Positions 1 to 64,000 of a stretch of 64,000 nt of DNA are shown here, one piece after another. The DNA lies in the NCBI RefSeq assembly GCF_002873335.1, contig NZ_MCUW01000019.1, forward strand, positions 17,156 through 81,155. The letters are read 5' to 3'. Below the pieces are notes generated by a model, which saw nothing but the letters and a program-made list of their open reading frames with translations, did no database searches and was not told the origin of the DNA. This DNA comes from Vibrio sp. 10N.286.49.B1 (GTDB taxonomy: Bacteria > Pseudomonadota > Gammaproteobacteria > Enterobacterales > Vibrionaceae). Position 1 is the first letter of the stretch. Every line of letters begins with the position of its first letter. The position numbers and the translations under genes were made by a program.

Positions 1-1
1 T

Positions 2-463
2 GATCCATTGACAGAGGTCTATAACCGTAGGGCATTCAACCGACTGGTTGAATACCATATATCTTGCAACAAGCCATTTTCATTAGCGATCTTGGATATT
101 GACTTATTTAAGCAAATTAACGACCAATATGGTCATGTGATTGGCGATGAAATTTTAGTTGAAGTTGCCTCACATATGAAACGTAATATGTATCCCGATG
201 ACATGCTATTTCGATTAGGCGGAGACGAGTTTGCGATTATTAGTCGATGCGTTGATTATACGTCGCTGCATCGTTATTTAACGAATATTTGTGAGCAAGT
301 ACGGTTGCTGAAGTGGCTGGAAATTAACCGTCAATTTCACTGTACATTAAGTATCGGCGCGGCTGTTTACCGCGGGGAATCGTTAGAACATTTGATGAAC
401 CGAGCCGATGAACAGCTCTATATCAGCAAAGAAAAAGGCCGTAATATCGCGAATGTTGCGTGA
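2..463 (+). CDS. Diguanylate cyclase, C-terminal GGDEF domain (5' end outside window)
   Basis: Only the catalytic end of the protein is visible. The frame is open to the window edge and begins inside the family motif DPLTEVYNRR, so the TTG at position 8 is not a start. The active-site motif GGDEF is intact at about nt 218-232, and the domain closes with RADEQLYISKEKGRN, typical of GGDEF C-termini. The enzyme would make cyclic di-GMP from two GTP. The residue three before the D of the usual RxxD inhibitory site is Tyr (YPDD), so product inhibition through that site looks absent. Sensor domains lie upstream of the window. Confidence 0.93.
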   Translation, partial: DPLTEVYNRRAFNRLVEYHISCNKPFSLAILDIDLFKQINDQYGHVIGDEILVEVASHMKRNMYPDDMLFRLGGDEFAIISRCVDYTSLHRYLTNICEQVRLLKWLEINRQFHCTLSIGAAVYRGESLEHLMNRADEQLYISKEKGRNIANVA

Positions 464-553
464 TTCTAAAGCAGTCAACCCGGTGACTATCGAGGTTTGT
501 ATCGTTTTGAGCTACACTTCTGCCCGTTGTTTATTTGATAATCTAAAGTTGCT

Positions 554-1084
554 ATGAATTATAACCGCGTCGTGTGTTTTGATCTTGAAATGTGTTGTTG
601 GAATGTTGATGGCGTCGGCACGACGGGAGAGATCATCGAAGTTGGCTTGGCAGAAATAGACCTCGTGACTCAGCAAGTGGTGAAACGGGCTCAATACTAT
701 GTGAAGCCAGAAACAGACGAAGTTTCGTTATTCTGCGCTGAGTTAACTGGGATTACCCCGCGAAAAATAGAAAAACAAGGCCGACCATTGGCGGCGGTGA
801 TCCAGTCGATGGTCAAAAACTTTGGTGGTCGCAACAAAATATATGCCGCTTGGGGGCGAGATGATGCCATCTTGTTCGAAGAATGCCTTGCTAAAGGTAT
901 CACCCCCCCGTTCAAAGAGTTTGTAAATCTTGCGACACTCTATCGTATGCAAAATCGACTCAAGGAAAAGCGTATAGGCCACAAAGCCGCACAAGAAGCA
1001 AAAGGTATCGAATGGGAAGGGCGTCAGCATTCCGGTTATGTTGACGCTTATAACCTCGCTAAACTTGCGTTAACGATGTTGTAG
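554..1084 (+). CDS. DEDDh-family 3'-5' exonuclease
   Basis: A 176-residue single-domain protein of the RNase T/DNA polymerase III epsilon fold, closest in architecture to KapD/ERI-1-like exonucleases. The metal ligands can be seen: D10 and E12 in FDLEM near the N-terminus, and the motif III pair H159/D164 in HSGYVDAYN. These make the DEDDh subtype and suggest an active nuclease on single-stranded RNA or DNA ends. The natural substrate cannot be inferred. It stands alone, convergent with the TerB gene; a GC-rich hairpin lies between them. Confidence 0.85.
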   Translation: MNYNRVVCFDLEMCCWNVDGVGTTGEIIEVGLAEIDLVTQQVVKRAQYYVKPETDEVSLFCAELTGITPRKIEKQGRPLAAVIQSMVKNFGGRNKIYAAWGRDDAILFEECLAKGITPPFKEFVNLATLYRMQNRLKEKRIGHKAAQEAKGIEWEGRQHSGYVDAYNLAKLALTML

Positions 1085-1127
1085 TCGATTCAATGTCGCT
1101 ATTCGTGTCATGAGTCAATCATAAACC

Positions 1128-1154
1128 GAACAGCCGAGGTGACTCTGGCTGTTC
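1128..1154. terminator. Hairpin between convergent genes
   Basis: GAACAGCC and GGCTGTTC pair perfectly, with an inner GAG/CTC extension interrupted by one bulged T. It sits between the stop of the exonuclease gene and the stop of the TerB gene. Neither side has a clear U-tract, so its role as a terminator is uncertain. Confidence 0.4.
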
Positions 1155-1192
1155 AAAAGACACTGATGCGATACATGACGAGTATGTATTCG

Positions 1193-1639
1193 CTATTTGT
1201 TCACTATTTGAAGTTTTGCTCGAATGAACTCACTGTGATCAACGTACAGAAGTTCGGCGACCTTACGAATCACGGCATCCTCTAACGGGTCAATGATGCC
1301 ATCTGCGTTAGCCACTTCCCACATGGCTTTAATTAATTCAAATCGTTTCTCTTGAGACAGTTCGCGTAACCCAGATGTGAAATCATAGAGTGATGCTGAT
1401 TCTTTCACTTTCTCTTTTGCCTGTTGAATCAATAACTGCGCGTCATCATCAGTTAACTCGAGCAAGCGGGCGATGAGCGTTTGTTTCGCTTGCTCCTCTT
1501 TTAAGTCGATGTGATGATCGGCATTAGACACTTCGCACAATAGCGCCGCAATGGCGAGATTCGGGCTAATGGTGTTGCTTTGTGATAAATCGCTACCCTC
1601 GATTAATTGCTTAAATATAGAGGTGATTGAACTAAACAT
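1193..1639 (-). CDS. TerB-family tellurite-resistance-like protein
   Basis: A 148-residue, mostly helical cytosolic protein. Two copies of the TerB signature are visible, CEVSNADHHIDLKEE near residues 35-50 and WEVANADGIIDPLED near 106-120. Their acidic residues bind metal in characterised TerB proteins. No other ter genes are adjacent, so a direct role in tellurite resistance cannot be claimed; such orphan TerB proteins are common in marine gammaproteobacteria. Monocistronic, with its own upstream region before the PhoD gene. Confidence 0.85.
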   Translation of the reverse strand: MFSSITSIFKQLIEGSDLSQSNTISPNLAIAALLCEVSNADHHIDLKEEQAKQTLIARLLELTDDDAQLLIQQAKEKVKESASLYDFTSGLRELSQEKRFELIKAMWEVANADGIIDPLEDAVIRKVAELLYVDHSEFIRAKLQIVNK

Positions 1640-1710
1640 AGGGGATCCTCATTTGACGCCTAACCATTAATACATAGTGTCTCTTGAAGCGAAACTCAAG
1701 CGCTGTGCAG

Positions 1711-3663
1711 TTATGAATGGTCATTTATTTCAGGGAAATGCGTTTCACTGCCATCGCTGTGTACGACGCAGATTTCGCTTGGTTTACCATCACCATCGAG
1801 TTTAAGTCGACCAATACCGCTACGATTAACCAAGTGGTTCGACGCTGGTGGGCTTGGATGGCGCTTAAATATTTTCAACTGCTTACGCTTAGTAAACCAG
1901 TTAAGCGGAGAGCGAGGGGTGTAAAGCCACGCATCAAGCTTGCCAAATAGGTTGAGCAAGGTTGCTGGAAACTCGTTCTTAATGCCGCTACAAGTGATTT
2001 GGTAAATATGAGAATCAGTTTCTCGATAGCGAAGCGCGATATCATAAACAAAGGAGTAATGAACATCACCGGATAGGATGACAAAGTTTTTCGGCGTTTT
2101 TGAATGTGTGAAAATCGAGAGTAGCGTATTCGCACTGCCCGGGTGCGCCATCCAGTTCTCTGCATCTATCATCAGCGGTTTACCGGCAATCGTCGCAAGA
2201 CGCTGCATGGTTTCAATGAACTTTACACCGAACATCGGCGCGGCTGATACAACGATGACTGAATCTTGATCGATCAGCTCGTGCTGAAATTCAACCAAGG
2301 CCTCCCAATCCATAAGGCCTGACGGTTTGTTTAGATTTGACTCCGATCGCCAGCGTCGAGTTCTTGTATCTAACACAACGACTTTTGGCGTTGAGTTGAT
2401 GGAAAAATGCCAGCGTTCATACCGCAACAAATCATAGATAGCCTCATCAAGAATTTGCTTGTCCAACTGAGCCGAGGGTTCTTTGGGTTTGAATAAGTTC
2501 GTTAGTGTGCGGTGCCAATCAGCGTGATAGATGCTCGGGTCGTTTCCCCATGCTTGGCACAATAAATAGGATAATAAGCCATTGCCGATGATCTGTTTTG
2601 AAAACGGGTGTTCGTAGGCTGCTTTTTCCCATCCCACGGTTAAATTCCAATCATCGGTAATATCATGGTCATCAAAAATCATGTACGTGGGGATATGTGC
2701 AAGCACGCGACGCACTTGTGACAAGCCTTCAACGAACTGATTAATGCGCGCTTTTTCTTCATGCCATTCTTTTTGAAAATGAAGTGGTAGACTTTCACCA
2801 TTGACGATGAATTGTGCGTCTTCGAGTCGATCAATATTGATATGTGTCCATAATTCTGGAGACCACACCAACAGATACATAGCGATGAACTCGGAAAACG
2901 TAACCAGATGGTTATGAGCGTCAGTAGAGCTAAAGATAGGGATGTCGCTAGTAGTTAACTTTGCGTGTTGCGGTCTTGCTTTAGGCAACAGTTCATCTCT
3001 ACGGTAAAGGGTTTTAGGGTGCAGATACAGCGCTTGGCTGTTGGCGACTGACCCCTTAGTAAAGTCTTCATTTGGTAGCTCTAGAAGATCAATCACTTGA
3101 TGAATGGCATCGAGCATCGGGCCCGCTACATGGTCGGCATAGATCTGGTCACCATTGAGTAATAACATGTCAGGCCGATTGTGAATGCTCTTTTGCAGCT
3201 GAGCATCGACGGCCAATAAACTATCGCCACTATGGTGGTGGGGATTCCTGCACGAACCATGGAGTATATGGTCGGCTCGCTCGGAAACGTTAAACTCTAT
3301 CCCGTTCCCTTCCGAATAAGAAAGGTCTGCTGGTAAAACACTATTGTTTATCTCGTCAATAAAAACGTCATATCGAGCGGTATTGTCTGCTCCGCAGTAA
3401 TGGGGATCTGATGTGAGACTACGAGTATCGAATGCGACGTCAGGCTTGAAATGTGCGAGTACGATCCATAACTTGGGACTTAGTTGATAAGATTGTTCGT
3501 AGGAAATAGCGAAGTTTTCCGTTGTGTCGCCATGCTGCAAGGAAATAATTAGACGTGTTGGATCAACAGAAGATGCCATCCACAGTGAAAACTCGTGTGG
3601 ATTGACGCGCCTTAAGATTGGACCTGCAAGAATAGGGGAAATGGCCATCATGTGAGGCGTCAT
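1711..3663 (-). CDS. PhoD-like alkaline phosphatase/phosphodiesterase family protein
   Basis: A 650-residue metallophosphatase of the PhoD-like family. Motifs in order: HGSCRN (135-140), LLNGDQIYADH (about 168-178), FDDHDITDDW in the middle, and LSGDVHYSF in the C-terminal third, giving the Asp/His/Asn set for a binuclear metal centre. There is no clear signal peptide or Tat motif, so it may be cytosolic, unlike classical secreted PhoD. Its ATG overlaps the stop of the upstream 140-residue gene as ATGA, implying translational coupling. Substrate unknown; phosphodiester cleavage is the family expectation. Confidence 0.85.
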   Translation of the reverse strand: MTPHMMAISPILAGPILRRVNPHEFSLWMASSVDPTRLIISLQHGDTTENFAISYEQSYQLSPKLWIVLAHFKPDVAFDTRSLTSDPHYCGADNTARYDVFIDEINNSVLPADLSYSEGNGIEFNVSERADHILHGSCRNPHHHSGDSLLAVDAQLQKSIHNRPDMLLLNGDQIYADHVAGPMLDAIHQVIDLLELPNEDFTKGSVANSQALYLHPKTLYRRDELLPKARPQHAKLTTSDIPIFSSTDAHNHLVTFSEFIAMYLLVWSPELWTHINIDRLEDAQFIVNGESLPLHFQKEWHEEKARINQFVEGLSQVRRVLAHIPTYMIFDDHDITDDWNLTVGWEKAAYEHPFSKQIIGNGLLSYLLCQAWGNDPSIYHADWHRTLTNLFKPKEPSAQLDKQILDEAIYDLLRYERWHFSINSTPKVVVLDTRTRRWRSESNLNKPSGLMDWEALVEFQHELIDQDSVIVVSAAPMFGVKFIETMQRLATIAGKPLMIDAENWMAHPGSANTLLSIFTHSKTPKNFVILSGDVHYSFVYDIALRYRETDSHIYQITCSGIKNEFPATLLNLFGKLDAWLYTPRSPLNWFTKRKQLKIFKRHPSPPASNHLVNRSGIGRLKLDGDGKPSEICVVHSDGSETHFPEINDHS

Positions 3664-4082
3664 AACAGGTTCTCCTCAAGAGGTTGCGTTGTGCACTCTT
3701 CGGTTGAAGTCAGTGATAGATCAGGCTGATTCTCTACGTTATCCATCGATTCCAGCAACTCAACAAATTCACTGCTTGTGGACTCATGTCCTACGAGAAA
3801 AAATGCCAACAGTGCATCGATAGTGGTGTCTGAATGCTGAGATTGGGTCACGATGTCAGTGAGTCGAGTCCGTAATAATTCGATTTCATGATCGACAAAG
3901 CCGCGCCCTTCAACGCCATCTTCCCCTTCATCTGGGGCATTATCAAACCCTAAGAATAACAGGTCGTTATCAAGTTTGGCTTCTACAAGACGCTCTGGTA
4001 GCCACTTTTCGCCTGTCACGACGTGGCATTCTCTGTCAATTGGCAGAGAATCGAGGATATTTTTTAAATTTGATACTTTCAC
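3660..4082 (-). CDS. Small acidic protein coupled to the PhoD-like phosphatase
   Basis: A 140-residue acidic protein with no recognised domain. The frame opens with GTG and I see no strong SD sequence, so the start is uncertain. It is the first gene of a two-gene operon and overlaps the phosphatase gene by 4 nt. The C-terminal 60 residues are rich in Ser, Thr and Glu and look disordered. The coupling suggests a partner or regulator of the phosphatase; this is inference only. Confidence 0.7.
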   Translation of the reverse strand: MKVSNLKNILDSLPIDRECHVVTGEKWLPERLVEAKLDNDLLFLGFDNAPDEGEDGVEGRGFVDHEIELLRTRLTDIVTQSQHSDTTIDALLAFFLVGHESTSSEFVELLESMDNVENQPDLSLTSTEECTTQPLEENLL

Positions 4083-4334
4083 GATTGGTCTAAATAGTGG
4101 AAACTATGTCACCGATAATGTGGTGCTATCGATCAACCGATGGGCTAATCACACTGTCGTGACATATAAATTCAATAAAAATAATAATATAACAACTCTT
4201 CTTCTTAGGGGTAGCGGTTGTTAGTATATTTGACATGATGCTTGCCTACCATCGGTACCATCGGTCTATTTTTGTTCACACGCGCCCTAGTTTTTGTATT
4301 AAGAATGATTATTCGGCTGGAGAAACTGTAAGAC

Positions 4335-5660
4335 ATGATAAAGAAAAATCTCGCGTTGGGAGTGGCTAGTATTTTAGGTAGCACCTCGGTCGCAAATGCA
4401 GCGCAAGAGGCAGAATGGGGTATTGCCGCGGTTTGGCGTACAGCAAATATCCCTTTTGAAACGCAGAGTGAAGATTCTACCGTGAGTACGTTCATCCCAA
4501 TGATGTACTTCAAAAATGACTATGTGTTCCTCGATGGCATGACGGCAGGCGCGCATCTTTATAAAACGGATGATAAACAATTTGAATTGAATGCCATTAC
4601 TCGATTACGTTTTATTGATATCCCAGCCGATGAGCAAAATGCAGCGGGAGGGGATACCCTCGATTATGGTCTGCAATTACGATACAACTTGGATGAGACG
4701 TGGCACCTTGATACAGAATTGATGACTGACAACGAGTTTCGTAAACACGCAAACTTGAGGTTACAAGGGACGCTAGATTACGGCGATCTTGAATTAAAGC
4801 CGAATGTGACACTGCGTTACAAAGATTCTGGATTTAATACGGAGTATTACGGCTCTTACAACGGCTATAGCCAAGACATTAATGGGGCGTTCGATTATGC
4901 CATGGGTGTTGATGCCAAATATCATGTGGTTTCAAACCTGTACATGTTGGGTTCAACCAATATACGAATGCTTGATAATTCGGCGTACCACTCCGATGTC
5001 ATCAAAGATCGGTTTGAGGGTGAAGTTTACCTAGGGTTTGGCTTCTTTAATGAGAAGAAAAAAACGACAACATCTAAAGCGAAACAACATAGCCGGGATA
5101 TCAGCACGAAGCCATACGTGAGAGTCGCGCACGGTTATGCATCGCCATCGGATATGGGTGATATTCTGACGTTCAATGGAAAACGTGACCCATACAATAA
5201 CCAAGTAACCTCTATTTTTTACGGACACCCGTTAACCGATGAGTTGTTTGGTTTGCCTCTTGATATCTATTTGAGCCCAGGCTATGCGCATCACTGGAGC
5301 TCAGAAGTGCAAGAGACAGGCAATGAATTTGTGGCACTTATTAAAGCTTACTACACCTTTAACTGGCCGGTGAAAATGCGACTTGGTGTTGGTAATGGTG
5401 TGTCGTATATCGACAACGTGACTTACATTGAACAGCAAGAAATGGATAAGAAAGAAAAACGTGCCAGTCACGTTATGAACTACATTGATATCTCTTATGA
5501 TGTCAATATTGGTTCAATCTTCAGAAAACCAGAGTGGGAAGCCTTGTGGTTGGGTTATTCATTACATCATCGAAGTGCTATTTTTGAAGCTTCATCGCAG
5601 TTCGGTCGAATCAAAGGCGGCAGTAACTACAGTACGGTTTACCTACAGTATGACTTTTAG
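4335..5660 (+). CDS. Outer-membrane beta-barrel protein, MipA/OmpV-like
   Basis: 441 residues with a signal peptide ending near VANA-AQ (about residue 22). The rest alternates polar and aromatic residues as in barrels, and it ends in aromatic Phe (VYLQYDF), the usual BAM recognition terminus. The first half resembles MipA/OmpV scaffolding proteins. The last part contains GYSLHHRSAIFE, recalling the His-Ser region of PagL-type lipid A deacylases, but I cannot decide whether it is catalytic. It is followed by a strong terminator, so it forms its own unit. Confidence 0.75.
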   Translation: MIKKNLALGVASILGSTSVANAAQEAEWGIAAVWRTANIPFETQSEDSTVSTFIPMMYFKNDYVFLDGMTAGAHLYKTDDKQFELNAITRLRFIDIPADEQNAAGGDTLDYGLQLRYNLDETWHLDTELMTDNEFRKHANLRLQGTLDYGDLELKPNVTLRYKDSGFNTEYYGSYNGYSQDINGAFDYAMGVDAKYHVVSNLYMLGSTNIRMLDNSAYHSDVIKDRFEGEVYLGFGFFNEKKKTTTSKAKQHSRDISTKPYVRVAHGYASPSDMGDILTFNGKRDPYNNQVTSIFYGHPLTDELFGLPLDIYLSPGYAHHWSSEVQETGNEFVALIKAYYTFNWPVKMRLGVGNGVSYIDNVTYIEQQEMDKKEKRASHVMNYIDISYDVNIGSIFRKPEWEALWLGYSLHHRSAIFEASSQFGRIKGGSNYSTVYLQYDF

Positions 5661-5712
5661 CCATTTCAGATTTAAGCCGAGAGTGTGTGATTGAGCTAGC
5701 GGCATATAAGCT

Positions 5713-5745
5713 AAAAAGCCTCGCGTAAGCGGGGCTTTTTATTGT
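5713..5745 (+). terminator. Rho-independent terminator after the MipA/OmpV-like gene
   Basis: A 12-bp stem AAAAAGCCTCGC/GCGGGGCTTTTT with one wobble pair, loop GTAA and a run of T. It separates the barrel gene from hrpA. Confidence 0.9.
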
Positions 5746-5823
5746 CGCCTGAGTTAACGCCAACACGGAGCTGTGCTACAATCCGGCCAGTTTGTAAATC
5801 GTAAAATTGAACTAGGAAACGTT

Positions 5824-8800
5824 TTGACTTCCTCTCTCTCTGAAAACAATAAAAATAATCCGGCGGTTAAAGCCAATAATGCACATTCGTTGAAGAAAGC
5901 ACTGAATGACTGCATGATTCGCGACCGCTTTCGTCTGCATAAACGCATAAACGGTGCGAGCCGTATTAAGAATGAGCAGTCAAAAACGGCCGTGTTTGAT
6001 GAAATTGCGATGGATATTGCGCAATCAATGATGAAAGCGCAGCAACGTAGCGCGCACAAAGCGACGATCAACTACCCAGAATTGTTGCCAGTTAGTCAAA
6101 AGAAAGATGATATTGCAAAAGCCATATTAGAAAACCAAGTGGTCATCGTTGCGGGTGAGACTGGGTCGGGGAAAACGACTCAGCTACCAAAAATCTGCTC
6201 AGAGCTTGGTCGTGGAAAGTTTGGTCTTATTGGCCATACTCAACCACGTCGACTTGCCGCTCGTTCAGTGGCCAACCGTATTGCTGAAGAGATGGACTCC
6301 CAATTGGGCGAGTTTGTCGGCTATAAGGTCCGATTTAACGATCAGATTTCAGACAACACGCAAATCAAGCTGATGACCGATGGTATCCTGCTAGCTGAGA
6401 TCCAACATGATCGTTACCTAAATCAATATGACACCATCATTATCGATGAAGCGCACGAGCGTAGCCTTAACATCGATTTTATCTTGGGTTACCTTCGAGA
6501 GCTGTTACCAAAGCGCCCGGACCTTAAGATCGTCATCACGTCCGCGACTATTGACCCAGAACGTTTTTCAAAGCACTTCAACGATGCGCCAATTATAGAA
6601 GTCTCAGGCCGCACTTACCCGGTTGATACACGTTATCGTCCATTGAATGGAGATGATGATGCCGATCGTGATCAGCTTGAAGGGATCTTCGAAGCCGTTG
6701 ATGAGCTGTGTGATGAAGGGCTTGGCGACATCCTGATCTTTATGAACGGTGAACGAGAGATTCGTGATACCGCAGATGCGCTCAATAAACGTAACTTGCG
6801 TGACACTGAAGTGGTTCCTTTATATGCGCGACTATCATCAGGCGAGCAGAACAAGATCTTCCAGTCGCATACCGGCCGACGCATTGTATTAGCAACCAAC
6901 GTAGCAGAAACGTCATTAACGGTGCCAGGCATTCGTTATGTCATTGACCCAGGTACGGCGAGAATTAGCCGCTATAGCTACCGGACAAAAGTGCAGCGAC
7001 TGCCAATAGAAGCGATCTCACAAGCCAGTGCCAATCAACGGAAAGGGCGATGTGGCCGTGTTGCTGAAGGTATTTGTATTCGTCTTTACTCAGAAGAAGA
7101 TTTTGAGTCTCGTAGTGAGTTTACCGATCCTGAGATTTTACGCACCAACCTGGCTTCCGTTATTCTACAAATGACGGCGTTAGGGCTGGGCGATATTGAT
7201 GCTTTCCCATTCGTTGAAGTGCCAGATAAGCGCAATGTCCAAGATGGTATTCGTTTGCTTGAAGAGTTAGGTGCCATTAACGACAAAGCAACGGATCCAC
7301 GTAAACGTTTGACGCCAATTGGGCGACAGTTGTCCAAATTGCCAATCGATCCAAGACTTGGTCGTATGGTCTTAGAAGCACCAAAATTAGGGTGTTTAAA
7401 AGAAATCATGGTTATCGCGTCAGCACTATCGATTCAAGACCCGCGTGAAAGACCGAGTGATAAGCAACAAGCGTCGGATGAAAAGCATCGTCGATTCTTT
7501 GATAAAGAATCAGACTTTATGGCTTTTGTTAATCTATGGGACTACATCCAAGGCAAACAAAAAGAGCTGACAGGCAATCAATTTAGACGTCATTGTAAAA
7601 CGGATTACCTGAACTACTTGCGCGTGCGTGAATGGCAGGATGTGTATTTTCAAATTCACCAAGCCATGCGTGAAATGGATGGTAAAGTTAATCAAGAGCC
7701 CGCGAATGAGCAATCCATTAATACTGCTTTACTTGTCGGTTTGCTGTCCCACATAGGCGTTAAAGACCAAGAGAAGAATGAATACCAAGGTGCTCGTAAC
7801 GCCCGTTTTCATATATTTCCAGGGTCAGGGCTGTTTAAGAAACAACCCAAGTGGATCATGTCGGCAGAGCTGGTAGAAACGTCCAAGCTGTGGGGACGAA
7901 TCATTGCCAAGATTCAACCTGAATGGATAGAACCCGTTGCGAAGCACTTGGTGAAAACCAGTTACAGCGAGCCGCATTGGTCCAAGAAACAAGCGGCCGT
8001 GATGGCTCATGAAAAAGTCATGTTGTACGGGATCCCCATTGTTCCGAAGCGCCTTGTGAACTACAGCAATATCGATCCGGCAGTGAGTCGAGAGATCTTT
8101 ATTCGTAGTGCATTGGTCGAAGGTGAGTGGGAAACCAAGCATGCGTTTTTTAAGAAAAACCGCAAGTTGCTTCTTGAAGTAGAAGAGCTTGAGCATAAAT
8201 CTCGTCGTCGCGACATCTTGGTTGATGACGATGACCTGTTTGATTTCTATGACCAGCGAGTCGATACCGATGTCGTTTCCGGACGACACTTTGACACTTG
8301 GTGGAAAAAAGCCAGTCAAAAGAACAAAGACTTGCTGAATTTTGAGAAAGAACAGTTATTTAAGGGCGATGCTAGCCACGTCACTGAGTTGGATTACCCG
8401 AACTTTTGGTATCAAGGTGATTTCAAGCTCAAACTGAGTTATCAGTTCGAGCCGGGCGAAGATAACGATGGTGTGACGGTTCACATCCCATTGCCGATAT
8501 TGAATCAAATCGACAGTGAAGGGTTTGATTGGCAAATTCCAGGGCTTCGACAAGAACTCATTATTAGCTTGATTAAGTCGCTGCCTAAAACAGTAAGAAA
8601 GAACTTTGTACCTGCGCCTAACTATGCTGATGCATTCTTAGCTCGAACGAAAGTGATGGAAGCGCCGCTATTGGATTCGCTGGAAAAAGAACTGCGTCGA
8701 ATGACTGGCGTTGAGATTCTTAGAGAACAATGGAATTTGTCACAGTTAACGGATCACTTGAAAATCACTTTTAGAGCAGTGGATCATCGAAACCGTAAAC

Positions 8801-9750
8801 TAAAAGAAAATCGCGACCTTTACGAGCTCAAAGAAAGCCTAAAAGATAAAGTACAAGCAACCTTATCTAAAGTTGCGGATGACGATATCGAACAGCAAGG
8901 GCTGCATACTTGGAGTTTTGGTGAGCTTCCTAAGGTTTACTCTCAGAAACGAGGTGGATTCGATGTTAAGGCTTATCCAGCGCTAGTGGATAAGAAAGAC
9001 AGCGTTGAAATTAAGTTGTTCGAGACCGAAGTTGAGCAGGAGTTAGTCATGAAGGAAGGGCAGCGCCGCTTGGTGCTACTCAATGTACCTTCACCGATAA
9101 AATACTTGCACACGAACTTACCCAACAAATCTAAACTTGGGTTGTATTTCAACCCGTATGGTAAAGTGTTAGACCTTATTGATGATTGTATATCGTGCGG
9201 TATTGATAAGTTGATCGAAGAGCAAGGTGGCTTGGTCTGGGATTCTGAGAAATTTGATACATTGAAAGAGCATGTACGTGCAAACTTAGATGAGACCGTG
9301 GTGGATATTGCTCAACAGGTCGAGACCATTCTTACCACGGCGTTTAACCTGAACAAAAAACTCAAAGGACGAGTGGATTTATCCATGGCCTTTGCCTTAT
9401 CTGATGTTAAAGCTCAGATAGAAGGCTTGATTTTTAAAGGGTTTGCGACAGAGTGTGGCTGGAAACGCTTGCCTGATATTTTGCGCTATCTTCGCGCGAT
9501 TGAACGCCGCTTAGAAAAACTCCCGATCGACCCAAATCGTGACCGTATGCATATTCTGAAAGTGGAATCAGTCACACAAGATTACAAAGAATTGCTGAAT
9601 AAAATTCCGAAAGGGATGAAGATACCTGAGAATGTGAAAGAAGTACGCTGGATGCTTGAAGAGCTTCGAGTGAGTTACTTTGCACAGCAATTAGGCACAC
9701 CGTACCCTGTGTCTGATAAACGGGTTCGTAATGCCATTGATGCTTGTTGA
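5824..9750 (+). CDS. hrpA: ATP-dependent RNA helicase HrpA (DEAH box)
   Basis: About 1308 residues from a TTG at 5824, chosen because TAGGAAA lies 5 nt upstream and the length matches E. coli HrpA (1300). A longer GTG frame from 5773 has no SD. Walker A GETGSGKT is at residues 111-118 and the DEAH box at 208-211. SAT, TNVAETS and the arginine-finger region QRKGRCGR follow in order. The OB-fold and the long C-terminal extension unique to HrpA are complete, ending in SYFAQQLGTPYPVSDKR. It unwinds RNA and acts on stalled or collided ribosomes in characterised bacteria. Confidence 0.97.
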   Translation: MTSSLSENNKNNPAVKANNAHSLKKALNDCMIRDRFRLHKRINGASRIKNEQSKTAVFDEIAMDIAQSMMKAQQRSAHKATINYPELLPVSQKKDDIAKAILENQVVIVAGETGSGKTTQLPKICSELGRGKFGLIGHTQPRRLAARSVANRIAEEMDSQLGEFVGYKVRFNDQISDNTQIKLMTDGILLAEIQHDRYLNQYDTIIIDEAHERSLNIDFILGYLRELLPKRPDLKIVITSATIDPERFSKHFNDAPIIEVSGRTYPVDTRYRPLNGDDDADRDQLEGIFEAVDELCDEGLGDILIFMNGEREIRDTADALNKRNLRDTEVVPLYARLSSGEQNKIFQSHTGRRIVLATNVAETSLTVPGIRYVIDPGTARISRYSYRTKVQRLPIEAISQASANQRKGRCGRVAEGICIRLYSEEDFESRSEFTDPEILRTNLASVILQMTALGLGDIDAFPFVEVPDKRNVQDGIRLLEELGAINDKATDPRKRLTPIGRQLSKLPIDPRLGRMVLEAPKLGCLKEIMVIASALSIQDPRERPSDKQQASDEKHRRFFDKESDFMAFVNLWDYIQGKQKELTGNQFRRHCKTDYLNYLRVREWQDVYFQIHQAMREMDGKVNQEPANEQSINTALLVGLLSHIGVKDQEKNEYQGARNARFHIFPGSGLFKKQPKWIMSAELVETSKLWGRIIAKIQPEWIEPVAKHLVKTSYSEPHWSKKQAAVMAHEKVMLYGIPIVPKRLVNYSNIDPAVSREIFIRSALVEGEWETKHAFFKKNRKLLLEVEELEHKSRRRDILVDDDDLFDFYDQRVDTDVVSGRHFDTWWKKASQKNKDLLNFEKEQLFKGDASHVTELDYPNFWYQGDFKLKLSYQFEPGEDNDGVTVHIPLPILNQIDSEGFDWQIPGLRQELIISLIKSLPKTVRKNFVPAPNYADAFLARTKVMEAPLLDSLEKELRRMTGVEILREQWNLSQLTDHLKITFRAVDHRNRKLKENRDLYELKESLKDKVQATLSKVADDDIEQQGLHTWSFGELPKVYSQKRGGFDVKAYPALVDKKDSVEIKLFETEVEQELVMKEGQRRLVLLNVPSPIKYLHTNLPNKSKLGLYFNPYGKVLDLIDDCISCGIDKLIEEQGGLVWDSEKFDTLKEHVRANLDETVVDIAQQVETILTTAFNLNKKLKGRVDLSMAFALSDVKAQIEGLIFKGFATECGWKRLPDILRYLRAIERRLEKLPIDPNRDRMHILKVESVTQDYKELLNKIPKGMKIPENVKEVRWMLEELRVSYFAQQLGTPYPVSDKRVRNAIDAC

Positions 9751-9920
9751 TTGTAAATATCAACATGCATTCGATTTTCGCATGAAAACAATGAATTAAT
9801 TCAATAAGTTTGACTTAAATCTGAACTTTTAGCATTCCTTTAAGGGTATGCTATGTGATATAAAGCTTCGCGGTGGCTTTTATTGGACTCGCCGCTATTT
9901 CATAGACAAGAAGGTTAACA

Positions 9921-10445
9921 ATGAAAAAGACTCTTTTAGCGCTTGCGCTTATTGGTGCATCAACGTCAGCATTTGCTGATGCGTGGTTATATGGTGGCGT
10001 TTCTGCTGGACGTGCTGACTATAATGATAACAATGACACACCAATGGGCTTTCATGTTGGTACAGGCATTCTACCAATCATTGGTGTTGAAGGCGGTTAC
10101 TGGAAGCACGGTAACTTTGATATGACTAATAGAGATACGGGTGCAAGTGGCTACGCTGAACTAGGTTCATGGTACGCGGCGTTAAAGCCAAGTATCGACC
10201 TTGGCCCTGTTCAACTGTATGCGAAGGGTGGTCTCCATTACTTTAATACAAATTACAAAAGTGGCTTAAGCAGCCAAGGTAGCGAGAGCGGTACTGATTT
10301 TATGTATGGCCTTGGTGCGGATTATTTTGTAACTGATATGTTATCTATTGGTGCAAGCTGGCAGCGTTTTAACGGCATTAAAACGGTAGCGGGTGGACAA
10401 GATCTCGATAGCTTTACTATCAATGCAACGCTTCACATTTTCTAA
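9921..10445 (+). CDS. Small outer-membrane beta-barrel protein
   Basis: 174 residues with a clean signal peptide (cleavage after STSAFA, residue 19) and an 8-strand-like barrel pattern ending in the BAM signal NATLHIF. An AAGAAGG SD lies 7-8 nt upstream of ATG. It resembles the opacity/OmpA-like porin class; no specific function is visible. A terminator follows directly, so it is monocistronic. Confidence 0.8.
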   Translation: MKKTLLALALIGASTSAFADAWLYGGVSAGRADYNDNNDTPMGFHVGTGILPIIGVEGGYWKHGNFDMTNRDTGASGYAELGSWYAALKPSIDLGPVQLYAKGGLHYFNTNYKSGLSSQGSESGTDFMYGLGADYFVTDMLSIGASWQRFNGIKTVAGGQDLDSFTINATLHIF

Positions 10446-10473
10446 ATTGTTATTGGCTTTGTAAGATAAAAAT

Positions 10474-10500
10474 AGAAGCGGCCGAATTGGTCGCTTTTTA
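10474..10500 (+). terminator. Rho-independent terminator
   Basis: Stem AAGCGGCC/GGTCGCTT with one wobble pair, loop GAATT, then TTTTA. It ends the barrel gene transcript. Confidence 0.85.
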
Positions 10501-10619
10501 TTGTGGTGTGATCGCGAAGCATCAATACCGCTAACAGTGTGTTGCGCTGAACATCTGTCAATTTAGTGGCAAGTTAAACATCATAATCGCTTGGGGGTGC
10601 CTTTGAGGTGTGTTTTTGC

Positions 10620-11393
10620 TTACTGTGGAATCAGTGTCGGCATGTCTAAATAAAAGCCTTGAACAAAATCTATATCGAGATGACGTGCTATTTCGAGGTC
10701 GCCCGGACTCTCAATACCTTCAAGAACAATCTTTTGATCGTTGCCTTTAATTAAATGTACTGCCTCAATTAATGGTAATGAGTTACCCTCGCGATATTGT
10801 TGCAGTAGCCCAATGTCAATTTTGACAATTCCTGGTTGAACGATTTTTAGTCGATTTTCAGTGGAATGCCTTGATCCAAAATCATCTATCGCGACGTTAA
10901 AGTTATGGTTTTTCAAAAATTTGATTTTCTGCATTAGTGCTGTGGGGCAACTAGTTTCATTTTCTACAATCTCAACGACAACATTAGCATTACTATAGCT
11001 GCTTTGGCTAATACTATGTTTTTTTATGCAACGTATCATAACTGGCCAAATTCTCTTGTGTACGCCTAGATACCCTAATGTATTGGGAGCCATGTTCAGA
11101 AAGACCTTACCGTGTAAGTTGTCTTTGAACGCTCGATAATTTATTACGTGTAAAGTGGTGACCGCAAGATCCATATGGATCTTATTAATGGAAGAAAGTG
11201 TTGGTTGGTCAAAAAACGCATTAGGGGAAATGGTGTCCCCTGATGCGTTTTCACATCGGAGTAAAAGCTCGTACCCAAAAGGGGTCGTCGTATTCAAGTT
11301 ATAAATAGTTTGAAATGCAGACGAAAGTAAGTAGTCGTTATATTGCAACTGAAAAGAAGACCCGGTATGAATGAGTGCTTTGCTAATGTTCAT
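10620..11393 (-). CDS. Stand-alone EAL-domain c-di-GMP phosphodiesterase
   Basis: 257 residues, little more than one EAL domain. The catalytic set is complete: the EAL position reads ELLLR (42-46), N100, EIVE (141-144), the DDFG pair (170-173), K191, E225 in LEGIES and Q245 in VQGF. An active enzyme hydrolysing c-di-GMP to pGpG is therefore likely. No signal peptide or membrane segment is seen. It lies downstream of the chemoreceptor gene but is separated from it by a strong hairpin. Confidence 0.9.
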   Translation of the reverse strand: MNISKALIHTGSSFQLQYNDYLLSSAFQTIYNLNTTTPFGYELLLRCENASGDTISPNAFFDQPTLSSINKIHMDLAVTTLHVINYRAFKDNLHGKVFLNMAPNTLGYLGVHKRIWPVMIRCIKKHSISQSSYSNANVVVEIVENETSCPTALMQKIKFLKNHNFNVAIDDFGSRHSTENRLKIVQPGIVKIDIGLLQQYREGNSLPLIEAVHLIKGNDQKIVLEGIESPGDLEIARHLDIDFVQGFYLDMPTLIPQ

Positions 11394-11430
11394 AATTATT
11401 AATACTTTAGAGTGCGGTCATGATTAAAAG

Positions 11431-11476
11431 CTAACAACGTTCACTCTATTGAGAGCAATAGAGTGAACGTTGTTAG
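11431..11476 (-). terminator. Perfect 21-bp hairpin downstream of the chemoreceptor gene
   Basis: Bases 11431-11451 are the exact reverse complement of 11456-11476, with the 4-nt loop AGAG. On the minus strand it follows the chemoreceptor stop codon and precedes CTTTTAAT, so it probably terminates that transcript. The stem is unusually long for a terminator. Confidence 0.75.
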
Positions 11477-11507
11477 TGTCAGATGGGGAAATTAAATAGG
11501 GCGAGCT

Positions 11508-13379
11508 CTACACGATAAAGCGATTTAAGGTGCTTTCTTGTTTATTAACTTGTTCTATTTGCATTTCCATCGCAGTATTGGTTTCACTTGATGCTAGTGC
11601 TACCTGTTCACTGAGATCTTTAATTTTCTTTGTATTGGCATTAATTTCTTTCGCTGCTGATGTTTGCTGTTCAGCTGATGTCGCGATTTGAATGTTCATC
11701 TCTGATATTTGTACAATATATTCTCGAATATCAACGAGGGATTGTTCTGCTTTTTGCGCACTCAGAACGGCTTGCTGAGCATTACTTCGACTTAACTCGA
11801 TTTCGCTGCAGACTTGTGAAGACCCCTGTTTTAGATCTTCGATTTTTTCATGAATTTCGGTTGTGGCTGCTTGAGTTTTCTGTGCCAGCGTTCGAACTTC
11901 ATCTGCAACGACGGCAAAACCACGACCAGATTCACCTGCGCGGGCCGCTTCAATTGCTGCATTCAATGCTAATAAATTTGTTTGATCAGCAATCTGATTG
12001 ATGACATCAAGTATGCTACTAATGTTATCTGTAGCGATTGACAATTGCTGTACTTCGCTTGATGCCTTCGCGATTTTGTTCGATAAGTCATTAATTATAT
12101 TGTTGGTTTCGATTACAACGGCAGAGCCTTCTTGGCTTACGCAGTCTGCCGCTTTGACGTAGTCGGCAGCGTTTCGAGTGTTATTAGCCACTTCCACCGA
12201 GGCACTCGTCATTTGGTTGATGGCGGTTGCTAATTGTGAAAGCTGTTGCTGTTGTTCTGACGTAGCAGCATACGAGGTTGAACTTGCTGCTGTTGTTTGG
12301 TGTGTTAATGCGAGTACTTCATTAGATACGTGCTTTGAATCAATCATTTGCTTTTGAAGTTTATCCATAAAAGCGTTGAAGTTATTGGCAAGTAAAGAAA
12401 ATTCCAAATCGGTGTGAGTATCCAATCGTCTTGTCAGATCGCCTTCGCCATTCGCAATGTCGGCAATGGCGAAGTTAAGGTAATTAAGAGGCTTGAAGAG
12501 ATAATGGATCAGTAGCGATAACGAGCAGACGATGACTAATATCCCGACGATGGCAATTAAGATGACTTGATTTCGCATGTCATCAATACTTGAAAACGCA
12601 ATGTCGGTGTCAACAATGGACCCAATGTAAGCGCCACTTCCGGGCATTTCGATTAGGTTAATAAGCTGATGAGTGTTATCAATTAACAATTCTTGTGGGC
12701 CTTCAATAAGCTTAACACCCGGTGCAAACTGCGTCATGGGCAGACCGTTATAACGGCGGTTAGGGTGCGCAATCGTCATGCCGTCTTCCGTGATTATAAA
12801 CAGGTAGCCAGCATCAAATAGGTTGGTTTGGTTAATGAGTTCGGCGAGAGGTAATAAAGACACATCAAACACAACGCCTCCGACGAAGTCACCTTCTGAG
12901 TCGAATAAAGGCGATGAAACAGAGATGATCATTTCTTGCGTCGATGAGTCGACGTACGGATCAGTGACGACTGTCCTCATCGCGTTTTTCATCTCGATAT
13001 ACCACGGCCGCTGCCTAGCATCATAACTATCGGAGGGTACCCAGTTGTCATTGCTAATTAATTGACCGTTACTTTCATATCCAACCCCAATGGCTTGAAA
13101 GCTATTTTTTAGAGTAGGGGAAGCAATTATATTTTGAACATAGGCAGAATCATTTGGGCTAATATTCAACGATTCAGTCACTGAATTAGCGAGGTTGTTG
13201 TTTGATGTTAACTCATAGGTCACCATATGTTTAACAGCAGTCATTAATTCTTGGATGCTGTTATCGATATGACGCTCTAATTCATTTCGAGCGGTAATTT
13301 GTTGGCTAAAACCTAATGCTGAAATAGTTAGCATTAATAATAAACTAGAGGCGATAACGATTTTTGTTCTGAATTTCAT
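11508..13379 (-). CDS. Methyl-accepting chemotaxis protein, double-Cache sensor
   Basis: 623 residues. Order: membrane helix at 7-27; periplasmic double-Cache-like sensor at about 30-265 with the typical DARQRPWY segment; second helix near 272-295; HAMP domain; then the cytoplasmic coiled-coil signalling domain. The conserved hairpin tip is present ([20 protein letters not shown] and the following VADEVR). The ligand cannot be predicted, though Cache sensors of this form usually bind amino acids or small carboxylates. No CheW-binding C-terminal pentapeptide for CheR is seen. Confidence 0.95.
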
Positions 13380-13949
13380 AATAGTATTTTCGTAGCCTAG
13401 CGATATCTGATACGTCGCTTATAAATTTATGGCGCCATTATGAACGGATGTTACAAAAAAGGGGGGTATAAAAAATATAACCATTGGTTATATTGGGAGG
13501 GGTTCTATTGCTAAGTTGTTGTAATTAAGGGTTAAAGTAAATTATCCTTATCTCAATAAGGAACCTTATAGTTAGGGTGTTAAATTATAAAGCTTGCAAT
13601 TTTAATATCTGGTATCGAGCCAGTATTTAAGTTATCTATTAATGGTTTTCAAGGGAAAATACGATAATTCTATATTGCTGCAACTAAACTCTAGTTTATT
13701 AGTTCCAATGTTCTTTTTTATAAGGGCGTGAATCTGTATTTATGTTAATGATTAAAGTAGATTGTACAATATTTTGCTATAAGTCTAATTGCATTTATAT
13801 CTATTAATCACCTTATTGGCTACGTTATGGACAAAACCAGAAGATTCGCTCTAGAAATTAAATGTTGCTATTGATTACGGTTTTTAATAATCAGTAGTGA
13901 TAGGCAAGGCTTCATGGATTGCAACGCTGCCTATCATACGAATTAGGAT
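13380..13949. other. AT-rich intergenic region, 570 bp
   Basis: No credible coding frame. It is strongly A+T-rich and must hold the promoter of the chemoreceptor gene at its left end. At its right end a 9-bp inverted repeat TGATAGGCA/TGCCTATCA (13898-13906 and 13928-13936) lies just beyond the stop of the next minus-strand gene and could act in its termination. I see no tRNA or clear small RNA. Confidence 0.5.
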
Positions 13950-14486
13950 TTAAAACTTATAACCGAAGGTAATGGACAGCTGATCCATATCAACACTTTC
14001 AACATTGTAAAAATCGTAGCGTAAGTCAGCATAGACGCCCATATCAAGGTTTGCTCGAACACCGAGTCCACCCATTAATGATGTCTCAGTGAAAGAATCA
14101 GGCGTGTAATTGGCGAAGGAAATCGTTTCATCTACTCGCACTAACCCGACAGCACCGTATGGCTTAATGGACCAACCATCAAGAGTAAACATATACCCTA
14201 GGTCTGTATCGAATTTTACATTGTTACCATCAATATCTGCGCCAAATGCCGAATTGCTATTATTTTGATACGACAAGTTGATACCTACAATACGGTTGAT
14301 ATCATAACCATACTCCAATTTGATACCATCTCCCCAATCCAAGCCTGAGTTACCCGCAACCAATTCGGTGTTTGAGTATCCTAAACCTATCCGGTGACCT
14401 GACACGTCGTTGTTATCTTCTGCAAAACTTGAGATTGAAGTGGCAAACAAAAATAAAGCAGGAACTAGGTGTTTTGTAAATGTCAT
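13950..14486 (-). CDS. Small outer-membrane beta-barrel protein
   Basis: 178 residues with a signal peptide cleaved after SSFA (about residue 22) and a C-terminal barrel signature SITFGYKF. The pattern fits an 8-stranded OmpA-like/porin-family barrel with charged extracellular loops. No substrate or partner is evident. It is separated from the next lipoprotein gene by about 110 bp, so co-transcription is possible but not shown. Confidence 0.75.
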   Translation of the reverse strand: MTFTKHLVPALFLFATSISSFAEDNNDVSGHRIGLGYSNTELVAGNSGLDWGDGIKLEYGYDINRIVGINLSYQNNSNSAFGADIDGNNVKFDTDLGYMFTLDGWSIKPYGAVGLVRVDETISFANYTPDSFTETSLMGGLGVRANLDMGVYADLRYDFYNVESVDMDQLSITFGYKF

Positions 14487-14595
14487 ATAATTAGAACCTT
14501 TATAGTTGTAGCATCCGTTCTAATCAATCCATGATATGAATGTGTTGACTTGTAAATAACCACCTCTTTAAGAGGAGAAGGTGAATTTGCTACGC

Positions 14596-15018
14596 TTAAC
14601 TGTTTTTATCGTTGTTCACTTTGTTTTCTTTTTCTGCTTCAGCAAGTTGTTCTTCCAGTTCACGAATTCTGATTTCTGCCTCTAGCTCAGCCACGCGCTT
14701 TTCTGCATCGCTACGGTGGTCTTGAGATACACTATCAGCGAGAACCTGCGTGTCGCTAGATGAGCGTGAGTCATCGAGATCCTTCATTGAACCAGCAACA
14801 CCACCAGCGACACCACCAGCGACTGCGCCTTTAGCAGCAAGCCCTGCATCGCCCGTTAAGGCTCCCATAGTAGCACCTAGCAAGACACCGCCAGCGGCAC
14901 CGCGATTGCGAGCAGCATTTTCATTGTCTGAATCAAAGGCGGGTGAAGCGCATCCTGCAAGTACCATCAATGTTGCTGTGACCAGTGCGGCTTTAGTGTG
15001 TTTGATTGTAAATGTCAT
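14596..15018 (-). CDS. Glycine-zipper lipoprotein
   Basis: 140 residues from the ATG at 15018, preferred over an upstream GTG that lacks an SD. The signal peptide ends in the lipobox LAGC, so the mature protein is lipidated. A glycine-zipper segment follows (GGVLLGATMGALTGDAG and AGGVAGGVAG), which can insert in or span a membrane. The C-terminal 40 residues form a charged coiled coil rich in Glu and Lys (AELEAEIRIRELEEQ). The layout resembles the SlyB/YMGG class. Envelope role inferred; specific function unknown. Confidence 0.8.
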   Translation of the reverse strand: MTFTIKHTKAALVTATLMVLAGCASPAFDSDNENAARNRGAAGGVLLGATMGALTGDAGLAAKGAVAGGVAGGVAGSMKDLDDSRSSSDTQVLADSVSQDHRSDAEKRVAELEAEIRIRELEEQLAEAEKENKVNNDKNS

Positions 15019-15197
15019 TTCGTATCTCACTGTATTGTTGGGGCGTAGAGATAATATAAAATGACGTTTACTTTAAGAATTGATTATTCGTTATAGCGCT
15101 GATAACCAAATCGAATCACGCTCTGTTTAGGCCAAATTGTGATGCTCGATAGTGGCAGCCTCGCCTTGGTGCGTGGTTTGGACAGGGTATCGCGAGA

Positions 15198-16103
15198 TTA
15201 AAACTTATCAAACAAGAACTCTAGAAACAGTCTAATTCGTTTGGGTTGATATTGACGACTCGCGTAAACCACATTCAGGTCGGAGCTAAATGCCGACGTC
15301 GACGTCGTGAAGTTAGCCATGTAATCGTCGAGTACGGTGACTAATCGATGATCATCCAGATCAGCTTGAATATCTAATTGAGATTTTAGTGCAATACCTG
15401 CGCCGGCCAGCGCCCAATGACGGACGACTTCTCCATCATCAGAAAAACGGCATGGTAGTAATGCAATTGAGTGGCGGTCTTCTTCGTTGTGAAAATGCCA
15501 AGTTTTTAGTTCTTCATGGCTTCTCAACATTGCCAAACAGTCGTGATTTAATAAATCACGCGGTGTTTTCGGTGTCCCCATTCGCTGTAAATAAGAAGGT
15601 GAGGCACAGAGTAAACGCGTACTTGATGCGAGACGCCTTGATATTAGTGAACTGTCAGCGAGCTCTCCATATCGAATGACAATATCGACACCTGACTCGG
15701 TTACATTGGACAGGCTGTCGTTGAGGTACAAGTGAGGAATAACATCGGGATAACGTTGACAAAATTCATTGAGAATAGGAAGGATCGCTTGTTTTCCGAT
15801 GTCCTTAGGTGCGGAGACTTTAAGCGTGCCTTTTACCTCTTTTAAGCCATTTTGAAGTAAGTTCTCGGTCTCACTGACGTTTTCAATAATATCCAGACAT
15901 GCTTGATAATACAAAGCGCCCGAGTCGGTCAATGATAAGTGACGGGTGCTGCGGTTGAGCAGTTTCACACTATAACGCTGTTCTAGAGCTTGTAAACGGG
16001 CTGTCACCGTTGCTGGTGACAACCCAAGCTCGCGTCCTGCAGCGGCAAGGCCTTGATGCTTAACAATACTGACAAATAATGTCATGTCTGAAAATTTGTC
16101 CAT
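15198..16103 (-). CDS. LysR-family transcriptional regulator
   Basis: 301 residues. The N-terminal winged helix is clear (FVSIVKHQGLAAAGRELGLS, then RLQALEQRYSVKLLNRSTR), followed by the periplasmic-binding-like effector domain of the CrgA/DmlR type. It is transcribed divergently from the MFS exporter gene about 150 bp away, the classic arrangement for a regulator controlling its neighbour. Effector unknown. Confidence 0.93.
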   Translation of the reverse strand: MDKFSDMTLFVSIVKHQGLAAAGRELGLSPATVTARLQALEQRYSVKLLNRSTRHLSLTDSGALYYQACLDIIENVSETENLLQNGLKEVKGTLKVSAPKDIGKQAILPILNEFCQRYPDVIPHLYLNDSLSNVTESGVDIVIRYGELADSSLISRRLASSTRLLCASPSYLQRMGTPKTPRDLLNHDCLAMLRSHEELKTWHFHNEEDRHSIALLPCRFSDDGEVVRHWALAGAGIALKSQLDIQADLDDHRLVTVLDDYMANFTTSTSAFSSDLNVVYASRQYQPKRIRLFLEFLFDKF

Positions 16104-16253
16104 GGTTATCTCTTAATTCGGCTCACCTGAATAATGAATTCACATATTAACTAATTATCAAAATAAAGTGAACGCATATACTAGATGCATTCAATGTATA
16201 AAGTGCCAGTAAAGCGAATGATAGCTGGCGATGAAAGATTAAGTGAGATGACA

Positions 16254-17459
16254 ATGAACAAAGATAGAATGCCGCTTCAGGTTTGGATATTAACACTCGC
16301 CGCGTTTGCGATTGGTACCGCAGAGTTTGTCATCGCGGGGATTTTACCCCAGATAGCAACGTCACTATCGATTACTGAAGGGCAGGCAGGGTATTTGATT
16401 AGTGCCTATGCGCTAGCGATTGTCTTTGGTGGACCGATATTGACAATCTATCTCGCTCGATTTAACAAAAAAATGGTCCTGGCGAGCCTGATGGTATTGT
16501 TTATATTAGGGAATATTTTGTCAGCATTTGCGCCTAACTATGAGGTATTGATGTGGAGCCGTGTTGTTACTGGCTTAGTCCAAGGCCCCTTTTACGGTAT
16601 TGGCGCTGTCGTCGCTACCAATCTAGTGTCCGAAAAAATGGCTGGTCGAGCAGTTGGGCAAATGTTTGCAGGCTTGACGCTTGCTAATGTCCTTGGCGTA
16701 CCAGGAGGGACGTGGATAGGGCTACAATTTGGCTGGCATGTGACGTTTCTTGTTGTTGCGAGTCTTGGTTTGGTTGCGATGTTGTTTATACTCGCTGCGG
16801 TTCAGTCAACAGGGCATGGCGAAGCGAAGAACATACGAGACCAGTTGTTAGCATTCAAAAATCCAATGCTACTAATGAGTTTGGCGATAACGGTGTTTGC
16901 GTGGTCAGGGTTTATGACGTTGTATGGGTATCTTGCTCCAATAGCTATGCACATCACTGGCTTTGACGAAGGTGCGGTCACGTGGATTTTAGTTATTGTG
17001 GGAGTTGGGTTAATTGTCGGTAATACATTGGGCGGTCGTTCATCGGATATCAATCTTCAGAAGTCATCCATGTTTTGGGCGATAGCTATGGTGTTATCCC
17101 TCGTACTTGTTGGGTTGTCCGTTGATAGCAAGGTATTGTTTGTTGCCGCGGCATTTGTGTTTGGTGTCGCCTCGTTTGCCAACGTCCCTGCGATGCAACT
17201 TCGAGTAATGAATCATGGTGGAAATGGTCAAGAGTTAGCCGCAACAGCCAATATTTCCGCGTTTAACTTAGCCAATGCATTTGGTGGAGTACTTGGTGGT
17301 GTGGTGATTGATAGCCAACTGGGCGCAAGTATGATCCCCTTTGCCGCGGTGTTGGTTCCAGTTGTTGGGTTAGCGTTTATATTTCAGACCAACAAACGTG
17401 AAACACAGGCATTTGCTAAAGAGGATAATAATCTGCGTTCGCTGCCACAAACTGACTAG
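16254..17459 (+). CDS. MFS transporter, DHA1/AraJ-like family
   Basis: About 401 residues from the ATG at 16254, chosen because AGTGAG lies 6 nt upstream and homologues begin near MNKDRMPLQVW. A longer frame from 16185 lacks an SD. Twelve hydrophobic segments are visible, and the N-terminal signature FAIGTAEFVIAGILPQIA is typical of the AraJ/YdhP proton-antiporter group. Export of a small molecule or drug is likely, under control of the divergent LysR gene. Confidence 0.9.
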   Translation: MNKDRMPLQVWILTLAAFAIGTAEFVIAGILPQIATSLSITEGQAGYLISAYALAIVFGGPILTIYLARFNKKMVLASLMVLFILGNILSAFAPNYEVLMWSRVVTGLVQGPFYGIGAVVATNLVSEKMAGRAVGQMFAGLTLANVLGVPGGTWIGLQFGWHVTFLVVASLGLVAMLFILAAVQSTGHGEAKNIRDQLLAFKNPMLLMSLAITVFAWSGFMTLYGYLAPIAMHITGFDEGAVTWILVIVGVGLIVGNTLGGRSSDINLQKSSMFWAIAMVLSLVLVGLSVDSKVLFVAAAFVFGVASFANVPAMQLRVMNHGGNGQELAATANISAFNLANAFGGVLGGVVIDSQLGASMIPFAAVLVPVVGLAFIFQTNKRETQAFAKEDNNLRSLPQTD

Positions 17460-17510
17460 TTAAGGTGCAACACCATATATTACTTTAATAAAAGCGAGTG
17501 TTGCTTAATG

Positions 17511-17547
17511 TCATCACTGTATCTTAATGATAGAGATATGGTGATGA
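17511..17547. terminator. Hairpin between convergent MFS and sirtuin genes
   Basis: TCATCAC pairs with GTGATGA, and an inner TATCT/AGATA extends it after a mismatch. It sits between two converging genes but lacks a U-tract; possible bidirectional terminator. Confidence 0.35.
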
Positions 17548-17617
17548 ATCGCGCAGCGTGAATGAGTTGTTCCTTTTCTTTGTTATGGCTCTTGAAGGTG
17601 GCTTTTTGTTATGTGAA

Positions 17618-18319
17618 TTATTCTCGTAACCAATTGGCACATATTGATGGTACTAAGCTCGAAGCATCTCCTCTAAGAAACCTGTAGCCAAATGGTTTTT
17701 TCTTAACCTCTCTCGAAATCAAAATTTTTTCAGAATGGAAACGCGCTTTATTCAACAAGTTGGCTGCGGGCTGTACAGTAAGAGAACTACCGACGGCAAG
17801 TACCTTGTCTGCATTCCTTATCAGAATTCTAGCTTCGTTTAAGTGCATTACTGGCTCGCCAAACAAAACGACATTAGGGCGAAGCTGACTCCCTAATTCA
17901 CATTGTTGCCCCATCATTATCGGTTCATTATGCCAATTGTAGATTAATGAAGCATCAACCCCACTTTGAGCAAAGCTCAGTTGTCCATGGAGGTGGATTA
18001 TCTTACTACTGCCTGCTCGCTCATGTAGGTTGTCCACATTTTGAGTGACCACGGTTACATCAAAGGATTGTTCTAGCGAAGCAATAGCGAGGTGAGCGGC
18101 GTTTGGTCGTGCTGTATTAGCTTTGTTTATTCTATCGTTGTAAAACGATAAGACGAGCTCTGGATCTTGTTTTAGCGCTTGTTTGGTGGCTAGCATTTCG
18201 ATGGGGTATTGACTCCATAGTCCGTCACTGTCCCTGAATGTGCTTAATCCACTCTCAGCGCTGATGCCTGCGCCTGTAAAAACAACAATTCTTTTCTTGG
18301 TTTCAATCATATTCATCAC
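17618..18319 (-). CDS. Sir2-family NAD-dependent deacylase, zinc-site deficient
   Basis: 233 residues. NAD-binding GAGISAESG (16-24), TQNVDNLH (92-99) and the catalytic HG at 111-112 are intact. The Tyr60/Arg63 pair of class III desuccinylase-type sirtuins is kept (FYNDR). Unlike the second sirtuin at 63.2 kb, the zinc ribbon is missing: only C140 is found where four Cys are expected. It is divergent from a WYL regulator, with a palindrome in the shared intergenic region, so it may belong to that accessory module rather than to core metabolism. Confidence 0.88.
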   Translation of the reverse strand: MMNMIETKKRIVVFTGAGISAESGLSTFRDSDGLWSQYPIEMLATKQALKQDPELVLSFYNDRINKANTARPNAAHLAIASLEQSFDVTVVTQNVDNLHERAGSSKIIHLHGQLSFAQSGVDASLIYNWHNEPIMMGQQCELGSQLRPNVVLFGEPVMHLNEARILIRNADKVLAVGSSLTVQPAANLLNKARFHSEKILISREVKKKPFGYRFLRGDASSLVPSICANWLRE

Positions 18320-18353
18320 TCTCTATATGTTTTTTATAGAGTATGCTCGGCAA

Positions 18354-18370
18354 GCGACAGTACCTGTCGC
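18354..18370. promoter_or_regulatory. Palindromic operator candidate upstream of the WYL gene
   Basis: GCGACAG-TAC-CTGTCGC is a perfect 7-bp dyad in the 105-bp region between the sirtuin and WYL genes. A related dyad recurs before the third gene of the module, so it is a plausible WYL-regulator binding site. Confidence 0.5.
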
Positions 18371-18424
18371 ATAAAAATGTTATTTTGAGCGTATGTTTAA
18401 TCTATGTAAATTAAGGAAAAATCA

Positions 18425-19414
18425 GTGGGGAGTTGGAAAAGAAAACTAACGATCTTAGCCAAATTATCTAAATTTAAGAAAACAACTGCCTACGAAATAC
18501 AGTCTCAACTGGAGTCGGAAGGCGTCAGTGTAACATTGAGAACGGTTCAACGTGATTTAGAAGAACTCGAGATGTCTCAACAATATGCCATTATTCGCGA
18601 TGACAGTAAGCCAATAGGTTGGTCGATAGCCAAAAGTGCAGGAACATTGCTACCCAATGTTGACTTAACGACATCGATTACATTTGCTTTGGTTGATGAG
18701 CATTTATCCAACATTCTTCCTCCAGTACTGAAAGAACGCCTGACGCCTTATACTCAAACATCGAAACAGTACCTACGCTTTGAAAAGAAACTTTCAGAAA
18801 GTCAGTGGCCGAAAAAAATCTGCGTTGAATCAAAAGGGTTGTCCTTACAACCCGTTGATGTGAGCTCTAAAATAATAGACGTAATATATACGGCAGTGCT
18901 TAGAGAAAGATGCTTAAAGCTGCGTTACAAATCTCTTTTAGAACATGTTGAGAAAGAATATGTATTCCATCCTTATGGCATTGTAGTCCGAGGGGAACGA
19001 ACGTACTTGGTTGGTGTATTTGATGGCTACATTGATACGCGACAGTTACTTCTTAGCCGAATTTTTAAAGCAGATATGTTAGATAAAATCGCAGATATCG
19101 ACTCTACATTCTCATTGAAAAAATTCGTCGCTGCTGGTGAGATGGGCGTAAAGCGAGATTTGGATAAGTTAAAATTAAAGCTTTGGGTTACCCCCGTCCT
19201 GGCGACTATTCTGGATGAAACCCCCTTATCAAAAGACCAAGTGATCGAGCCAAAAGAGAATGATTATATGGTTAGTGCTTTGGTAGAAGATACGGATGAA
19301 TTGCGTCATTGGTTATTGTCAATGTGTAATCATGCAACCGTGATGGAGCCGAAGGCAGTACGTGAAGAAATAACACAAACCCTTAGAGATAGTATCTCGT
19401 GGTATGAGGACTAA
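18425..19414 (+). CDS. WYL-domain helix-turn-helix regulator
   Basis: 329 residues from a GTG start with AAGGAAAA about 5 nt upstream. An N-terminal winged helix (residues about 5-55, LRTVQRDLEEL) is followed by a WYL ligand-binding domain (about 150-215, with FHPYGIVVRGERTYLVGVFDG carrying the TYLVG core) and a WCX-like C-terminal extension. Proteins of this build, such as CapW and BrxR, repress bacterial defence operons and bind inverted repeats. The next gene starts 4 nt after its stop, so they form an operon. Confidence 0.88.
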   Translation: MGSWKRKLTILAKLSKFKKTTAYEIQSQLESEGVSVTLRTVQRDLEELEMSQQYAIIRDDSKPIGWSIAKSAGTLLPNVDLTTSITFALVDEHLSNILPPVLKERLTPYTQTSKQYLRFEKKLSESQWPKKICVESKGLSLQPVDVSSKIIDVIYTAVLRERCLKLRYKSLLEHVEKEYVFHPYGIVVRGERTYLVGVFDGYIDTRQLLLSRIFKADMLDKIADIDSTFSLKKFVAAGEMGVKRDLDKLKLKLWVTPVLATILDETPLSKDQVIEPKENDYMVSALVEDTDELRHWLLSMCNHATVMEPKAVREEITQTLRDSISWYED

Positions 19415-19417
19415 AAA

Positions 19418-19990
19418 ATGAACAAGGAACAGATTATTCAATGCATTCATGCTTTTTTTGAGCAAGATTGTTTAAGAAAAAAAATAGCAACGATAAAGGA
19501 GTGTCAAATCTCTGGCTGGGAAGGTTGGCTTCAAGTTGAGTTTGCTCACTACTTGCAAGGTACTGTATATAAAGACAAAAAAACACCATTTTCTTGGTAC
19601 CGAGAGTATAAAATCATTACAGGTCAGGAGGGTGATAATGACAAAGTAGACTATATTATCCCCGATTTTTGGATCTCATCTGATACTAACCCTGAACAAG
19701 ACTTTTACCTCATTGAGTTCAAACGAAGTAATAATGGTGATATTAAAAAATTAATGGAGGACGATATTAGTAAATGGACAAATCATATAAGCCTATCGTC
19801 CAACCCTTCAGATATTAAATGTCAAAATGGCAAAAAAGAAGAGTATATTTATAAAAATAAAGGTGTTATTTTTGTCGGAGTTGATACCAAATTAGATGCG
19901 ACTTTAATAAAAGATGAAATTGAAGGGGTAATAGCTCATGGTATGGCTAGCCCATTTTTCTATCGCATTGATTCACTGACTATTGATTAG
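19418..19990 (+). CDS. PD-(D/E)XK nuclease-like protein of unknown function
   Basis: 190 residues. I see a nuclease-like core: E41 in an early helix (WLQVEFAHYL), P82-D83 in DYIIPDFW, then E100-x-K102 in YLIEFKRS. The order and spacing fit the PD-(D/E)XK fold, as in restriction-like endonucleases. No family name is recognised, and the fold assignment is inference from motifs. It is translated directly after the WYL regulator. The coding sequence is visibly A+T-richer than the core genes nearby, in line with transfer. Confidence 0.65.
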   Translation: MNKEQIIQCIHAFFEQDCLRKKIATIKECQISGWEGWLQVEFAHYLQGTVYKDKKTPFSWYREYKIITGQEGDNDKVDYIIPDFWISSDTNPEQDFYLIEFKRSNNGDIKKLMEDDISKWTNHISLSSNPSDIKCQNGKKEEYIYKNKGVIFVGVDTKLDATLIKDEIEGVIAHGMASPFFYRIDSLTID

Positions 19991-20004
19991 GGACATATTC
20001 TAAA

Positions 20005-20019
20005 CGACAATTATCGTCG
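20005..20019. promoter_or_regulatory. Second operator-like dyad in the WYL module
   Basis: CGACAATTATCGTCG resembles the dyad at 18354-18370, including the flanking GCAT. It overlaps where a -35 element would lie for a TATACT -10 box at 20031-20036, so it could allow the WYL protein to control a second promoter before the 144-residue gene. Confidence 0.4.
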
Positions 20020-20033
20020 CATTAGTCTTATAT

Positions 20034-20059
20034 ACTCCCTCTGAACCTACAGAGGGAGT
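20034..20059 (+). promoter_or_regulatory. Hairpin that masks the SD of the next gene
   Basis: ACTCCCTCTG pairs perfectly with CAGAGGGAGT around the loop AACCTA. The right arm contains AGGGAG, the SD for the ATG at 20065. In a read-through transcript the ribosome site would be buried; a transcript from the TATACT box would begin inside the left arm and leave it free. Confidence 0.55.
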
Positions 20060-20064
20060 CTGCA

Positions 20065-20499
20065 ATGTCAAAAAACATTTTGTGTTTAGATAATCAATAT
20101 CAAGACATACATGATCAGTTAAACAATCTACCTTACGATTTGAGCTCGTTATACAAAGAGCACGGTGAACAACTCATTCAAGTTCAATTTTTAACTGCAT
20201 TAATTCACAAAATTGAATCGACAAGTGAAGTGATCAGTTTACTATCAATAACCGAATTCCTTTTCGAATTTGAATTACAGCATAAGCAACCAAGGGAACT
20301 TGTCGGCTTAATCGATGGACCAGACTATTGTCGAGGAGAAGTGCTTTATTTGTCTTCAAATGTCTTGGTGGTAAAAATAAGTTCAACAAAGTTTCCTATA
20401 TTAGGGTTTCTTCTTACTCTTGTGAAAAATCCATACTTTAATTTTGAAAAAGGACCTGACCGACCATTAACCTATCACGTTAGTGCGGTGAGTCTATGA
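20065..20499 (+). CDS. Uncharacterised protein of the WYL module
   Basis: 144 residues, not recognised. It is predicted soluble, with helical N-terminal 80 residues and a beta-rich C-terminal part (ELVGLIDGPDYCRGEVLYLS onward). No signal peptide. ATG with a strong SD AGGGAG 6 nt upstream that lies in a hairpin. Its stop codon overlaps the ATG of the following cREC gene as ATGA, so the two are translationally coupled and probably act together. Confidence 0.7.
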   Translation: MSKNILCLDNQYQDIHDQLNNLPYDLSSLYKEHGEQLIQVQFLTALIHKIESTSEVISLLSITEFLFEFELQHKQPRELVGLIDGPDYCRGEVLYLSSNVLVVKISSTKFPILGFLLTLVKNPYFNFEKGPDRPLTYHVSAVSL

Positions 20500-20802
20500 A
20501 AGTTTATCTTGATGATTGTCGAGAAACCCCCCAAGGGCTGGGTAAGAACATACACGCCACAACAAACCATTGAACTACTAATGTCTCGACAAGTTGACGT
20601 ATTGAGTTTGGATCATGACTTAGGTGATGATACCCGAATAGGGACAGGTTATGACGTATTACTTTGGCTAGAAGAAAAGGTAGCAATGACCGACTTTACC
20701 CCACCTGAAACCATTCTAGTCCACAGCTCAAACACTTCTGCTGTACAAAAAATGCGAGCAGCTATTCATGCTATTCAACGTATCAATGAGGGTGACCCAT
20801 GA
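20496..20802 (+). pseudogene. Cyclic-phosphate-processing receiver (cREC)-like protein, single-base frameshift
   Basis: The ATG at 20496 overlaps the preceding stop and gives MKVYLDDCRETPQ, then runs out of frame. The rest of the domain (GWVRTYTPQQT, LSLDHDLGDD, GTGYDVLLWLEE, ILVHSSNTSA) continues in the +1 frame to 20802. Deleting one base in the C6-AA-GGG tract (20527-20537) restores TPQGWVR. The family is a receiver-like fold with several Asp residues and proposed cyclic-phosphate chemistry. The defect may be a real mutation, a phase-variable tract or a base-call error; a separate short frame from an internal ATG at 20512 would lack the first Asp pair. Confidence 0.7.
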
Positions 20803-20832
20803 TCGTTCAGTAGTTGCTGCTCTATCCATTTG

Positions 20833-21160
20833 TTATAAATAACGGTTATTCAAATGGTCTTGGAAAAACTGCGCATTCAATGTTTCCCCAGTCGCTTGTT
20901 GCACTAATTCATTTGTCGTTAACAAGCCACCTTTGCTCAAGATATTTTCTGATAGCCATGAAAAGATAATGGAGAGATCACCACTACGAGTCACGTAATC
21001 GACATCAATGGTTTTCTTCATTGCTGCCATAAACTGCGCCGCATACATCGCGCCTAAAGTTTAGCTAGGAAAGTAGCCAAAAGAACTATCTGTCCAGTGG
21101 AGAATATGACCTGCATCTTTAGGTAGTTACGGCTGTCCAAATTGTTGCTAGCGGGGCGAC
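20833..21160 (-). pseudogene. Decayed partial copy of M32 carboxypeptidase
   Basis: The last 71 residues (to NNRYL) are open and about 75% identical to the C-terminus of the intact M32 gene at 22.6-24.1 kb. Upstream, the homology continues as DAGHILHWTDSSFGYFPS but has an in-frame stop at 21061-21063 and further frameshifts, then fades. It has no catalytic HExxH part. With the intact gene it forms a direct repeat about 1.8 kb apart and marks the right edge of the accessory block. Confidence 0.85.
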
Positions 21161-21328
21161 TTAACTCAGAAATACCCCATTGTAACTATTGCATCCAAAC
21201 TAATGTCTCGATGATTTGGTAACTTTGATCTACAAATAGTAATGAATGGCAAAAGGCAGACCTACCCCCGCTAGTTCAGTGGCAGCGGGCGCGTCGAGTG
21301 TTATACCTCTGGCTGAGACATTGTTTGA

Positions 21329-21646
21329 CTAGTGGGCAGGCCGAGTAGGCTTGTTTTGGTTGTCGCGTGTACGTTTTTTGAAAAAAAAAGCAAAGAGCTT
21401 TATCACGCCAATACACAAAAAGGCGGGGACCATGGTCAGCACAGTAAGCTTAACAAATGAGACGCCGAAAATCGCAAACCCAGATAGGTTTCGTTTTCCT
21501 TCTTCGGGTGCAAACTCGGCTGCTGCACTATTTATTGTTCCTGCCCAAGTTGATAGCTCTAAGGTCCACATTACTGCACAAATGATAAGCGAGATGATTA
21601 AGATAATAGCTGAGCGCTGTTTCCAACGATAAACGAGATATTTCAT
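21329..21646 (-). CDS. Small two-helix inner-membrane protein
   Basis: 105 residues with two hydrophobic segments (about 13-33 and 60-90) and a basic tail. It is not recognised. Its ATG overlaps the stop of the preceding cytochrome-like gene by one base (TAATG), so it is co-translated and probably partners it. Confidence 0.65.
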   Translation of the reverse strand: MKYLVYRWKQRSAIILIISLIICAVMWTLELSTWAGTINSAAAEFAPEEGKRNLSGFAIFGVSFVKLTVLTMVPAFLCIGVIKLFAFFFKKRTRDNQNKPTRPAH

Positions 21647-22137
21647 TATACACCTGCCTTAGTGTTGTGTTTCTGTCTCATTTTGCTGGTCACACCTTTT
21701 ATCCACTGCCAGTGTAGAGCAAGATGGATACCAAGCATTGGCATCACTAGGTTTCCTAGGTCATGATGTAGCTTGGACCAAACAGGCAGTATTTCTACTG
21801 GCATATTGAGCTGAGGTAGCAAAGCTTCGGAAGCTAAGAATCCACTGAGTGTTGCCATCAGCATGATCAAGTAGAACAAAGCATCCCAAACCGCGTTGAA
21901 TCGATCTTTAGCAGATTGCTTGTGGATGAAGTTTTTTGGAAGAGATACCATCCAGTCCCAATGCAGTAGTAAGTGGATAATCAAAGGAATAATAAACAAA
22001 AGGCTCAGCCATTCGTGAGCCGCTACACCTGTTGCTTTGGGAATACAGACAAAGATAAAGCTGACTAGCAGTAGGATGTCCATGACATACTGAGTCTTTA
22101 CCAAACTATCTTTCCATGTGCGAGTTTGCATGATCAA
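21646..22137 (-). CDS. DUF4405/cytochrome-b561-like membrane protein
   Basis: 163 residues with four membrane helices. Histidines in the helices (AHEW, HLLLHWDW, KLHHDLGN, HLALHWQW) are placed as in b-type haem-binding DUF4405 proteins. This suggests a quinone- or electron-transfer role in the inner membrane, with the downstream 105-residue protein as partner. The pair lies between the decayed and the intact copies of the M32 peptidase. Confidence 0.75.
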   Translation of the reverse strand: MIMQTRTWKDSLVKTQYVMDILLLVSFIFVCIPKATGVAAHEWLSLLFIIPLIIHLLLHWDWMVSLPKNFIHKQSAKDRFNAVWDALFYLIMLMATLSGFLASEALLPQLNMPVEILPVWSKLHHDLGNLVMPMLGIHLALHWQWIKGVTSKMRQKHNTKAGV

Positions 22138-22637
22138 TTGCCTGATAGGTTGTTAAGCCATAAAAAATTCATGATTATAAATTAGCAAGTCGGCAGATTG
22201 ATTCAATTGATTTTACAGTAATTTACAGTTAGAAATGCCGCGCGTCTTGATAGCACGGCATTTGTGATCGGTTCCAGATAGATTGGGCATCAAGTTAAGC
22301 GATTTTTCATGCCTTTAATAATCGGGCTTTGACCAGTTTACATCATGGGATTGATGATTTTTAATCCTAATCACCTAAACTACACACTGAGAGTGTAGTC
22401 AATCTCAGTAAAGTCAAACATGTTCAGAGTTGTTATTTCTCTGTGTTATACGCTATTGAGACAACAAAGCTGTCTTCAAACCAGTTCCAACTTTGCCTTT
22501 TGCATTTTGAACCTTTGCATCAGGCCGTTGTGTTCCTTAGGGGAATAGTACTTGTACAATGCTTCTTCACACTTTGGTTCTACTTGCATAGCAAGTTCTG
22601 CAAGCAGAACACTTCAGTTTGGTTGACGTCTACTAAT
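22138..22637. other. Intergenic region, 500 bp
   Basis: No convincing gene. The region holds the promoter side of the cytochrome-like operon. It contains an 8-bp inverted repeat AAATGCCG/CGGCATTT (22233-22240 and 22256-22263), a possible terminator for the M32 gene transcribed into it, and a smaller CTACAC/GTGTAG dyad near 22380-22398. Confidence 0.4.
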
Positions 22638-24119
22638 CTATAGATAACGATTTTTCAAATGATCTTGGAAAAACTGTGCATTCAGCGTTTCCCCAGTGGC
22701 TTGTTTTACCAATTCATCCGTGGTTGATAAGCTGCCCTTGCTCCATATGTTGTCTGAAAGCCAAGTGAAGATAGGGGATAGGTCACCGCTTTCAACCATA
22801 GCGTTTACATCAACCGTTTTCTTCATTGCTGCCATAAACTGCGCCGCGTACATCGCGCCTAAAGTGTAGCTAGGAAAGTAACCAAAAGCACCATCTGTCC
22901 AGTGAATGTCCTGCATGCACCCATCTTTGTAGTTGTCTTTCGTAGACAACCCTAAATATTGCTGCATTTTGGTGTCCCACAATTCCGGGATATCGTTATA
23001 GCTAATTTTGCCATTCATAAGGTCGCGTTCTATTTCATAACGCAGAATAACATGAGCAGGGTAGGTGAGCTCGTCAGCATCTACCCGAATAAATCCAGGT
23101 TGGACTCTGGTGTAGATTTTTTTCAGGTTGTCAGGAGCAAAGACCGTAGTGTCGTTAGCGGAAAAGTGTTTGCTGGCTAGGGGGGCAAGATTTCCGATAA
23201 ATGCGTCACTTCGCCCAAGTTGCATTTCAAAAAATAACGACTGAGATTCATGGATGCCCATAGAGCGCGCTTGCCCTGCTGGTAATCCAGCCCATTGTAG
23301 AGGCAGCCCTTGTTCGTAGCGAGCGTGGCCGGTTTCATGAACAATACCCATTAAAGACTGAACGAAATCGTGTTCATCATACCGAGTCGTGATGCGAACA
23401 TCTTGTTGAACACCCCCACAGAATGGATGAGAGCTGATATCAAGACGGCCATGGTTGAAATCAAAATTCAGTAATGACATCACCTCTAGGCCTAATGCGT
23501 TTTGTGCCGCGGTAGAATACGTTTCGCTGGTGGTATGTACCGACTCGAGCTTCTGTTTTTCTTGGACTTGTTGCGTCAATTCAGGCAGCCAAGACGTCAG
23601 GTCGCCAAAAATACGATCGAGTTGTTCAGAGTTGACGCCTGGCTCATAGATATCCAGCATAGCGTCATAGGGCGTTAAGCCAGATACCTCACCGCGAATT
23701 TGAGCTTCTTCTTGTGAAAGCTGCACCACTTCTTCAAAGTTTTTACAAAAGCCATTCCAGTCGTTTTGACCGCGCTGTGTTCGCCAAGCGTGTTCGCATT
23801 TAGAGCCAGCTAGAGACTTCGCTTTGACAAGATCTTCAGGTACAACCGTCGTCAAACGCCATTGCCTTTCCATTTCATTTAGGCTTGCTTGCTGAGATGA
23901 TGACAAGCGCTCTTCTTGTGCGTTACTGATGAGATCAGCAAGATGCGGGGCAGTCGAGAGCTGATGAATATGTAAAGACAGCTGAGCCATCGCTTCGGAG
24001 CGGGCTTGATTGCCACCTGATGGCATCATTGCGGCGGCATCCCAACCACAAATGGAGGAGAGATGACCGAAATTTGAGATTGTTTTGTAGTGTTCAACGA
24101 GCTTGTTGTAGTTTTCCAT
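22638..24119 (-). CDS. Metallocarboxypeptidase, M32 (Taq) family
   Basis: 493 residues from the ATG at 24119, chosen for an SD (GGAAGG, about 9 nt upstream) and for homologue length; a longer frame adds 14 non-conserved residues. The zinc motif HETGH lies in GIVHETGHARYEQGLP, followed by the family segment ESQSLFFEMQLGR. It trims C-terminal residues from peptides in the cytosol. A decayed copy of its 3' part lies 1.6 kb downstream. Confidence 0.93.
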   Translation of the reverse strand: MENYNKLVEHYKTISNFGHLSSICGWDAAAMMPSGGNQARSEAMAQLSLHIHQLSTAPHLADLISNAQEERLSSSQQASLNEMERQWRLTTVVPEDLVKAKSLAGSKCEHAWRTQRGQNDWNGFCKNFEEVVQLSQEEAQIRGEVSGLTPYDAMLDIYEPGVNSEQLDRIFGDLTSWLPELTQQVQEKQKLESVHTTSETYSTAAQNALGLEVMSLLNFDFNHGRLDISSHPFCGGVQQDVRITTRYDEHDFVQSLMGIVHETGHARYEQGLPLQWAGLPAGQARSMGIHESQSLFFEMQLGRSDAFIGNLAPLASKHFSANDTTVFAPDNLKKIYTRVQPGFIRVDADELTYPAHVILRYEIERDLMNGKISYNDIPELWDTKMQQYLGLSTKDNYKDGCMQDIHWTDGAFGYFPSYTLGAMYAAQFMAAMKKTVDVNAMVESGDLSPIFTWLSDNIWSKGSLSTTDELVKQATGETLNAQFFQDHLKNRYL

Positions 24120-24363
24120 GTCGGTTGACCTTCCGAGTGAACGATGATGATAAGTTAACACCTACAAGCGTTTACGAAAAGATGAAGCGATGACAGAGTC
24201 ACGGTTTTTTAGGTCACCATGTGTGACCTAACGCTTTAAGCGTGTTGACGAAGCGGGGTTTCTTTTCCGTGTAAGGTATGGCTATTTGTCGTCGCTTGAG
24301 TCAAAATCCGAGACAAGGCTATCAGCTCATTAGTTTTTGAATTAACTTGTACAGTGGACGTTT

Positions 24364-24999
24364 ATGCATATCTTGAATCTTGAAGCTTTTCTTATTGCGA
24401 TTGTTATCCTAACCATGACGCCAGGCCTTGATACCGCGCTGGTGATTAGAAACACTTCGAGAGGTGGGTTTCACGATGGTGCGTTGACCAGCTTAGGTAT
24501 TTGCTCAGGTCTATTTGTACATGCCACATTTTCTGCGCTTGGGATCTCTGTGATTCTAACGCAATCTGCAGAGTTGTTTTCATTGGTTAAAGGCATTGGT
24601 GCGGCGTACCTTATTTGGCTAGGAATTTCGAGTTTACGTGCACTAAGAGCTTCATCCAATGTGAGTGTTAGCGAAATAGCGGCACAAAATTTAAATGCGG
24701 GTAAGTCACTGCGCGAGGGCTTTTTGTCTAACGTTCTAAACCCGAAAACGGCGGTGTTCTATCTCGCGTTCTTGCCTCAGTTTATTAATCCAGACTTTTC
24801 GCCGCTGATACAATCAATGACCATGGCATCAATCCATTTTGTCATTGCGATGGCTTGGCAGTGCGGCTTATCAGGGATGTTGAACTCAGCGAAAACACTA
24901 CTTAAAAATGGTCGTTTCATTCGTTGGATGGAAGGAACGACAGGAGTTGTGCTGATTGTACTTGGTGTGAAACTGCTGATTGAAGACCCACAAATATAG
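24364..24999 (+). CDS. LysE/RhtB-family amino-acid exporter
   Basis: 211 residues with six hydrophobic segments. The N-terminal signature TPGLDTALVIRNTSRGGFHDG and the central FLSNVLNPKTAVFYLAFLPQ are diagnostic of LysE/RhtB translocators. It exports an amino acid or derivative across the inner membrane; substrate unknown. It is divergent from the M32 gene and its stop lies 5 bp from the convergent lipoprotein gene. Confidence 0.93.
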   Translation: MHILNLEAFLIAIVILTMTPGLDTALVIRNTSRGGFHDGALTSLGICSGLFVHATFSALGISVILTQSAELFSLVKGIGAAYLIWLGISSLRALRASSNVSVSEIAAQNLNAGKSLREGFLSNVLNPKTAVFYLAFLPQFINPDFSPLIQSMTMASIHFVIAMAWQCGLSGMLNSAKTLLKNGRFIRWMEGTTGVVLIVLGVKLLIEDPQI

Positions 25000-25004
25000 C
25001 AGCG

Positions 25005-25256
25005 TTAAGACTGTTTGTGCTTAGCTTCAATCAGAGATTTTTGTGTAGCGAGTAGTTTTTTAACCGTCACCGACGGAGCCTTTAAGACATATTGATCGAA
25101 GCATCGGTACGATGAGTCAGCTTCGTTGATGTCCTTGCAGAAATTTCGGGCGTCAATATTGTGCTGGTATAACTCATGCTCCGTCGCAAGCTGGTCGTGT
25201 GTTGCACATCCCGCAAGCGCAGCAAAGGCAAGGGTCAAAGATAACAATCTAATCAT
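25005..25256 (-). CDS. Small lipoprotein
   Basis: 83 residues from the ATG at 25256. The signal peptide ends in LAGC, so lipidation at that Cys is expected. The mature part has two further Cys (NFCKD, YRCFD) that could form a disulfide. No family is recognised. It converges tightly on the LysE gene. Confidence 0.7.
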   Translation of the reverse strand: MIRLLSLTLAFAALAGCATHDQLATEHELYQHNIDARNFCKDINEADSSYRCFDQYVLKAPSVTVKKLLATQKSLIEAKHKQS

Positions 25257-25354
25257 ATTCACTCTTTTCAATAACGTAACATTAAATAATTACGCTAGGT
25301 ATGATAATTATTTATTAGTGAGTTAGTGGCCATTTTACGCCATAAGTTCCCCCA

Positions 25355-26098
25355 TCATATGAAACTTTGAAACCAACCATAAAGAAATCGGGCAAGTTCT
25401 TCCGGCTTTTCTGATGGTAGATCATGAGCATCGCTTGCATAACACATATGTTGTACACCCCACGCTTTCGCTATCGCTAAACCTGCCTGACTACTGACTA
25501 ATTGATCACTTTCACTTGTAATGACCAATGTTGGGCATCGAGGAGCAATAGCCGGCCCCTTAAATCTCGCGGCTGCGATCAGCTGACGAAGTGCATTCGG
25601 AAAACTCACTGGGTGTGATTGCCTCAACGTTAAATAATGATGCAATACGTCTGGATGGCTAACATGGCGGGGGTAAGTGACGTTGAGGACCGCGATTTCA
25701 AAAGGCTTTGATCCTAGTAACTTTGAGCCACATAAATAAGGAAGCTTAAGCAAATTAATCCGTTGCCAAAAATGACTATAGCGAGAGAAACTAGGATTAA
25801 TGAGCGTCAAGCTTGCCACATTATTAGGTAATCGATGTGCCCAAGATGAGGCAAGCATCGAACCCATTGAAATGGCGACTAGGTGGTAGCGCTCGCAGTC
25901 ATTTGGTAATTGGTGCAGTACGGAGGGCAACATAGACTCAATATTGGTTGGACTACGTTGTTGAAAAAGCGCACCATTCCCAGGCACATTTGGTGTGATG
26001 ATAACCAAATCAGGGTCGAGAGCAGTGAATGCATCTATCATCCTCTGCCAATGTCCAGACTCCCTAAGCAACCCCCTGACTAAGACGATGGGTACCAT
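25355..26098 (-). CDS. Alpha/beta hydrolase
   Basis: 247 residues of the alpha/beta-hydrolase fold. The nucleophile elbow AISMG places Ser77; the acid is in TSESDQLV and the base in DAHDLPSEKP near the C-terminus, a full triad. RGLLRESGHW near the start resembles the oxyanion loop of BioH/esterase relatives. Its first 19 nt overlap the upstream M14-like gene, so the two are co-transcribed. Substrate unknown. Confidence 0.85.
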   Translation of the reverse strand: MVPIVLVRGLLRESGHWQRMIDAFTALDPDLVIITPNVPGNGALFQQRSPTNIESMLPSVLHQLPNDCERYHLVAISMGSMLASSWAHRLPNNVASLTLINPSFSRYSHFWQRINLLKLPYLCGSKLLGSKPFEIAVLNVTYPRHVSHPDVLHHYLTLRQSHPVSFPNALRQLIAAARFKGPAIAPRCPTLVITSESDQLVSSQAGLAIAKAWGVQHMCYASDAHDLPSEKPEELARFLYGWFQSFI

Positions 26099-26976
26099 AA
26101 CTTTGTGGCCTTTTTGGTTAATCGACTTTGTTCATCCGCACTCATATTCGTTAATAACTCATTGTCGAGCACCTGCGTGAGATAACCCAATAATGCACTA
26201 TGACGACGTTGAACCCGTTTGATGCGATGTGGTTTTGTGGGGTGAAACAGTTGGCTAAATTTTAGCAGTTGCATCGGGTTTTTTTTAACCCAAAGCCACG
26301 AACCGAGCTCAAGCGTTAGAGGGACAAAGGGATTCGTTGAGGTCTCATAGTGTTTGAGATGCAGCCAGTCCCAAAAATCTCCGTGAGTGGTGTATTGATG
26401 ACATTGAGGTTCAAATTGATAAAGCTCGTACTGTGGGTAACTTTTGCGAAAGATAGAGTACAACAAATAAAACTGATGCAGATTGTGTGGGGGATGTCTG
26501 TGATGAGCGAAAGGGAACCACAGCCGGTCCCGTGTACCAAAACCGCTATGGAGATCAAGCACAATGGTCGATCGTGCGTGCTTCGAAATATTAAGGATAT
26601 GCGATGACAGTACTTTCAGTTCTTGTTCCATATCGTCAGGATTTCCTCTATACCATGGCAAACGAGCGCTGATCGTTTGGCCCGCATAGAGCTGGTATTT
26701 CGTATTGTGAGAGTGAATGGGGGCGTTTCTCATCAAATCTACGCCGTGATGATTAGCGCGAGTGCTTAAGGCGACGCCCCACGGGTTGACGACAGGAACC
26801 GTGATGATTTTTATCTTGTCTAGCGTCTCGCTAAGACGATTATCCCACTGCAACCGTTTAAGCAAATTCTGAATAAAAGAAAGGATGATTTGGCTGCCAA
26901 TTTTTTCGACGCCGTGTATAGACCCGGTAAGAATTAAGCACGGCGCGGTGGGATCTTCGTTGCCCATTGATAGCAT
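26080..26976 (-). CDS. M14-family zinc carboxypeptidase-like protein, N-terminus unresolved
   Basis: 298 residues from the first ATG. Zinc ligands H21/E24 (SIHGVEKIG) and H143 (LDLHSG), the substrate motif NPWGVALSTRANHHGVDLMRN and the catalytic Glu223 (LTLELGSW) are present. Family homology clearly continues upstream in the same frame for about 49 codons (for example LAHIGHGDHNLPLYMLS). No ATG, GTG or TTG occurs there, and a TAG at 27124-27126 closes the frame. The gene may therefore be 5'-truncated or interrupted, or use an unusual start. It overlaps the hydrolase gene by 19 nt. Confidence 0.75.
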   Translation of the reverse strand: MLSMGNEDPTAPCLILTGSIHGVEKIGSQIILSFIQNLLKRLQWDNRLSETLDKIKIITVPVVNPWGVALSTRANHHGVDLMRNAPIHSHNTKYQLYAGQTISARLPWYRGNPDDMEQELKVLSSHILNISKHARSTIVLDLHSGFGTRDRLWFPFAHHRHPPHNLHQFYLLYSIFRKSYPQYELYQFEPQCHQYTTHGDFWDWLHLKHYETSTNPFVPLTLELGSWLWVKKNPMQLLKFSQLFHPTKPHRIKRVQRRHSALLGYLTQVLDNELLTNMSADEQSRLTKKATKLWYPSS

Positions 26977-27285
26977 ATACAGCGGCAGATTGTGATCACC
27001 ATGTCCAATATGTGCAAGAGTGGTGAGCGACAGTGCGGAGTAGCGCTCGGCATAGTCTTCAATATGCCTCAGTTCCGTGGCGTTGCGACAAACATAATTC
27101 GACTCGAGTTGGTTTTCTTTAGTCTACTGTCGAGAGTGAATCAGAGGTGTTAAATATTTGTGACCTGTCGTTTGATTAAAACAGGTGTCGGTGAACTTCA
27201 CTGGGCGTAGTGAATAGGGAGCGCCTAAAGAGAAATTGGAATGAAGGTATTATCGAAGAGGGGTGAGGTGTTGTTTAATGAAAAG

Positions 27286-27323
27286 CATGATACCAAGCGC
27301 ATGACATGATACTAAACGCATGA
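27286..27323. repeat. Tandem 19-bp direct repeat
   Basis: CATGATACCAAGCGCATGA is followed at once by CATGATACTAAACGCATGA, two differences in 19. It lies between the M14-like and DUF2960 genes. The rest of the gap from 27124 to 27400 shows nothing recognisable. Confidence 0.8.
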
Positions 27324-27400
27324 TTAGCCATATGAGGGTTTTACTCAAATGACTGATCATACGTGGAGTCGGACGCGTTGGTTACCTGAGGCCGTCTGGG

Positions 27401-27670
27401 TTAAGACTTAGGTTTTTTCCCAACACCATGGTTTTCTTTTAAAGCCAAAGTGAGTTTGCTGAAACCAAGCTTACGGAAATGGTTATCACGGTAATTACGA
27501 ACCGACTTAGTGTCTGAAATGGCTTCAATTTGCTGTTCCATTTTTAGAAACTCAGTCAAATCGATGCCTTCCGCTTCCGCAACGGCTTCGTGGATATTAC
27601 GATGCTGCTGGTAAGAAAACGTCAGTGTTTTGTCTTCTTCTTTATAGGTGTAAAGGATAGTACGTGCCAT
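27401..27670 (-). CDS. DUF2960 family protein
   Basis: 89 residues matching the Vibrio/Shewanella family DUF2960 as I recall it: MARTILYTYK at the start, then HEAVAEAEGIDLTEFLKMEQQ and NYRDNHFRKLGFSKLT. Small, soluble, function unknown. It lies 26 bp downstream of the MobB-MoeA gene on the same strand and is probably co-transcribed. Confidence 0.8.
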   Translation of the reverse strand: MARTILYTYKEEDKTLTFSYQQHRNIHEAVAEAEGIDLTEFLKMEQQIEAISDTKSVRNYRDNHFRKLGFSKLTLALKENHGVGKKPKS

Positions 27671-27696
27671 AGTTTGGACCTGCTTAAAATTTTACG

Positions 27697-29481
27697 CTAG
27701 ATTCTGCCCTGAAGTGGGACGATTGTCACGCTTTCGCCTGTTTTTACGGTATCAATGTGGGGGGCAATTTCTATAAGACAATTGGCTTCACTCATTGAAC
27801 GCAAGATACCAGAGCCTTGTTTGCCGGTTGTACGCACCGTTAGTTGCCCTGATTGCTCATCCATGGTGTAAATCCCTCGGCTGAACTCAGTCCGGCCTTG
27901 GCGTGAGCGAAGCGGTGTTTCTGCAATTGCAGAGGCTTTAAATGGTAATAATTCTTGGATGCCTTGCATTTTTTTGATGGCAGGTTCAACGAAGTTGAGA
28001 AATGACACCATAACCGCAACAGGGTTACCTGGTAGCCCGAAGAAGGGTTTGTTATTGATGTGTCCAAACGCAAGAGGGCGGCCTGGTCGCATATTGATGC
28101 GCCAGAAGTTTACGTTGCCGCTTTTTTCTAACACATCTTTAATGAAATCGGCGTCTCCCACCGATACGCCACCGGAAGTGATCACGAGATCGGCCGATTC
28201 GCTTGCATTTATGATCGCGGCTTCCATGACGGATTCATCATCTTCTAAAATGCCAAGGTCGACGATATCGCAACCGAGCTTTTGCAACATGGCCATGATG
28301 GTGAAACGGTTAGAGTCGTAAATAGAATTAGATAGTAGCGGCTGTCCAGGAGCTTGCACCTCATCGCCTGTAGAGAAAACCGCGACCTTAAGCTTGCGTT
28401 TTACCTCTACCTCACCGAAGCCTAGAGAACCAATCATGCCAAGTTCAGGAGCTTCAATTAATGTGCCTTTCTCGAACACGGCTTGGCCCATCGCAAGATC
28501 TTCACCGGCCTGACGTACGTTTTGTCCTGAAGAAATCGATGCCGAACCAAATGTAACACTATCACTGCTGTGGTTTGCTTGTTCGCGCATGACGACCGTG
28601 TCCGCGCCGTCAGGCATCGGTGCACCCGTCATAATTTGTGCGGCTTGGCCATGAGTTAACGTGCCATCAAAGCCATGTCCAGCCATAATACTGGCGACAA
28701 CCTTGAAATCCTCGTGACCAATGTCGTCACCGCGTATGGCAAACCCATCCATTGCTGAATTGGTGAACGCAGGGACATTGATTGGTGAAATGATGTCTTG
28801 TGCAAGCACGCGCCCATAGGCTGACATCAAGGGCAACACCTCGGTGATTGGTGATGACAAGACGGCATCTAATATCTTCGCTTGCCCTTGTTGGACGGAC
28901 AATAACGCAGGGGATAGCGTATCGCAGCAAGCCGCGGGCGTGTCCACGTTGTGCTCAGGCTTGACGTAATTGAGTATAAATTGAGTGATGGCTTCTAAGT
29001 CGTTGATGTTCATGGTAGGAATCGCAACATTTAAGTCGTCATCGCTACTATCACTTGCAATCGCAATGATGTTGTCATCGTTAGGGTGCAACCAAGGTTT
29101 GCCGACTTCTTGTCTGTTCAATTCAATCTTAGGAAAGGCAATGTTTTTGCAGCCTTCAACTAAGATAAGATCTAATGCCGAATGATCAAAACGAGAGAGC
29201 AGGTACTCAAAATTTGCCTCTTCTTCAGGGGTTTCGGTCATGAGTGCATGACGATAGCGAGAGGAGATCAGCATTTGGCTCGCTCCCGCTTTACGCAAGC
29301 GGTAGCTGTCTTTGCCTGGCTTATCCACATCAAAATTATGATGTGCATGTTTGAGTACGCCAATCTTAAGCCCTGCTGCGGTTAATTTAGGGAGTAAGAT
29401 TTCTAATAATGTGGTTTTACCGGTGCCGCTATAAGCAGCAAAGCCGAGTAGTGGAATGTTTTTGATTTTTTTTATGGTCAT
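27697..29481 (-). CDS. MobB-MoeA fusion, molybdenum/tungsten cofactor biosynthesis
   Basis: 594 residues made of two enzymes. Residues 1 to about 170 are MobB-like, with P-loop SGTGKTT (18-24). Residues about 190-594 are MoeA, with TNSAMDGFAIRGDD, STGDEV, TSGGVSVGDAD and GLPGNPVAV. MoeA inserts Mo (or W) into adenylated molybdopterin, and MobB is a GTP-binding adaptor for guanylation by MobA. Fusing them ties metal insertion to the dinucleotide step needed by bis-MGD enzymes such as the formate dehydrogenase encoded 25 kb away. Both parts look complete. Confidence 0.95.
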   Translation of the reverse strand: MTIKKIKNIPLLGFAAYSGTGKTTLLEILLPKLTAAGLKIGVLKHAHHNFDVDKPGKDSYRLRKAGASQMLISSRYRHALMTETPEEEANFEYLLSRFDHSALDLILVEGCKNIAFPKIELNRQEVGKPWLHPNDDNIIAIASDSSDDDLNVAIPTMNINDLEAITQFILNYVKPEHNVDTPAACCDTLSPALLSVQQGQAKILDAVLSSPITEVLPLMSAYGRVLAQDIISPINVPAFTNSAMDGFAIRGDDIGHEDFKVVASIMAGHGFDGTLTHGQAAQIMTGAPMPDGADTVVMREQANHSSDSVTFGSASISSGQNVRQAGEDLAMGQAVFEKGTLIEAPELGMIGSLGFGEVEVKRKLKVAVFSTGDEVQAPGQPLLSNSIYDSNRFTIMAMLQKLGCDIVDLGILEDDESVMEAAIINASESADLVITSGGVSVGDADFIKDVLEKSGNVNFWRINMRPGRPLAFGHINNKPFFGLPGNPVAVMVSFLNFVEPAIKKMQGIQELLPFKASAIAETPLRSRQGRTEFSRGIYTMDEQSGQLTVRTTGKQGSGILRSMSEANCLIEIAPHIDTVKTGESVTIVPLQGRI

Positions 29482-29655
29482 AACAAACTCTGATTACGGT
29501 AATAGTATGAACGATGATAAGTATTAACGACGATACATCGTTAATGATTCAATAGCTAAACGCCGTGCGACTCATATTAATACTTACAATTACAAGGTGC
29601 GGTTGGCGCGTTGATAAAGCGTGAACATCGTATGAACAATAGGCGCTGCATCGAA

Positions 29656-30240
29656 TCACTTTTGTTTGGCGAGCTTAGCCAACTCTTCGGGCGTATTGAG
29701 GTTGATGAAACACTCTGGTGAGTCAGAGAAATCAACATACTCAGTATGACAATCTTTATAGAGAAGAATGATTTTCCTATCGCCGCGCTCTAAGAACGCT
29801 TCTAACTTTGGCAGCACACGTTGGTGAAACATGGTGAACACGGGTTGATGGAAATCTCCGTCGTGCGCCACTAATATATCGGTTTCATTAGTGACCGCGT
29901 CACAAAATCGTTGAATCAATGAGGTATCGATAAAGGGGCTATCACAAGGAACAAACCCTACCCAATCGGTTGTTGCGGCAGTAAGCCCGGCGTGCATGCC
30001 ACCAAGAGGGCCAGGATAATCAGGGAAAGTATCACTGATGACAGGGGCATATTGTTGATAACGTTCGTGATTGCGATTGGCATTGATAGTGATGTTGTTA
30101 GTTTGAGCGGACAACTTTTCTAGTACATGCTCAATTAAAGGTCTGCCATCGAGCTCAATCAGCCCTTTGTCATTTCCGCCCATTCGTGAGGCTTGACCTC
30201 CTGCGAGGACAACCCAGCTAGTCTGCTCTGGATGCAGCAT
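29656..30240 (-). CDS. mobA: Molybdenum cofactor guanylyltransferase
   Basis: 194 residues. The nucleotidyltransferase signature is clear: [20 protein letters not shown] at the N-terminus, then PLGGMHAGL and VPCDSPF for metal and GTP binding. It joins GMP to the pterin to form the MGD cofactor. Its start overlaps the tupC stop by 23 nt, so guanylation is translationally coupled to the tungstate importer ATPase, consistent with a W/Mo-bis-MGD regulon. Confidence 0.95.
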
Positions 30241-30940
30241 AAGTACTCTCTTGATTCGGGTTATTTCTATCGATAACTTGCAGTAACGGTGATTCTATCA
30301 AGGTACAGTCTTTTATCCACCACTGTTTTCGACACAACGCGGTGAGTTCATTGGCCTGATGGCTGGTGACAACAATACTTGAACCTAAATCTAACAAACT
30401 CTGTGCCATCGATACTAGTCGCTCTATCGATTCCTGATCGAGCGAAGCACTCGGTTCATCCATGAGTAGGATTGACGGTTTTAAAACCCAAGCTCGCGCC
30501 ATTGCTACGCGTTGCTTTTCGCCTCCTGATAGCACGGATACATGTTCATCAGCAAGCGTCTCTAGGCCAACGAGTCTAAGCGCGGCAATAACATCTGCCC
30601 GTTTGTCATGGGCGTTCTGCGTTCGATGCTTCAGCCCATACACCACGTTTTGATAAACGCTACCGTCAAAAAGATAAGCTGACTGGTGGAGGTATATGAC
30701 ATCTTTACGACCAGAAGTTGCAAAGAACCGACTGAGTAGCCCTTTCTTTCTCGGTTCAATATCGCCCGAACTGGGTTTCAGCAAGCCGGCTAATATTTTA
30801 AGTAATGTTGTCTTTCCGACGCCATTTGCCCCTTTCAAATAGACGGCTTCATTAGGGCCAATAGTTAAGCTGGGGATATGAAAGAGTACACGGGTATTAA
30901 ATCGCATGGAAATCTGCTTTGCTTTCAGTTGTATCGTCAT
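30218..30940 (-). CDS. tupC: Tungstate ABC transporter ATPase
   Basis: 240 residues. Walker [10 protein letters not shown], signature [15 protein letters not shown], Walker [13 protein letters not shown] and a switch His (VTSHQ) are complete. It powers the TupB channel. Assignment to tungstate rather than molybdate rests on its neighbours TupB/TupA. It is separated from tupB by about 150 bp that may hold an extra promoter, and overlaps mobA. Confidence 0.9.
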
Positions 30941-31092
30941 TATTTTTATCGTCCTAAAGCAGAATCTTAGAATAAGTATAGTGGTTGAGCATCACTTTGT
31001 ATGAATCAGATTTATTGCCAATTGAGTCGCTTCTACGCCCTTTAGTCTCAGTCATGCCTGATGTTTAAGGGCCAGTGATTAATGACTGGTTT

Positions 31093-31794
31093 CTAGTGCG
31101 TTCGCAGTACGCCTTTGCCTCGCATTGAAGAGAGTACAAAGTTTAAAATTAGTGCTAATAGCAACAATACAATCCCAAGTGCCACACCCTGGGCAAACGC
31201 CCCCTTATGGCTTTCCATTGCAATGGCTGTAGGGATATTACGGGTCAACCCCATAATATTGCCGCCGACCATCATTGAGCAGCCGACTTCTGTGACAATT
31301 CGAGAAAACCCAGCAACAACCGCGGCGAGTAATGGGAAGCGAGATTCCCAAATTAATGTCATTAGTGTTCTAGTTCGTGAAACGCCAAGCGTAATTGACG
31401 TTTCCATTGCGCGTCGGTCGGTACTTTGAAGCGCACCATGCATCATTGATACCAGTACTGGGAAACAAATTAGTATCTGACCGATAATCATCGCTTTTTG
31501 GGTAAACAGCATCTGCCAATCGCCTAATGGACCAGATCGTGACAGCATCATGTAGAGTAATAATCCAATAACGACCGTTGGAATGGCTTGCAGTGTGTTG
31601 ACTAACGACAGCAACATCCATTTCCCTGGAAAATTGGTATAAGCGAGCAGGTAAGAACAGAGGATCGCAGGTAAGACGACTAAAGACACCGCCGAAACGG
31701 AGACACTAAAAGAGACCGCGACGATTTTCCAAAGCTCGCGGTCTAGGCTAAACAGGAGGCTAAACGCCTCCATGGTTGTTTCTGTGATACTCAT
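31093..31794 (-). CDS. tupB: Tungstate ABC transporter permease
   Basis: 233 residues, five to six membrane helices, with the ABC-permease EAA-like loop (METSITLGVSRTRTLMTLIW). The sequence ARRVTE-type end and VGGNIMGLTRNIPTAIAMES is typical of TupB. It shares one base with the stop of tupA (TAATG), so the two are coupled. Confidence 0.9.
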   Translation of the reverse strand: MSITETTMEAFSLLFSLDRELWKIVAVSFSVSVSAVSLVVLPAILCSYLLAYTNFPGKWMLLSLVNTLQAIPTVVIGLLLYMMLSRSGPLGDWQMLFTQKAMIIGQILICFPVLVSMMHGALQSTDRRAMETSITLGVSRTRTLMTLIWESRFPLLAAVVAGFSRIVTEVGCSMMVGGNIMGLTRNIPTAIAMESHKGAFAQGVALGIVLLLLALILNFVLSSMRGKGVLRTH

Positions 31795-32639
31795 TACTGA
31801 CCGGATTTATCTGCATTTGCTACAAATAATTGCTCGCCCATTTTACGGTAACTGTTGATCATAGATTGTCCTTTATCTGATACTAACCAATGGCTTAGTG
31901 CTTTTGCGCCTTCGGTGTTTAAAGTAGGGAAGCGTTCGGGGTTAACTAAAATAACTTGGTATGGGTTAAACAGTTCTTTGTCGCCTTCAAACACAATTTT
32001 GAGGTCAAGCTTTGCTTGGTAGGCCAACCATGTGCCTCGATCGGTCATCGTGTAGCCTTGCATTTCTGAGGCCATGTTAAGTGTCGGCCCCATACCTTGA
32101 CCTACTGAACGATAGCCTCCAAAGTTTGGTTCAATTTTACTTTGTTGCCAAATCTGTAGTTCTTTTTTGTGTGTACCAGAATCGTCACCTCGTGAGATGA
32201 AAATAGCGTTAGTCTTGGCAATACTCTCAAAGACGCTATCAATAGTTTTCTGATCATGGATGTTCGCAGGGTCACTTTTGGGCCCGACAATTACAAAGTC
32301 GTTATACATCACTTTGTGAGGCTCAATCCCATAGCCAGCAGAAACGAATTCGGCTTCGGCCTTTGGAGCATGAGTCATGACGACATCAACATCACCATTT
32401 TCGCCCATTCTGAGTGATTTGCCTGTACCTGCGGCGATAATATCAACTTGATAGCCGCTTTCTTTTGTAAATTCAGGCAGTAAATAGTCGAGTAAACCGG
32501 AGTGATACGTACTCGTGGTAGTAGCAAGTTTAATGCGCGGGAGTTCGGTATTATTGGTTTCTGCATAAGCCGTTACAGAAAGCGTTGCCACGGAAAGGGC
32601 TGAAACCATCAACTGAGGGAGTTTCATAATAATGTCCAT
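31794..32639 (-). CDS. tupA: Tungstate-binding periplasmic protein
   Basis: 281 residues with a Sec signal peptide (cleavage near TAYA). The oxyanion-binding signature KLATTTSTYHSGLLDYLLP, with its TTTST, is the hallmark of TupA, and GDVDVVMTHAP follows. These proteins prefer tungstate over molybdate, which suggests the formate dehydrogenase downstream uses W. First gene of the tup-mob transcript, behind a sigma-54 promoter. Confidence 0.92.
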   Translation of the reverse strand: MDIIMKLPQLMVSALSVATLSVTAYAETNNTELPRIKLATTTSTYHSGLLDYLLPEFTKESGYQVDIIAAGTGKSLRMGENGDVDVVMTHAPKAEAEFVSAGYGIEPHKVMYNDFVIVGPKSDPANIHDQKTIDSVFESIAKTNAIFISRGDDSGTHKKELQIWQQSKIEPNFGGYRSVGQGMGPTLNMASEMQGYTMTDRGTWLAYQAKLDLKIVFEGDKELFNPYQVILVNPERFPTLNTEGAKALSHWLVSDKGQSMINSYRKMGEQLFVANADKSGQ

Positions 32640-32688
32640 TTTGTTTATTTTTTAGGTGAGCAGTTTGCTCTTGATTACACATCATGTA

Positions 32689-32704
32689 AGCAAAGACAAT
32701 GCCA
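32689..32704 (-). promoter_or_regulatory. Sigma-54 promoter of tupA
   Basis: On the minus strand TGGCATTGTCTTTGCT matches TGGCAC-N5-TTGC[AT] with exact GG-N10-GC spacing, about 50 bp before the tupA ATG. Activator-like dyads lie just upstream. Confidence 0.8.
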
Positions 32705-32732
32705 TAATTTTTAAAGGAAAAAAGTGGTAAAG

Positions 32733-32749
32733 TGCGACATTTTGTTAAA
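32733..32749. promoter_or_regulatory. Response-regulator operator candidate 1 (tup side)
   Basis: TGCGACA-TTT-TGTTAAA: the left arm matches the inferred dyad TGAGACA-N3-TGTCTCA at 6 of 7 positions; the right arm is weak. Confidence 0.45.
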
Positions 32750-32782
32750 AACTTTTGTAGGTCAACTACAATTAATTTGAGC

Positions 32783-32799
32783 TGAGACAAAATGTCGCA
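32783..32799. promoter_or_regulatory. Response-regulator operator candidate 2
   Basis: TGAGACA-AAA-TGTCGCA matches the inferred dyad at 13 of 14 positions. It lies between tupA and the regulator gene, about 80 bp upstream of the -24 box of tupA. Confidence 0.65.
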
Positions 32800-32827
32800 A
32801 TTCTAATAAGGATATTTTGACTCAGAT

Positions 32828-32844
32828 TGGTACACTCTGTCTCA
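32828..32844. promoter_or_regulatory. Response-regulator operator candidate 3
   Basis: TGGTACA-CTC-TGTCTCA has a perfect right arm and shares its GGTACA left arm with a site before the formate dehydrogenase operon. It lies just before the regulator gene, so autoregulation is possible. Confidence 0.55.
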
Positions 32845-32867
32845 AATAGGAATAATAACAAGTATTT

Positions 32868-34328
32868 ATGGCATTCTTTGACCCCTCAGAAAAAACACAG
32901 TCTCATGTTTCTCCTTATCTCGCGTTTTCGGCGTTAGTTGTCGACGATGAAGTAGGCATGCAAACCGTTCTTAAAAAAGCGCTCAGAAAAGCCTTTGGTC
33001 ATGTTGAAACCGCGGGCAGCGTTGAAGAAGCAGAGGAGTTAAGACTCAAACACCATTATGACCTCATCATTCTTGATATTAATTTGCCTGGCCGTTCTGG
33101 GATCGAATGGGAAGAAGCATTTAGTGATTTAGACCGTAAGGCCGACATCATTTTCATGACAGGTTATGCTGATTTGGACGTCGCAATTAGCGCGTTAAAA
33201 CTAGGCGCATCAGACTTCATATTAAAGCCATTTAATCTCCAGCAAATGTTACAAGCAGTACAACGCTGCATGGATAAGCGGCTAGCAGAACGAGTCACGG
33301 TGGCATTGAGTCACGATATTAGTCGAAGGGTATCAAAAGATTTAATCGGGTCTTCGGTCAAAACCACACAACTTAAACAGTTGATTAGTCAGTTCGCACC
33401 ATCTAAGGCGTCAGTTTTGATTGAGGGTGAGTCTGGCACGGGAAAGGAACTGGTGGCGCGTGGGCTTCATGATGCAAGTAAAAGACAGGGCCCTTATGTG
33501 GCCATAAATTGTGGTGCGTTGGCGCCTGAATTACTGGAAAGTGAGTTATTTGGCCATACTGCTGGTGCATTTACTGGGGCGAAAAAGAGTCGTGAAGGGT
33601 TGTTTCGGGTTGCAAGTGGTGGGACGTTATTTCTAGATGAGATTGGTGAAATGCCCTTAGCGATGCAGGCTTCACTGCTTCGCGTGTTAGAGCAACGCAC
33701 TGTGAGGCCAGTTGGAACTGAGCGAGAAGTCAGTATCGATGTTCGAGTTGTTGCTGCGACGAACCGAAATCTGCGACAACAAGTTGAACAGGGTAAGTTT
33801 AGACAAGATCTGTTCTATCGCTTGAACGTGTTGAAGATTGAAGTGCCATCGTTGCGCAGCCGATTGTCGGATTTAAATGAACTAGTGCCTTATTTAACAA
33901 GACGTTTAGCGAAAGAGCTGGGCGTGGTCGAGCCTAAATGGGCCCATGAAGATATGTTTGCGATGCAAGATTACGATTGGCCCGGTAATGTGCGGGAACT
34001 GAAAAATATGCTAGAGCGATGTATTTTACTCAATAAGCCTCCTGCTCATTATTTTAGAGAACTCAATGGGGGGCCGGTTAATGCTTCTATTACACTGTCT
34101 GCAAACGATATGTCGACCATGCCAGCCGCGGCTATTAATGGTGATGCACAATTTGGTTATCCAGATTCATGGTCGCTGAAAGATGTTGAAAAAGCGCATA
34201 TTCAACAAGTAATGGATTTTCACTCGGGTAACAAATCTGCAGCGTCGCGTGACTTGGGTGTCGCTCGGAAAACATTAGAGCGAAAATACAAAGAGTGGGA
34301 CGACAATGAGCTATCGAATGAAAGCTGA
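32868..34328 (+). CDS. NtrC-type sigma-54-dependent response regulator
   Basis: 486 residues. Receiver domain at about 18-130 with phosphoacceptor Asp in LIILDINLPG; AAA+ domain with Walker A GESGTGKE, the sigma-54 contact loop GAFTGA, and EIGEMPLAMQASLLRVLE; C-terminal Fis-type helix-turn-helix (SAASRDLGVARKTLERKY). It activates sigma-54 RNA polymerase from upstream sites. Divergent from tupABC, it overlaps its kinase by 23 nt. Repeated dyads at both tup and the formate dehydrogenase operon are its likely sites. Confidence 0.93.
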   Translation: MAFFDPSEKTQSHVSPYLAFSALVVDDEVGMQTVLKKALRKAFGHVETAGSVEEAEELRLKHHYDLIILDINLPGRSGIEWEEAFSDLDRKADIIFMTGYADLDVAISALKLGASDFILKPFNLQQMLQAVQRCMDKRLAERVTVALSHDISRRVSKDLIGSSVKTTQLKQLISQFAPSKASVLIEGESGTGKELVARGLHDASKRQGPYVAINCGALAPELLESELFGHTAGAFTGAKKSREGLFRVASGGTLFLDEIGEMPLAMQASLLRVLEQRTVRPVGTEREVSIDVRVVAATNRNLRQQVEQGKFRQDLFYRLNVLKIEVPSLRSRLSDLNELVPYLTRRLAKELGVVEPKWAHEDMFAMQDYDWPGNVRELKNMLERCILLNKPPAHYFRELNGGPVNASITLSANDMSTMPAAAINGDAQFGYPDSWSLKDVEKAHIQQVMDFHSGNKSAASRDLGVARKTLERKYKEWDDNELSNES

Positions 34329-36363
34329 TGGCAATATATTGAGCCGACTACGCTTTCGCACCCAAGCCATGGTGCGTTATCGTCTTCTGTTTCTCACCTC
34401 TGCACCGATTATTCTAACGTTGATTGCCATGTTTGCGATTACTGCGTATTGGTCAATTCACTATACGTGGCAAAGTGCCTTGGTGGATGTTGATGAGCGG
34501 CTCAACATCGTTACCGATAAGATGGAAAGCCTTCAGGTTGAGCAGTATGACCACCTGAAGGCATTTTCTGAGTCTTATGAATTTCGAACGCGTCTTATGC
34601 ATATTCAAACCGCTCAAGAGTTTGATGATTGGGTTAAAGCACAAAACCTTCGTTACCAACTTGATTATTTAAGATGGATCCCAGTAGACGTTGCCGTGTC
34701 AAAACCAACACAGAGCGAATCCGACGCTTATCGCCAGATGGCGAGCCAACGTTCATTTTTTGATGTACTTACCCGTGAAACTGCCTTTAATTTAGAGCCC
34801 CTGCTGTCTGAACACTCGGAGGTACGCCATCAAGACAATCATCGTCTAGAAACCCGTTCATTGGTCAGTCGTTCCGTTATTGCTGTTTATGACGATAGCA
34901 GTGCACTCATTGGTTATCTCGATGGCGGTGTACTTCTCAATAATAACTTGGGTTTGGTTGATATGATCCGCGATACCATTTATCCAGTATCCGACGAAGC
35001 TCATCATGTAAAAGGTACGGTCACGATTTTCTTAGATGATCTTCGAGTCGCCACCAATGTGCCTATTGAAGCCTCGTATCAAGGTAGAAGAGCGGTAGGG
35101 ACGATGGTCTCTGATTCGGTGAGTAAAAGTGTTCTTGAAGAGGGACATCGCTGGATCGATAACGCCTACGTCTATGACACATGGTACATCGCGGGCTACG
35201 ACCCGTTGCGCGATATCAACGATAACATTGTCGGTATTGTTTACACCGGCTATCGATCGTGGCCTTTGTTAAAAACCTATTTAACGAATTTAGGTGAGGT
35301 CACGGTATTAATTGTCAGTATCTTGTTTATCTCAGGGTTCATTGTGTATCGCGGTGCTAGAGGGTTATTTAAACCAATCGAACAAATTCATCGGGTGGTT
35401 AAAATGGTTCAGCTGGGTAAAGACGATGAGCGAATCGGGGATATAGGGCTCAACAATCAGCATGAATTGAGTCAGTTGGCTAAGCAGTTTGACAACATGC
35501 TAAATCAGCTTCAATTTCGAAACGAACAGATTCAAGAAGCCGCTCATGAACTTGAAGCAAAAGTGGCATCTCGAACCGCAAGCTTGAAAGAAAAAACGGA
35601 ACAGCTTGAGTTACATATCCACCTTTTGAATCAAACCAAAGACAAATTAATTGTTAATGAAAAGCTTGCGGCGTTGGGTGAATTGACCGCAGGCATTGCT
35701 CATGAGATCAATAACCCAACCGCGGTGATTTTAGGTAATGTCGAACTGTTGAAGTTCGAATTAGGTGAAAATTCGGCAGCGGTAGAAGAGGAAGTCGATG
35801 CGATTCTTGTTCAAATTGACCGAATTCGTAATATTACCCGCAGTTTGTTGCAATACAGCCGACAGGGGGGCGTTCAAGATGAAGTGACGTGGCAACACGT
35901 CAACCCGATTGTTGATGAGAGCGTCACCTTGGTAAGAACCGGCGCCAAGAAGCGGGGTATTGAGTTCTATGTCGACTTGCATGCCAAAACACCTGTTGAG
36001 ATCAATCGTCATCAACTATTACAGATATTAGTTAACTTACAAATGAACGCGATACATGCCATGCAAGGGAAAGGGCGCCTTACTGTTTTAAGTGAAGACT
36101 GGGTTGATGGTAAGGAACGTATTGGGGCACTGATTCATATTATTGATGAAGGCTGTGGAATATCTGATGTGAACTTAAAACGTATATTTGATCCATTTTT
36201 TACCACCAAACGAGATGGTACTGGGTTAGGTCTGTCCGTTTCTCAAAGTATATTGAGTCAGACAGGAGGAGAAATCAAAGTTATCTCTACGCTAGGGAAA
36301 GGCAGTCAATTTACCTTGTATCTTCCTAACAAGGCCGATCAGCATCTGCTGGTTAGTGGTTAG
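34306..36363 (+). CDS. Sensor histidine kinase paired with the sigma-54 regulator
   Basis: 685 residues. Two membrane helices (about 28-48 and 325-348) enclose a large periplasmic sensor of Cache-like build. A HAMP domain (GLFKPIEQIHRVV onward), a coiled coil, a HisKA helix with His in ELTAGIAHEINNPTA and a HATPase domain (GCGISD, FFTTKRDGTGLGLSV) follow. The signal is unknown; formate, tungstate or a redox cue are guesses from context. The stop codon lies within the second unit of a heptamer repeat. Confidence 0.93.
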   Translation: MSYRMKADGNILSRLRFRTQAMVRYRLLFLTSAPIILTLIAMFAITAYWSIHYTWQSALVDVDERLNIVTDKMESLQVEQYDHLKAFSESYEFRTRLMHIQTAQEFDDWVKAQNLRYQLDYLRWIPVDVAVSKPTQSESDAYRQMASQRSFFDVLTRETAFNLEPLLSEHSEVRHQDNHRLETRSLVSRSVIAVYDDSSALIGYLDGGVLLNNNLGLVDMIRDTIYPVSDEAHHVKGTVTIFLDDLRVATNVPIEASYQGRRAVGTMVSDSVSKSVLEEGHRWIDNAYVYDTWYIAGYDPLRDINDNIVGIVYTGYRSWPLLKTYLTNLGEVTVLIVSILFISGFIVYRGARGLFKPIEQIHRVVKMVQLGKDDERIGDIGLNNQHELSQLAKQFDNMLNQLQFRNEQIQEAAHELEAKVASRTASLKEKTEQLELHIHLLNQTKDKLIVNEKLAALGELTAGIAHEINNPTAVILGNVELLKFELGENSAAVEEEVDAILVQIDRIRNITRSLLQYSRQGGVQDEVTWQHVNPIVDESVTLVRTGAKKRGIEFYVDLHAKTPVEINRHQLLQILVNLQMNAIHAMQGKGRLTVLSEDWVDGKERIGALIHIIDEGCGISDVNLKRIFDPFFTTKRDGTGLGLSVSQSILSQTGGEIKVISTLGKGSQFTLYLPNKADQHLLVSG

Positions 36364-36406
36364 TGGTTAGTGGTTAGTGGTTAGTGGTTAGTGGTTAGTG
36401 GTTAGT
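36351..36406. repeat. Heptamer tandem repeat, eight copies
   Basis: GGTTAGT is repeated eight times without error, starting in the last codons of the kinase gene and running past its stop. Read on the other strand the unit is CACTAAC, close to the CACTACG/CACTAAG repeat at 51047. Confidence 0.97.
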
Positions 36407-36483
36407 GGGTGGTTAATAGCGACGACAACCATCCGTGATACACCTCAATAGAGTCACTCCGATAGCGCCACCTGACAACGTCG

Positions 36484-36963
36484 CTATCGGACACACTCTG
36501 TACTCCATTCCAGACGCATAACCAACTCGCCAGCAGGTATTAGCGACTCCTCTATGTTAATACGCGCTTTGATGCGGACGATTTGGTCTTCATTTAATTG
36601 TTGTTTTTCGATAACAACGCCATCGCGCCAGTAGTCAATATCACCTTCTATGACCTGGGGAAATTCGATTTGAAATCGAATACGTGACGAGGGAATGCGA
36701 GAAGAAATGTCACCAAAGTCCGCATGCTTTAATTTCAAACGAATACGGCCTTGTTTGCGGTTATTTTCGAGTCTCAATAGACTCTCTTGTCCGGTATAAT
36801 CTTGACCAAATGCTAGTTCACCGCCACTTTCCAACACTTCTACGCCACAGTGTTCTCGTACGTGTCCGCTAAAGTGTAAATCCCCAGATGGCGGGTTAGC
36901 ATAGCTCAATGACGAGTAGGCCCACATCAGTGCAGCAAATAACATTATTATTGTGTCTCTCAT
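36484..36963 (-). CDS. Secreted small protein, CG-motif paralogue (last gene of operon)
   Basis: 159 residues with a signal peptide ending SLSYA (about residue 22). The mature start FSGHVREHCGVEV with a downstream LAFGQDY, and a terminal WSTECVR, are shared with the product at 37.4-37.9 kb. One Cys near each end suggests a disulfide-closed beta-sandwich, as in pilin or coat-like subunits. No chaperone or usher gene is nearby. Fifth and last gene of a tight operon. Confidence 0.7.
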   Translation of the reverse strand: MRDTIIMLFAALMWAYSSLSYANPPSGDLHFSGHVREHCGVEVLESGGELAFGQDYTGQESLLRLENNRKQGRIRLKLKHADFGDISSRIPSSRIRFQIEFPQVIEGDIDYWRDGVVIEKQQLNEDQIVRIKARINIEESLIPAGELVMRLEWSTECVR

Positions 36964-36969
36964 TGTGTG

Positions 36970-37401
36970 TTACACCATAAGTTGAATAATGAAATCTCGA
37001 ATTGCTTGGTTAAGTGCTCGAATATCGCTCATGACTTGCTCATGTTGTGGGTTAACGCTATAGCCAGTTTTTATCGCCACTTGCTTTTTGTCATAGGTAT
37101 ATTCAACAACCGCATCACAATGAACAACGTCCTTATGATCCGCATCTGCGGTACGCGTATAATTAATCCGACTGGTTTTCGTCCCTGGCTCTATTAACGT
37201 CCAATCGATTAAATCACTGTGCGCCAGCGCATCAAACAATCTTCGTTCATGTGAATAAAGACCCTCATCACACACTAATTGATAGTGAGCGACTTGTTCA
37301 GGAGGTAAGGCCTGCGTAAGTGCACTGGCTTGAGCATTCGCATTAACCTGAGCGCAAACAGTGAAGGCAAGTGACGGAATGACAATGTGTGAGATTCTCA
37401 T
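36970..37401 (-). CDS. Secreted protein of the unknown five-gene operon
   Basis: 143 residues from the ATG at 37401, chosen for an AAGGAA SD; a longer frame begins inside the upstream gene. Signal peptide cleaved near VNANA. The mature part has two Cys (LVCDEG, VHCDAV), a beta-rich centre and a helical end with no known domain. Six bp separate it from the next gene. Confidence 0.65.
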   Translation of the reverse strand: MRISHIVIPSLAFTVCAQVNANAQASALTQALPPEQVAHYQLVCDEGLYSHERRLFDALAHSDLIDWTLIEPGTKTSRINYTRTADADHKDVVHCDAVVEYTYDKKQVAIKTGYSVNPQHEQVMSDIRALNQAIRDFIIQLMV

Positions 37402-37412
37402 TGTCTTATTCC

Positions 37413-37913
37413 TTACGAAATACAAAACGCTGTCCATTGAGTTTCTAGGACAATGTCATTTTTTGCCACCGCATCGGATTCATCAAGTGATACTTTGGCT
37501 CTGATATCAAGCTTTTGGCCGCCACCCAAGTCGTCATGATCGAACGTTTGTCCTATAAACCAAGTGTCGGCGGAGCCTTCTTTCTCTGTCTTGCCCGAGA
37601 CTTTGAAATAGAATTGTTCATTACTCATGGTCGATAGAAAGTCATCATTGTCATAGTCGAGATCACTGAGCTGTAAGATAATTTGCCCATCATGACTGTT
37701 GTTTACAATCTTGATTTTCGCTGCATCTTGGCCATAATCACCAAACCCCAAGGTACCGGTGTCTTCTTCCACTTCGATGCCACATTGTGATTCTACATTG
37801 GCTCTAAAAAAAACCTCACCGGTGTCGTCGTCAGCCGCAAAACAAACACTGCTGGTGACTAATGAAGTCATTAATAGGGTATTTTTCACATTAAGTACGT
37901 TACTTCGTTTCAT
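37413..37913 (-). CDS. Secreted small protein, CG-motif paralogue
   Basis: 166 residues with a signal peptide ending SSVCFA. The mature protein begins FFRANVESQCGIEVEEDTG followed by LGFGDYG, and ends LETQWTAFCIS. The spacing of the CG motif, the glycine-phenylalanine motif and the terminal Cys matches the last gene of the operon, so they are paralogues. Very acidic. A structural surface subunit is possible, but function is not shown. Confidence 0.7.
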   Translation of the reverse strand: MKRSNVLNVKNTLLMTSLVTSSVCFAADDDTGEVFFRANVESQCGIEVEEDTGTLGFGDYGQDAAKIKIVNNSHDGQIILQLSDLDYDNDDFLSTMSNEQFYFKVSGKTEKEGSADTWFIGQTFDHDDLGGGQKLDIRAKVSLDESDAVAKNDIVLETQWTAFCIS

Positions 37914-37916
37914 GTT

Positions 37917-38378
37917 CTACTCCGAGAATGATGTATTGGTTTGTTTCATGTTTAACAATCGGTGCTTTTCCGCTTCAATTTGAAGAAGCTTGAGTTCGTG
38001 CTCTGCTTGAGCGAGTTGTTCTTCTCGTTTACGTTGCAACATTTCATATTGATACAACTTGGTACAATCGATTCGATCCTCACCACCAAACTGAATGGTA
38101 ACGGCGGCATAAACGCCGCGGTCATCTTCGTTATAATAATTATGGTAAGGGTCATAGCCACTGCCGTCGTTATACTGATCGTCTGCACCGCTGCTGCCGT
38201 AAGTCCCAACTTGGAAAGTTTTTCCTGTTGAAACGGCTTGCTCGCACGTTGCTCCGCCCGTCGTCCTAATTCGGTCCGTTCCTGATGGGTTGGATACCGA
38301 GGGGATAGGGTTTGTAAACGCACTGTGTGAAAATATCAGTAGGCCAGCGCTAATTATGCGTTGAGTACTCATAATCAA
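37917..38378 (-). CDS. Secreted coiled-coil protein of the unknown five-gene operon
   Basis: 153 residues with a signal peptide ending SAFT. The mature region holds GGATCEQA, a Gly/Tyr/Asp-rich stretch, GVYAAVTIQFGG and RIDC, and then a charged C-terminal coiled coil (EEQLAQAEHELKLLQIEAEK). The Cys pair could close the globular part. It overlaps the first gene of the operon by 4 nt and precedes the next by 3 nt. Family not recognised. Confidence 0.65.
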   Translation of the reverse strand: MIMSTQRIISAGLLIFSHSAFTNPIPSVSNPSGTDRIRTTGGATCEQAVSTGKTFQVGTYGSSGADDQYNDGSGYDPYHNYYNEDDRGVYAAVTIQFGGEDRIDCTKLYQYEMLQRKREEQLAQAEHELKLLQIEAEKHRLLNMKQTNTSFSE

Positions 38379-38734
38379 TACCTTTTAAAGGTGAGCTGAG
38401 TGCATACTTCATAGGTATTTGGTGAGTCTGATACCATTTTCGTGCACACGTATTTTCGTGATGTTTTACCCGCGGGAGTATTGACAGTGATATCCAGATC
38501 AATTTCTTCATTAGCTCTTAATGGAATCTTGCTTGGGAACTGTTTGTCGTCAATGCGCAAAAAATAATTGGCATCGCTACTCGAGCGATTAAGTAATGTG
38601 AACTTGACTTGTGTTTTATCCGAATATGATTCGAATGATGTATTTTTCCATTTATGTACATTTGCACTGGCTGCGAAGGATGCAGTTAAAACAAGCAAAT
38701 AGAAAAATTTTAGGATTAAGCGCATTTTCATCAC
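38375..38734 (-). CDS. Secreted small protein, first gene of the unknown operon
   Basis: 119 residues with a signal peptide ending AASANV. The mature 95 residues look like one small beta-sandwich, with Cys in RKYVCTKM and YEVCTQL that could pair. Such a compact accessory domain recalls small chaperone-like proteins of fibre systems, but no match is claimed. Overlaps the next gene as ATGA. Confidence 0.6.
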   Translation of the reverse strand: MMKMRLILKFFYLLVLTASFAASANVHKWKNTSFESYSDKTQVKFTLLNRSSSDANYFLRIDDKQFPSKIPLRANEEIDLDITVNTPAGKTSRKYVCTKMVSDSPNTYEVCTQLTFKRY

Positions 38735-38930
38735 TCCCGTGGATAATAAAGAGGACGAATGTTAAAGCGATTGAGTGGATTTTAATTACCATTTTATGCC
38801 AACGAAAGAGATTAGCGCTTTTGATCTACGCTCGATACAAGGTGTTGAGACATTAAGTATTTCGATAGGTGTTGAGAGTAGAGTTGTGTCGACGACATAC
38901 TGAGTGAAGAAATATATCGCCGCTACAAGG

Positions 38931-39953
38931 CTAAGGAGTACGATTAACTTTATTTAAACTAAGGATGGTTTTTTGATACATTTTTGGCGTTAAGCCACTG
39001 ATTCGCTTGAACGAGCGAGAGAAATGAGAGATATCTGAATACCCCAGTTGGCTGGAAACATGGGTGAGTGATAATTCTTCTCCCATCATCTCGACAGCAA
39101 CGGTAAACAAAAGGTTGTCTTTTATTCGTCGAAAGCTTGTGCGTTCTTCATTTAACCTACGTTGCAGTGTTCGCGGACTCATTCCTAATAAAGCTGCAGA
39201 TTGCTCAAGCGTGAGATTATGTTCGCGCACGTACGGGAGTAACGACGTGAACACTTTATCCGTAAAATTGGCGTGCCAAGTAATTAGCGGTTCTTGGCGT
39301 TTAATATCTTGGCTTGATATTATGACGGGTTTGGCGAGAATTTCGTCTTCTAATAACAAAGCCATTTTATCGTTGCCAACAAAATATTGAATGCTGTCAC
39401 CAATCGTCGCGTTAAATACATCGACGTTTGTCGACTGAAGTTTAACTTGTGATGGTGTCCAGTCTGTTTTTGTTAACGCTCGAACGAATTCGATGCCATA
39501 CATTAATGCAAACACTTCTGACCAAGCATAAATGTCATCATCTTGAAACGGTTTGTGACGCCAATACCATGTACGTCCATAGGCCGTCTCAATGCCTGTC
39601 TTAGTACCAATGGAGTCGTATTGATAGATTGCTTCTGATGATACTAACGCATCATTCACGGTTGTGAAGTCTTTAAAAGCACCTAAGAGTTTTGGGATTA
39701 GCTTTTGCCTAATTGCTACCCTAAGGAGTTCACCAAAATTCGCCGTTCCCAATTGATTTGCCGATAAAAAAAGCAAACGACGTAACGGTTCAACAGGCAA
39801 GAATTCATTGTCTAAGTCATGTAGATCGGGTGGCAACCCTGATTCTTTAATGAGCTGGTGGGGGTCATAATCGTGTTCGGCGAGCAGTTCAATGATAATT
39901 CTGGCATAACCAGATTTGATCATAGGGACCTGCTCGTCAGTCGAATCGTTCAT
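38931..39953 (-). CDS. AraC-family transcriptional regulator
   Basis: 340 residues from the ATG at 39953 with AAAGGA upstream; the longer frame adds 22 unlikely residues. An N-terminal Arabinose_bd-type ligand domain (YARIIIELLAEHDYDPHQLI) precedes the double helix-turn-helix (SAALLGMSPRTLQRRLNEE and LSYSDISHFSRSFKRISG-like end). It is divergent from the HlyD/DUF2955 exporter genes and probably controls them. Confidence 0.9.
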   Translation of the reverse strand: MNDSTDEQVPMIKSGYARIIIELLAEHDYDPHQLIKESGLPPDLHDLDNEFLPVEPLRRLLFLSANQLGTANFGELLRVAIRQKLIPKLLGAFKDFTTVNDALVSSEAIYQYDSIGTKTGIETAYGRTWYWRHKPFQDDDIYAWSEVFALMYGIEFVRALTKTDWTPSQVKLQSTNVDVFNATIGDSIQYFVGNDKMALLLEDEILAKPVIISSQDIKRQEPLITWHANFTDKVFTSLLPYVREHNLTLEQSAALLGMSPRTLQRRLNEERTSFRRIKDNLLFTVAVEMMGEELSLTHVSSQLGYSDISHFSRSFKRISGLTPKMYQKTILSLNKVNRTP

Positions 39954-40236
39954 ATCAAATCCTTTACGAAAATATAATCTAATAATCGGCCGAGTGGCGG
40001 AAAATGGCAAATTTTTCATGTTAGTTCTTTTTAAAATTAAGCCATGTAAGGTTTTTTCGCTTTGTACGAACTAGAAAACAAAGCCTAATAAAAAGCTTAA
40101 TTATTCAATCGATTAACTATCTTAGTCTCGTATTTTAGTCTATATCTAATCTTAAATAGACAAACGATAACTGAGTAGTGCATGCGCGCACTGCATTATT
40201 GAGTGTTGTCTTTGGTAGTGGTGACAAGGAAGGAAA

Positions 40237-41385
40237 ATGAACGATAAAATCGATGCTGAGAAAGAGACTCAAGCAAAGCCTATTGAAAATACAAATGATG
40301 GCACTGGCCCTGTAAAAGATAACAGCCAACAACGAGTAAAAAAGATCACCAATGTATTAGTGGTCATCATTGTTGTGTCAGTGATTTTCAGTATTGTGTC
40401 AGATCGCATTATCCCATCGACCGATAATGCCCGAGTGAAAGGTTACGTAGTCCCGATAAAGCCTCAGGTGTCTGGTCAAGTGACCGATATCCTAGTAAGG
40501 CCAAACCAGCTCGTATCGCAAGGTGATGTATTAATTACACTTAACCCTGTGGACTACGACATTGCCGTAAAAAAAGCGGAGCAAGAACTTGAGATAGCCG
40601 GACAGAACGTCGGTGCTCAGACTGCGTCGATTGCTTCTGCACAAGCAAGGCTAACGAGTGCTATTGTTGAAAAAGATAACGTTGAGTTGCAAACGCGTCG
40701 CGTGTTAGCAATGGCGGAAAAAGGGGTGATATCCATCGCTGAAGCGGATAAGTCACGAGCAACCTTGGCCAGAGCACGCGCAAATGTCCAAAATGCGAAA
40801 GCAGACCTAGACAAGGAAAACAAACAACTGGGTACTTCGGGACAGGAAAATAGCCAAATAAAAGCAGCGCTATTAGCGCTTGAAACCGCGCAGTTAAACA
40901 GGGAGCGAACAGTCGTTCGAGCGCCCACTGATGGTGGCGTATCAAACTTTAGCCTATCACAAGGATTTTATGCATCAGCGGGCCAACCTGTGATGACATT
41001 TGTCTCAACAGAGTCTATCTGGATAGAAGCGTATTTTAGAGAAAACAGCTTAGGAAATATTAACGCCGGTGATGAGGTAGAAATAGCGTTGGACTTTGCA
41101 CCAGGGAAAGTAATAAAGGGCACAATATCAAGTGTGGACTGGGGCATTGATTGGGGGCAAGACAACCAAGCAGGAAAGCTGGCACAGGCGAATAACCAGA
41201 CAGGGTGGCTACGTCAGACTCAAATGTTACCGGTGATGATTGAATTCAACACCAACGATACGACTGGCCAGCTTCGTATTGGCGGGCAAGCGGATGTTAT
41301 TGTTTACACTGATGACAACACAATATTTAACACATTGGGCCGATTATGGATTCGATTTGTTAGTTGGATGTCTTATGTCAGATAG
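40237..41385 (+). CDS. HlyD-family membrane-fusion protein
   Basis: 382 residues. One membrane helix (about 40-60), then the biotinyl-lipoyl fold (GYVVPIKPQVSGQVTDILV), an alpha-helical hairpin (residues about 110-220) and the barrel domain with the RAPTDGGV return strand. This is the EmrA/AaeA type of adaptor that links an inner-membrane pump to an outer-membrane channel. The next gene starts 11 nt before its stop, so the pair is coupled. Confidence 0.92.
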   Translation: MNDKIDAEKETQAKPIENTNDGTGPVKDNSQQRVKKITNVLVVIIVVSVIFSIVSDRIIPSTDNARVKGYVVPIKPQVSGQVTDILVRPNQLVSQGDVLITLNPVDYDIAVKKAEQELEIAGQNVGAQTASIASAQARLTSAIVEKDNVELQTRRVLAMAEKGVISIAEADKSRATLARARANVQNAKADLDKENKQLGTSGQENSQIKAALLALETAQLNRERTVVRAPTDGGVSNFSLSQGFYASAGQPVMTFVSTESIWIEAYFRENSLGNINAGDEVEIALDFAPGKVIKGTISSVDWGIDWGQDNQAGKLAQANNQTGWLRQTQMLPVMIEFNTNDTTGQLRIGGQADVIVYTDDNTIFNTLGRLWIRFVSWMSYVR

Positions 41386-42439
41386 TAAATTGCTTTCGAG
41401 GCAACTCTCCGATTTAAACTATGATGCGCGAGAAATTCGCATTATAAGATTCACGCTAGGCGTGGGAATCGCCACTTTTCTAGCGGCATGGATTGACTGG
41501 CCACTCGCGTTCGTTGCACCAATATTCACGGCTAAGTTTCTATTTGAAAAGAAGACCATGAACACTGGTATTGTTTATGAACTATTACTGGCGATGGTAG
41601 TCACTGTGGCTATTGGTATTACGTTGAGTTTGGGTTTTTCTCAATACCCTATCCCGATTTTAGTCGGGGTAGGGGCGTTGATGATCGCGGGGTATTTTTT
41701 ATTTCTTGATCCCAAGTGGAATTTATTTGCGACTATTCTTTTGATGGCTATTTTAATGTTGCCATTTATGGCAATAGAGAATCCTCCTGTAGCGATATTT
41801 CTCGCTTTAGGGCTAAGCCTTTCAGGCGCGGTCTCAGTTGGGATTTTTGCTGTTATGCATATCTATTTACCTGAACGTGAAGACAATAACGTAGTAACGC
41901 CTGGCGTATCTATGACAGACCATTTTAGATGGTTTTCCGCGCTGAGAGCTGCAGTGATTGCATTTCCTGTGGTGTCAGTTTTTTTTGTTTTTCAGATATC
42001 AGAAGCTTTGTTATCAATGATCTTTATCGCCCTGCTATCGCTAATGATTACAGGGGAGAAGTCGATCAAACTTAGCGCTTTCTTATTAATTAGTAACGCG
42101 ATCGGTGGTGTGATAGCGCTCATCGCATTTAGCGTGATGTCTCTCGTCCCAAATATTCTTTTTTACACTCTATTTATCACCTTATTAGCGGTATTAACCG
42201 GCAGCAAGATGATAAACGAACCCACAAAAGCGCCCATTTATTCAACGGCGTTTAACACAGCATTAGTTCTTATCGGAACCACAATGATGAGTTCAGGTGT
42301 GATAGACGAAAAAATGTGGATTCGACTGACGTTGCTGGCGGTGGTCGCGGTTTATATGGTAATAGCGGCTTTCTTTGTAGAAACAAGACAGTGGCAATGG
42401 CTGAAGTTTAAAGGCGAAATGATGAAAGCGGCAAACTAA
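41375..42439 (+). CDS. DUF2955/FUSC-like inner-membrane transporter subunit
   Basis: 354 residues from the ATG at 41375 (MSDSKLLSRQLSD), which overlaps the HlyD gene; the longest frame starts far inside that gene and is rejected. About ten hydrophobic segments in two halves, as in DUF2955 and AaeB-like aromatic-acid exporters. With the HlyD protein it probably forms an efflux pump; substrate unknown. Confidence 0.88.
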   Translation: MSDSKLLSRQLSDLNYDAREIRIIRFTLGVGIATFLAAWIDWPLAFVAPIFTAKFLFEKKTMNTGIVYELLLAMVVTVAIGITLSLGFSQYPIPILVGVGALMIAGYFLFLDPKWNLFATILLMAILMLPFMAIENPPVAIFLALGLSLSGAVSVGIFAVMHIYLPEREDNNVVTPGVSMTDHFRWFSALRAAVIAFPVVSVFFVFQISEALLSMIFIALLSLMITGEKSIKLSAFLLISNAIGGVIALIAFSVMSLVPNILFYTLFITLLAVLTGSKMINEPTKAPIYSTAFNTALVLIGTTMMSSGVIDEKMWIRLTLLAVVAVYMVIAAFFVETRQWQWLKFKGEMMKAAN

Positions 42440-42515
42440 AAGCGATTACCAGAAGGGCATCGTGAACCAACGCTGTTGCTGGTGAGTGAACATAATCTAG
42501 TTGATAGGAACTAAC

Positions 42516-44279
42516 ATGTGGAAAGGAATCTCAGTCGTACTATTGTCAGGTGTCGTCCTTGGGTGCACCTCTAATGCGCACTTACCAACATCGTCTGGTG
42601 ACAACTGGACGACTGAACATATGGAATCTAGACGTTGGCGAGAGCCAAACGAGCTTGATAGTGATTATCTTAAGTTAGCCTCTGATACTCTTCTACCCGT
42701 GCAAAGAGCCGATGTAAAAGTGATCGGAACACAACCATCAGACGCGATTAATAGCCTAGCAAGCAAGATATATTTGATTGAACAAGCTAAACATACCATC
42801 GATTTAACCTATTACATTTTTTCGGATGATTTAGTAGGAAAAGCGACATTAGGGGCTTTGTGTGAAGCGGTCCAACGTGGGGTGGATGTTAGAGTGATGG
42901 TCGACAGTTTAGGCTCTTACAGCATGAACAATGGCCATTTAAAAGGCTTGATGCAATGTGAGAAAGAGGCGGGGTTTGTCACTGATCAACAAGGTGCACC
43001 AACGACACAAAAGGCACGTGTACAAGCGGTGGTGTTTAATGCGTTAACAAAAGGCGATTCTAAATGGAACCATCGTTCACATGACAAACTGTTTGTTGTC
43101 GATGGTGCATACAATGAAGAAGCGTATGCGATAACAGGTGGACGCAATATGTCCGTTCACTACTATGGCATTGATGAAAAAGGAGAACCTGATCCTACGG
43201 CGTTTCGTGACATTGAAATTATTGTTCGCCCAATGAGTAACGCCACTGAGCATCAATCGCCAACACTATTAAGTGAATACTACTTTACGGTGTTGTTTAC
43301 CAAACCTGGCAATAAAAAACTCAATACCTGGACAAGTTATAATCGTGATAAGCAGATCATCTTAGAAGCGTTGGCCACGATAAAACAACTCCCTGATTTT
43401 AATAGAGCCTATCAAAATATTGACGCCTATCTTGCACACGGTTATTACCCTACGGAAACTAAATTTGCGCATGAACTTGATAACCTCAATGCCACCGACG
43501 TTGTAAGCAAATACTCAACAAATAAGAAAGCAAACGCAAATTCAATTAGTGGGATCTTAGCGAAAGTTGCGCACACTAAAGACGACGTCAAAACGGTCAA
43601 AATTGTGTCGCCGTATCTTTTCTTACAATCGGATTTGTTTAAAGACGAAGGAGTGATGGCACGAGATTTAAACACCACGATGGCTTGGTTGGATCAAGAT
43701 CCGGAGCGGAACATTGAGGTGATTACTAACTCAGTTTTGACGAGTGATAATTTCTTTACGCAAGCTGTTATTGATATGCATACCGCACCAACAATATTGA
43801 TGATGGATGACACTGCGAAAGCTGTTTGGCTTAATAGTGATATAAACGAAAATGAACAAAGTCCCGAATTTTTAGAGTCTGACGCATGGAAAAGTATGAT
43901 TTCACACCCACAAGTCACGTTTTATCAATTGGGTAAGCAAGACTCAGTGCTTCTTGGGGGGGAACAACATTATGGTAAGTTACATGCAAAATTTCTTATC
44001 GTCGATGAGAGTGCGTTTGTTGGCACCACGAATCTGGATTTCCGCTCACTCTTATATAACAACGAAATGGGGTTCTTTTTGAAAGGAGATGGCGTTGTCA
44101 AAGAGCTCAATCATCAGTTTGAACTTATCAAGGCAGACTCGCTAGAATGGGGCAGTGCTGAATGGCTTGAAATGAGGCGTAAGTTGCGAGAAACAAGCGG
44201 CACCAAGGCCAATACATCAAGCAATCAACGCGAAATTTATTCTTTGTTAGAGGCCACCGGGTTAACCTACCAATTTTAA
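42516..44279 (+). CDS. Phospholipase D-family lipoprotein (ClsC-like)
   Basis: 587 residues from the ATG at 42516 (ATAGGAA 5 nt upstream). The signal peptide ends in VVLGC, so it is a predicted lipoprotein. Two HKD motifs are present: SHDKLFVVDGAY in the first half and LHAKFLIVDES with TTNLDFRS in the second. This pairs with cardiolipin synthase C/YmdC-type phosphatidyl transfer or phospholipase D activity. It follows the exporter pair by 76 bp, suggesting envelope lipid remodelling in the same stress response. Confidence 0.9.
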   Translation: MWKGISVVLLSGVVLGCTSNAHLPTSSGDNWTTEHMESRRWREPNELDSDYLKLASDTLLPVQRADVKVIGTQPSDAINSLASKIYLIEQAKHTIDLTYYIFSDDLVGKATLGALCEAVQRGVDVRVMVDSLGSYSMNNGHLKGLMQCEKEAGFVTDQQGAPTTQKARVQAVVFNALTKGDSKWNHRSHDKLFVVDGAYNEEAYAITGGRNMSVHYYGIDEKGEPDPTAFRDIEIIVRPMSNATEHQSPTLLSEYYFTVLFTKPGNKKLNTWTSYNRDKQIILEALATIKQLPDFNRAYQNIDAYLAHGYYPTETKFAHELDNLNATDVVSKYSTNKKANANSISGILAKVAHTKDDVKTVKIVSPYLFLQSDLFKDEGVMARDLNTTMAWLDQDPERNIEVITNSVLTSDNFFTQAVIDMHTAPTILMMDDTAKAVWLNSDINENEQSPEFLESDAWKSMISHPQVTFYQLGKQDSVLLGGEQHYGKLHAKFLIVDESAFVGTTNLDFRSLLYNNEMGFFLKGDGVVKELNHQFELIKADSLEWGSAEWLEMRRKLRETSGTKANTSSNQREIYSLLEATGLTYQF

Positions 44280-44368
44280 AGTTTAAAGTTTATTTGCTAG
44301 TGCGGAGTGTAATAGAAAAACAATCCGTGTCGTAAAATGATAAGTAACAAGGATTGCCAACGAATAAG

Positions 44369-44400
44369 ATACACCAAGCTTTTAATTAAGCTTGGTGTAT
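44369..44400. terminator. Perfect 13-bp hairpin
   Basis: ATACACCAAGCTT and AAGCTTGGTGTAT pair perfectly around TTAATT, between the phospholipase gene and the small secreted-protein gene. No U-tract follows; it may stop the upstream transcript or regulate the downstream one. Confidence 0.55.
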
Positions 44401-44421
44401 TACTATTTAGAGGCAATAAAT

Positions 44422-44916
44422 TTGAAAACCAAATTACTTTTTTTGACGACCGTATTAGCGTCGGGCACTGCTTTGGCAAATGCTGACGGAAACAACAAGG
44501 TATATTTTGATACACAAATTGCTCATCAATGTGGCGTGTCGGTAACAGATGAATCTGGAACGATTGGCGACTACAATCAAGCAAAGGGGTATAGCGCAGA
44601 AGATGACCCGGCCAGCGCCGATATCATCAATAACGCCAGTAAAATGGTTACAGTATCGACAACGGTTGATTACCAAGAGGGGAGTCTTACTGATGAAGAT
44701 AAAAACCCTTTATTTAATTGGACGGTTGTGGATACCAAAAGTGGCCAAATGATCGATAGCGGAATTCTAAGCAGTGCAAGTTTTGATTTTGATGTTCCAA
44801 GGGTTAAGAACGCAACGAATATTGAAATTTATGTCAATCAAAATGGCGAAGACAAGCTAACAGCCGGTACTCATATAGTTCAGTTTTCAATGAATGTCTT
44901 TTGTGTAAGTTCATAA
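44422..44916 (+). CDS. Secreted small protein, CG-motif paralogue
   Basis: 164 residues from a TTG at 44422, with AGAGG 8 nt upstream; the longer frame begins inside the preceding hairpin. Signal peptide ends GTALA. The mature start VYFDTQIAHQCGVSVTDESG and terminal FSMNVFCVSS repeat the CG and end-Cys pattern of the operon at 36.5-38.7 kb, so it is a distant paralogue. Highly acidic. Unknown function. Confidence 0.7.
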   Translation: MKTKLLFLTTVLASGTALANADGNNKVYFDTQIAHQCGVSVTDESGTIGDYNQAKGYSAEDDPASADIINNASKMVTVSTTVDYQEGSLTDEDKNPLFNWTVVDTKSGQMIDSGILSSASFDFDVPRVKNATNIEIYVNQNGEDKLTAGTHIVQFSMNVFCVSS

Positions 44917-44943
44917 GAAAAAACTGAATTGTGAGGCATGACT

Positions 44944-45039
44944 ATGATTATTAATTATCGAATACAAGATATCGAAGAGCTTTGGCTTCATATCGATCTT
45001 GCGGCGCATCTTCAAACTAAATTAAGGCATGTATCATAG
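44944..45039 (+). CDS. Possible 31-residue peptide
   Basis: An ATG at 44944 with GTGAGG 7 nt upstream opens a short frame, MIINYRIQDIEELWLHIDL followed by 12 more residues. It starts 27 nt after the preceding secreted-protein stop. The sequence could form an amphipathic helix. Coding status is uncertain. Confidence 0.3.
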   Translation: MIINYRIQDIEELWLHIDLAAHLQTKLRHVS

Positions 45040-45040
45040 G

Positions 45041-45814
45041 TTAAAAACTGAATGCCCAGCCTAGCATAGGGCCCTTTTGAGTCACATCGACCTCAACCGG
45101 GCCTTTATTACTATCGGTCGTATTTTGGATATTTAGGTAACGATAGCCAAACCAAATATTGTTCAATTTACTTAACCGATAGGTACCCGCTAAGTTGATA
45201 CCACGATTGACATCATTGTCACCAACAACGCTGGTGTCTACCGTCAAACTAATCCCCCAATCTTCGTTGAAGCGATGCTGATATTTGAGTCCAATCAGCC
45301 AATCAAATTGATGCCCTTTAGCGACAATCGTACCACTTTTGTCATTCCAAAACGGGCGATCGCTATTGGGGGCCACATCGACCTTGATATTGCTGTAGGT
45401 GTGGCGAACACCGGATAACAATACCAGTCCTTTGGTTACCTCATACCCACCGAACGCATCATTGAGCGACATCTGAGCATCTAACGCTATATTGAAGCTT
45501 GGTACAAGGATGCCCGCTTGTGTGGATGAATCGTTTTTTACATGCAAATAGTTCGCCCGAATGCCAAACAACCATTTATTCTTTTGAGCGTAAAAGTCAC
45601 CCATTAAACCAAAATGGAGATTATCCACGATATTATCAAAAGGAATATCGATATTGACCTTGTCACCTGCGGGCCCAGTTGTACCCGTAATGCTTGGTGC
45701 CCAAATCATCGGGAAAACTAACAAATACTGCCATTCGTCACTTTTGCGGTTAGAAAGAGCCATCTGGGACGTAAATAATAATGACAAAATCAAACCCCAT
45801 TGAAATATGCGCAT
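45041..45814 (-). CDS. Outer-membrane beta-barrel protein
   Basis: 257 residues with a signal peptide ending QMALS. Repeating amphipathic strands and a terminal GWAFSF are typical of a barrel of about 10 to 12 strands. It resembles uncharacterised proteobacterial porin-like proteins. It converges on the small secreted-protein gene; its own function is unknown. Confidence 0.75.
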   Translation of the reverse strand: MRIFQWGLILSLLFTSQMALSNRKSDEWQYLLVFPMIWAPSITGTTGPAGDKVNIDIPFDNIVDNLHFGLMGDFYAQKNKWLFGIRANYLHVKNDSSTQAGILVPSFNIALDAQMSLNDAFGGYEVTKGLVLLSGVRHTYSNIKVDVAPNSDRPFWNDKSGTIVAKGHQFDWLIGLKYQHRFNEDWGISLTVDTSVVGDNDVNRGINLAGTYRLSKLNNIWFGYRYLNIQNTTDSNKGPVEVDVTQKGPMLGWAFSF

Positions 45815-45926
45815 GGTTATTCCTTTAATTATGCGTGATGTAAATACCGAATTTATGTCGTATAGACATTAACCCCAGCGATAGTGTCTAGTTTCAACAA
45901 CGTGAGTAATTCGTCGACGTTGCCCG

Positions 45927-46820
45927 TTAATCTTGCATTCGATTGGTGCTATGCACGGCGATTTGTGGCGCATTAATGTTATGTTTACGAAACTCGTCAA
46001 TCACTCTCAAAGTGATATCGGTTTCGAATAGCTTTTCATAGGCAGTATCGACAACATAGGCTTTGCAGGTTAGTTGAACCGCAAGGTAATTGTCCGTGAT
46101 GGTTTGTTTCACTAGCACTGTCACTGGCTTGGGTAGGTGAATATAACGGCTTGAAGACGCCGCTTCTTGAATCAGGTTTCGAGCCTTTACGATGTCTTCA
46201 TTCATTCCAACATAAAATGGAATTACCACTTGCATGTCGAGTGCACCGTAGTTACCACTGACCGTCACCTCATTTAAAAACATGTTGTTTGGGATCGTAA
46301 TGATGTCATCATTCAGCGTTCGCATCCTCACTGAGCGCAATCCGATGGTGGTAATGTCACCGTAATTACCCTCAAACGTGACGCGGTCACCTACTTGAAA
46401 GGGGCGGTCAATCATTACGGTTAGCCCTGCGATAAACGATGCCGCTAAGTCCTTCAAGGCAAACCCCACGGAGACCGCGAGCGTGCCGCCGATAAGCGCA
46501 AGAATGTGGTCATTAATGCGGAAACTGAGCATGAAGACGAGTAAACCTGCAGTCATGTAGATAAAAAACTGCAAGAACGATTGGAATTTTTGCAACAGCA
46601 TTCGATATTGAACAAACTGTCCACCAATGCTATCCACCATTGAGTTCATGAATTTTATTAAGATCCAAGTTCCCATTATGATGAGCACACTAAAAATCAC
46701 ACCTGACCAACGGATCAAATTGGTAAACTGTGTAATGTTTTCAACCGAGGCCATCGTATCTTCGCCGTATACGACACTTGGCGCTAACAGAAGGGCGATG
46801 ACAGGAATACACTTTTTCAT
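45927..46820 (-). CDS. Small-conductance mechanosensitive channel, MscS family
   Basis: About 297 residues with a signal-like N-terminus and three membrane helices. The pore and beta domain are diagnostic: VGFALKDLAASFIAGLTVMI, then RPFQVGDRVTFEGNYGDI and IPNNMFL. It would release osmolytes on hypo-osmotic shock. The start at 46820 is set by AAAGGG upstream. It follows the large NTPase gene by 14 bp, so they share an operon. Confidence 0.93.
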   Translation of the reverse strand: MKKCIPVIALLLAPSVVYGEDTMASVENITQFTNLIRWSGVIFSVLIIMGTWILIKFMNSMVDSIGGQFVQYRMLLQKFQSFLQFFIYMTAGLLVFMLSFRINDHILALIGGTLAVSVGFALKDLAASFIAGLTVMIDRPFQVGDRVTFEGNYGDITTIGLRSVRMRTLNDDIITIPNNMFLNEVTVSGNYGALDMQVVIPFYVGMNEDIVKARNLIQEAASSSRYIHLPKPVTVLVKQTITDNYLAVQLTCKAYVVDTAYEKLFETDITLRVIDEFRKHNINAPQIAVHSTNRMQD

Positions 46821-46834
46821 AAACATAACCCTTT

Positions 46835-49183
46835 TTATTTAACCAGCAAATGTTGACGATCAAGTACGTTAGTAATGTGTCTGAACCAATGATCGGACAC
46901 TCTCGCTTTATCTTCCGTCCACTCAATGTATCCTCGGCTTTGAAAGTAACGCAGTGTCCCAATAACCTCAGAGAGGGTTAATTGGGTACAGTCTGAAAGG
47001 TCATCAGGCGATGCCGCTTCGAGTTGCACAATTGAACGCAATATTGCGAGCATAGGTTTCGGCATTTTTTCGAGCTCTTCTGATTCAGGGGCGTGGAAGA
47101 GGCGAACGACCACGCTGTCGTCCGTTTTATTTCTTCGAAGTGATAAGCGAAAGAATCGGAGAGCAACCGTTGGGTTACCATCTGAATAGTGCCAAAGAAT
47201 ACGGTAGAAACCTTGTCGAGCACGTTCTTCCTCTGTCTCACTGTCGTTATCCCATTGCTTTGGGACGACCAGCCCGTCAAAGCTTAATGGATTGTCAATT
47301 TCTCGATTAATCCGCGTATCAAGTAACTGCTGAACTTGGGTTTCATTCCAGCGAGGCAAAAAGGCCACCCAGTCGAAGAGCAGGCGCTCGCCGCGAGCGC
47401 GATCGACGAATCGCCAACTGGCTTTTTCAATGGCAAACACAGCGCGATGGTTTTTCTTTGAACGACGCAGTAAATTTGTAAATCTGATCAAATCATTCAA
47501 TCCACCAACCTTGGGTTTGACAAGCCTTTGGCAATTATCAATAGCAATGAGGTAGGGGATCTCACTCTTGCGCAAGAGTGTCAGGATTTTTACCTCACTG
47601 GTGTCGGGTTCTAAACCTAAGCTAATGGCGACCTCGGTCAATAAATCGTTATATCCCGCGAGTGGGCAATTAATATAAATAGGTTCAGCGTTTTTCGTTC
47701 GATGAAGGAGTTGTTTCAGCAGACTTGTCGCGCCAACCCCTCGTTCTCCAGTGACAACGCATATTGCTGGATTCTCAGTGAGCAGGTACTGAGAGAGCTG
47801 TTTTATTTCGCTTTGGGCATAATCAATCAACGGACTCGTTTCATTACCTGGCAAGATAAATTCGAACGCTTCACTACCTTTAATACGTACTAGATTTTGG
47901 TCGCCGTTGGTACCTGTTTGCTTCGCGACTTCTATCTTAAATAAATAAGTAAGCGCCTGATTGAAAAATGCATTGCGCGATAGCAATCCTGTCGTTCGGT
48001 TCTTAAGGTTATGAAAAGTAAGCCAGACTGTCGCAATGGCTGTGGCGATGATTCCCAGTAAGAAAGCATCTTTTTTTCGAGATGCCCAAACGATGATCAA
48101 TGGCTTTTCGGTGACTCGTTCAAGTGAACGGAATACTGTTGGTTTCCACATTACTATGACGGTTAGCGTTATAAATGCGAACCAGAAAGAAAACGCGCTG
48201 ACAATCCAATAGTAAATGGTACCTTTGCCGAGTGTTTCTGATGATATTTGCAGCACGACACCAGCTAAGATAAAACTCCAAACATAACGACGAATGGTAG
48301 ACAGACGCAAGGCTACAATTTCTGGACTCGACGCCAGGCTATTACGGTGAGCAAACTCAAGAATGAAGCTGATGGCAATCGATCCTCCTAACACCCACCA
48401 CGTAAATATCTCTAAATAAATTAGGTGTTCTAAAGCCTCTATAGTGGTTAAAACTCGCAGTGACAGCGTGATTGCTATTAACCATGCGATGGCTCGGCTT
48501 GCACGGCCAATGTACCAAATAAGTCGAATCCAAATAGGAGGATTCGAGATGTTAGAAGTGACATGATTTTTGAACTGCTCAAATAAACGTTTTTGATTGG
48601 CAAGCCACCACATCAATAATGAATAGATAAAAAAGACTTTTATCCCAGCCCAAATGACTGGGATAGGGGAAATAAAAATCTCTTTTATCAGCGTCTTTAA
48701 GCTGATGAATTGCAAAAACACAAAATATTCAACATTGAGGGTGGTAAGTTTAAGCTCTTGTTTAAACTGAGTGACACCATCTGGACCAAAGCCGGTGAGT
48801 TGATCTCGAGTTCGCTCGGACGCCAAATCAAGTAAACGTTGTTTGCTGTGGCTGAGGCTTACTAACGAGAGGTAGCGACTTTCTACAACAAGCCATCGTT
48901 CTTCTTTATTATCGGTGCTCTCACGGTAGGCATTCAGCGCGTCATCAAAAGCGACTATTTCGTCATCCTGCAAGTCGAGCGCAACAGACAACAGTTGACG
49001 AATTTTATTTCTATCATTTGCAGTTAAAAATAACGAACTCGGAAAAGAAGCCACTTCTCTATCTAAGTCGATGGCGCTTTGTGAAAGTACGGGTGTGCTT
49101 TCATCTTGGTAATCCCATTTGGCAAATGCTGAAGCGCACCCAAGGGACAGGAATAACGAGAAAAGGAGGATGAGCTTTTTCAT
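46835..49183 (-). CDS. Membrane-anchored AAA/STAND-like NTPase with degenerate P-loop
   Basis: About 782 residues. A signal peptide (SAFA) and a helical periplasmic region (to about 165) lead into six or so membrane helices (about 180-400). A cytoplasmic NTPase domain follows, and then a winged-helix-like C-terminus. The Walker A reads GERGVGATS, with Ala for the invariant Lys; Walker B is YLIAIDNCQ. It is therefore likely a weak or non-hydrolysing nucleotide sensor. Co-transcribed with MscS, it may gate or regulate the channel; that is inference. Confidence 0.75.
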   Translation of the reverse strand: MKKLILLFSLFLSLGCASAFAKWDYQDESTPVLSQSAIDLDREVASFPSSLFLTANDRNKIRQLLSVALDLQDDEIVAFDDALNAYRESTDNKEERWLVVESRYLSLVSLSHSKQRLLDLASERTRDQLTGFGPDGVTQFKQELKLTTLNVEYFVFLQFISLKTLIKEIFISPIPVIWAGIKVFFIYSLLMWWLANQKRLFEQFKNHVTSNISNPPIWIRLIWYIGRASRAIAWLIAITLSLRVLTTIEALEHLIYLEIFTWWVLGGSIAISFILEFAHRNSLASSPEIVALRLSTIRRYVWSFILAGVVLQISSETLGKGTIYYWIVSAFSFWFAFITLTVIVMWKPTVFRSLERVTEKPLIIVWASRKKDAFLLGIIATAIATVWLTFHNLKNRTTGLLSRNAFFNQALTYLFKIEVAKQTGTNGDQNLVRIKGSEAFEFILPGNETSPLIDYAQSEIKQLSQYLLTENPAICVVTGERGVGATSLLKQLLHRTKNAEPIYINCPLAGYNDLLTEVAISLGLEPDTSEVKILTLLRKSEIPYLIAIDNCQRLVKPKVGGLNDLIRFTNLLRRSKKNHRAVFAIEKASWRFVDRARGERLLFDWVAFLPRWNETQVQQLLDTRINREIDNPLSFDGLVVPKQWDNDSETEEERARQGFYRILWHYSDGNPTVALRFFRLSLRRNKTDDSVVVRLFHAPESEELEKMPKPMLAILRSIVQLEAASPDDLSDCTQLTLSEVIGTLRYFQSRGYIEWTEDKARVSDHWFRHITNVLDRQHLLVK

Positions 49184-49433
49184 GATTCTGCACACTGCCT
49201 GTAACTGACTGTAAAAATTAGTATTGTCTAACGCTATATAGTGTAGTTAGCCTAAACGGACTCTGCTCGTCTTGGCTGTAGAAAATTGAAAATGCGTGAC
49301 TTTTGCATTAGAAATGATGAGTTAATCGCCGGTTTGTCAGTAAAAGCTTTAGTGGTCATTACTTTGCTGCTTGCAACCAAGGCAAACTTTATGTACGGTT
49401 GCGCAGTTTTGTTCATTCTCAAAGGTAACGCTT

Positions 49434-51026
49434 GTGCTCTCAACCGCTAATATCACTCAACAGTTCGGTGCAAAACCACTGTTTGAAAATATTTCAATCA
49501 AATTTGGTGACGGTAACCGTTATGGCCTAATCGGTGCGAACGGCTGTGGTAAATCCACATTTATGAAAATTCTAAGTGGTGAGCTCGAGCAAACCAGCGG
49601 CACGGTTTCTTGCGATCCAAATGAGCGCGTTGCTAAATTGAACCAAGACCAGTTTGCTTATGAAGAGTTCTCTGTTGTTGACACGGTTATCATGGGGCAC
49701 AAAGAGCTTTGGAACATCAAGAAAGAGCGCGACCGTATTTATTCTTTGCCAGAAATGAGCGAAGAAGACGGCATGAAAGTCGCGGATCTTGAGGTTGAGT
49801 TTGCAGAACTTGACGGTTACATGGCGGAGTCGAAAGCAGGCGAATTATTGCTAGCCGTGGGTATTCCACTTGAGCAGCACTACGGTTTAATGAGTGAGGT
49901 TGCACCAGGTTGGAAACTACGTGTTCTATTGGCTCAAGTCTTGTTTGCAGACCCGCATATCATGCTTCTTGATGAACCAACGAACAACTTGGATATGGAC
50001 ACCATTCGCTGGTTGGAGCAAACGCTTAACCAACGTAACTGTACGATGATCATCATCTCGCATGACCGTCATTTCCTAAATAGTGTTTGTACACACATGG
50101 CTGACTTGGATTACGGCGAGCTTCGCGTGTATGCGGGTAACTATGACGAATACATGTTTGCGGCGACTCAAGCTCGTGAACGTCTACTGTCTGATAATGC
50201 CAAGAAGAAAGCGCAAATTGCTGAACTTCAAACGTTTGTTTCTCGTTTCTCTGCTAATGCGTCTAAAGCTAAGCAAGCTACGTCTCGAGCGAAGCAAATT
50301 GATAAGATTCAACTCGATGAAGTGAAGGCGTCAAGCCGTCAAAACCCATTTATTCGTTTTGAGCAAGAGAAAGAACTGTTCCGTAACGCGTTAATTATTG
50401 AAGATCTTTCTAACGGCTTTGACGACGTACTATGGTCTGACTTTAATGCTATCTTCGAAGTGGGTGAGCGTGTTGCTATCATTGGTGAGAATGGCGTGGG
50501 TAAAACCACCTTGTTGAACACGTTGTCAGGCGCGGTAGAACCAAAATCAGGGACGTTTAAATGGTCTGAGAACTCAAACATTGGTTACTACGCACAAGAC
50601 CATGCTCATGATTTTGCTGAAGATCTAAACCTAACAGATTGGATGGGACAATGGCGTCAAGAAGGCGACGATGAGCAGGTTGTTCGTAGCTTCCTTGGCC
50701 GTATGTTGTTTAGCCAAGATGACATCAAAAAGTCAGTGAAAGTCCTGTCTGGTGGTGAGCAAGGTCGTATGCTGCTTGGTAAATTAATGATGCATAAACC
50801 AAACATGTTGTTGATGGACGAACCAACCAACCACATGGATATGGAATCTATTGAATCACTTAACTTAGCGCTTGAAAACTACAAGGGCACGTTGCTGTTT
50901 GTTTCTCACGACAGACAATTTGTATCCTCATTGGCGACGCGTATCATTGAAATCAAAGACAATAAGATCATCGATTTTAAAGGTACGTACGAAGAATACT
51001 TAAAAATGCGTGGTGTAGACGCGTAA
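49434..51026 (+). CDS. ybiT: ABC-F ATPase YbiT
   Basis: 530 residues from a GTG at 49434 with AAAGG 8 nt upstream; E. coli YbiT is also 530. Two ABC domains: Walker [10 protein letters not shown] and GENGVGKTT, signatures [11 protein letters not shown] and LSGGEQGR, Walker [15 protein letters not shown] and [11 protein letters not shown], with the linker between them. No membrane segments: a ribosome-binding translation factor, not a transporter. A heptamer repeat and a strong terminator follow. Confidence 0.95.
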
Positions 51027-51046
51027 GCGTTGGATTGAAGCTGATT

Positions 51047-51086
51047 CACTACGCACTACGCACTACGCACTAAGCACTAAGCACTA
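51047..51086. repeat. Heptamer tandem repeat, five and a half copies
   Basis: CACTACG three times, CACTAAG twice, then CACTA. It lies 21 bp after the ybiT stop and before its terminator. The unit shares CACTA with the repeat at 36351 read on the opposite strand. Confidence 0.95.
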
Positions 51087-51096
51087 GTACAAATAC

Positions 51097-51134
51097 AAAA
51101 AGAGGCAGCCAATAGCATTGGCTGCCTCTTTTTT
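51097..51134 (+). terminator. Rho-independent terminator of ybiT
   Basis: GAGGCAGCCAAT pairs with ATTGGCTGCCTC around AGC, flanked by A- and T-runs, so it can also act on the minus strand for fdhD. Confidence 0.92.
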
Positions 51135-51154
51135 AATGGATAAAGACTTGTCTG

Positions 51155-51979
51155 TTATTGATTGCCCTTCACATCAAAATCAATCTTATCGCTGCCAGTA
51201 AATACTTGGAAGCGCATGCCTTTCGCTCTCGCGATGGTCGTAATGCCAAATTGTTGAGCTAAATCTAGACCCATCTGTGTTACCCCAGACCGAGAGAGCA
51301 GAACGGGAATGCCCATCTGTGCGACTTTAATCACCATCTCAGAGGTGAGTCGCCCGGTCGTGTAGAAAATCTTATCATTACCGTTTTCCTCATTGACCCA
51401 TAATTCACCCGCCAATGTATCGACGGCGTTATGTCGGCCCACATCTTCAACAAATGACAACACTTCATTGTTGTAACAAATCGCACAGCCGTGAACGGCC
51501 CCTGCTTTTTTATAGGTGTCGTTAAAGTGAGTCAGTGCCTCTAATGTGGCATAGATCTGTGACTGCTTTAGTGGTGTTTGCGGGACTTGATAGCCATCAA
51601 GTTGCTTCATCACATTGCCATACATTGTGCCTTGGCCACAGCCAGATGTGACGGTTTTCTTCTTAAGTGCTTCTTCTAAAAAATCGGTGTTTTCATTGGT
51701 TATCACAGCGGCAGAATGTGTTTCCCAATCGATGATTAAGGACTCAACAGAGTGCGGGTCGGATAAAAATCCTTGGTTTTTTAAATAACCTAGTACCAAT
51801 GAATCCGGCCGCGAACCGAGGGTCATGAGCGTAACAATTTCTTTCCAATTAAGCATGACGGTAAGGGGGCGTTCGCAGGCAATTTGTTTAACGAGTTTTT
51901 CACCATATTCGTCGACGACCTCGACTTCCATCGTCTGCAGAGGGTTTTCGCTTGTTCTAATGATATTTGGCTTAACCAC
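51155..51979 (-). CDS. fdhD: Formate dehydrogenase accessory sulfurtransferase
   Basis: 274 residues. Typical FdhD segments: VTSGCGQGTMYGN, AVHGCAICY, FVEDVGRHNAVDTLAGEL and STGRLTSEMV-like. It transfers sulfur from IscS to the Mo/W-bis-MGD cofactor so that formate dehydrogenase is active. The E. coli enzyme has GCGVCG in its mobile loop; here the loop reads GCGQG, so the second Cys is missing. Divergent from the DUF3305/DUF3306 genes and the dehydrogenase operon it serves. Confidence 0.95.
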   Translation of the reverse strand: MVKPNIIRTSENPLQTMEVEVVDEYGEKLVKQIACERPLTVMLNWKEIVTLMTLGSRPDSLVLGYLKNQGFLSDPHSVESLIIDWETHSAAVITNENTDFLEEALKKKTVTSGCGQGTMYGNVMKQLDGYQVPQTPLKQSQIYATLEALTHFNDTYKKAGAVHGCAICYNNEVLSFVEDVGRHNAVDTLAGELWVNEENGNDKIFYTTGRLTSEMVIKVAQMGIPVLLSRSGVTQMGLDLAQQFGITTIARAKGMRFQVFTGSDKIDFDVKGNQ

Positions 51980-52133
51980 GCATCGTGTCCTTTTTTCTAG
52001 GGTAACTTATCTAGTGTAGCGCCTTGTAGGATGAGCTTGTTAACTTCATCCTGTTGGCTTGATTATTGCTTCGTAATTAGGAATTAGCAAATGAAATGAA
52101 TTAGCAATTTAAGTGCCAATGTGGGGACGCTGA

Positions 52134-52643
52134 ATGAATACACGCAATGATGTAGAAGTGAATACAACCGGTGCCACTCCAAATAAAAACAGAGCGTTAG
52201 AGCAAGCATCGCGAGAAAAGAATGAAAATCAATGGCCGTTACAGATCCAGGTTGTTGCGGTAGAAAAACAAGTGGGAAGGTGGACGACCACCCAGCGTGA
52301 ACTGAACGGATTTGGACTAACGAATGTCGATCTGAATAGCCCTCATGGTTTACTCGAACTCCATCGTGATGAACGGACTGATTATCGCTTTAATCTCAGT
52401 TCCAATAGCCCAATGATTTTTGTTGTGTTCGACAACAATGACGAATCTGATGTCACGCCAATCGTTGTGACGGCCTCGCAAGGTGTCGCGGGCTCCTTTA
52501 TGGATGGCGACTATTTAGTCTTGTCTCATGCGATGCCATTGGCCATCCAAGCGTGGATGGAAGCCTTTATTGGGCGCCATGGCGAACTGCTGGAGGTACG
52601 TCGCAAGAAGCGTAAGGGAGCGGGGCGTTCTAGTGAAAAATAG
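52134..52643 (+). CDS. DUF3305 family protein
   Basis: 169 residues. WPLQIQVVAVEKQVGRW and LELHRDERTDYRFNL are the DUF3305 signature; the family is nearly always next to formate dehydrogenase genes and DUF3306. Soluble, with a basic C-terminal tail. Probably a maturation factor; biochemical role unknown. Overlaps DUF3306 by 11 nt. Confidence 0.88.
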   Translation: MNTRNDVEVNTTGATPNKNRALEQASREKNENQWPLQIQVVAVEKQVGRWTTTQRELNGFGLTNVDLNSPHGLLELHRDERTDYRFNLSSNSPMIFVVFDNNDESDVTPIVVTASQGVAGSFMDGDYLVLSHAMPLAIQAWMEAFIGRHGELLEVRRKKRKGAGRSSEK

Positions 52644-53361
52644 TTTTATTTCGCGTTGGTCGCAACGCAAACTCGACTCAGAGCAAGAAGAGAGCCTCTC
52701 ATCTCATGACGTGGTTAATGAGGTGATTGAAGCAGACGGTAGTGTGCATGATGCTCCGGAATCATCTATCGAAACACAAGGTCCGGCTTCAAGCGCGGCG
52801 GATGTGGACGAGGAGGCGCTGAATAACAACATAGATTTAGACGATAATGCAGAGTCAGCACTCGATGATGATGTGGCCGTTGAATCTTTATCTATGTCAG
52901 AATTAATGTCAAAAACGGGACTGGATAAAGCCGCCAAAAAGGCGGCCCTAAGAAAGATGTTTTTGAGCCCAGAGTTTAATGTGGTTGACCGCCTTAATGA
53001 TTATGATCATGACTATGCCTCGGTGAAGCCCTTAGCCGCGGGCGTTGCTGATACATTACGTCAATGGATTAACAAGGTCGAGGAGTTGGATGCTGATGAG
53101 GAAGTGGAAGAAACCGAGACTCAAACCCCTGAGCTTTTAGATGATTCAGGCAACAAGGATAACGCTTCATTTGTAGGTGATCATGCTGACGAAAGTTGTC
53201 CGTTAAAGGGTGATAACAGCAACGATAGTAACAGTAGTACCGCTAGTAACAGTAGCAACGATAACAACAGTGACGCGCATGCTACCGATACGGAAGGCAA
53301 TGAAACCTTAATATCCGATGATCGGTCACCGTCGGTTGGTGCTGTTGATCGTGAGCGTTAA
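52633..53361 (+). CDS. DUF3306 family protein
   Basis: 242 residues from a GTG at 52633 (KNSFISRWSQRK), overlapping DUF3305; the longest frame is not believed. The DUF3306 core is the N-terminal FISRWSQRKLD plus the AALRKMFLSPEFNVVDRLNDYD segment. The middle and C-terminus are very acidic, with a Ser/Asn-rich low-complexity run from AAC/AGT codon repeats (about 53210-53270). Likely works with DUF3305 in formate dehydrogenase assembly. Confidence 0.88.
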   Translation: MKNSFISRWSQRKLDSEQEESLSSHDVVNEVIEADGSVHDAPESSIETQGPASSAADVDEEALNNNIDLDDNAESALDDDVAVESLSMSELMSKTGLDKAAKKAALRKMFLSPEFNVVDRLNDYDHDYASVKPLAAGVADTLRQWINKVEELDADEEVEETETQTPELLDDSGNKDNASFVGDHADESCPLKGDNSNDSNSSTASNSSNDNNSDAHATDTEGNETLISDDRSPSVGAVDRER

Positions 53362-53402
53362 ACATCCATAAAGAGACGCGCTTGCACTATTAAGTGCTTG
53401 AT

Positions 53403-53419
53403 TGAGACAATATTTACCA
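53403..53419. promoter_or_regulatory. Response-regulator half-site (fdh side)
   Basis: TGAGACA-ATA-TTTACCA: perfect left arm of the inferred dyad, poor right arm. First of three sites before the dehydrogenase operon. Confidence 0.4.
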
Positions 53420-53429
53420 CACAAAAAAT

Positions 53430-53446
53430 AGGTACATTTTGTCTCA
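53430..53446. promoter_or_regulatory. Response-regulator operator candidate (fdh side)
   Basis: AGGTACA-TTT-TGTCTCA: perfect right arm; the GGTACA left arm repeats that of the site at 32828-32844. Confidence 0.55.
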
Positions 53447-53464
53447 GTCGGTAAATGATATAAC

Positions 53465-53481
53465 TAAGACAAAATGTCTCA
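53465..53481. promoter_or_regulatory. Response-regulator operator candidate, strongest (fdh side)
   Basis: TAAGACA-AAA-TGTCTCA matches the inferred dyad at 13 of 14 positions, about 95 bp upstream of the sigma-54 -24 element, a normal enhancer distance. Confidence 0.65.
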
Positions 53482-53573
53482 ACCAAGTTCCTGTCTCCAC
53501 GTAAAGCTGCGCAAAGCGGTGTTCTCATACGATAATTATTCAAAATCATTGTGTTTTAAACATCAATCCGAGT

Positions 53574-53589
53574 TGGAACAAAAATTGCA
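53574..53589 (+). promoter_or_regulatory. Sigma-54 promoter of the formate dehydrogenase operon
   Basis: TGGAACAAAAATTGCA matches TGGCAC-N5-TTGCA with exact GG-N10-GC spacing. Expected start of transcription is near 53600, about 55 bp before the first gene. Confidence 0.82.
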
Positions 53590-53654
53590 ATTTCTTACGG
53601 AATGGCGAAAAACGCCAAAGCTATGGGGCAAAGATCCCTGCACTGGAAGACGCA

Positions 53655-55319
53655 ATGATAAAACAATTATTAAAAGAATCGACAACAGCAAATGGAACCG
53701 CTCGCCTCTATGCTTTTGAAAACACCGTAGAGCTTGCCAATCTCATCCCACCGACCGTGAGCTATGAAAGCCACGGTGATACTCTTATCGTTGGACCTAC
53801 GGCAATTATCACCAGCACCGCCGAACAGCTTAGTAGCATGCATTCGTTGACCCTATTGTCGACAGATGGTGTGCCAGCACCAGAGCAATCCAACCTATAC
53901 TTCGCTGACAGCGTGGAAATTTCAGGCTTTCTAGGTACGTTCACCGTCAATATTCAAAGTAATCAGCAAACCCTCAATCTCGCTGAAGTCTCAGTGGGAA
54001 GAGATTGTTTTGATATCGTTCTTGATCACACCTTGAATGGATGCATGTCGGAGCAAGTACCTGTCCCGGGCTTTTATCCAGTAGGGCGTGGTTATCCAAC
54101 ACTAGCCGAAGCGCTTGAGGCAATTCCAGACCTGATGGGCACGTTTGATAAGCCTAAATACTTTCGCTTGGATACGGATTTATGTGCGCACAGTTCGAGA
54201 GGCGTAAAAGGCTGTGAGCGCTGTGTGGATGCTTGCCCCGCGGGTGCGCTATCAAGTGAAGGCAATGACAAAATAGGGCATAAAATTGAAATCAACCCTT
54301 ATCTTTGTCAAGGCGTGGGGACATGCGCGACAGCGTGTCCAACAGAGGCAATTCACTATGCTTTGCCAACGCCACAAGAGACACAAAAATTTATTGAACG
54401 AACACTGGCGAATTATCATAAAAAAGGCGGTAAGGATGCCATCATTCTTATCTGCAGCTCCCGCCATGAAACCTACAATGTAATGGCATTGAAAGTCTTA
54501 CCAGATAACGTGATCCCCATTGTCGTTGAGGAGCTGCCATCGGTAGGCATGGATACTTGGTTTGCTGCCTTGGTTAACGGGGCTACACAAGTCATGTTCG
54601 CCGCCAGTCGTCACATGCCAGAGACGATTCAAACGGTATTAAACCGCGAAGTGGGTATGGCGCAGCTGTTGCTAGAAAATTTAGGGCTTGCGAGAGAAAC
54701 AATCGATGTTTTATATCTAGAGTCACTCCGAGAAGGCCTACCTACGTTAGTCACTCAACCGCTGAATTTAATGTTGGGCGACATCAAAGGTGATAAACGC
54801 GAAAGGTTGTACTTTTCGTTAGACGCGTTATCAGCGCAACATGCTCCTGTCGAAACAATACAACCCCTTCCTTCTACTGCGCCATTTGGTTCTGTTATCT
54901 GTGAGACCAGCAAATGCACCCTATGCATGGGTTGTGTTGCGGTTTGTCCTACTAAGGCATTACACAATACCGGTGATAGACCTGCGCTCGATTTTATTGA
55001 ACAAGATTGTGTGCAATGTGGCATGTGTGAAAAAGCGTGTCCGGAGTCTGCACTGTCATTAACACAGCAACTGAATTGGGACATGGAACAACGCCAATCG
55101 GTTGTCGCTCTTCACGAAGAAAAAGCAGCGGAGTGCTTGCGTTGTGGGAAAGCTTTTGCTCCACAGTCTATGATTACCATGCTTCAAGAGAAGTTACGCG
55201 GTCACTCACACTTTTCTGATGAGATGTCATTACGCCGTATCGCGATGTGCGAAGACTGTAGAGTCGTGGATGTATTTGAAGCGATGGCCGAAAATCCAGA
55301 ACAACAATTGAAAATCTAG
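53655..55319 (+). CDS. Polyferredoxin-like 4Fe-4S protein of the formate dehydrogenase operon
   Basis: 554 residues. Four cluster motifs: CERCVDACPAG and CQGVGTCATACP in the middle, CTLCMGCVAVCP and CVQCGMCEKACP later, with another CxxC pair near the C-terminus (CLRCG, CEDCR). No signal peptide, so it is cytosolic. It is the first gene behind the sigma-54 promoter and is followed 8 bp later by a TorD-like chaperone. It may carry electrons between the dehydrogenase and a cytosolic partner; this is inference. Confidence 0.88.
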   Translation: MIKQLLKESTTANGTARLYAFENTVELANLIPPTVSYESHGDTLIVGPTAIITSTAEQLSSMHSLTLLSTDGVPAPEQSNLYFADSVEISGFLGTFTVNIQSNQQTLNLAEVSVGRDCFDIVLDHTLNGCMSEQVPVPGFYPVGRGYPTLAEALEAIPDLMGTFDKPKYFRLDTDLCAHSSRGVKGCERCVDACPAGALSSEGNDKIGHKIEINPYLCQGVGTCATACPTEAIHYALPTPQETQKFIERTLANYHKKGGKDAIILICSSRHETYNVMALKVLPDNVIPIVVEELPSVGMDTWFAALVNGATQVMFAASRHMPETIQTVLNREVGMAQLLLENLGLARETIDVLYLESLREGLPTLVTQPLNLMLGDIKGDKRERLYFSLDALSAQHAPVETIQPLPSTAPFGSVICETSKCTLCMGCVAVCPTKALHNTGDRPALDFIEQDCVQCGMCEKACPESALSLTQQLNWDMEQRQSVVALHEEKAAECLRCGKAFAPQSMITMLQEKLRGHSHFSDEMSLRRIAMCEDCRVVDVFEAMAENPEQQLKI

Positions 55320-55327
55320 GAGCCGAG

Positions 55328-55954
55328 ATGATGGAAGAGCAACATCACGAAATACGCAGCGATATCTATCTTCTGCTTTCGACGTTATGTCGTCAGGCTC
55401 CAGATCGAGATCTATTGGAATTTTTAGCCAGTCTTGAAGTAGAGACTGGCATCAACGAAATGACCACTGCTTGGCTAGCGTTATCTCAGGCTGCCAAAAA
55501 TGCGGAAGTCAGTAGTGTTGAAGATGAATACCAAGACATGTTTGTGGGTATTGGTAAAGGTGAAATTGTACCATTCGCTTCTTGGCATTTAACCGGTTCG
55601 TTAATGGAAAAGCCACTCGCATTAGTTCGTCAATCTTTAGCGGACTTGGGGCTTGAACGCGAAGACACAGTAAAAGAGCCAGAGGACCATATCGCAGCGT
55701 TGTTTGAGGTGATGGCGGTATTGATTGATCAAGATGACAACACCGAAGCAAAAATATTTTTTAATCAACACATTGCGACGTGGTACGACGCACTTTGTCG
55801 CCAAATGGAATCAGCCCCAAGCGCTCAATTTTACCAAGCTGTCGCTGTTTTGATGAATGCATTTCTTAATGTGGAGCAGGTCGCGTATGCCGTGAGCCCT
55901 ACCTCGACTAAGACAAAAATGAAAATCGACGTAAAGAACATCACTACCAAATAA
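55328..55954 (+). CDS. TorD/DmsD-family maturation chaperone
   Basis: 208 residues, all helical. The TorD-like signatures DEYQDMFVGIGKGEIVPFASWHLTGS and EPEDHIAALFEVM can be followed through the sequence. Such chaperones bind the Tat signal of a molybdoenzyme and hold it until cofactor is inserted; the client here is the dehydrogenase catalytic subunit two genes downstream. SD GGAGCCGAG before ATG. Confidence 0.9.
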   Translation: MMEEQHHEIRSDIYLLLSTLCRQAPDRDLLEFLASLEVETGINEMTTAWLALSQAAKNAEVSSVEDEYQDMFVGIGKGEIVPFASWHLTGSLMEKPLALVRQSLADLGLEREDTVKEPEDHIAALFEVMAVLIDQDDNTEAKIFFNQHIATWYDALCRQMESAPSAQFYQAVAVLMNAFLNVEQVAYAVSPTSTKTKMKIDVKNITTK

Positions 55955-56045
55955 TTGAATAACGTAAACATACTGGACTAAGTAATTCAGCTTACTAGAG
56001 ATACACATACTCAAAGAGTAAAAGTATCCACTAAGGGAGCAATAT

Positions 56046-56261
56046 ATGAGCAAGCAAAAGAAACAAGATGAACAGGCTCTATGTAACGAGAGTCGTCGTA
56101 ATCTACTTAAAGGATTTGCGACAGCCGCAGTTGCCGGTGCAGTGATAACTGGAACCGCGCACGCTGCCACTAATGATGCTGTAGAAGCGCCGTTAGATGA
56201 GAAAAAGAAAACAGGCTATCGCGAAACTCAACACATCAAAGACTACTACGACACACTTTAG
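56046..56261 (+). CDS. Small Tat-signal protein of the formate dehydrogenase operon
   Basis: 71 residues consisting largely of a twin-arginine signal (SRRNLLKGFATAAVAGAVI, cleavage near AHA) and a short charged tail. This matches the small 'formate dehydrogenase region Tat target' family. It lies 10 bp before fdhA and probably helps assembly or export of the complex. Confidence 0.88.
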   Translation: MSKQKKQDEQALCNESRRNLLKGFATAAVAGAVITGTAHAATNDAVEAPLDEKKKTGYRETQHIKDYYDTL

Positions 56262-56271
56262 GAGCGAACCG

Positions 56272-59127
56272 ATGAAACTGACTAAACGCTCCAATACTGT
56301 GAGCACACAAGAAAACAAATTAGGTATCAGCCGTCGTACTTTCATGCGCAGTTCAACGATTGCTGCCGGTAGTGCTGCTGCGGGTGCCTATATGTTTGCA
56401 CCAGGCATGATTAAAAAAGCAGAAGCAAAGTCTGTAGATGCCGACGCAAAAACGGAAATTAAGCGCACGATATGTTCTCACTGTTCTGTGGGCTGTGGTG
56501 TCTATGCAGAAGTACAAAATGGTGTTTGGACAGGGCAAGAGCCTGCGTTTGATCATCCATTCAATGCCGGTGGACATTGCGCAAAAGGTGCAGCACTGCG
56601 CGAGCATGGTCACGGTGAGCGCCGACTTAAGTACCCAATGAAGCTAGAAGGCGGAAAATGGAAAAAACTCACCTGGGATGAAGCCATTGAGGAAATTGGT
56701 AGCAAGGTACTTGAGATAAGGGAAGAATCGGGACCGGATTCTGTGTACTGGCTTGGAAGTGCGAAACATAACAACGAACAAGCCTACATGTTTAGAAAAA
56801 TGGCATCACTGTGGGGCACAAATAACGTCGATCACCAAGCTCGTATTTGTCACTCTACAACCGTATCTGGGGTTGCAAATACCTGGGGTTACGGGGCGAT
56901 GACGAACTCGTTCAATGACATGCATAATTGTAAATCCATGCTATTTATTGGCTCCAACCCTGCAGAAGCGCATCCTGTCGCTATGCAGCATATCTTGATC
57001 GCCAAAGAAAAGAATGGTTGTAAAATTGTCGTTGCCGACCCTCGTCGAACGAGAACTGCCGCAAAATCAGACCATTTCTGTGGATTAAGACCAGGTACAG
57101 ACGTCGCCTTTATTTGGGGACTACTATGGCATATTTTTGCGAATAAATGGGAAGACCAGGAGTTTATTCGCCAACGTGTGTTTGGTATGGACGAGATTCG
57201 TAAAGAAGTCGCGAATTGGGGCCCAGAAGAGGTAGAGCGTGTTACGGGTGTCAGCGAAGCTGACGTCTATAAAGCGGCTAAACTGCTTTCTGACAATCGC
57301 CCGGGCAGTATTATTTGGTGTATGGGTGGTACTCAGCACACGACAGGAAACAATAATACTCGTGCTTACTGTGTGTTAGAACTGGCGCTTGGTAACTTGG
57401 GCAAATCTGGCGGCGGTGCCAATATCTTCCGTGGTCACGATAACGTTCAAGGTGCAACCGATTTAGGGGTGCTTTCACATACGTTACCTGGCTACTATGG
57501 CTTAGCGGATGGTTCTTGGAAGCATTGGGCTAAAGTGTGGGACGTGGATTACGAATGGGTCAAAGGACGTTTTGACCAGAATGAATACCGTGGCAAGAAA
57601 CCAATGAATAATATGGGTATTCCCGTATCTCGTTGGATTGATGGCGTTTTGGAAAACAAAGACAACATCGAGCAAAATGATAACATTAGGGCAATGTTCT
57701 ATTGGGGTCACGCGGTCAACTCACAAACTCGTGGTGTCGAAATGAAATCGGCCATGTCTAAACTCGACATGATGGTGATTGTGGATCCGTATCCAACGCA
57801 CGCGGCAGTCATGAACGATAGAACCGACGGTGTTTATCTATTGCCCGCAACCACGCAGTTTGAAACCTATGGTTCAGTCACTGCATCGAATCGCTCGCTA
57901 CAGTGGCGTGATAAGGTCATTGAGCCACTATTCGATTCCAAGCCCGATCATGAAATCATGTACCTGTTAACGCAAAAACTTGGTTTTGCTGACCAATTGT
58001 TCAAGAACATTAAAGTCGAGAATAATCAGCCGTTAATAGAAGATATTACTCGAGAATTTAACAAGGGTATGTGGACTATAGGCTATACCGGACAAAGCCC
58101 GGAACGCTTAAAGGCACACCAACAAAACTGGCATATATTCAATAAAAACAATCTCGTTGCAGAGGGTGGTGTGGCAAACGGAGAAACCTACGGTTTACCT
58201 TGGCCATGTTGGGGTACTGCAGAAATGAAACACCCAGGTACCCATATTCTTTACGATACGTCGAAGCCTGTCGCAGAGGGCGGTGGTAACTTCCGTGCTC
58301 GATTTGGCGTGGAATTCGAAGGCGAAAGTTTACTGGCTGAAGACAGTTATTCGTTAGGGTGTGAAATTGAAGATGGTTACCCAGAATTCACCGATAAGCT
58401 GATTAAACAGTTGGGTTGGTGGGGTGATCTAACACCAGACGAACAAGCCGCAGCAGAAGGTAAAAACTGGAAGACTGACTTATCTGGTGGCATACAACGA
58501 GTCGCGATTAAACATGGCTGTATGCCTTTTGGTAATGCCAAAGCGCGTGCGATTGTTTGGACGTTCCCTGATCGAGTGCCGCTACACAGAGAGCCATTGT
58601 ATACCCCACGCCGTGATTTGGTCGTTGACTATCCTACTTGGGATGACAGTGAGTCTATCTACCGACTACCGACACTTTACAAATCGATTCAAGATCAAGA
58701 CAAGTCGAAGGAGTATCCGATTGTTCTGACGTCTGGTCGATTGGTTGAATATGAAGGGGGCGGAGAAGAAACGCGTTCCAACCCTTGGCTTGCAGAACTG
58801 CAACGTGAAATGTTCGTCGAAGTCAATCCGAAAGATGCGAATGATATCGGCTTTAAAGATGGCGATATGGTTTGGGTCGAAGGTGCAGAAAAAGGACGAA
58901 TTAAAGTTAAAGCACTGGTTACACGTCGCGTGAAGCCCGGTTTAGCTTTCGTTCCATTCCACTTTGGCGGCAAATTCCAAGGTGAAGACCTTCGTTCCAA
59001 ATATCCAGAGGGTAGTGATCCTTATATTCTTGGTGAAGCTGCAAACACCGCCACAACCTATGGTTATGATCCGGTAACGCAGATGCAAGAAACTAAAGTC
59101 ACCCTTTGTAACATCAAGAAAGCGTAA
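56272..59127 (+). CDS. Formate dehydrogenase catalytic subunit (Cys type)
   Basis: 951 residues from the ATG at 56272; the longer frame overlaps the Tat-target gene. Twin-arginine motif SRRTFM (20-25) directs export. The first 4Fe-4S cluster uses CSHCSVGC plus GHCAKG. The active-site residue is Cys193 next to His194 (QARICHSTT), where many enzymes carry selenocysteine, so no UGA recoding is needed. Bis-MGD-binding domains follow to the end. It oxidises formate in the periplasm; the linked TupABC makes tungsten a likely metal. Confidence 0.95.
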   Translation: MKLTKRSNTVSTQENKLGISRRTFMRSSTIAAGSAAAGAYMFAPGMIKKAEAKSVDADAKTEIKRTICSHCSVGCGVYAEVQNGVWTGQEPAFDHPFNAGGHCAKGAALREHGHGERRLKYPMKLEGGKWKKLTWDEAIEEIGSKVLEIREESGPDSVYWLGSAKHNNEQAYMFRKMASLWGTNNVDHQARICHSTTVSGVANTWGYGAMTNSFNDMHNCKSMLFIGSNPAEAHPVAMQHILIAKEKNGCKIVVADPRRTRTAAKSDHFCGLRPGTDVAFIWGLLWHIFANKWEDQEFIRQRVFGMDEIRKEVANWGPEEVERVTGVSEADVYKAAKLLSDNRPGSIIWCMGGTQHTTGNNNTRAYCVLELALGNLGKSGGGANIFRGHDNVQGATDLGVLSHTLPGYYGLADGSWKHWAKVWDVDYEWVKGRFDQNEYRGKKPMNNMGIPVSRWIDGVLENKDNIEQNDNIRAMFYWGHAVNSQTRGVEMKSAMSKLDMMVIVDPYPTHAAVMNDRTDGVYLLPATTQFETYGSVTASNRSLQWRDKVIEPLFDSKPDHEIMYLLTQKLGFADQLFKNIKVENNQPLIEDITREFNKGMWTIGYTGQSPERLKAHQQNWHIFNKNNLVAEGGVANGETYGLPWPCWGTAEMKHPGTHILYDTSKPVAEGGGNFRARFGVEFEGESLLAEDSYSLGCEIEDGYPEFTDKLIKQLGWWGDLTPDEQAAAEGKNWKTDLSGGIQRVAIKHGCMPFGNAKARAIVWTFPDRVPLHREPLYTPRRDLVVDYPTWDDSESIYRLPTLYKSIQDQDKSKEYPIVLTSGRLVEYEGGGEETRSNPWLAELQREMFVEVNPKDANDIGFKDGDMVWVEGAEKGRIKVKALVTRRVKPGLAFVPFHFGGKFQGEDLRSKYPEGSDPYILGEAANTATTYGYDPVTQMQETKVTLCNIKKA

Positions 59128-59138
59128 GGAGTCATAAC

Positions 59139-59747
59139 ATGGCTAGAATGAAATTCCTTTGTGACACCAAACGTTGTATTGACTGTAACGGCTGTGTCAC
59201 AGCATGTAAAAACGAAAACGATGATGCACTTGAGTGGGGTATACAACGCCGCCGAGTCGTTACGTTAAACGATGGCGAACCTGGTGAGAATTCTATCTCG
59301 GTGGCATGTATGCACTGTACGGATGCGCCTTGTATGGCCGTTTGTCCTGCTGATTGTTTTGAGCATACCGAAGATGGCATCGTGCTGCATAACAAAGACT
59401 TGTGTATTGGCTGTGGCTACTGTTTATTTGCGTGTCCGTTTGGTGCCCCTCAATTTCCTAAGCAAGCGTCATTTGGCGAGCGTGGGAAAATGGATAAGTG
59501 TACTTTCTGTGCTGGCGGCCCTGAAACTGAAGATAACTCAGAAGAAGAGCGCGCTAAGTACGGTGCAAACCGTATAGCGGAAGGCAAGTTGCCAATGTGT
59601 GCATCACTTTGTTCGACTAAAGCGTTGCTTGCAGGTGATGCAGAAACCGTGTCTGACATTTTCCGCCAACGTGTTGTTGAGCGTGGGGCAAAAAATGCGG
59701 GTTGGACCGATGGCAACGATCTTTCTTATGACGCAACAAAGAGCTAA
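59139..59747 (+). CDS. Formate dehydrogenase iron-sulfur (beta) subunit
   Basis: 202 residues with four Cys groups of the FdnH/HybA type: CIDCNGCVTAC, CMHCTDAPCMAVCP, CIGCGYCLFACP, and CTFC with CASLC. They bind four 4Fe-4S clusters that pass electrons to the cytochrome subunit. No C-terminal anchor helix, unlike E. coli FdnH, so it relies on its partners for membrane association. SD AAGGAG before ATG. Confidence 0.94.
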   Translation: MARMKFLCDTKRCIDCNGCVTACKNENDDALEWGIQRRRVVTLNDGEPGENSISVACMHCTDAPCMAVCPADCFEHTEDGIVLHNKDLCIGCGYCLFACPFGAPQFPKQASFGERGKMDKCTFCAGGPETEDNSEEERAKYGANRIAEGKLPMCASLCSTKALLAGDAETVSDIFRQRVVERGAKNAGWTDGNDLSYDATKS

Positions 59748-59759
59748 TGGAGAGCATGT

Positions 59760-60818
59760 ATGCTAAGTACGCTTAGAAACCAAGCTCTTGCAATGCTGCC
59801 ATTATTGGCAGCATTGATGCTGATGTTGTCGTTTGCAGTCAAAGCAGAAGAGAGCAAAAATGACAAGGTGGTCCAAAGTGAGATGATCCAGTTAGCTGGC
59901 GCTGATTATTGGCGTGCAGTTAAGGAAGGGGTAAAAGGTACAACAACCTCTGCGTCACCAGAACATGGAGTACTCATTAGTACTCCGGGTGAAACCTGGT
60001 TCATTTTAAAAGAGAAATGGATGTCGCCTGCAGCAGCTGTCGCCATTTTTGGCAGTATCGCAATGGTAGTGCTGATGTACTTTATTGTTGGTCCGCTTAA
60101 ACTTAGTGCGGCGAGGACAGGTAAAAAAATAAGGCGATGGTCTCGGATGGACCGTGCACTTCACTGGAGCATGGCGTTTACGTTCTTAACCTTGGCTTTT
60201 AGTGGCTTGATGCTTGTTTACGGTAAGCATTTTATGAAGCCTTATGTTCCGACAGAGTTATGGGGTTGGACGATTTACATCGCTAAGCAATACCATAACT
60301 ACGTGGGTCCGTTGTTCTTCATTTTATTGTTTGCTGTGCTGTTTAAATGGTGGAGGAAGTCCATTTTTAATAAGACAGACATGCAGTGGTTTATGAAACT
60401 CGGGGGCATGGTTGGTAAGCATAAAGGAAAGCACCCATCGGCTGGATTTTCTAATGGTGGCGAAAAAGCAATCTATTGGTTGTTGATTTGTTTTGGTGCC
60501 GTTGCCGCAGTGAGTGGACTCATTATGGATTTCCCAATATTTGGCCAAACTCGCCGTGATATGGAATTGTCGAACTTGGTTCACATGTTCTCTGCGCTAA
60601 TTCTGATCTGTGGATTCGTATTTCATATTTACATTGGTTTATTCGGTATGGAAGGGGCCCTCGAAGGAATGGTCACGGGTGATGTCGATGAAACATGGGC
60701 AAAAGAACATCATGATTTGTGGTATGAGGAAGTGAAAGACAAGCAAGGCCAAGAAACTGAGGCCATGGGTGATTCACGAGCAACCTCTGCAACGAAACCT
60801 GATGAGAAACTGACGTAA
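59760..60818 (+). CDS. Formate dehydrogenase cytochrome b (gamma) subunit
   Basis: 352 residues with a signal peptide, a periplasmic segment, then five hydrophobic helices. Haem-ligand candidates are in RALHWSMAF, YHNYVGPLF and VHMFSAL/FHIYIG. It anchors the complex and reduces quinone. The N-terminal 90 residues before the cytochrome part are longer than in E. coli FdnI (217). A charged cytoplasmic tail ends the protein. Confidence 0.93.
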   Translation: MLSTLRNQALAMLPLLAALMLMLSFAVKAEESKNDKVVQSEMIQLAGADYWRAVKEGVKGTTTSASPEHGVLISTPGETWFILKEKWMSPAAAVAIFGSIAMVVLMYFIVGPLKLSAARTGKKIRRWSRMDRALHWSMAFTFLTLAFSGLMLVYGKHFMKPYVPTELWGWTIYIAKQYHNYVGPLFFILLFAVLFKWWRKSIFNKTDMQWFMKLGGMVGKHKGKHPSAGFSNGGEKAIYWLLICFGAVAAVSGLIMDFPIFGQTRRDMELSNLVHMFSALILICGFVFHIYIGLFGMEGALEGMVTGDVDETWAKEHHDLWYEEVKDKQGQETEAMGDSRATSATKPDEKLT

Positions 60819-60834
60819 AGGAGTGTCTGTTATT

Positions 60835-61266
60835 ATGGACCAACATCATAAAGGTATTTGGTATGCGTATATCTTGAGCCTGTTCACGCCATTTACACTG
60901 CTTCTTTCGGGTGTCATTGCGATTATTTATGCTGGATATCGGTTGGACAAAGGAGAAGATGGTGAGGTGGTCAATTCTCATTATTATGGTTTGATACGCA
61001 CGTTTTTTCTTAATCTAACATTCTTTGTCGTTCTTATTGTGACAGTGGCAACCTCTAACGGATTGCTAAAAGGTGTTACGCATTATTGGTACCAAGCGAC
61101 CTGGATAGATCAGTTAGCACACGTCATCCCGTATGTCGGGATGGTGTTTGCGGCGGTTGCTATTGTTGTTTGGATTATCAGAATGTTCAAAGGCATGAGT
61201 ATGCTAAAGCAAAATATTCCTTTGACGTTTGACAAAGGACCGCAACTTATCGATACAACACAATAA
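60835..61266 (+). CDS. Membrane protein at the end of the formate dehydrogenase operon
   Basis: 143 residues from the ATG at 60835; AAAGGAG lies 11 nt upstream and overlaps an alternative GTG at 60823. Three hydrophobic segments (about 12-32, 55-78, 98-120) with no known catalytic motif; resembles DUF4870-like membrane proteins. It is the last gene of the operon, followed by a terminator. Role in the complex unknown. Confidence 0.75.
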   Translation: MDQHHKGIWYAYILSLFTPFTLLLSGVIAIIYAGYRLDKGEDGEVVNSHYYGLIRTFFLNLTFFVVLIVTVATSNGLLKGVTHYWYQATWIDQLAHVIPYVGMVFAAVAIVVWIIRMFKGMSMLKQNIPLTFDKGPQLIDTTQ

Positions 61267-61294
61267 ATGTGATTGGATAAGATTTGCTGTTACG

Positions 61295-61324
61295 AAGGCT
61301 CCATTTAAATGGAGCCTTTTTCTT
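61295..61324 (+). terminator. Rho-independent terminator of the formate dehydrogenase operon
   Basis: AAGGCTCCATTT/AAATGGAGCCTT is a perfect 12-bp dyad followed by a T-run. Confidence 0.93.
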
Positions 61325-61493
61325 TTCTAAAAGTATGTAACGTTGAGTTGGAGCGTGGTGTTATTAGTAACATTTAAGGTGATGGTCTTTGAGGTGTTGC
61401 ATAGTAAAGGCCATCGATACAGTACTAATATGTTTGAATTAGCAACATATAGCACAAAATTGCAACAAATCGGTGCGCCCTATATTGGTGCTT

Positions 61494-61510
61494 TTCACCA
61501 CCGAGGTGCA
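61494..61510. promoter_or_regulatory. NtrC-like site upstream of amtB
   Basis: TTCACCACCGAGGTGCA matches TGCACCA-N3-TGGTGCA at 12 of 14 positions, about 95 bp before the sigma-54 -24 element. The surrounding 61330-61730 region holds no credible gene. Confidence 0.6.
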
Positions 61511-61605
61511 ACCGAAAGAGTTGGTGTCACTCTCACGAGTCTGTTATTAAATAATAAATTCTTTAATAACAGCGCATTATGTTAATTTTGTCAGTGTGTA
61601 CTTTT

Positions 61606-61621
61606 TGGAATGGATTTTGCT
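61606..61621 (+). promoter_or_regulatory. Sigma-54 promoter of amtB
   Basis: TGGAATGGATTTTGCT keeps the GG-N10-GC spacing. It fits nitrogen-limitation control of ammonium uptake, about 110 bp before the start codon. Confidence 0.75.
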
Positions 61622-61730
61622 CTACTAAACGAATGCTGGTTGTGGTCACCATTATGGTGTGGTCACAATAAGATAGAGCACAATATTAGTGCTTATCAGG
61701 ATATTTTTCGTTTAAAGGAGTAATTGATAC

Positions 61731-62951
61731 ATGACCCCTTCGGTAGAACAGGTACATGGCGCCGTACAAACCCTCACGCAAAGTTCAGATACATTGTTCC
61801 TGTTACTTGGTGCCATCATGGTATTTCTAATGCACGCAGGATTTGCGTTTCTTGAGGTTGGAACCGTAAGACACAAAAACCAGGTAAATGCTTTAGTCAA
61901 AATCCTTGCGGACTTTGGCGTGTCTGCCATCGCTTATTTCTTTATAGGTTATTGGGTCGCATACGGTGGAACCTTCTTCGCAGATGCGGAAACACTGTCG
62001 CAAGGTAATGGTTATGAACTGGTCAAATTCTTTTTCTTATTGACGTTTGCAGCGGCAATTCCCGCGATTGTTTCTGGGGGTATTGCAGAGCGCGCGAGGT
62101 TTTATCCAATATTATTGGCCACGTTCTTTACCGTAGGACTGGTTTACCCGTTCTTTGAAGGGATGATTTGGAACGGAAACTTTGGTTTTCAAGGCTGGCT
62201 CGAAACAACGTTTGGAGCAGGCTTTCATGATTTTGCTGGCTCCGTTGTTGTTCATGGCGTTGGTGGTTGGATAGCATTGGTTGCCGTCATATTTTTGGGG
62301 ATGCGAAGGGGCCGTGTGCGTGCAGGTAAACATACCAACTTTGCACCGTCAAACATTCCCTTTCTTGCTTTAGGTGCTTGGATTCTAAGTGTGGGCTGGT
62401 TTGGTTTTAACGTTATGTCAGCGCAAGCGCTAGAAGGTATTAGTGGCTTAGTGGCGATGAATTCACTGATGGCAATGGTAGGTGGCATTTTAGCGGCACT
62501 CATTGTCGGCAAAAATGACCCAGGCTTTATTCACAATGGACCGTTAGCAGGTTTAGTAGCAATCTGTGCAGGTTCAGATTTAATGCACCCAATCGGCGCT
62601 CTTATTACCGGATCAATTGCAGGCGCGATGTTTGTGTGGGTATTTACCTACATTCAAAACAAAACGAAAATTGATGATGTGTTAGGTGTATGGCCACTGC
62701 ACGGTTTATGTGGAGCATGGGGTGGTATCGCGGCAGGTATATTTGGTCAAAGTGCCTTAGGAGGCCTAGGTGGGGTGAGTTTAGCGGCTCAACTAGTTGG
62801 AACGCTTGCTGGTATTGCCGTTGCTTTGGTTGGTGCATTTATGGTTTATGGTATTTTGGACAAATTAACAGGCCTTAGATTGTCTGAAGAAGATGAATTT
62901 AATGGTGCAGATTTAGCGATTCATAAAATATCATCAACAAGTGAAGACTAA
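61731..62951 (+). CDS. amtB: Ammonium transporter
   Basis: 406 residues, eleven membrane helices. Amt/MEP signatures are evident: HAGFAFLEVGTVRHKN, then DFAGSVVVHGVGGW with the first pore His, and HGLCGAWGGIAAGIFG with the second. It conducts ammonium into the cell. No glnK gene lies next to it, although glnK-amtB is the usual pair. Monocistronic between a sigma-54/NtrC-type promoter and a terminator. Confidence 0.95.
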   Translation: MTPSVEQVHGAVQTLTQSSDTLFLLLGAIMVFLMHAGFAFLEVGTVRHKNQVNALVKILADFGVSAIAYFFIGYWVAYGGTFFADAETLSQGNGYELVKFFFLLTFAAAIPAIVSGGIAERARFYPILLATFFTVGLVYPFFEGMIWNGNFGFQGWLETTFGAGFHDFAGSVVVHGVGGWIALVAVIFLGMRRGRVRAGKHTNFAPSNIPFLALGAWILSVGWFGFNVMSAQALEGISGLVAMNSLMAMVGGILAALIVGKNDPGFIHNGPLAGLVAICAGSDLMHPIGALITGSIAGAMFVWVFTYIQNKTKIDDVLGVWPLHGLCGAWGGIAAGIFGQSALGGLGGVSLAAQLVGTLAGIAVALVGAFMVYGILDKLTGLRLSEEDEFNGADLAIHKISSTSED

Positions 62952-63002
62952 TTGAATGTAAGCCTACTACATTAGTTCACAAGCGAATTGAGTTCTACTT
63001 GT

Positions 63003-63034
63003 AAAAATAAGCATCTTAAGATGCTTATTTTTTT
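63003..63034 (+). terminator. Rho-independent terminator of amtB
   Basis: AAATAAGCATCTT/AAGATGCTTATTT perfect dyad followed by T7. Confidence 0.92.
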
Positions 63035-63193
63035 GTCTCGGATTATGATTTTTACAAGAACAACGTGATTTAAAAGCCATTAACTTATTGAAATGTCGCA
63101 CATTAGACTATGGTCTAAGGCGTAAATATAGGGCAGGTGTCTAATTCCATGTTAATCTTGTGGTATCACTCTACGTCAGAACAAGGAATGTTA

Positions 63194-63934
63194 ATGAAGT
63201 TCCCCTACAAGAATATCGTAGTATTAACGGGCGCTGGTATCTCGGCTGAGTCAGGAATCCAAACCTTCCGAGCACAAGATGGTTTGTGGGAAAACCATCG
63301 AATTGAGGATGTGGCGACCCCTGAGGGTTTTGCACGAGACCCGGATTTAGTTCAGTCGTTCTACAATCAAAGGCGCCATAAGCTTCAGCAAACGAGTATT
63401 CTTCCGAATGCGGCACACCTGGCACTTGGTCAGTTAGAACGTGATTTAGAAGGTACTGTGACGATAATTACCCAAAACATCGATAACCTTCATGAACGTG
63501 GTGGCAGTGATAACGTGATTCACATGCATGGTGAACTACTAAAAGCTCGTTGTTCAGAGTCAGGGCAGGTCACGGAGATGAAAGGTGACATTGTCACTGG
63601 GGACTTATGTCATTGTTGTCAACTTCCAAGTCAAGTTCGCCCACACATTGTTTGGTTTGGTGAGATGCCCTTAAGAATGGGGGATATCTACTCCGCGTTA
63701 GAAGCTGCAGATTTGTTCATTTCTATCGGGACGTCTGGAGTGGTGTATCCGGCAGCAGGATTTGTGCATGACGCTAAAATGCATGGCGCCCATACGATTG
63801 AGATAAATTTAGAGCCGAGTGCAGTTGAGAGTGAATTTGAAGAAAAGCGCTATGGTAAAGCAAGCATTGAAGTCCCTAAACTTGTAAAAGAAGTCCTTTC
63901 AATCCAAACACATAATAACGCTACTTCCTGCTGA
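63194..63934 (+). CDS. cobB: NAD-dependent protein deacylase CobB
   Basis: 246 residues from the ATG at 63194 (AAGGAA upstream); a longer frame adds 19 unlikely residues. [21 protein letters not shown], the catalytic HMHGE and four zinc Cys (ARCSES, GDLCHCC) are all present. Tyr/Arg in FYNQRR mark desuccinylase activity in addition to deacetylation. It reverses lysine acylation of metabolic enzymes. It is the canonical sirtuin of the window, unlike the one at 17.6 kb. The remaining bases to 64000 show no gene. Confidence 0.95.
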
Positions 63935-64000
63935 GTCGAATTAAAACAGCAAGACCAAGATAAGAAAAAGCCCTCGTACGAGTAATGCCGTTCACTTAAG

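Follow-up and report, generated by a model that had tools for sequence, protein, structure and literature searches.

Sigma-54-dependent activation is linked to formate metabolism and formate dehydrogenase (FDH) in the FhlA regulon of enterobacteria, FhlA being no response regulator and the formate that it detects being intracellular. Tungstate-responsive repressors are known elsewhere. In V. parahaemolyticus, the FDH genes VP1510-VP1515 were strongly lowered in an rpoN mutant (log2 -3.2 to -4.8) and VP1510 was flagged as a target of RpoN by ChIP in V. cholerae, while in mobility shift assays the VP1510 (FDH) promoter was not shifted by RpoN and the authors called the effect of RpoN on FDH indirect; within the part of that article available to us no FDH activator is named and words in tungst- or molybd- are absent (PMC9817140). 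In a table of a V. cholerae riboflavin study, whose column heads lie outside the part available to us, VC1510-VC1518 (FDH genes), VC1523 and VC1524 appear together as raised genes, VC1524 in one column only (PMC5816637); from gene order, we take VC1523 and VC1524 to be the tupA and tupB homologues. Excerpts of other studies place VP1502/VP1503 in the NtrC family, as a pair linked in STRING to the ABC genes VP1498/VP1499 (PMC10469919), and class the V. parahaemolyticus homologue VP1501 as TupA (PMC5517513). By gene order, VP1502/VP1503 are the V. parahaemolyticus counterpart of the regulator-kinase pair described below and VC1522 is the V. cholerae regulator; no assigned function for VP1502/VP1503 or VC1522 was found in the literature searched. 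In the same literature, which consisted mostly of papers open without subscription, we found neither the motif described here, its pairing with a regulator and a coupling of tungstate uptake to FDH under a probable formate sensor, nor a paper on binding of the regulator to the dyad.

The window analysed here, 64,000 nucleotides from the genome of a Vibrio species (5,149,300 bases in 89 contigs), contains a regulator-kinase gene pair divergent from tupA-tupB-tupC-mobA and a mobB-moeA fusion. The pair is formed by the gene of an NtrC-type response regulator, the proposed dyad binder (32868..34328, plus strand; receiver, sigma-54 AAA+ domain and Fis-type helix-turn-helix), and, overlapping it, that of a sensor histidine kinase with a periplasmic sCache_3_3 domain (34306..36363, plus strand). 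The minus strand carries the genes of a TupA-like tungstate-binding protein (31794..32639), a TupB-like permease (31093..31794), a TupC-like ATPase (30218..30940; assigned by position, the family assignment being generic), MobA (29656..30240, overlapping tupC) and the MobB-MoeA fusion (27697..29481), the last located 3' of mobA on a putative shared transcript. The FDH operon starts at 53655, approximately 17 kb past the kinase gene, with fdhD and the DUF3305/DUF3306 genes 5' of it; on the plus strand it encodes an Fe-S protein (53655..55319), a TorD-type chaperone (55328..55954), the catalytic subunit (56197..59127), with a twin-arginine signal and a Cys (in ARICHS) at the catalytic position, an FDH3 beta subunit (59139..59747) and a gamma (cytochrome b) subunit (59760..60818). 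The TTTS motif and the Arg/Thr/Asp residues of the oxyanion site, as given in the part of PMC5517513 available to us, are present in the tupA product, whose segments ATTTSTYHSG, SRGDDSGTHK and TDRGT line up with 5my5 and 3lr1; we name the gene tupA-like because its product is below the NCBIfam TupA equivalog cut-off (239.8 versus 400 bits).

Judging from its domains and motifs, the regulator is an NtrC-family response regulator, that is, a bacterial enhancer-binding protein: it scored above cut-off for Response_reg (88.0 bits), Sigma54_activat (232.9 bits) and HTH_8 (37.4 bits) of Pfam, and its translation contains GAFTGA, the Walker A motif GESGTGKE and a receiver Asp in LIILDINLPG. It is neither NtrC itself (NR-I equivalog of NCBIfam, 374.5 versus a cut-off of 558.6 bits) nor FhlA (formate hydrogenlyase activator, 224.8 versus 830 bits, with the match restricted to the AAA+ part). 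Its nearest named relatives in the regulator search belong to V. methylphosphonaticus and V. qingdaonensis, both with 89% identity.

An earlier note had described a dyad marking both the tup and the FDH promoters, with two near-perfect copies, and these are indeed the main tup dyad, site II (TGAGACA-AAA-TGTCGCA, 32783..32799), which we propose as upstream activator site, and the main FDH dyad (TAAGACA-AAA-TGTCTCA, 53465..53481), each matching 13 of 14 positions and placed at matrix ranks 1 and 2, respectively. The second tup dyad, site III (TGGTACA-CTC-TGTCTCA, 32828..32844; 12/14, rank 5), and the middle FDH dyad (AGGTACA-TTT-TGTCTCA, 53430..53446; 11/14, rank 3) combine, as described, a perfect right arm with a left arm of GGTACA type. 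The regulator gene abuts the tup set, its start lying 23 bp beyond the end of site III, which may also overlap the regulator's own promoter; no clear sigma-70 promoter for the regulator gene was found on search. Two further positions had been considered half-sites. Site I (TGCGACA-TTT-TGTTAAA, 32733..32749; 10/14, rank 7) is weak and is recognisable, among 23 aligned regions, only in the window and its closest relatives, L006 and L008, whereas the distal FDH dyad (TGAGACA-ATA-TTTACCA, 53403..53419; 11/14, rank 4), 62 bp from the main FDH dyad, is a full site rather than a bare half-site, given that the second arm, TTTACCA, complements TGGTAAA, which is of the GGTA type seen at 32828 and 53430. 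Several relatives carry a counterpart of this distal dyad, 61-62 bp upstream. Refinement of the motif gave TGRGACA-WWW-TGTCYCA, in which the spacer is A/T.

Allowed up to three mismatches, the plain consensus has 7 matches in the window against 3.0 expected, and 6 of 100 shuffles reach 7, so the raw motif alone is no proof. At two to three mismatches we rejected it as a search tool for being too loose, since the genome contains 12 sites with up to two mismatches, compared with 7 when the pattern is reversed. If no more than one mismatch is allowed, only 32783 and 53465 are found in the 5.15-Mb genome. A symmetric matrix was constructed from 53 distinct best sites of orthologous regions, to which neither the window nor its two nearest kin contributed. 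The training sites were chosen via the reported dyad (up to three mismatches) and the training was therefore not blind, the window itself being unseen. The matrix ranks 32783, 53465, 53430, 53403 and 32828 highest in the 64 kb, followed by 1668 (sixth) and 32733 (seventh). Of the positions scoring at least 9, six lie in the two regulatory regions (521 positions), where the earlier note had placed the sites, and one elsewhere in the window. Genome-wide tests were conducted as pattern searches. The degenerate dyad alone averages 2.0 per genome against 0.3 for the control in 81 genomes with both regulator and FDH (G091, which has a repeated copy, left out), 1.17 against 0.5 in 6 regulator-only genomes, 0.5 against 0.5 in 8 genomes with only the Fe-S gene and 0.82 against 0.5 in 22 genomes with neither. 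The third exact degenerate dyad of the window's own genome (C4:50049) was discarded, as it lies inside a TetR-type gene, and no sigma-54 link was noticed at that place. Palindromes resembling it recur across other Vibrio genomes.

Each set of dyads is located upstream of a sigma-54 promoter. The tupA promoter, TGGCAT-TGTCT-TTGCT (TGGCATTGTCTTTGCT), occupies 32704-32689 on the minus strand, 81 bp from the core of site II, and the promoter of the FDH operon, TTGGAACAAAAATTGCA, occupies 53573-53589 on the plus strand; TGGNAYN5TTGC sites number only 7 in the 64 kb, both strands considered. Neither promoter had been located in the earlier note. The fdhD gene was weighed as a further dyad-controlled target and rejected: 8 of 15 other loci share with the window a sigma-54-like site upstream of it, and none of the 16 has a dyad scoring at least 9 within 600 bp upstream (one, in L038, scores 8.5).

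Dyad and promoter were then joined in a matrix-free composite, GACANNNTGTC-N68-98-TGGNAYN5TTGC, searched for in 118 Vibrio genomes. This gave 137 listed matches, of which 74 lie at FDH, 48 at tup and 15 elsewhere; the reversed pattern, used as control, gave 3. The window's own genome has exactly two, at the two reported places, and 122 of the 137 lie at tup or FDH. The outcome that the earlier note had named as refuting its reading, many matches elsewhere with no link to sigma-54 promoters, was thus not observed. The FDH composite is present in 74 of the 82 genomes with regulator and Fe-S gene, and in none of those with the Fe-S gene only (0/8), the regulator only (0/6) or neither (0/22), and the tup composite in 48 of the same 82 and in no other class. 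The exact composite is missing from 8 of the 82 FDH regions and from 34 of the 82 tup regions, and the 61-bp class of tup gaps falls outside the N68-98 range. One of the 15 matches elsewhere is the tup promoter of a fragmented assembly (G097) and another is in the fdhD region of G007, the only composite at fdhD among the 118 genomes; of the other 13, which look like conserved coding DNA, seven share GACAACCTGTC (gap 87), five share GACATRGTGTC (gap 90) and one, in G028, stands alone (gap 87).

At both tup and FDH, the spacing between dyad and promoter shifts in helical turns. The FDH composites have gaps of 72-75 (57), 82-86 (14) and 94-95 (3; n = 74), with none at 76-81 or 87-93. At tup, where 47 regions were compared (the window and 46 named loci having both genes), the gap from dyad core to promoter is 61 (11), 70-73 (8), 80-85 (17) or 91-95 (9), and in two outlying cases, with gaps of 122 and 206, the nearest sigma-54 match is probably not the real promoter. 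A dyad and a tupA-directed sigma-54 site are found in all 47 tup-regulator regions. Rightward of site II, the best-scoring site is exactly 45 bp away in 42 regions and 57 bp away in five Aliivibrio loci; the DNA between sites II and III has diverged despite this fixed distance, and the score of site III is poor in a few regions (down to 1.9).

Among the 118 Vibrio genomes, the FDH Fe-S gene is present in 90, TupA in 90 and the regulator (match at E ≤1e-140) in 88. Scanning the 700 bp that precede each of the 90 Fe-S genes, we found a dyad scoring at least 19.0 in all 82 genomes with regulator and Fe-S gene; this conservation, like that of the 47 tup regions, is partly circular, because most regions also trained the matrix. 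Seven of the eight Fe-S-gene genomes without a regulator match have no FDH dyad (maximum 7.4) and no sigma-54 match in the 700 bp upstream of FDH, and no dyad scoring above 7.4 in the whole interval from tupA to FDH. These seven genomes keep tup and FDH, with tupA adjoining fdhD, and TupA identity separates them into two sets (61-63% and 55-57%), so that they perhaps represent only one or two events instead of seven; since the species are related, genome counts are in general not independent events. The eighth, G097, has an FDH dyad (27.2), and we read its missing regulator as an assembly gap, because the assembly is fragmented (94% complete, 210 contigs) and the tup module is present.

The regulator was also found in 52 of 295 genomes in an order-wide search (E ≤1e-120), which returned at least 30 loci, 13 of them outside the genus being scanned (L113-L125). 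Ten loci of another family (f2, by our guess Aeromonas-like) have tupA, a sigma-54 promoter and a dyad scoring 25.7, two from a second genus of that family (L123 and L124) have a dyad of 22.7, and one (L125, Shewanella-like by our guess) has weaker sites (14.7 and 10.4). Dyad and promoter are thus retained in a second family of the order, where regulator identity is 63-65%. Of 86 regulator loci (some genomes contributing two), 82 are readable through the recognition helix, the regulator being frameshifted or broken in L023, L036, L038 and L111, which are outside this count. The helix reads LGVARKTLERK in 80 of the 82, each of which has an upstream dyad scoring 16.1 or more, and LGVSRKTLDRK in L125 (14.7) and in L046 (-7.4), where the regulator-kinase pair stands without tup and without a dyad, and the sigma-54 site precedes an ammonium transporter.

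From the adjacency, the co-occurrence, the joint absence in seven genomes and the constant recognition helix, we infer, as the earlier note had done, that the adjacent NtrC-type regulator binds the dyads, an assignment that these sequence data support well. Very probably, the dyad is the upstream activator site through which this regulator would switch the tup and FDH operons. Adjacency by itself proves nothing, and tungstate-responsive repressors do exist in other systems, so that a different transcription factor, either a molybdate/tungstate sensor or a global anaerobic regulator, might bind the dyad next to a regulator that is a mere neighbour. For V. cholerae, the part of the source available to us lists a ChIP peak of AphA, a quorum regulator, at VC1522/VC1523 (PMC6855506), and other regulators therefore act at the tup-regulator region too. 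We consider binding of the dyad by another factor improbable, since regulator and dyad are jointly absent from seven genomes that keep both target operons, helically phased sigma-54 promoters call for an AAA+ activator, and the recognition helix is constant together with the dyad.

Site III, situated 23 bp before the regulator start, contains GGTACACT, an extended -10-like element, in 36 of the 47 regions, a point in favour of the dyads being repressor sites or of site III serving purely in autoregulation of the regulator; such a role is unlikely, though less so than binding by another factor, given that the main sites lie approximately 61-95 bp upstream of sigma-54 promoters, the normal position of an activator, and with helical phasing. 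As for palindromes arising by chance, the plain consensus is unconvincing in the window at up to three mismatches, yet the comparative data already refute this explanation, whose probability is practically nil: the dyad is conserved in 47/47 tup and 82/82 FDH regions of regulator-bearing genomes and, while these counts are partly circular, the pattern-only composite count is free of that circularity.

In the activator mechanism that we favour, stimulation of the kinase would lead to phosphorylation of the regulator, and the phosphorylated regulator would bind the dyads some 60-95 bp upstream of the two sigma-54 promoters and activate them by looping, to which the NtrC-type domain order, the phased spacing and the sigma-54 promoters point. 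One target would be tupABC-mobA, for tungstate import and attachment of the cofactor nucleotide (MGD addition), probably with mobB-moeA, and the other the FDH operon, with its Fe-S protein, chaperone and subunits, both operons being turned on together; site III may in addition modulate the regulator gene itself. Published data fit this mechanism in part: FDH genes fall strongly without RpoN in V. parahaemolyticus, and VC1523/VC1524 rise with the FDH genes in V. cholerae, whereas the shift assay with RpoN on the FDH promoter speaks against it. The most likely signal is periplasmic formate, which the sCache_3_3 domain would perceive, and in that case the substrate would order both the enzyme and its metal.

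We give periplasmic formate an even chance of being the inducing signal, because the sensor domain, which belongs to sCache_3_3, is closest to formate-bound sCache domains. By Z, its best structural matches are the formate-bound 8py1 and 8py0 (15.6 and 15.5; next 13.2), which are also its top two PDB profile matches (E of 0.0012 and 0.0017; next 0.085); in the Foldseek ranking by E-value the formate domains occupy places 6-9, not the first. Arg247 and Thr250 are invariant (28/28) and Thr266 is present in 27 of 28 sequences, with Ser in one. By spacing, these residues were placed on the formate-contacting R142, T145 and T158 of PacF (+3/+19 here, +3/+16 in PacF and 8py0), and a HMMER local alignment is two columns off this mapping at the Arg. 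In Atu0526, replacement of the Arg by Ala abolished signalling, although formic acid was still bound, and with higher affinity (PMC8698456). The chance that sites and regulator are correctly assigned and that the kinase senses scarcity of tungstate or molybdate, redox state or another carboxylate is rather below even, with the formate-bound domains at the top by Z and in the profile searches, and the conservation of Arg247, Thr250 and Thr266, standing against it. Taken as a whole, the proposal that a formate-sensing two-component system ties tungsten import and cofactor assembly to periplasmic FDH through one dyad, conserved in Vibrio, Aliivibrio and an Aeromonas-like family and weaker in a Shewanella-like genome, falls just short of an even chance. 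If it is true, a conserved Vibrio two-component pair would acquire a function, a DNA motif to bind, two target promoters and a candidate signal. The activator acting on the RpoN-dependent formate dehydrogenase of vibrios would then be explained, and tungsten uptake would be connected with formate respiration, as a case of metal acquisition driven by the substrate that can be tested.

With the NtrC, ZraR and DctD activators, this system has in common the receiver, the GAFTGA-containing AAA+ domain, the Fis-type helix-turn-helix and dyads upstream of -24/-12 promoters, whereas its dyad differs, its predicted regulon is tungstate import plus FDH, and its kinase has a Cache-type, formate-like sensor. 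It resembles the FhlA formate regulon of enterobacteria in being a sigma-54 activator tied to formate metabolism and FDH, but it employs a membrane kinase and includes tungstate import. The sensor fold is shared with the formate-binding Cache chemoreceptors (8PY0, 8PY1, PacF and Atu0526), as may be, by spacing-based mapping, the pattern Arg-x-x-Thr ... Gly-Thr; the protein studied here, however, is a histidine kinase, and it has an additional insertion at the N-terminal side. The TupA-like protein has the TTTS, SRGD, SGTH and TDRG segments of the TupABC transporters, although it falls below the NCBIfam equivalog cut-offs and would be under two-component sigma-54 control. A further close system is the formate dehydrogenase of V. 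parahaemolyticus and V. cholerae, whose operon requires RpoN according to the available part of PMC9817140. The mechanism, sigma-54 two-component activation, is thus of a known kind, and what the literature searched did not contain is the motif, the regulator assigned to it and the proposed coupling of tungstate uptake to FDH.

At the tup promoter, the second dyad (site III; reading TGGTACACT...) lies at positions 32828-32844 of the window, and its distance from the main tup dyad (site II) is fixed at 45 bp in 42 regions, even though the intervening DNA has diverged. The regulator genes of loci L023, L036, L038 and L111 are frameshifted or broken as assembled, and an internal stop interrupts the tupA reading frame in several genomes; these broken frames could reflect either real decay or sequencing error.

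In the window, the kinase gene and fdhD are separated by approximately 15 kb (36364-51154), an interval containing genes for an AraC-type regulator, HlyD-type, DUF2955, PLD, MscS, AAA and ABC-F-like proteins, as well as four small genes without Pfam match; in L039 and L040 the kinase gene and fdhD are immediate neighbours. In seven other Vibrio genomes (L188-L194) tupA adjoins fdhD directly. Since these seven genomes gave no match to the regulator, and neither the dyad nor a sigma-54 match was found upstream of their formate dehydrogenase operon, they must rely on another mode of control.

A good sigma-54 site (TGGCACTTAAATTGCT; 52103-52118, minus strand) faces fdhD in the window, with no dyad near it, and sigma-54-like sites precede fdhD, at varying distances, in 8 of 15 other loci. 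In genome G007, a composite of dyad and sigma-54 promoter is present upstream of fdhD.

Dyad-like palindromes were also observed elsewhere: TAAGACATCTTGTCGTA lies within a TetR-type gene (L186, 1501-1517), with close variants (TACGACAAGATGTCGTA) in several other Vibrio genomes, and about a dozen copies of TAAGACAGTTTGTCCCA, spread over two contigs of genome G091, probably belong to a repeated element. A further sigma-54 site of the window (TGGAATGGATTTTGCT; 61606-61621, plus strand) precedes the ammonium transporter gene at 61731, an arrangement to be expected under nitrogen control.
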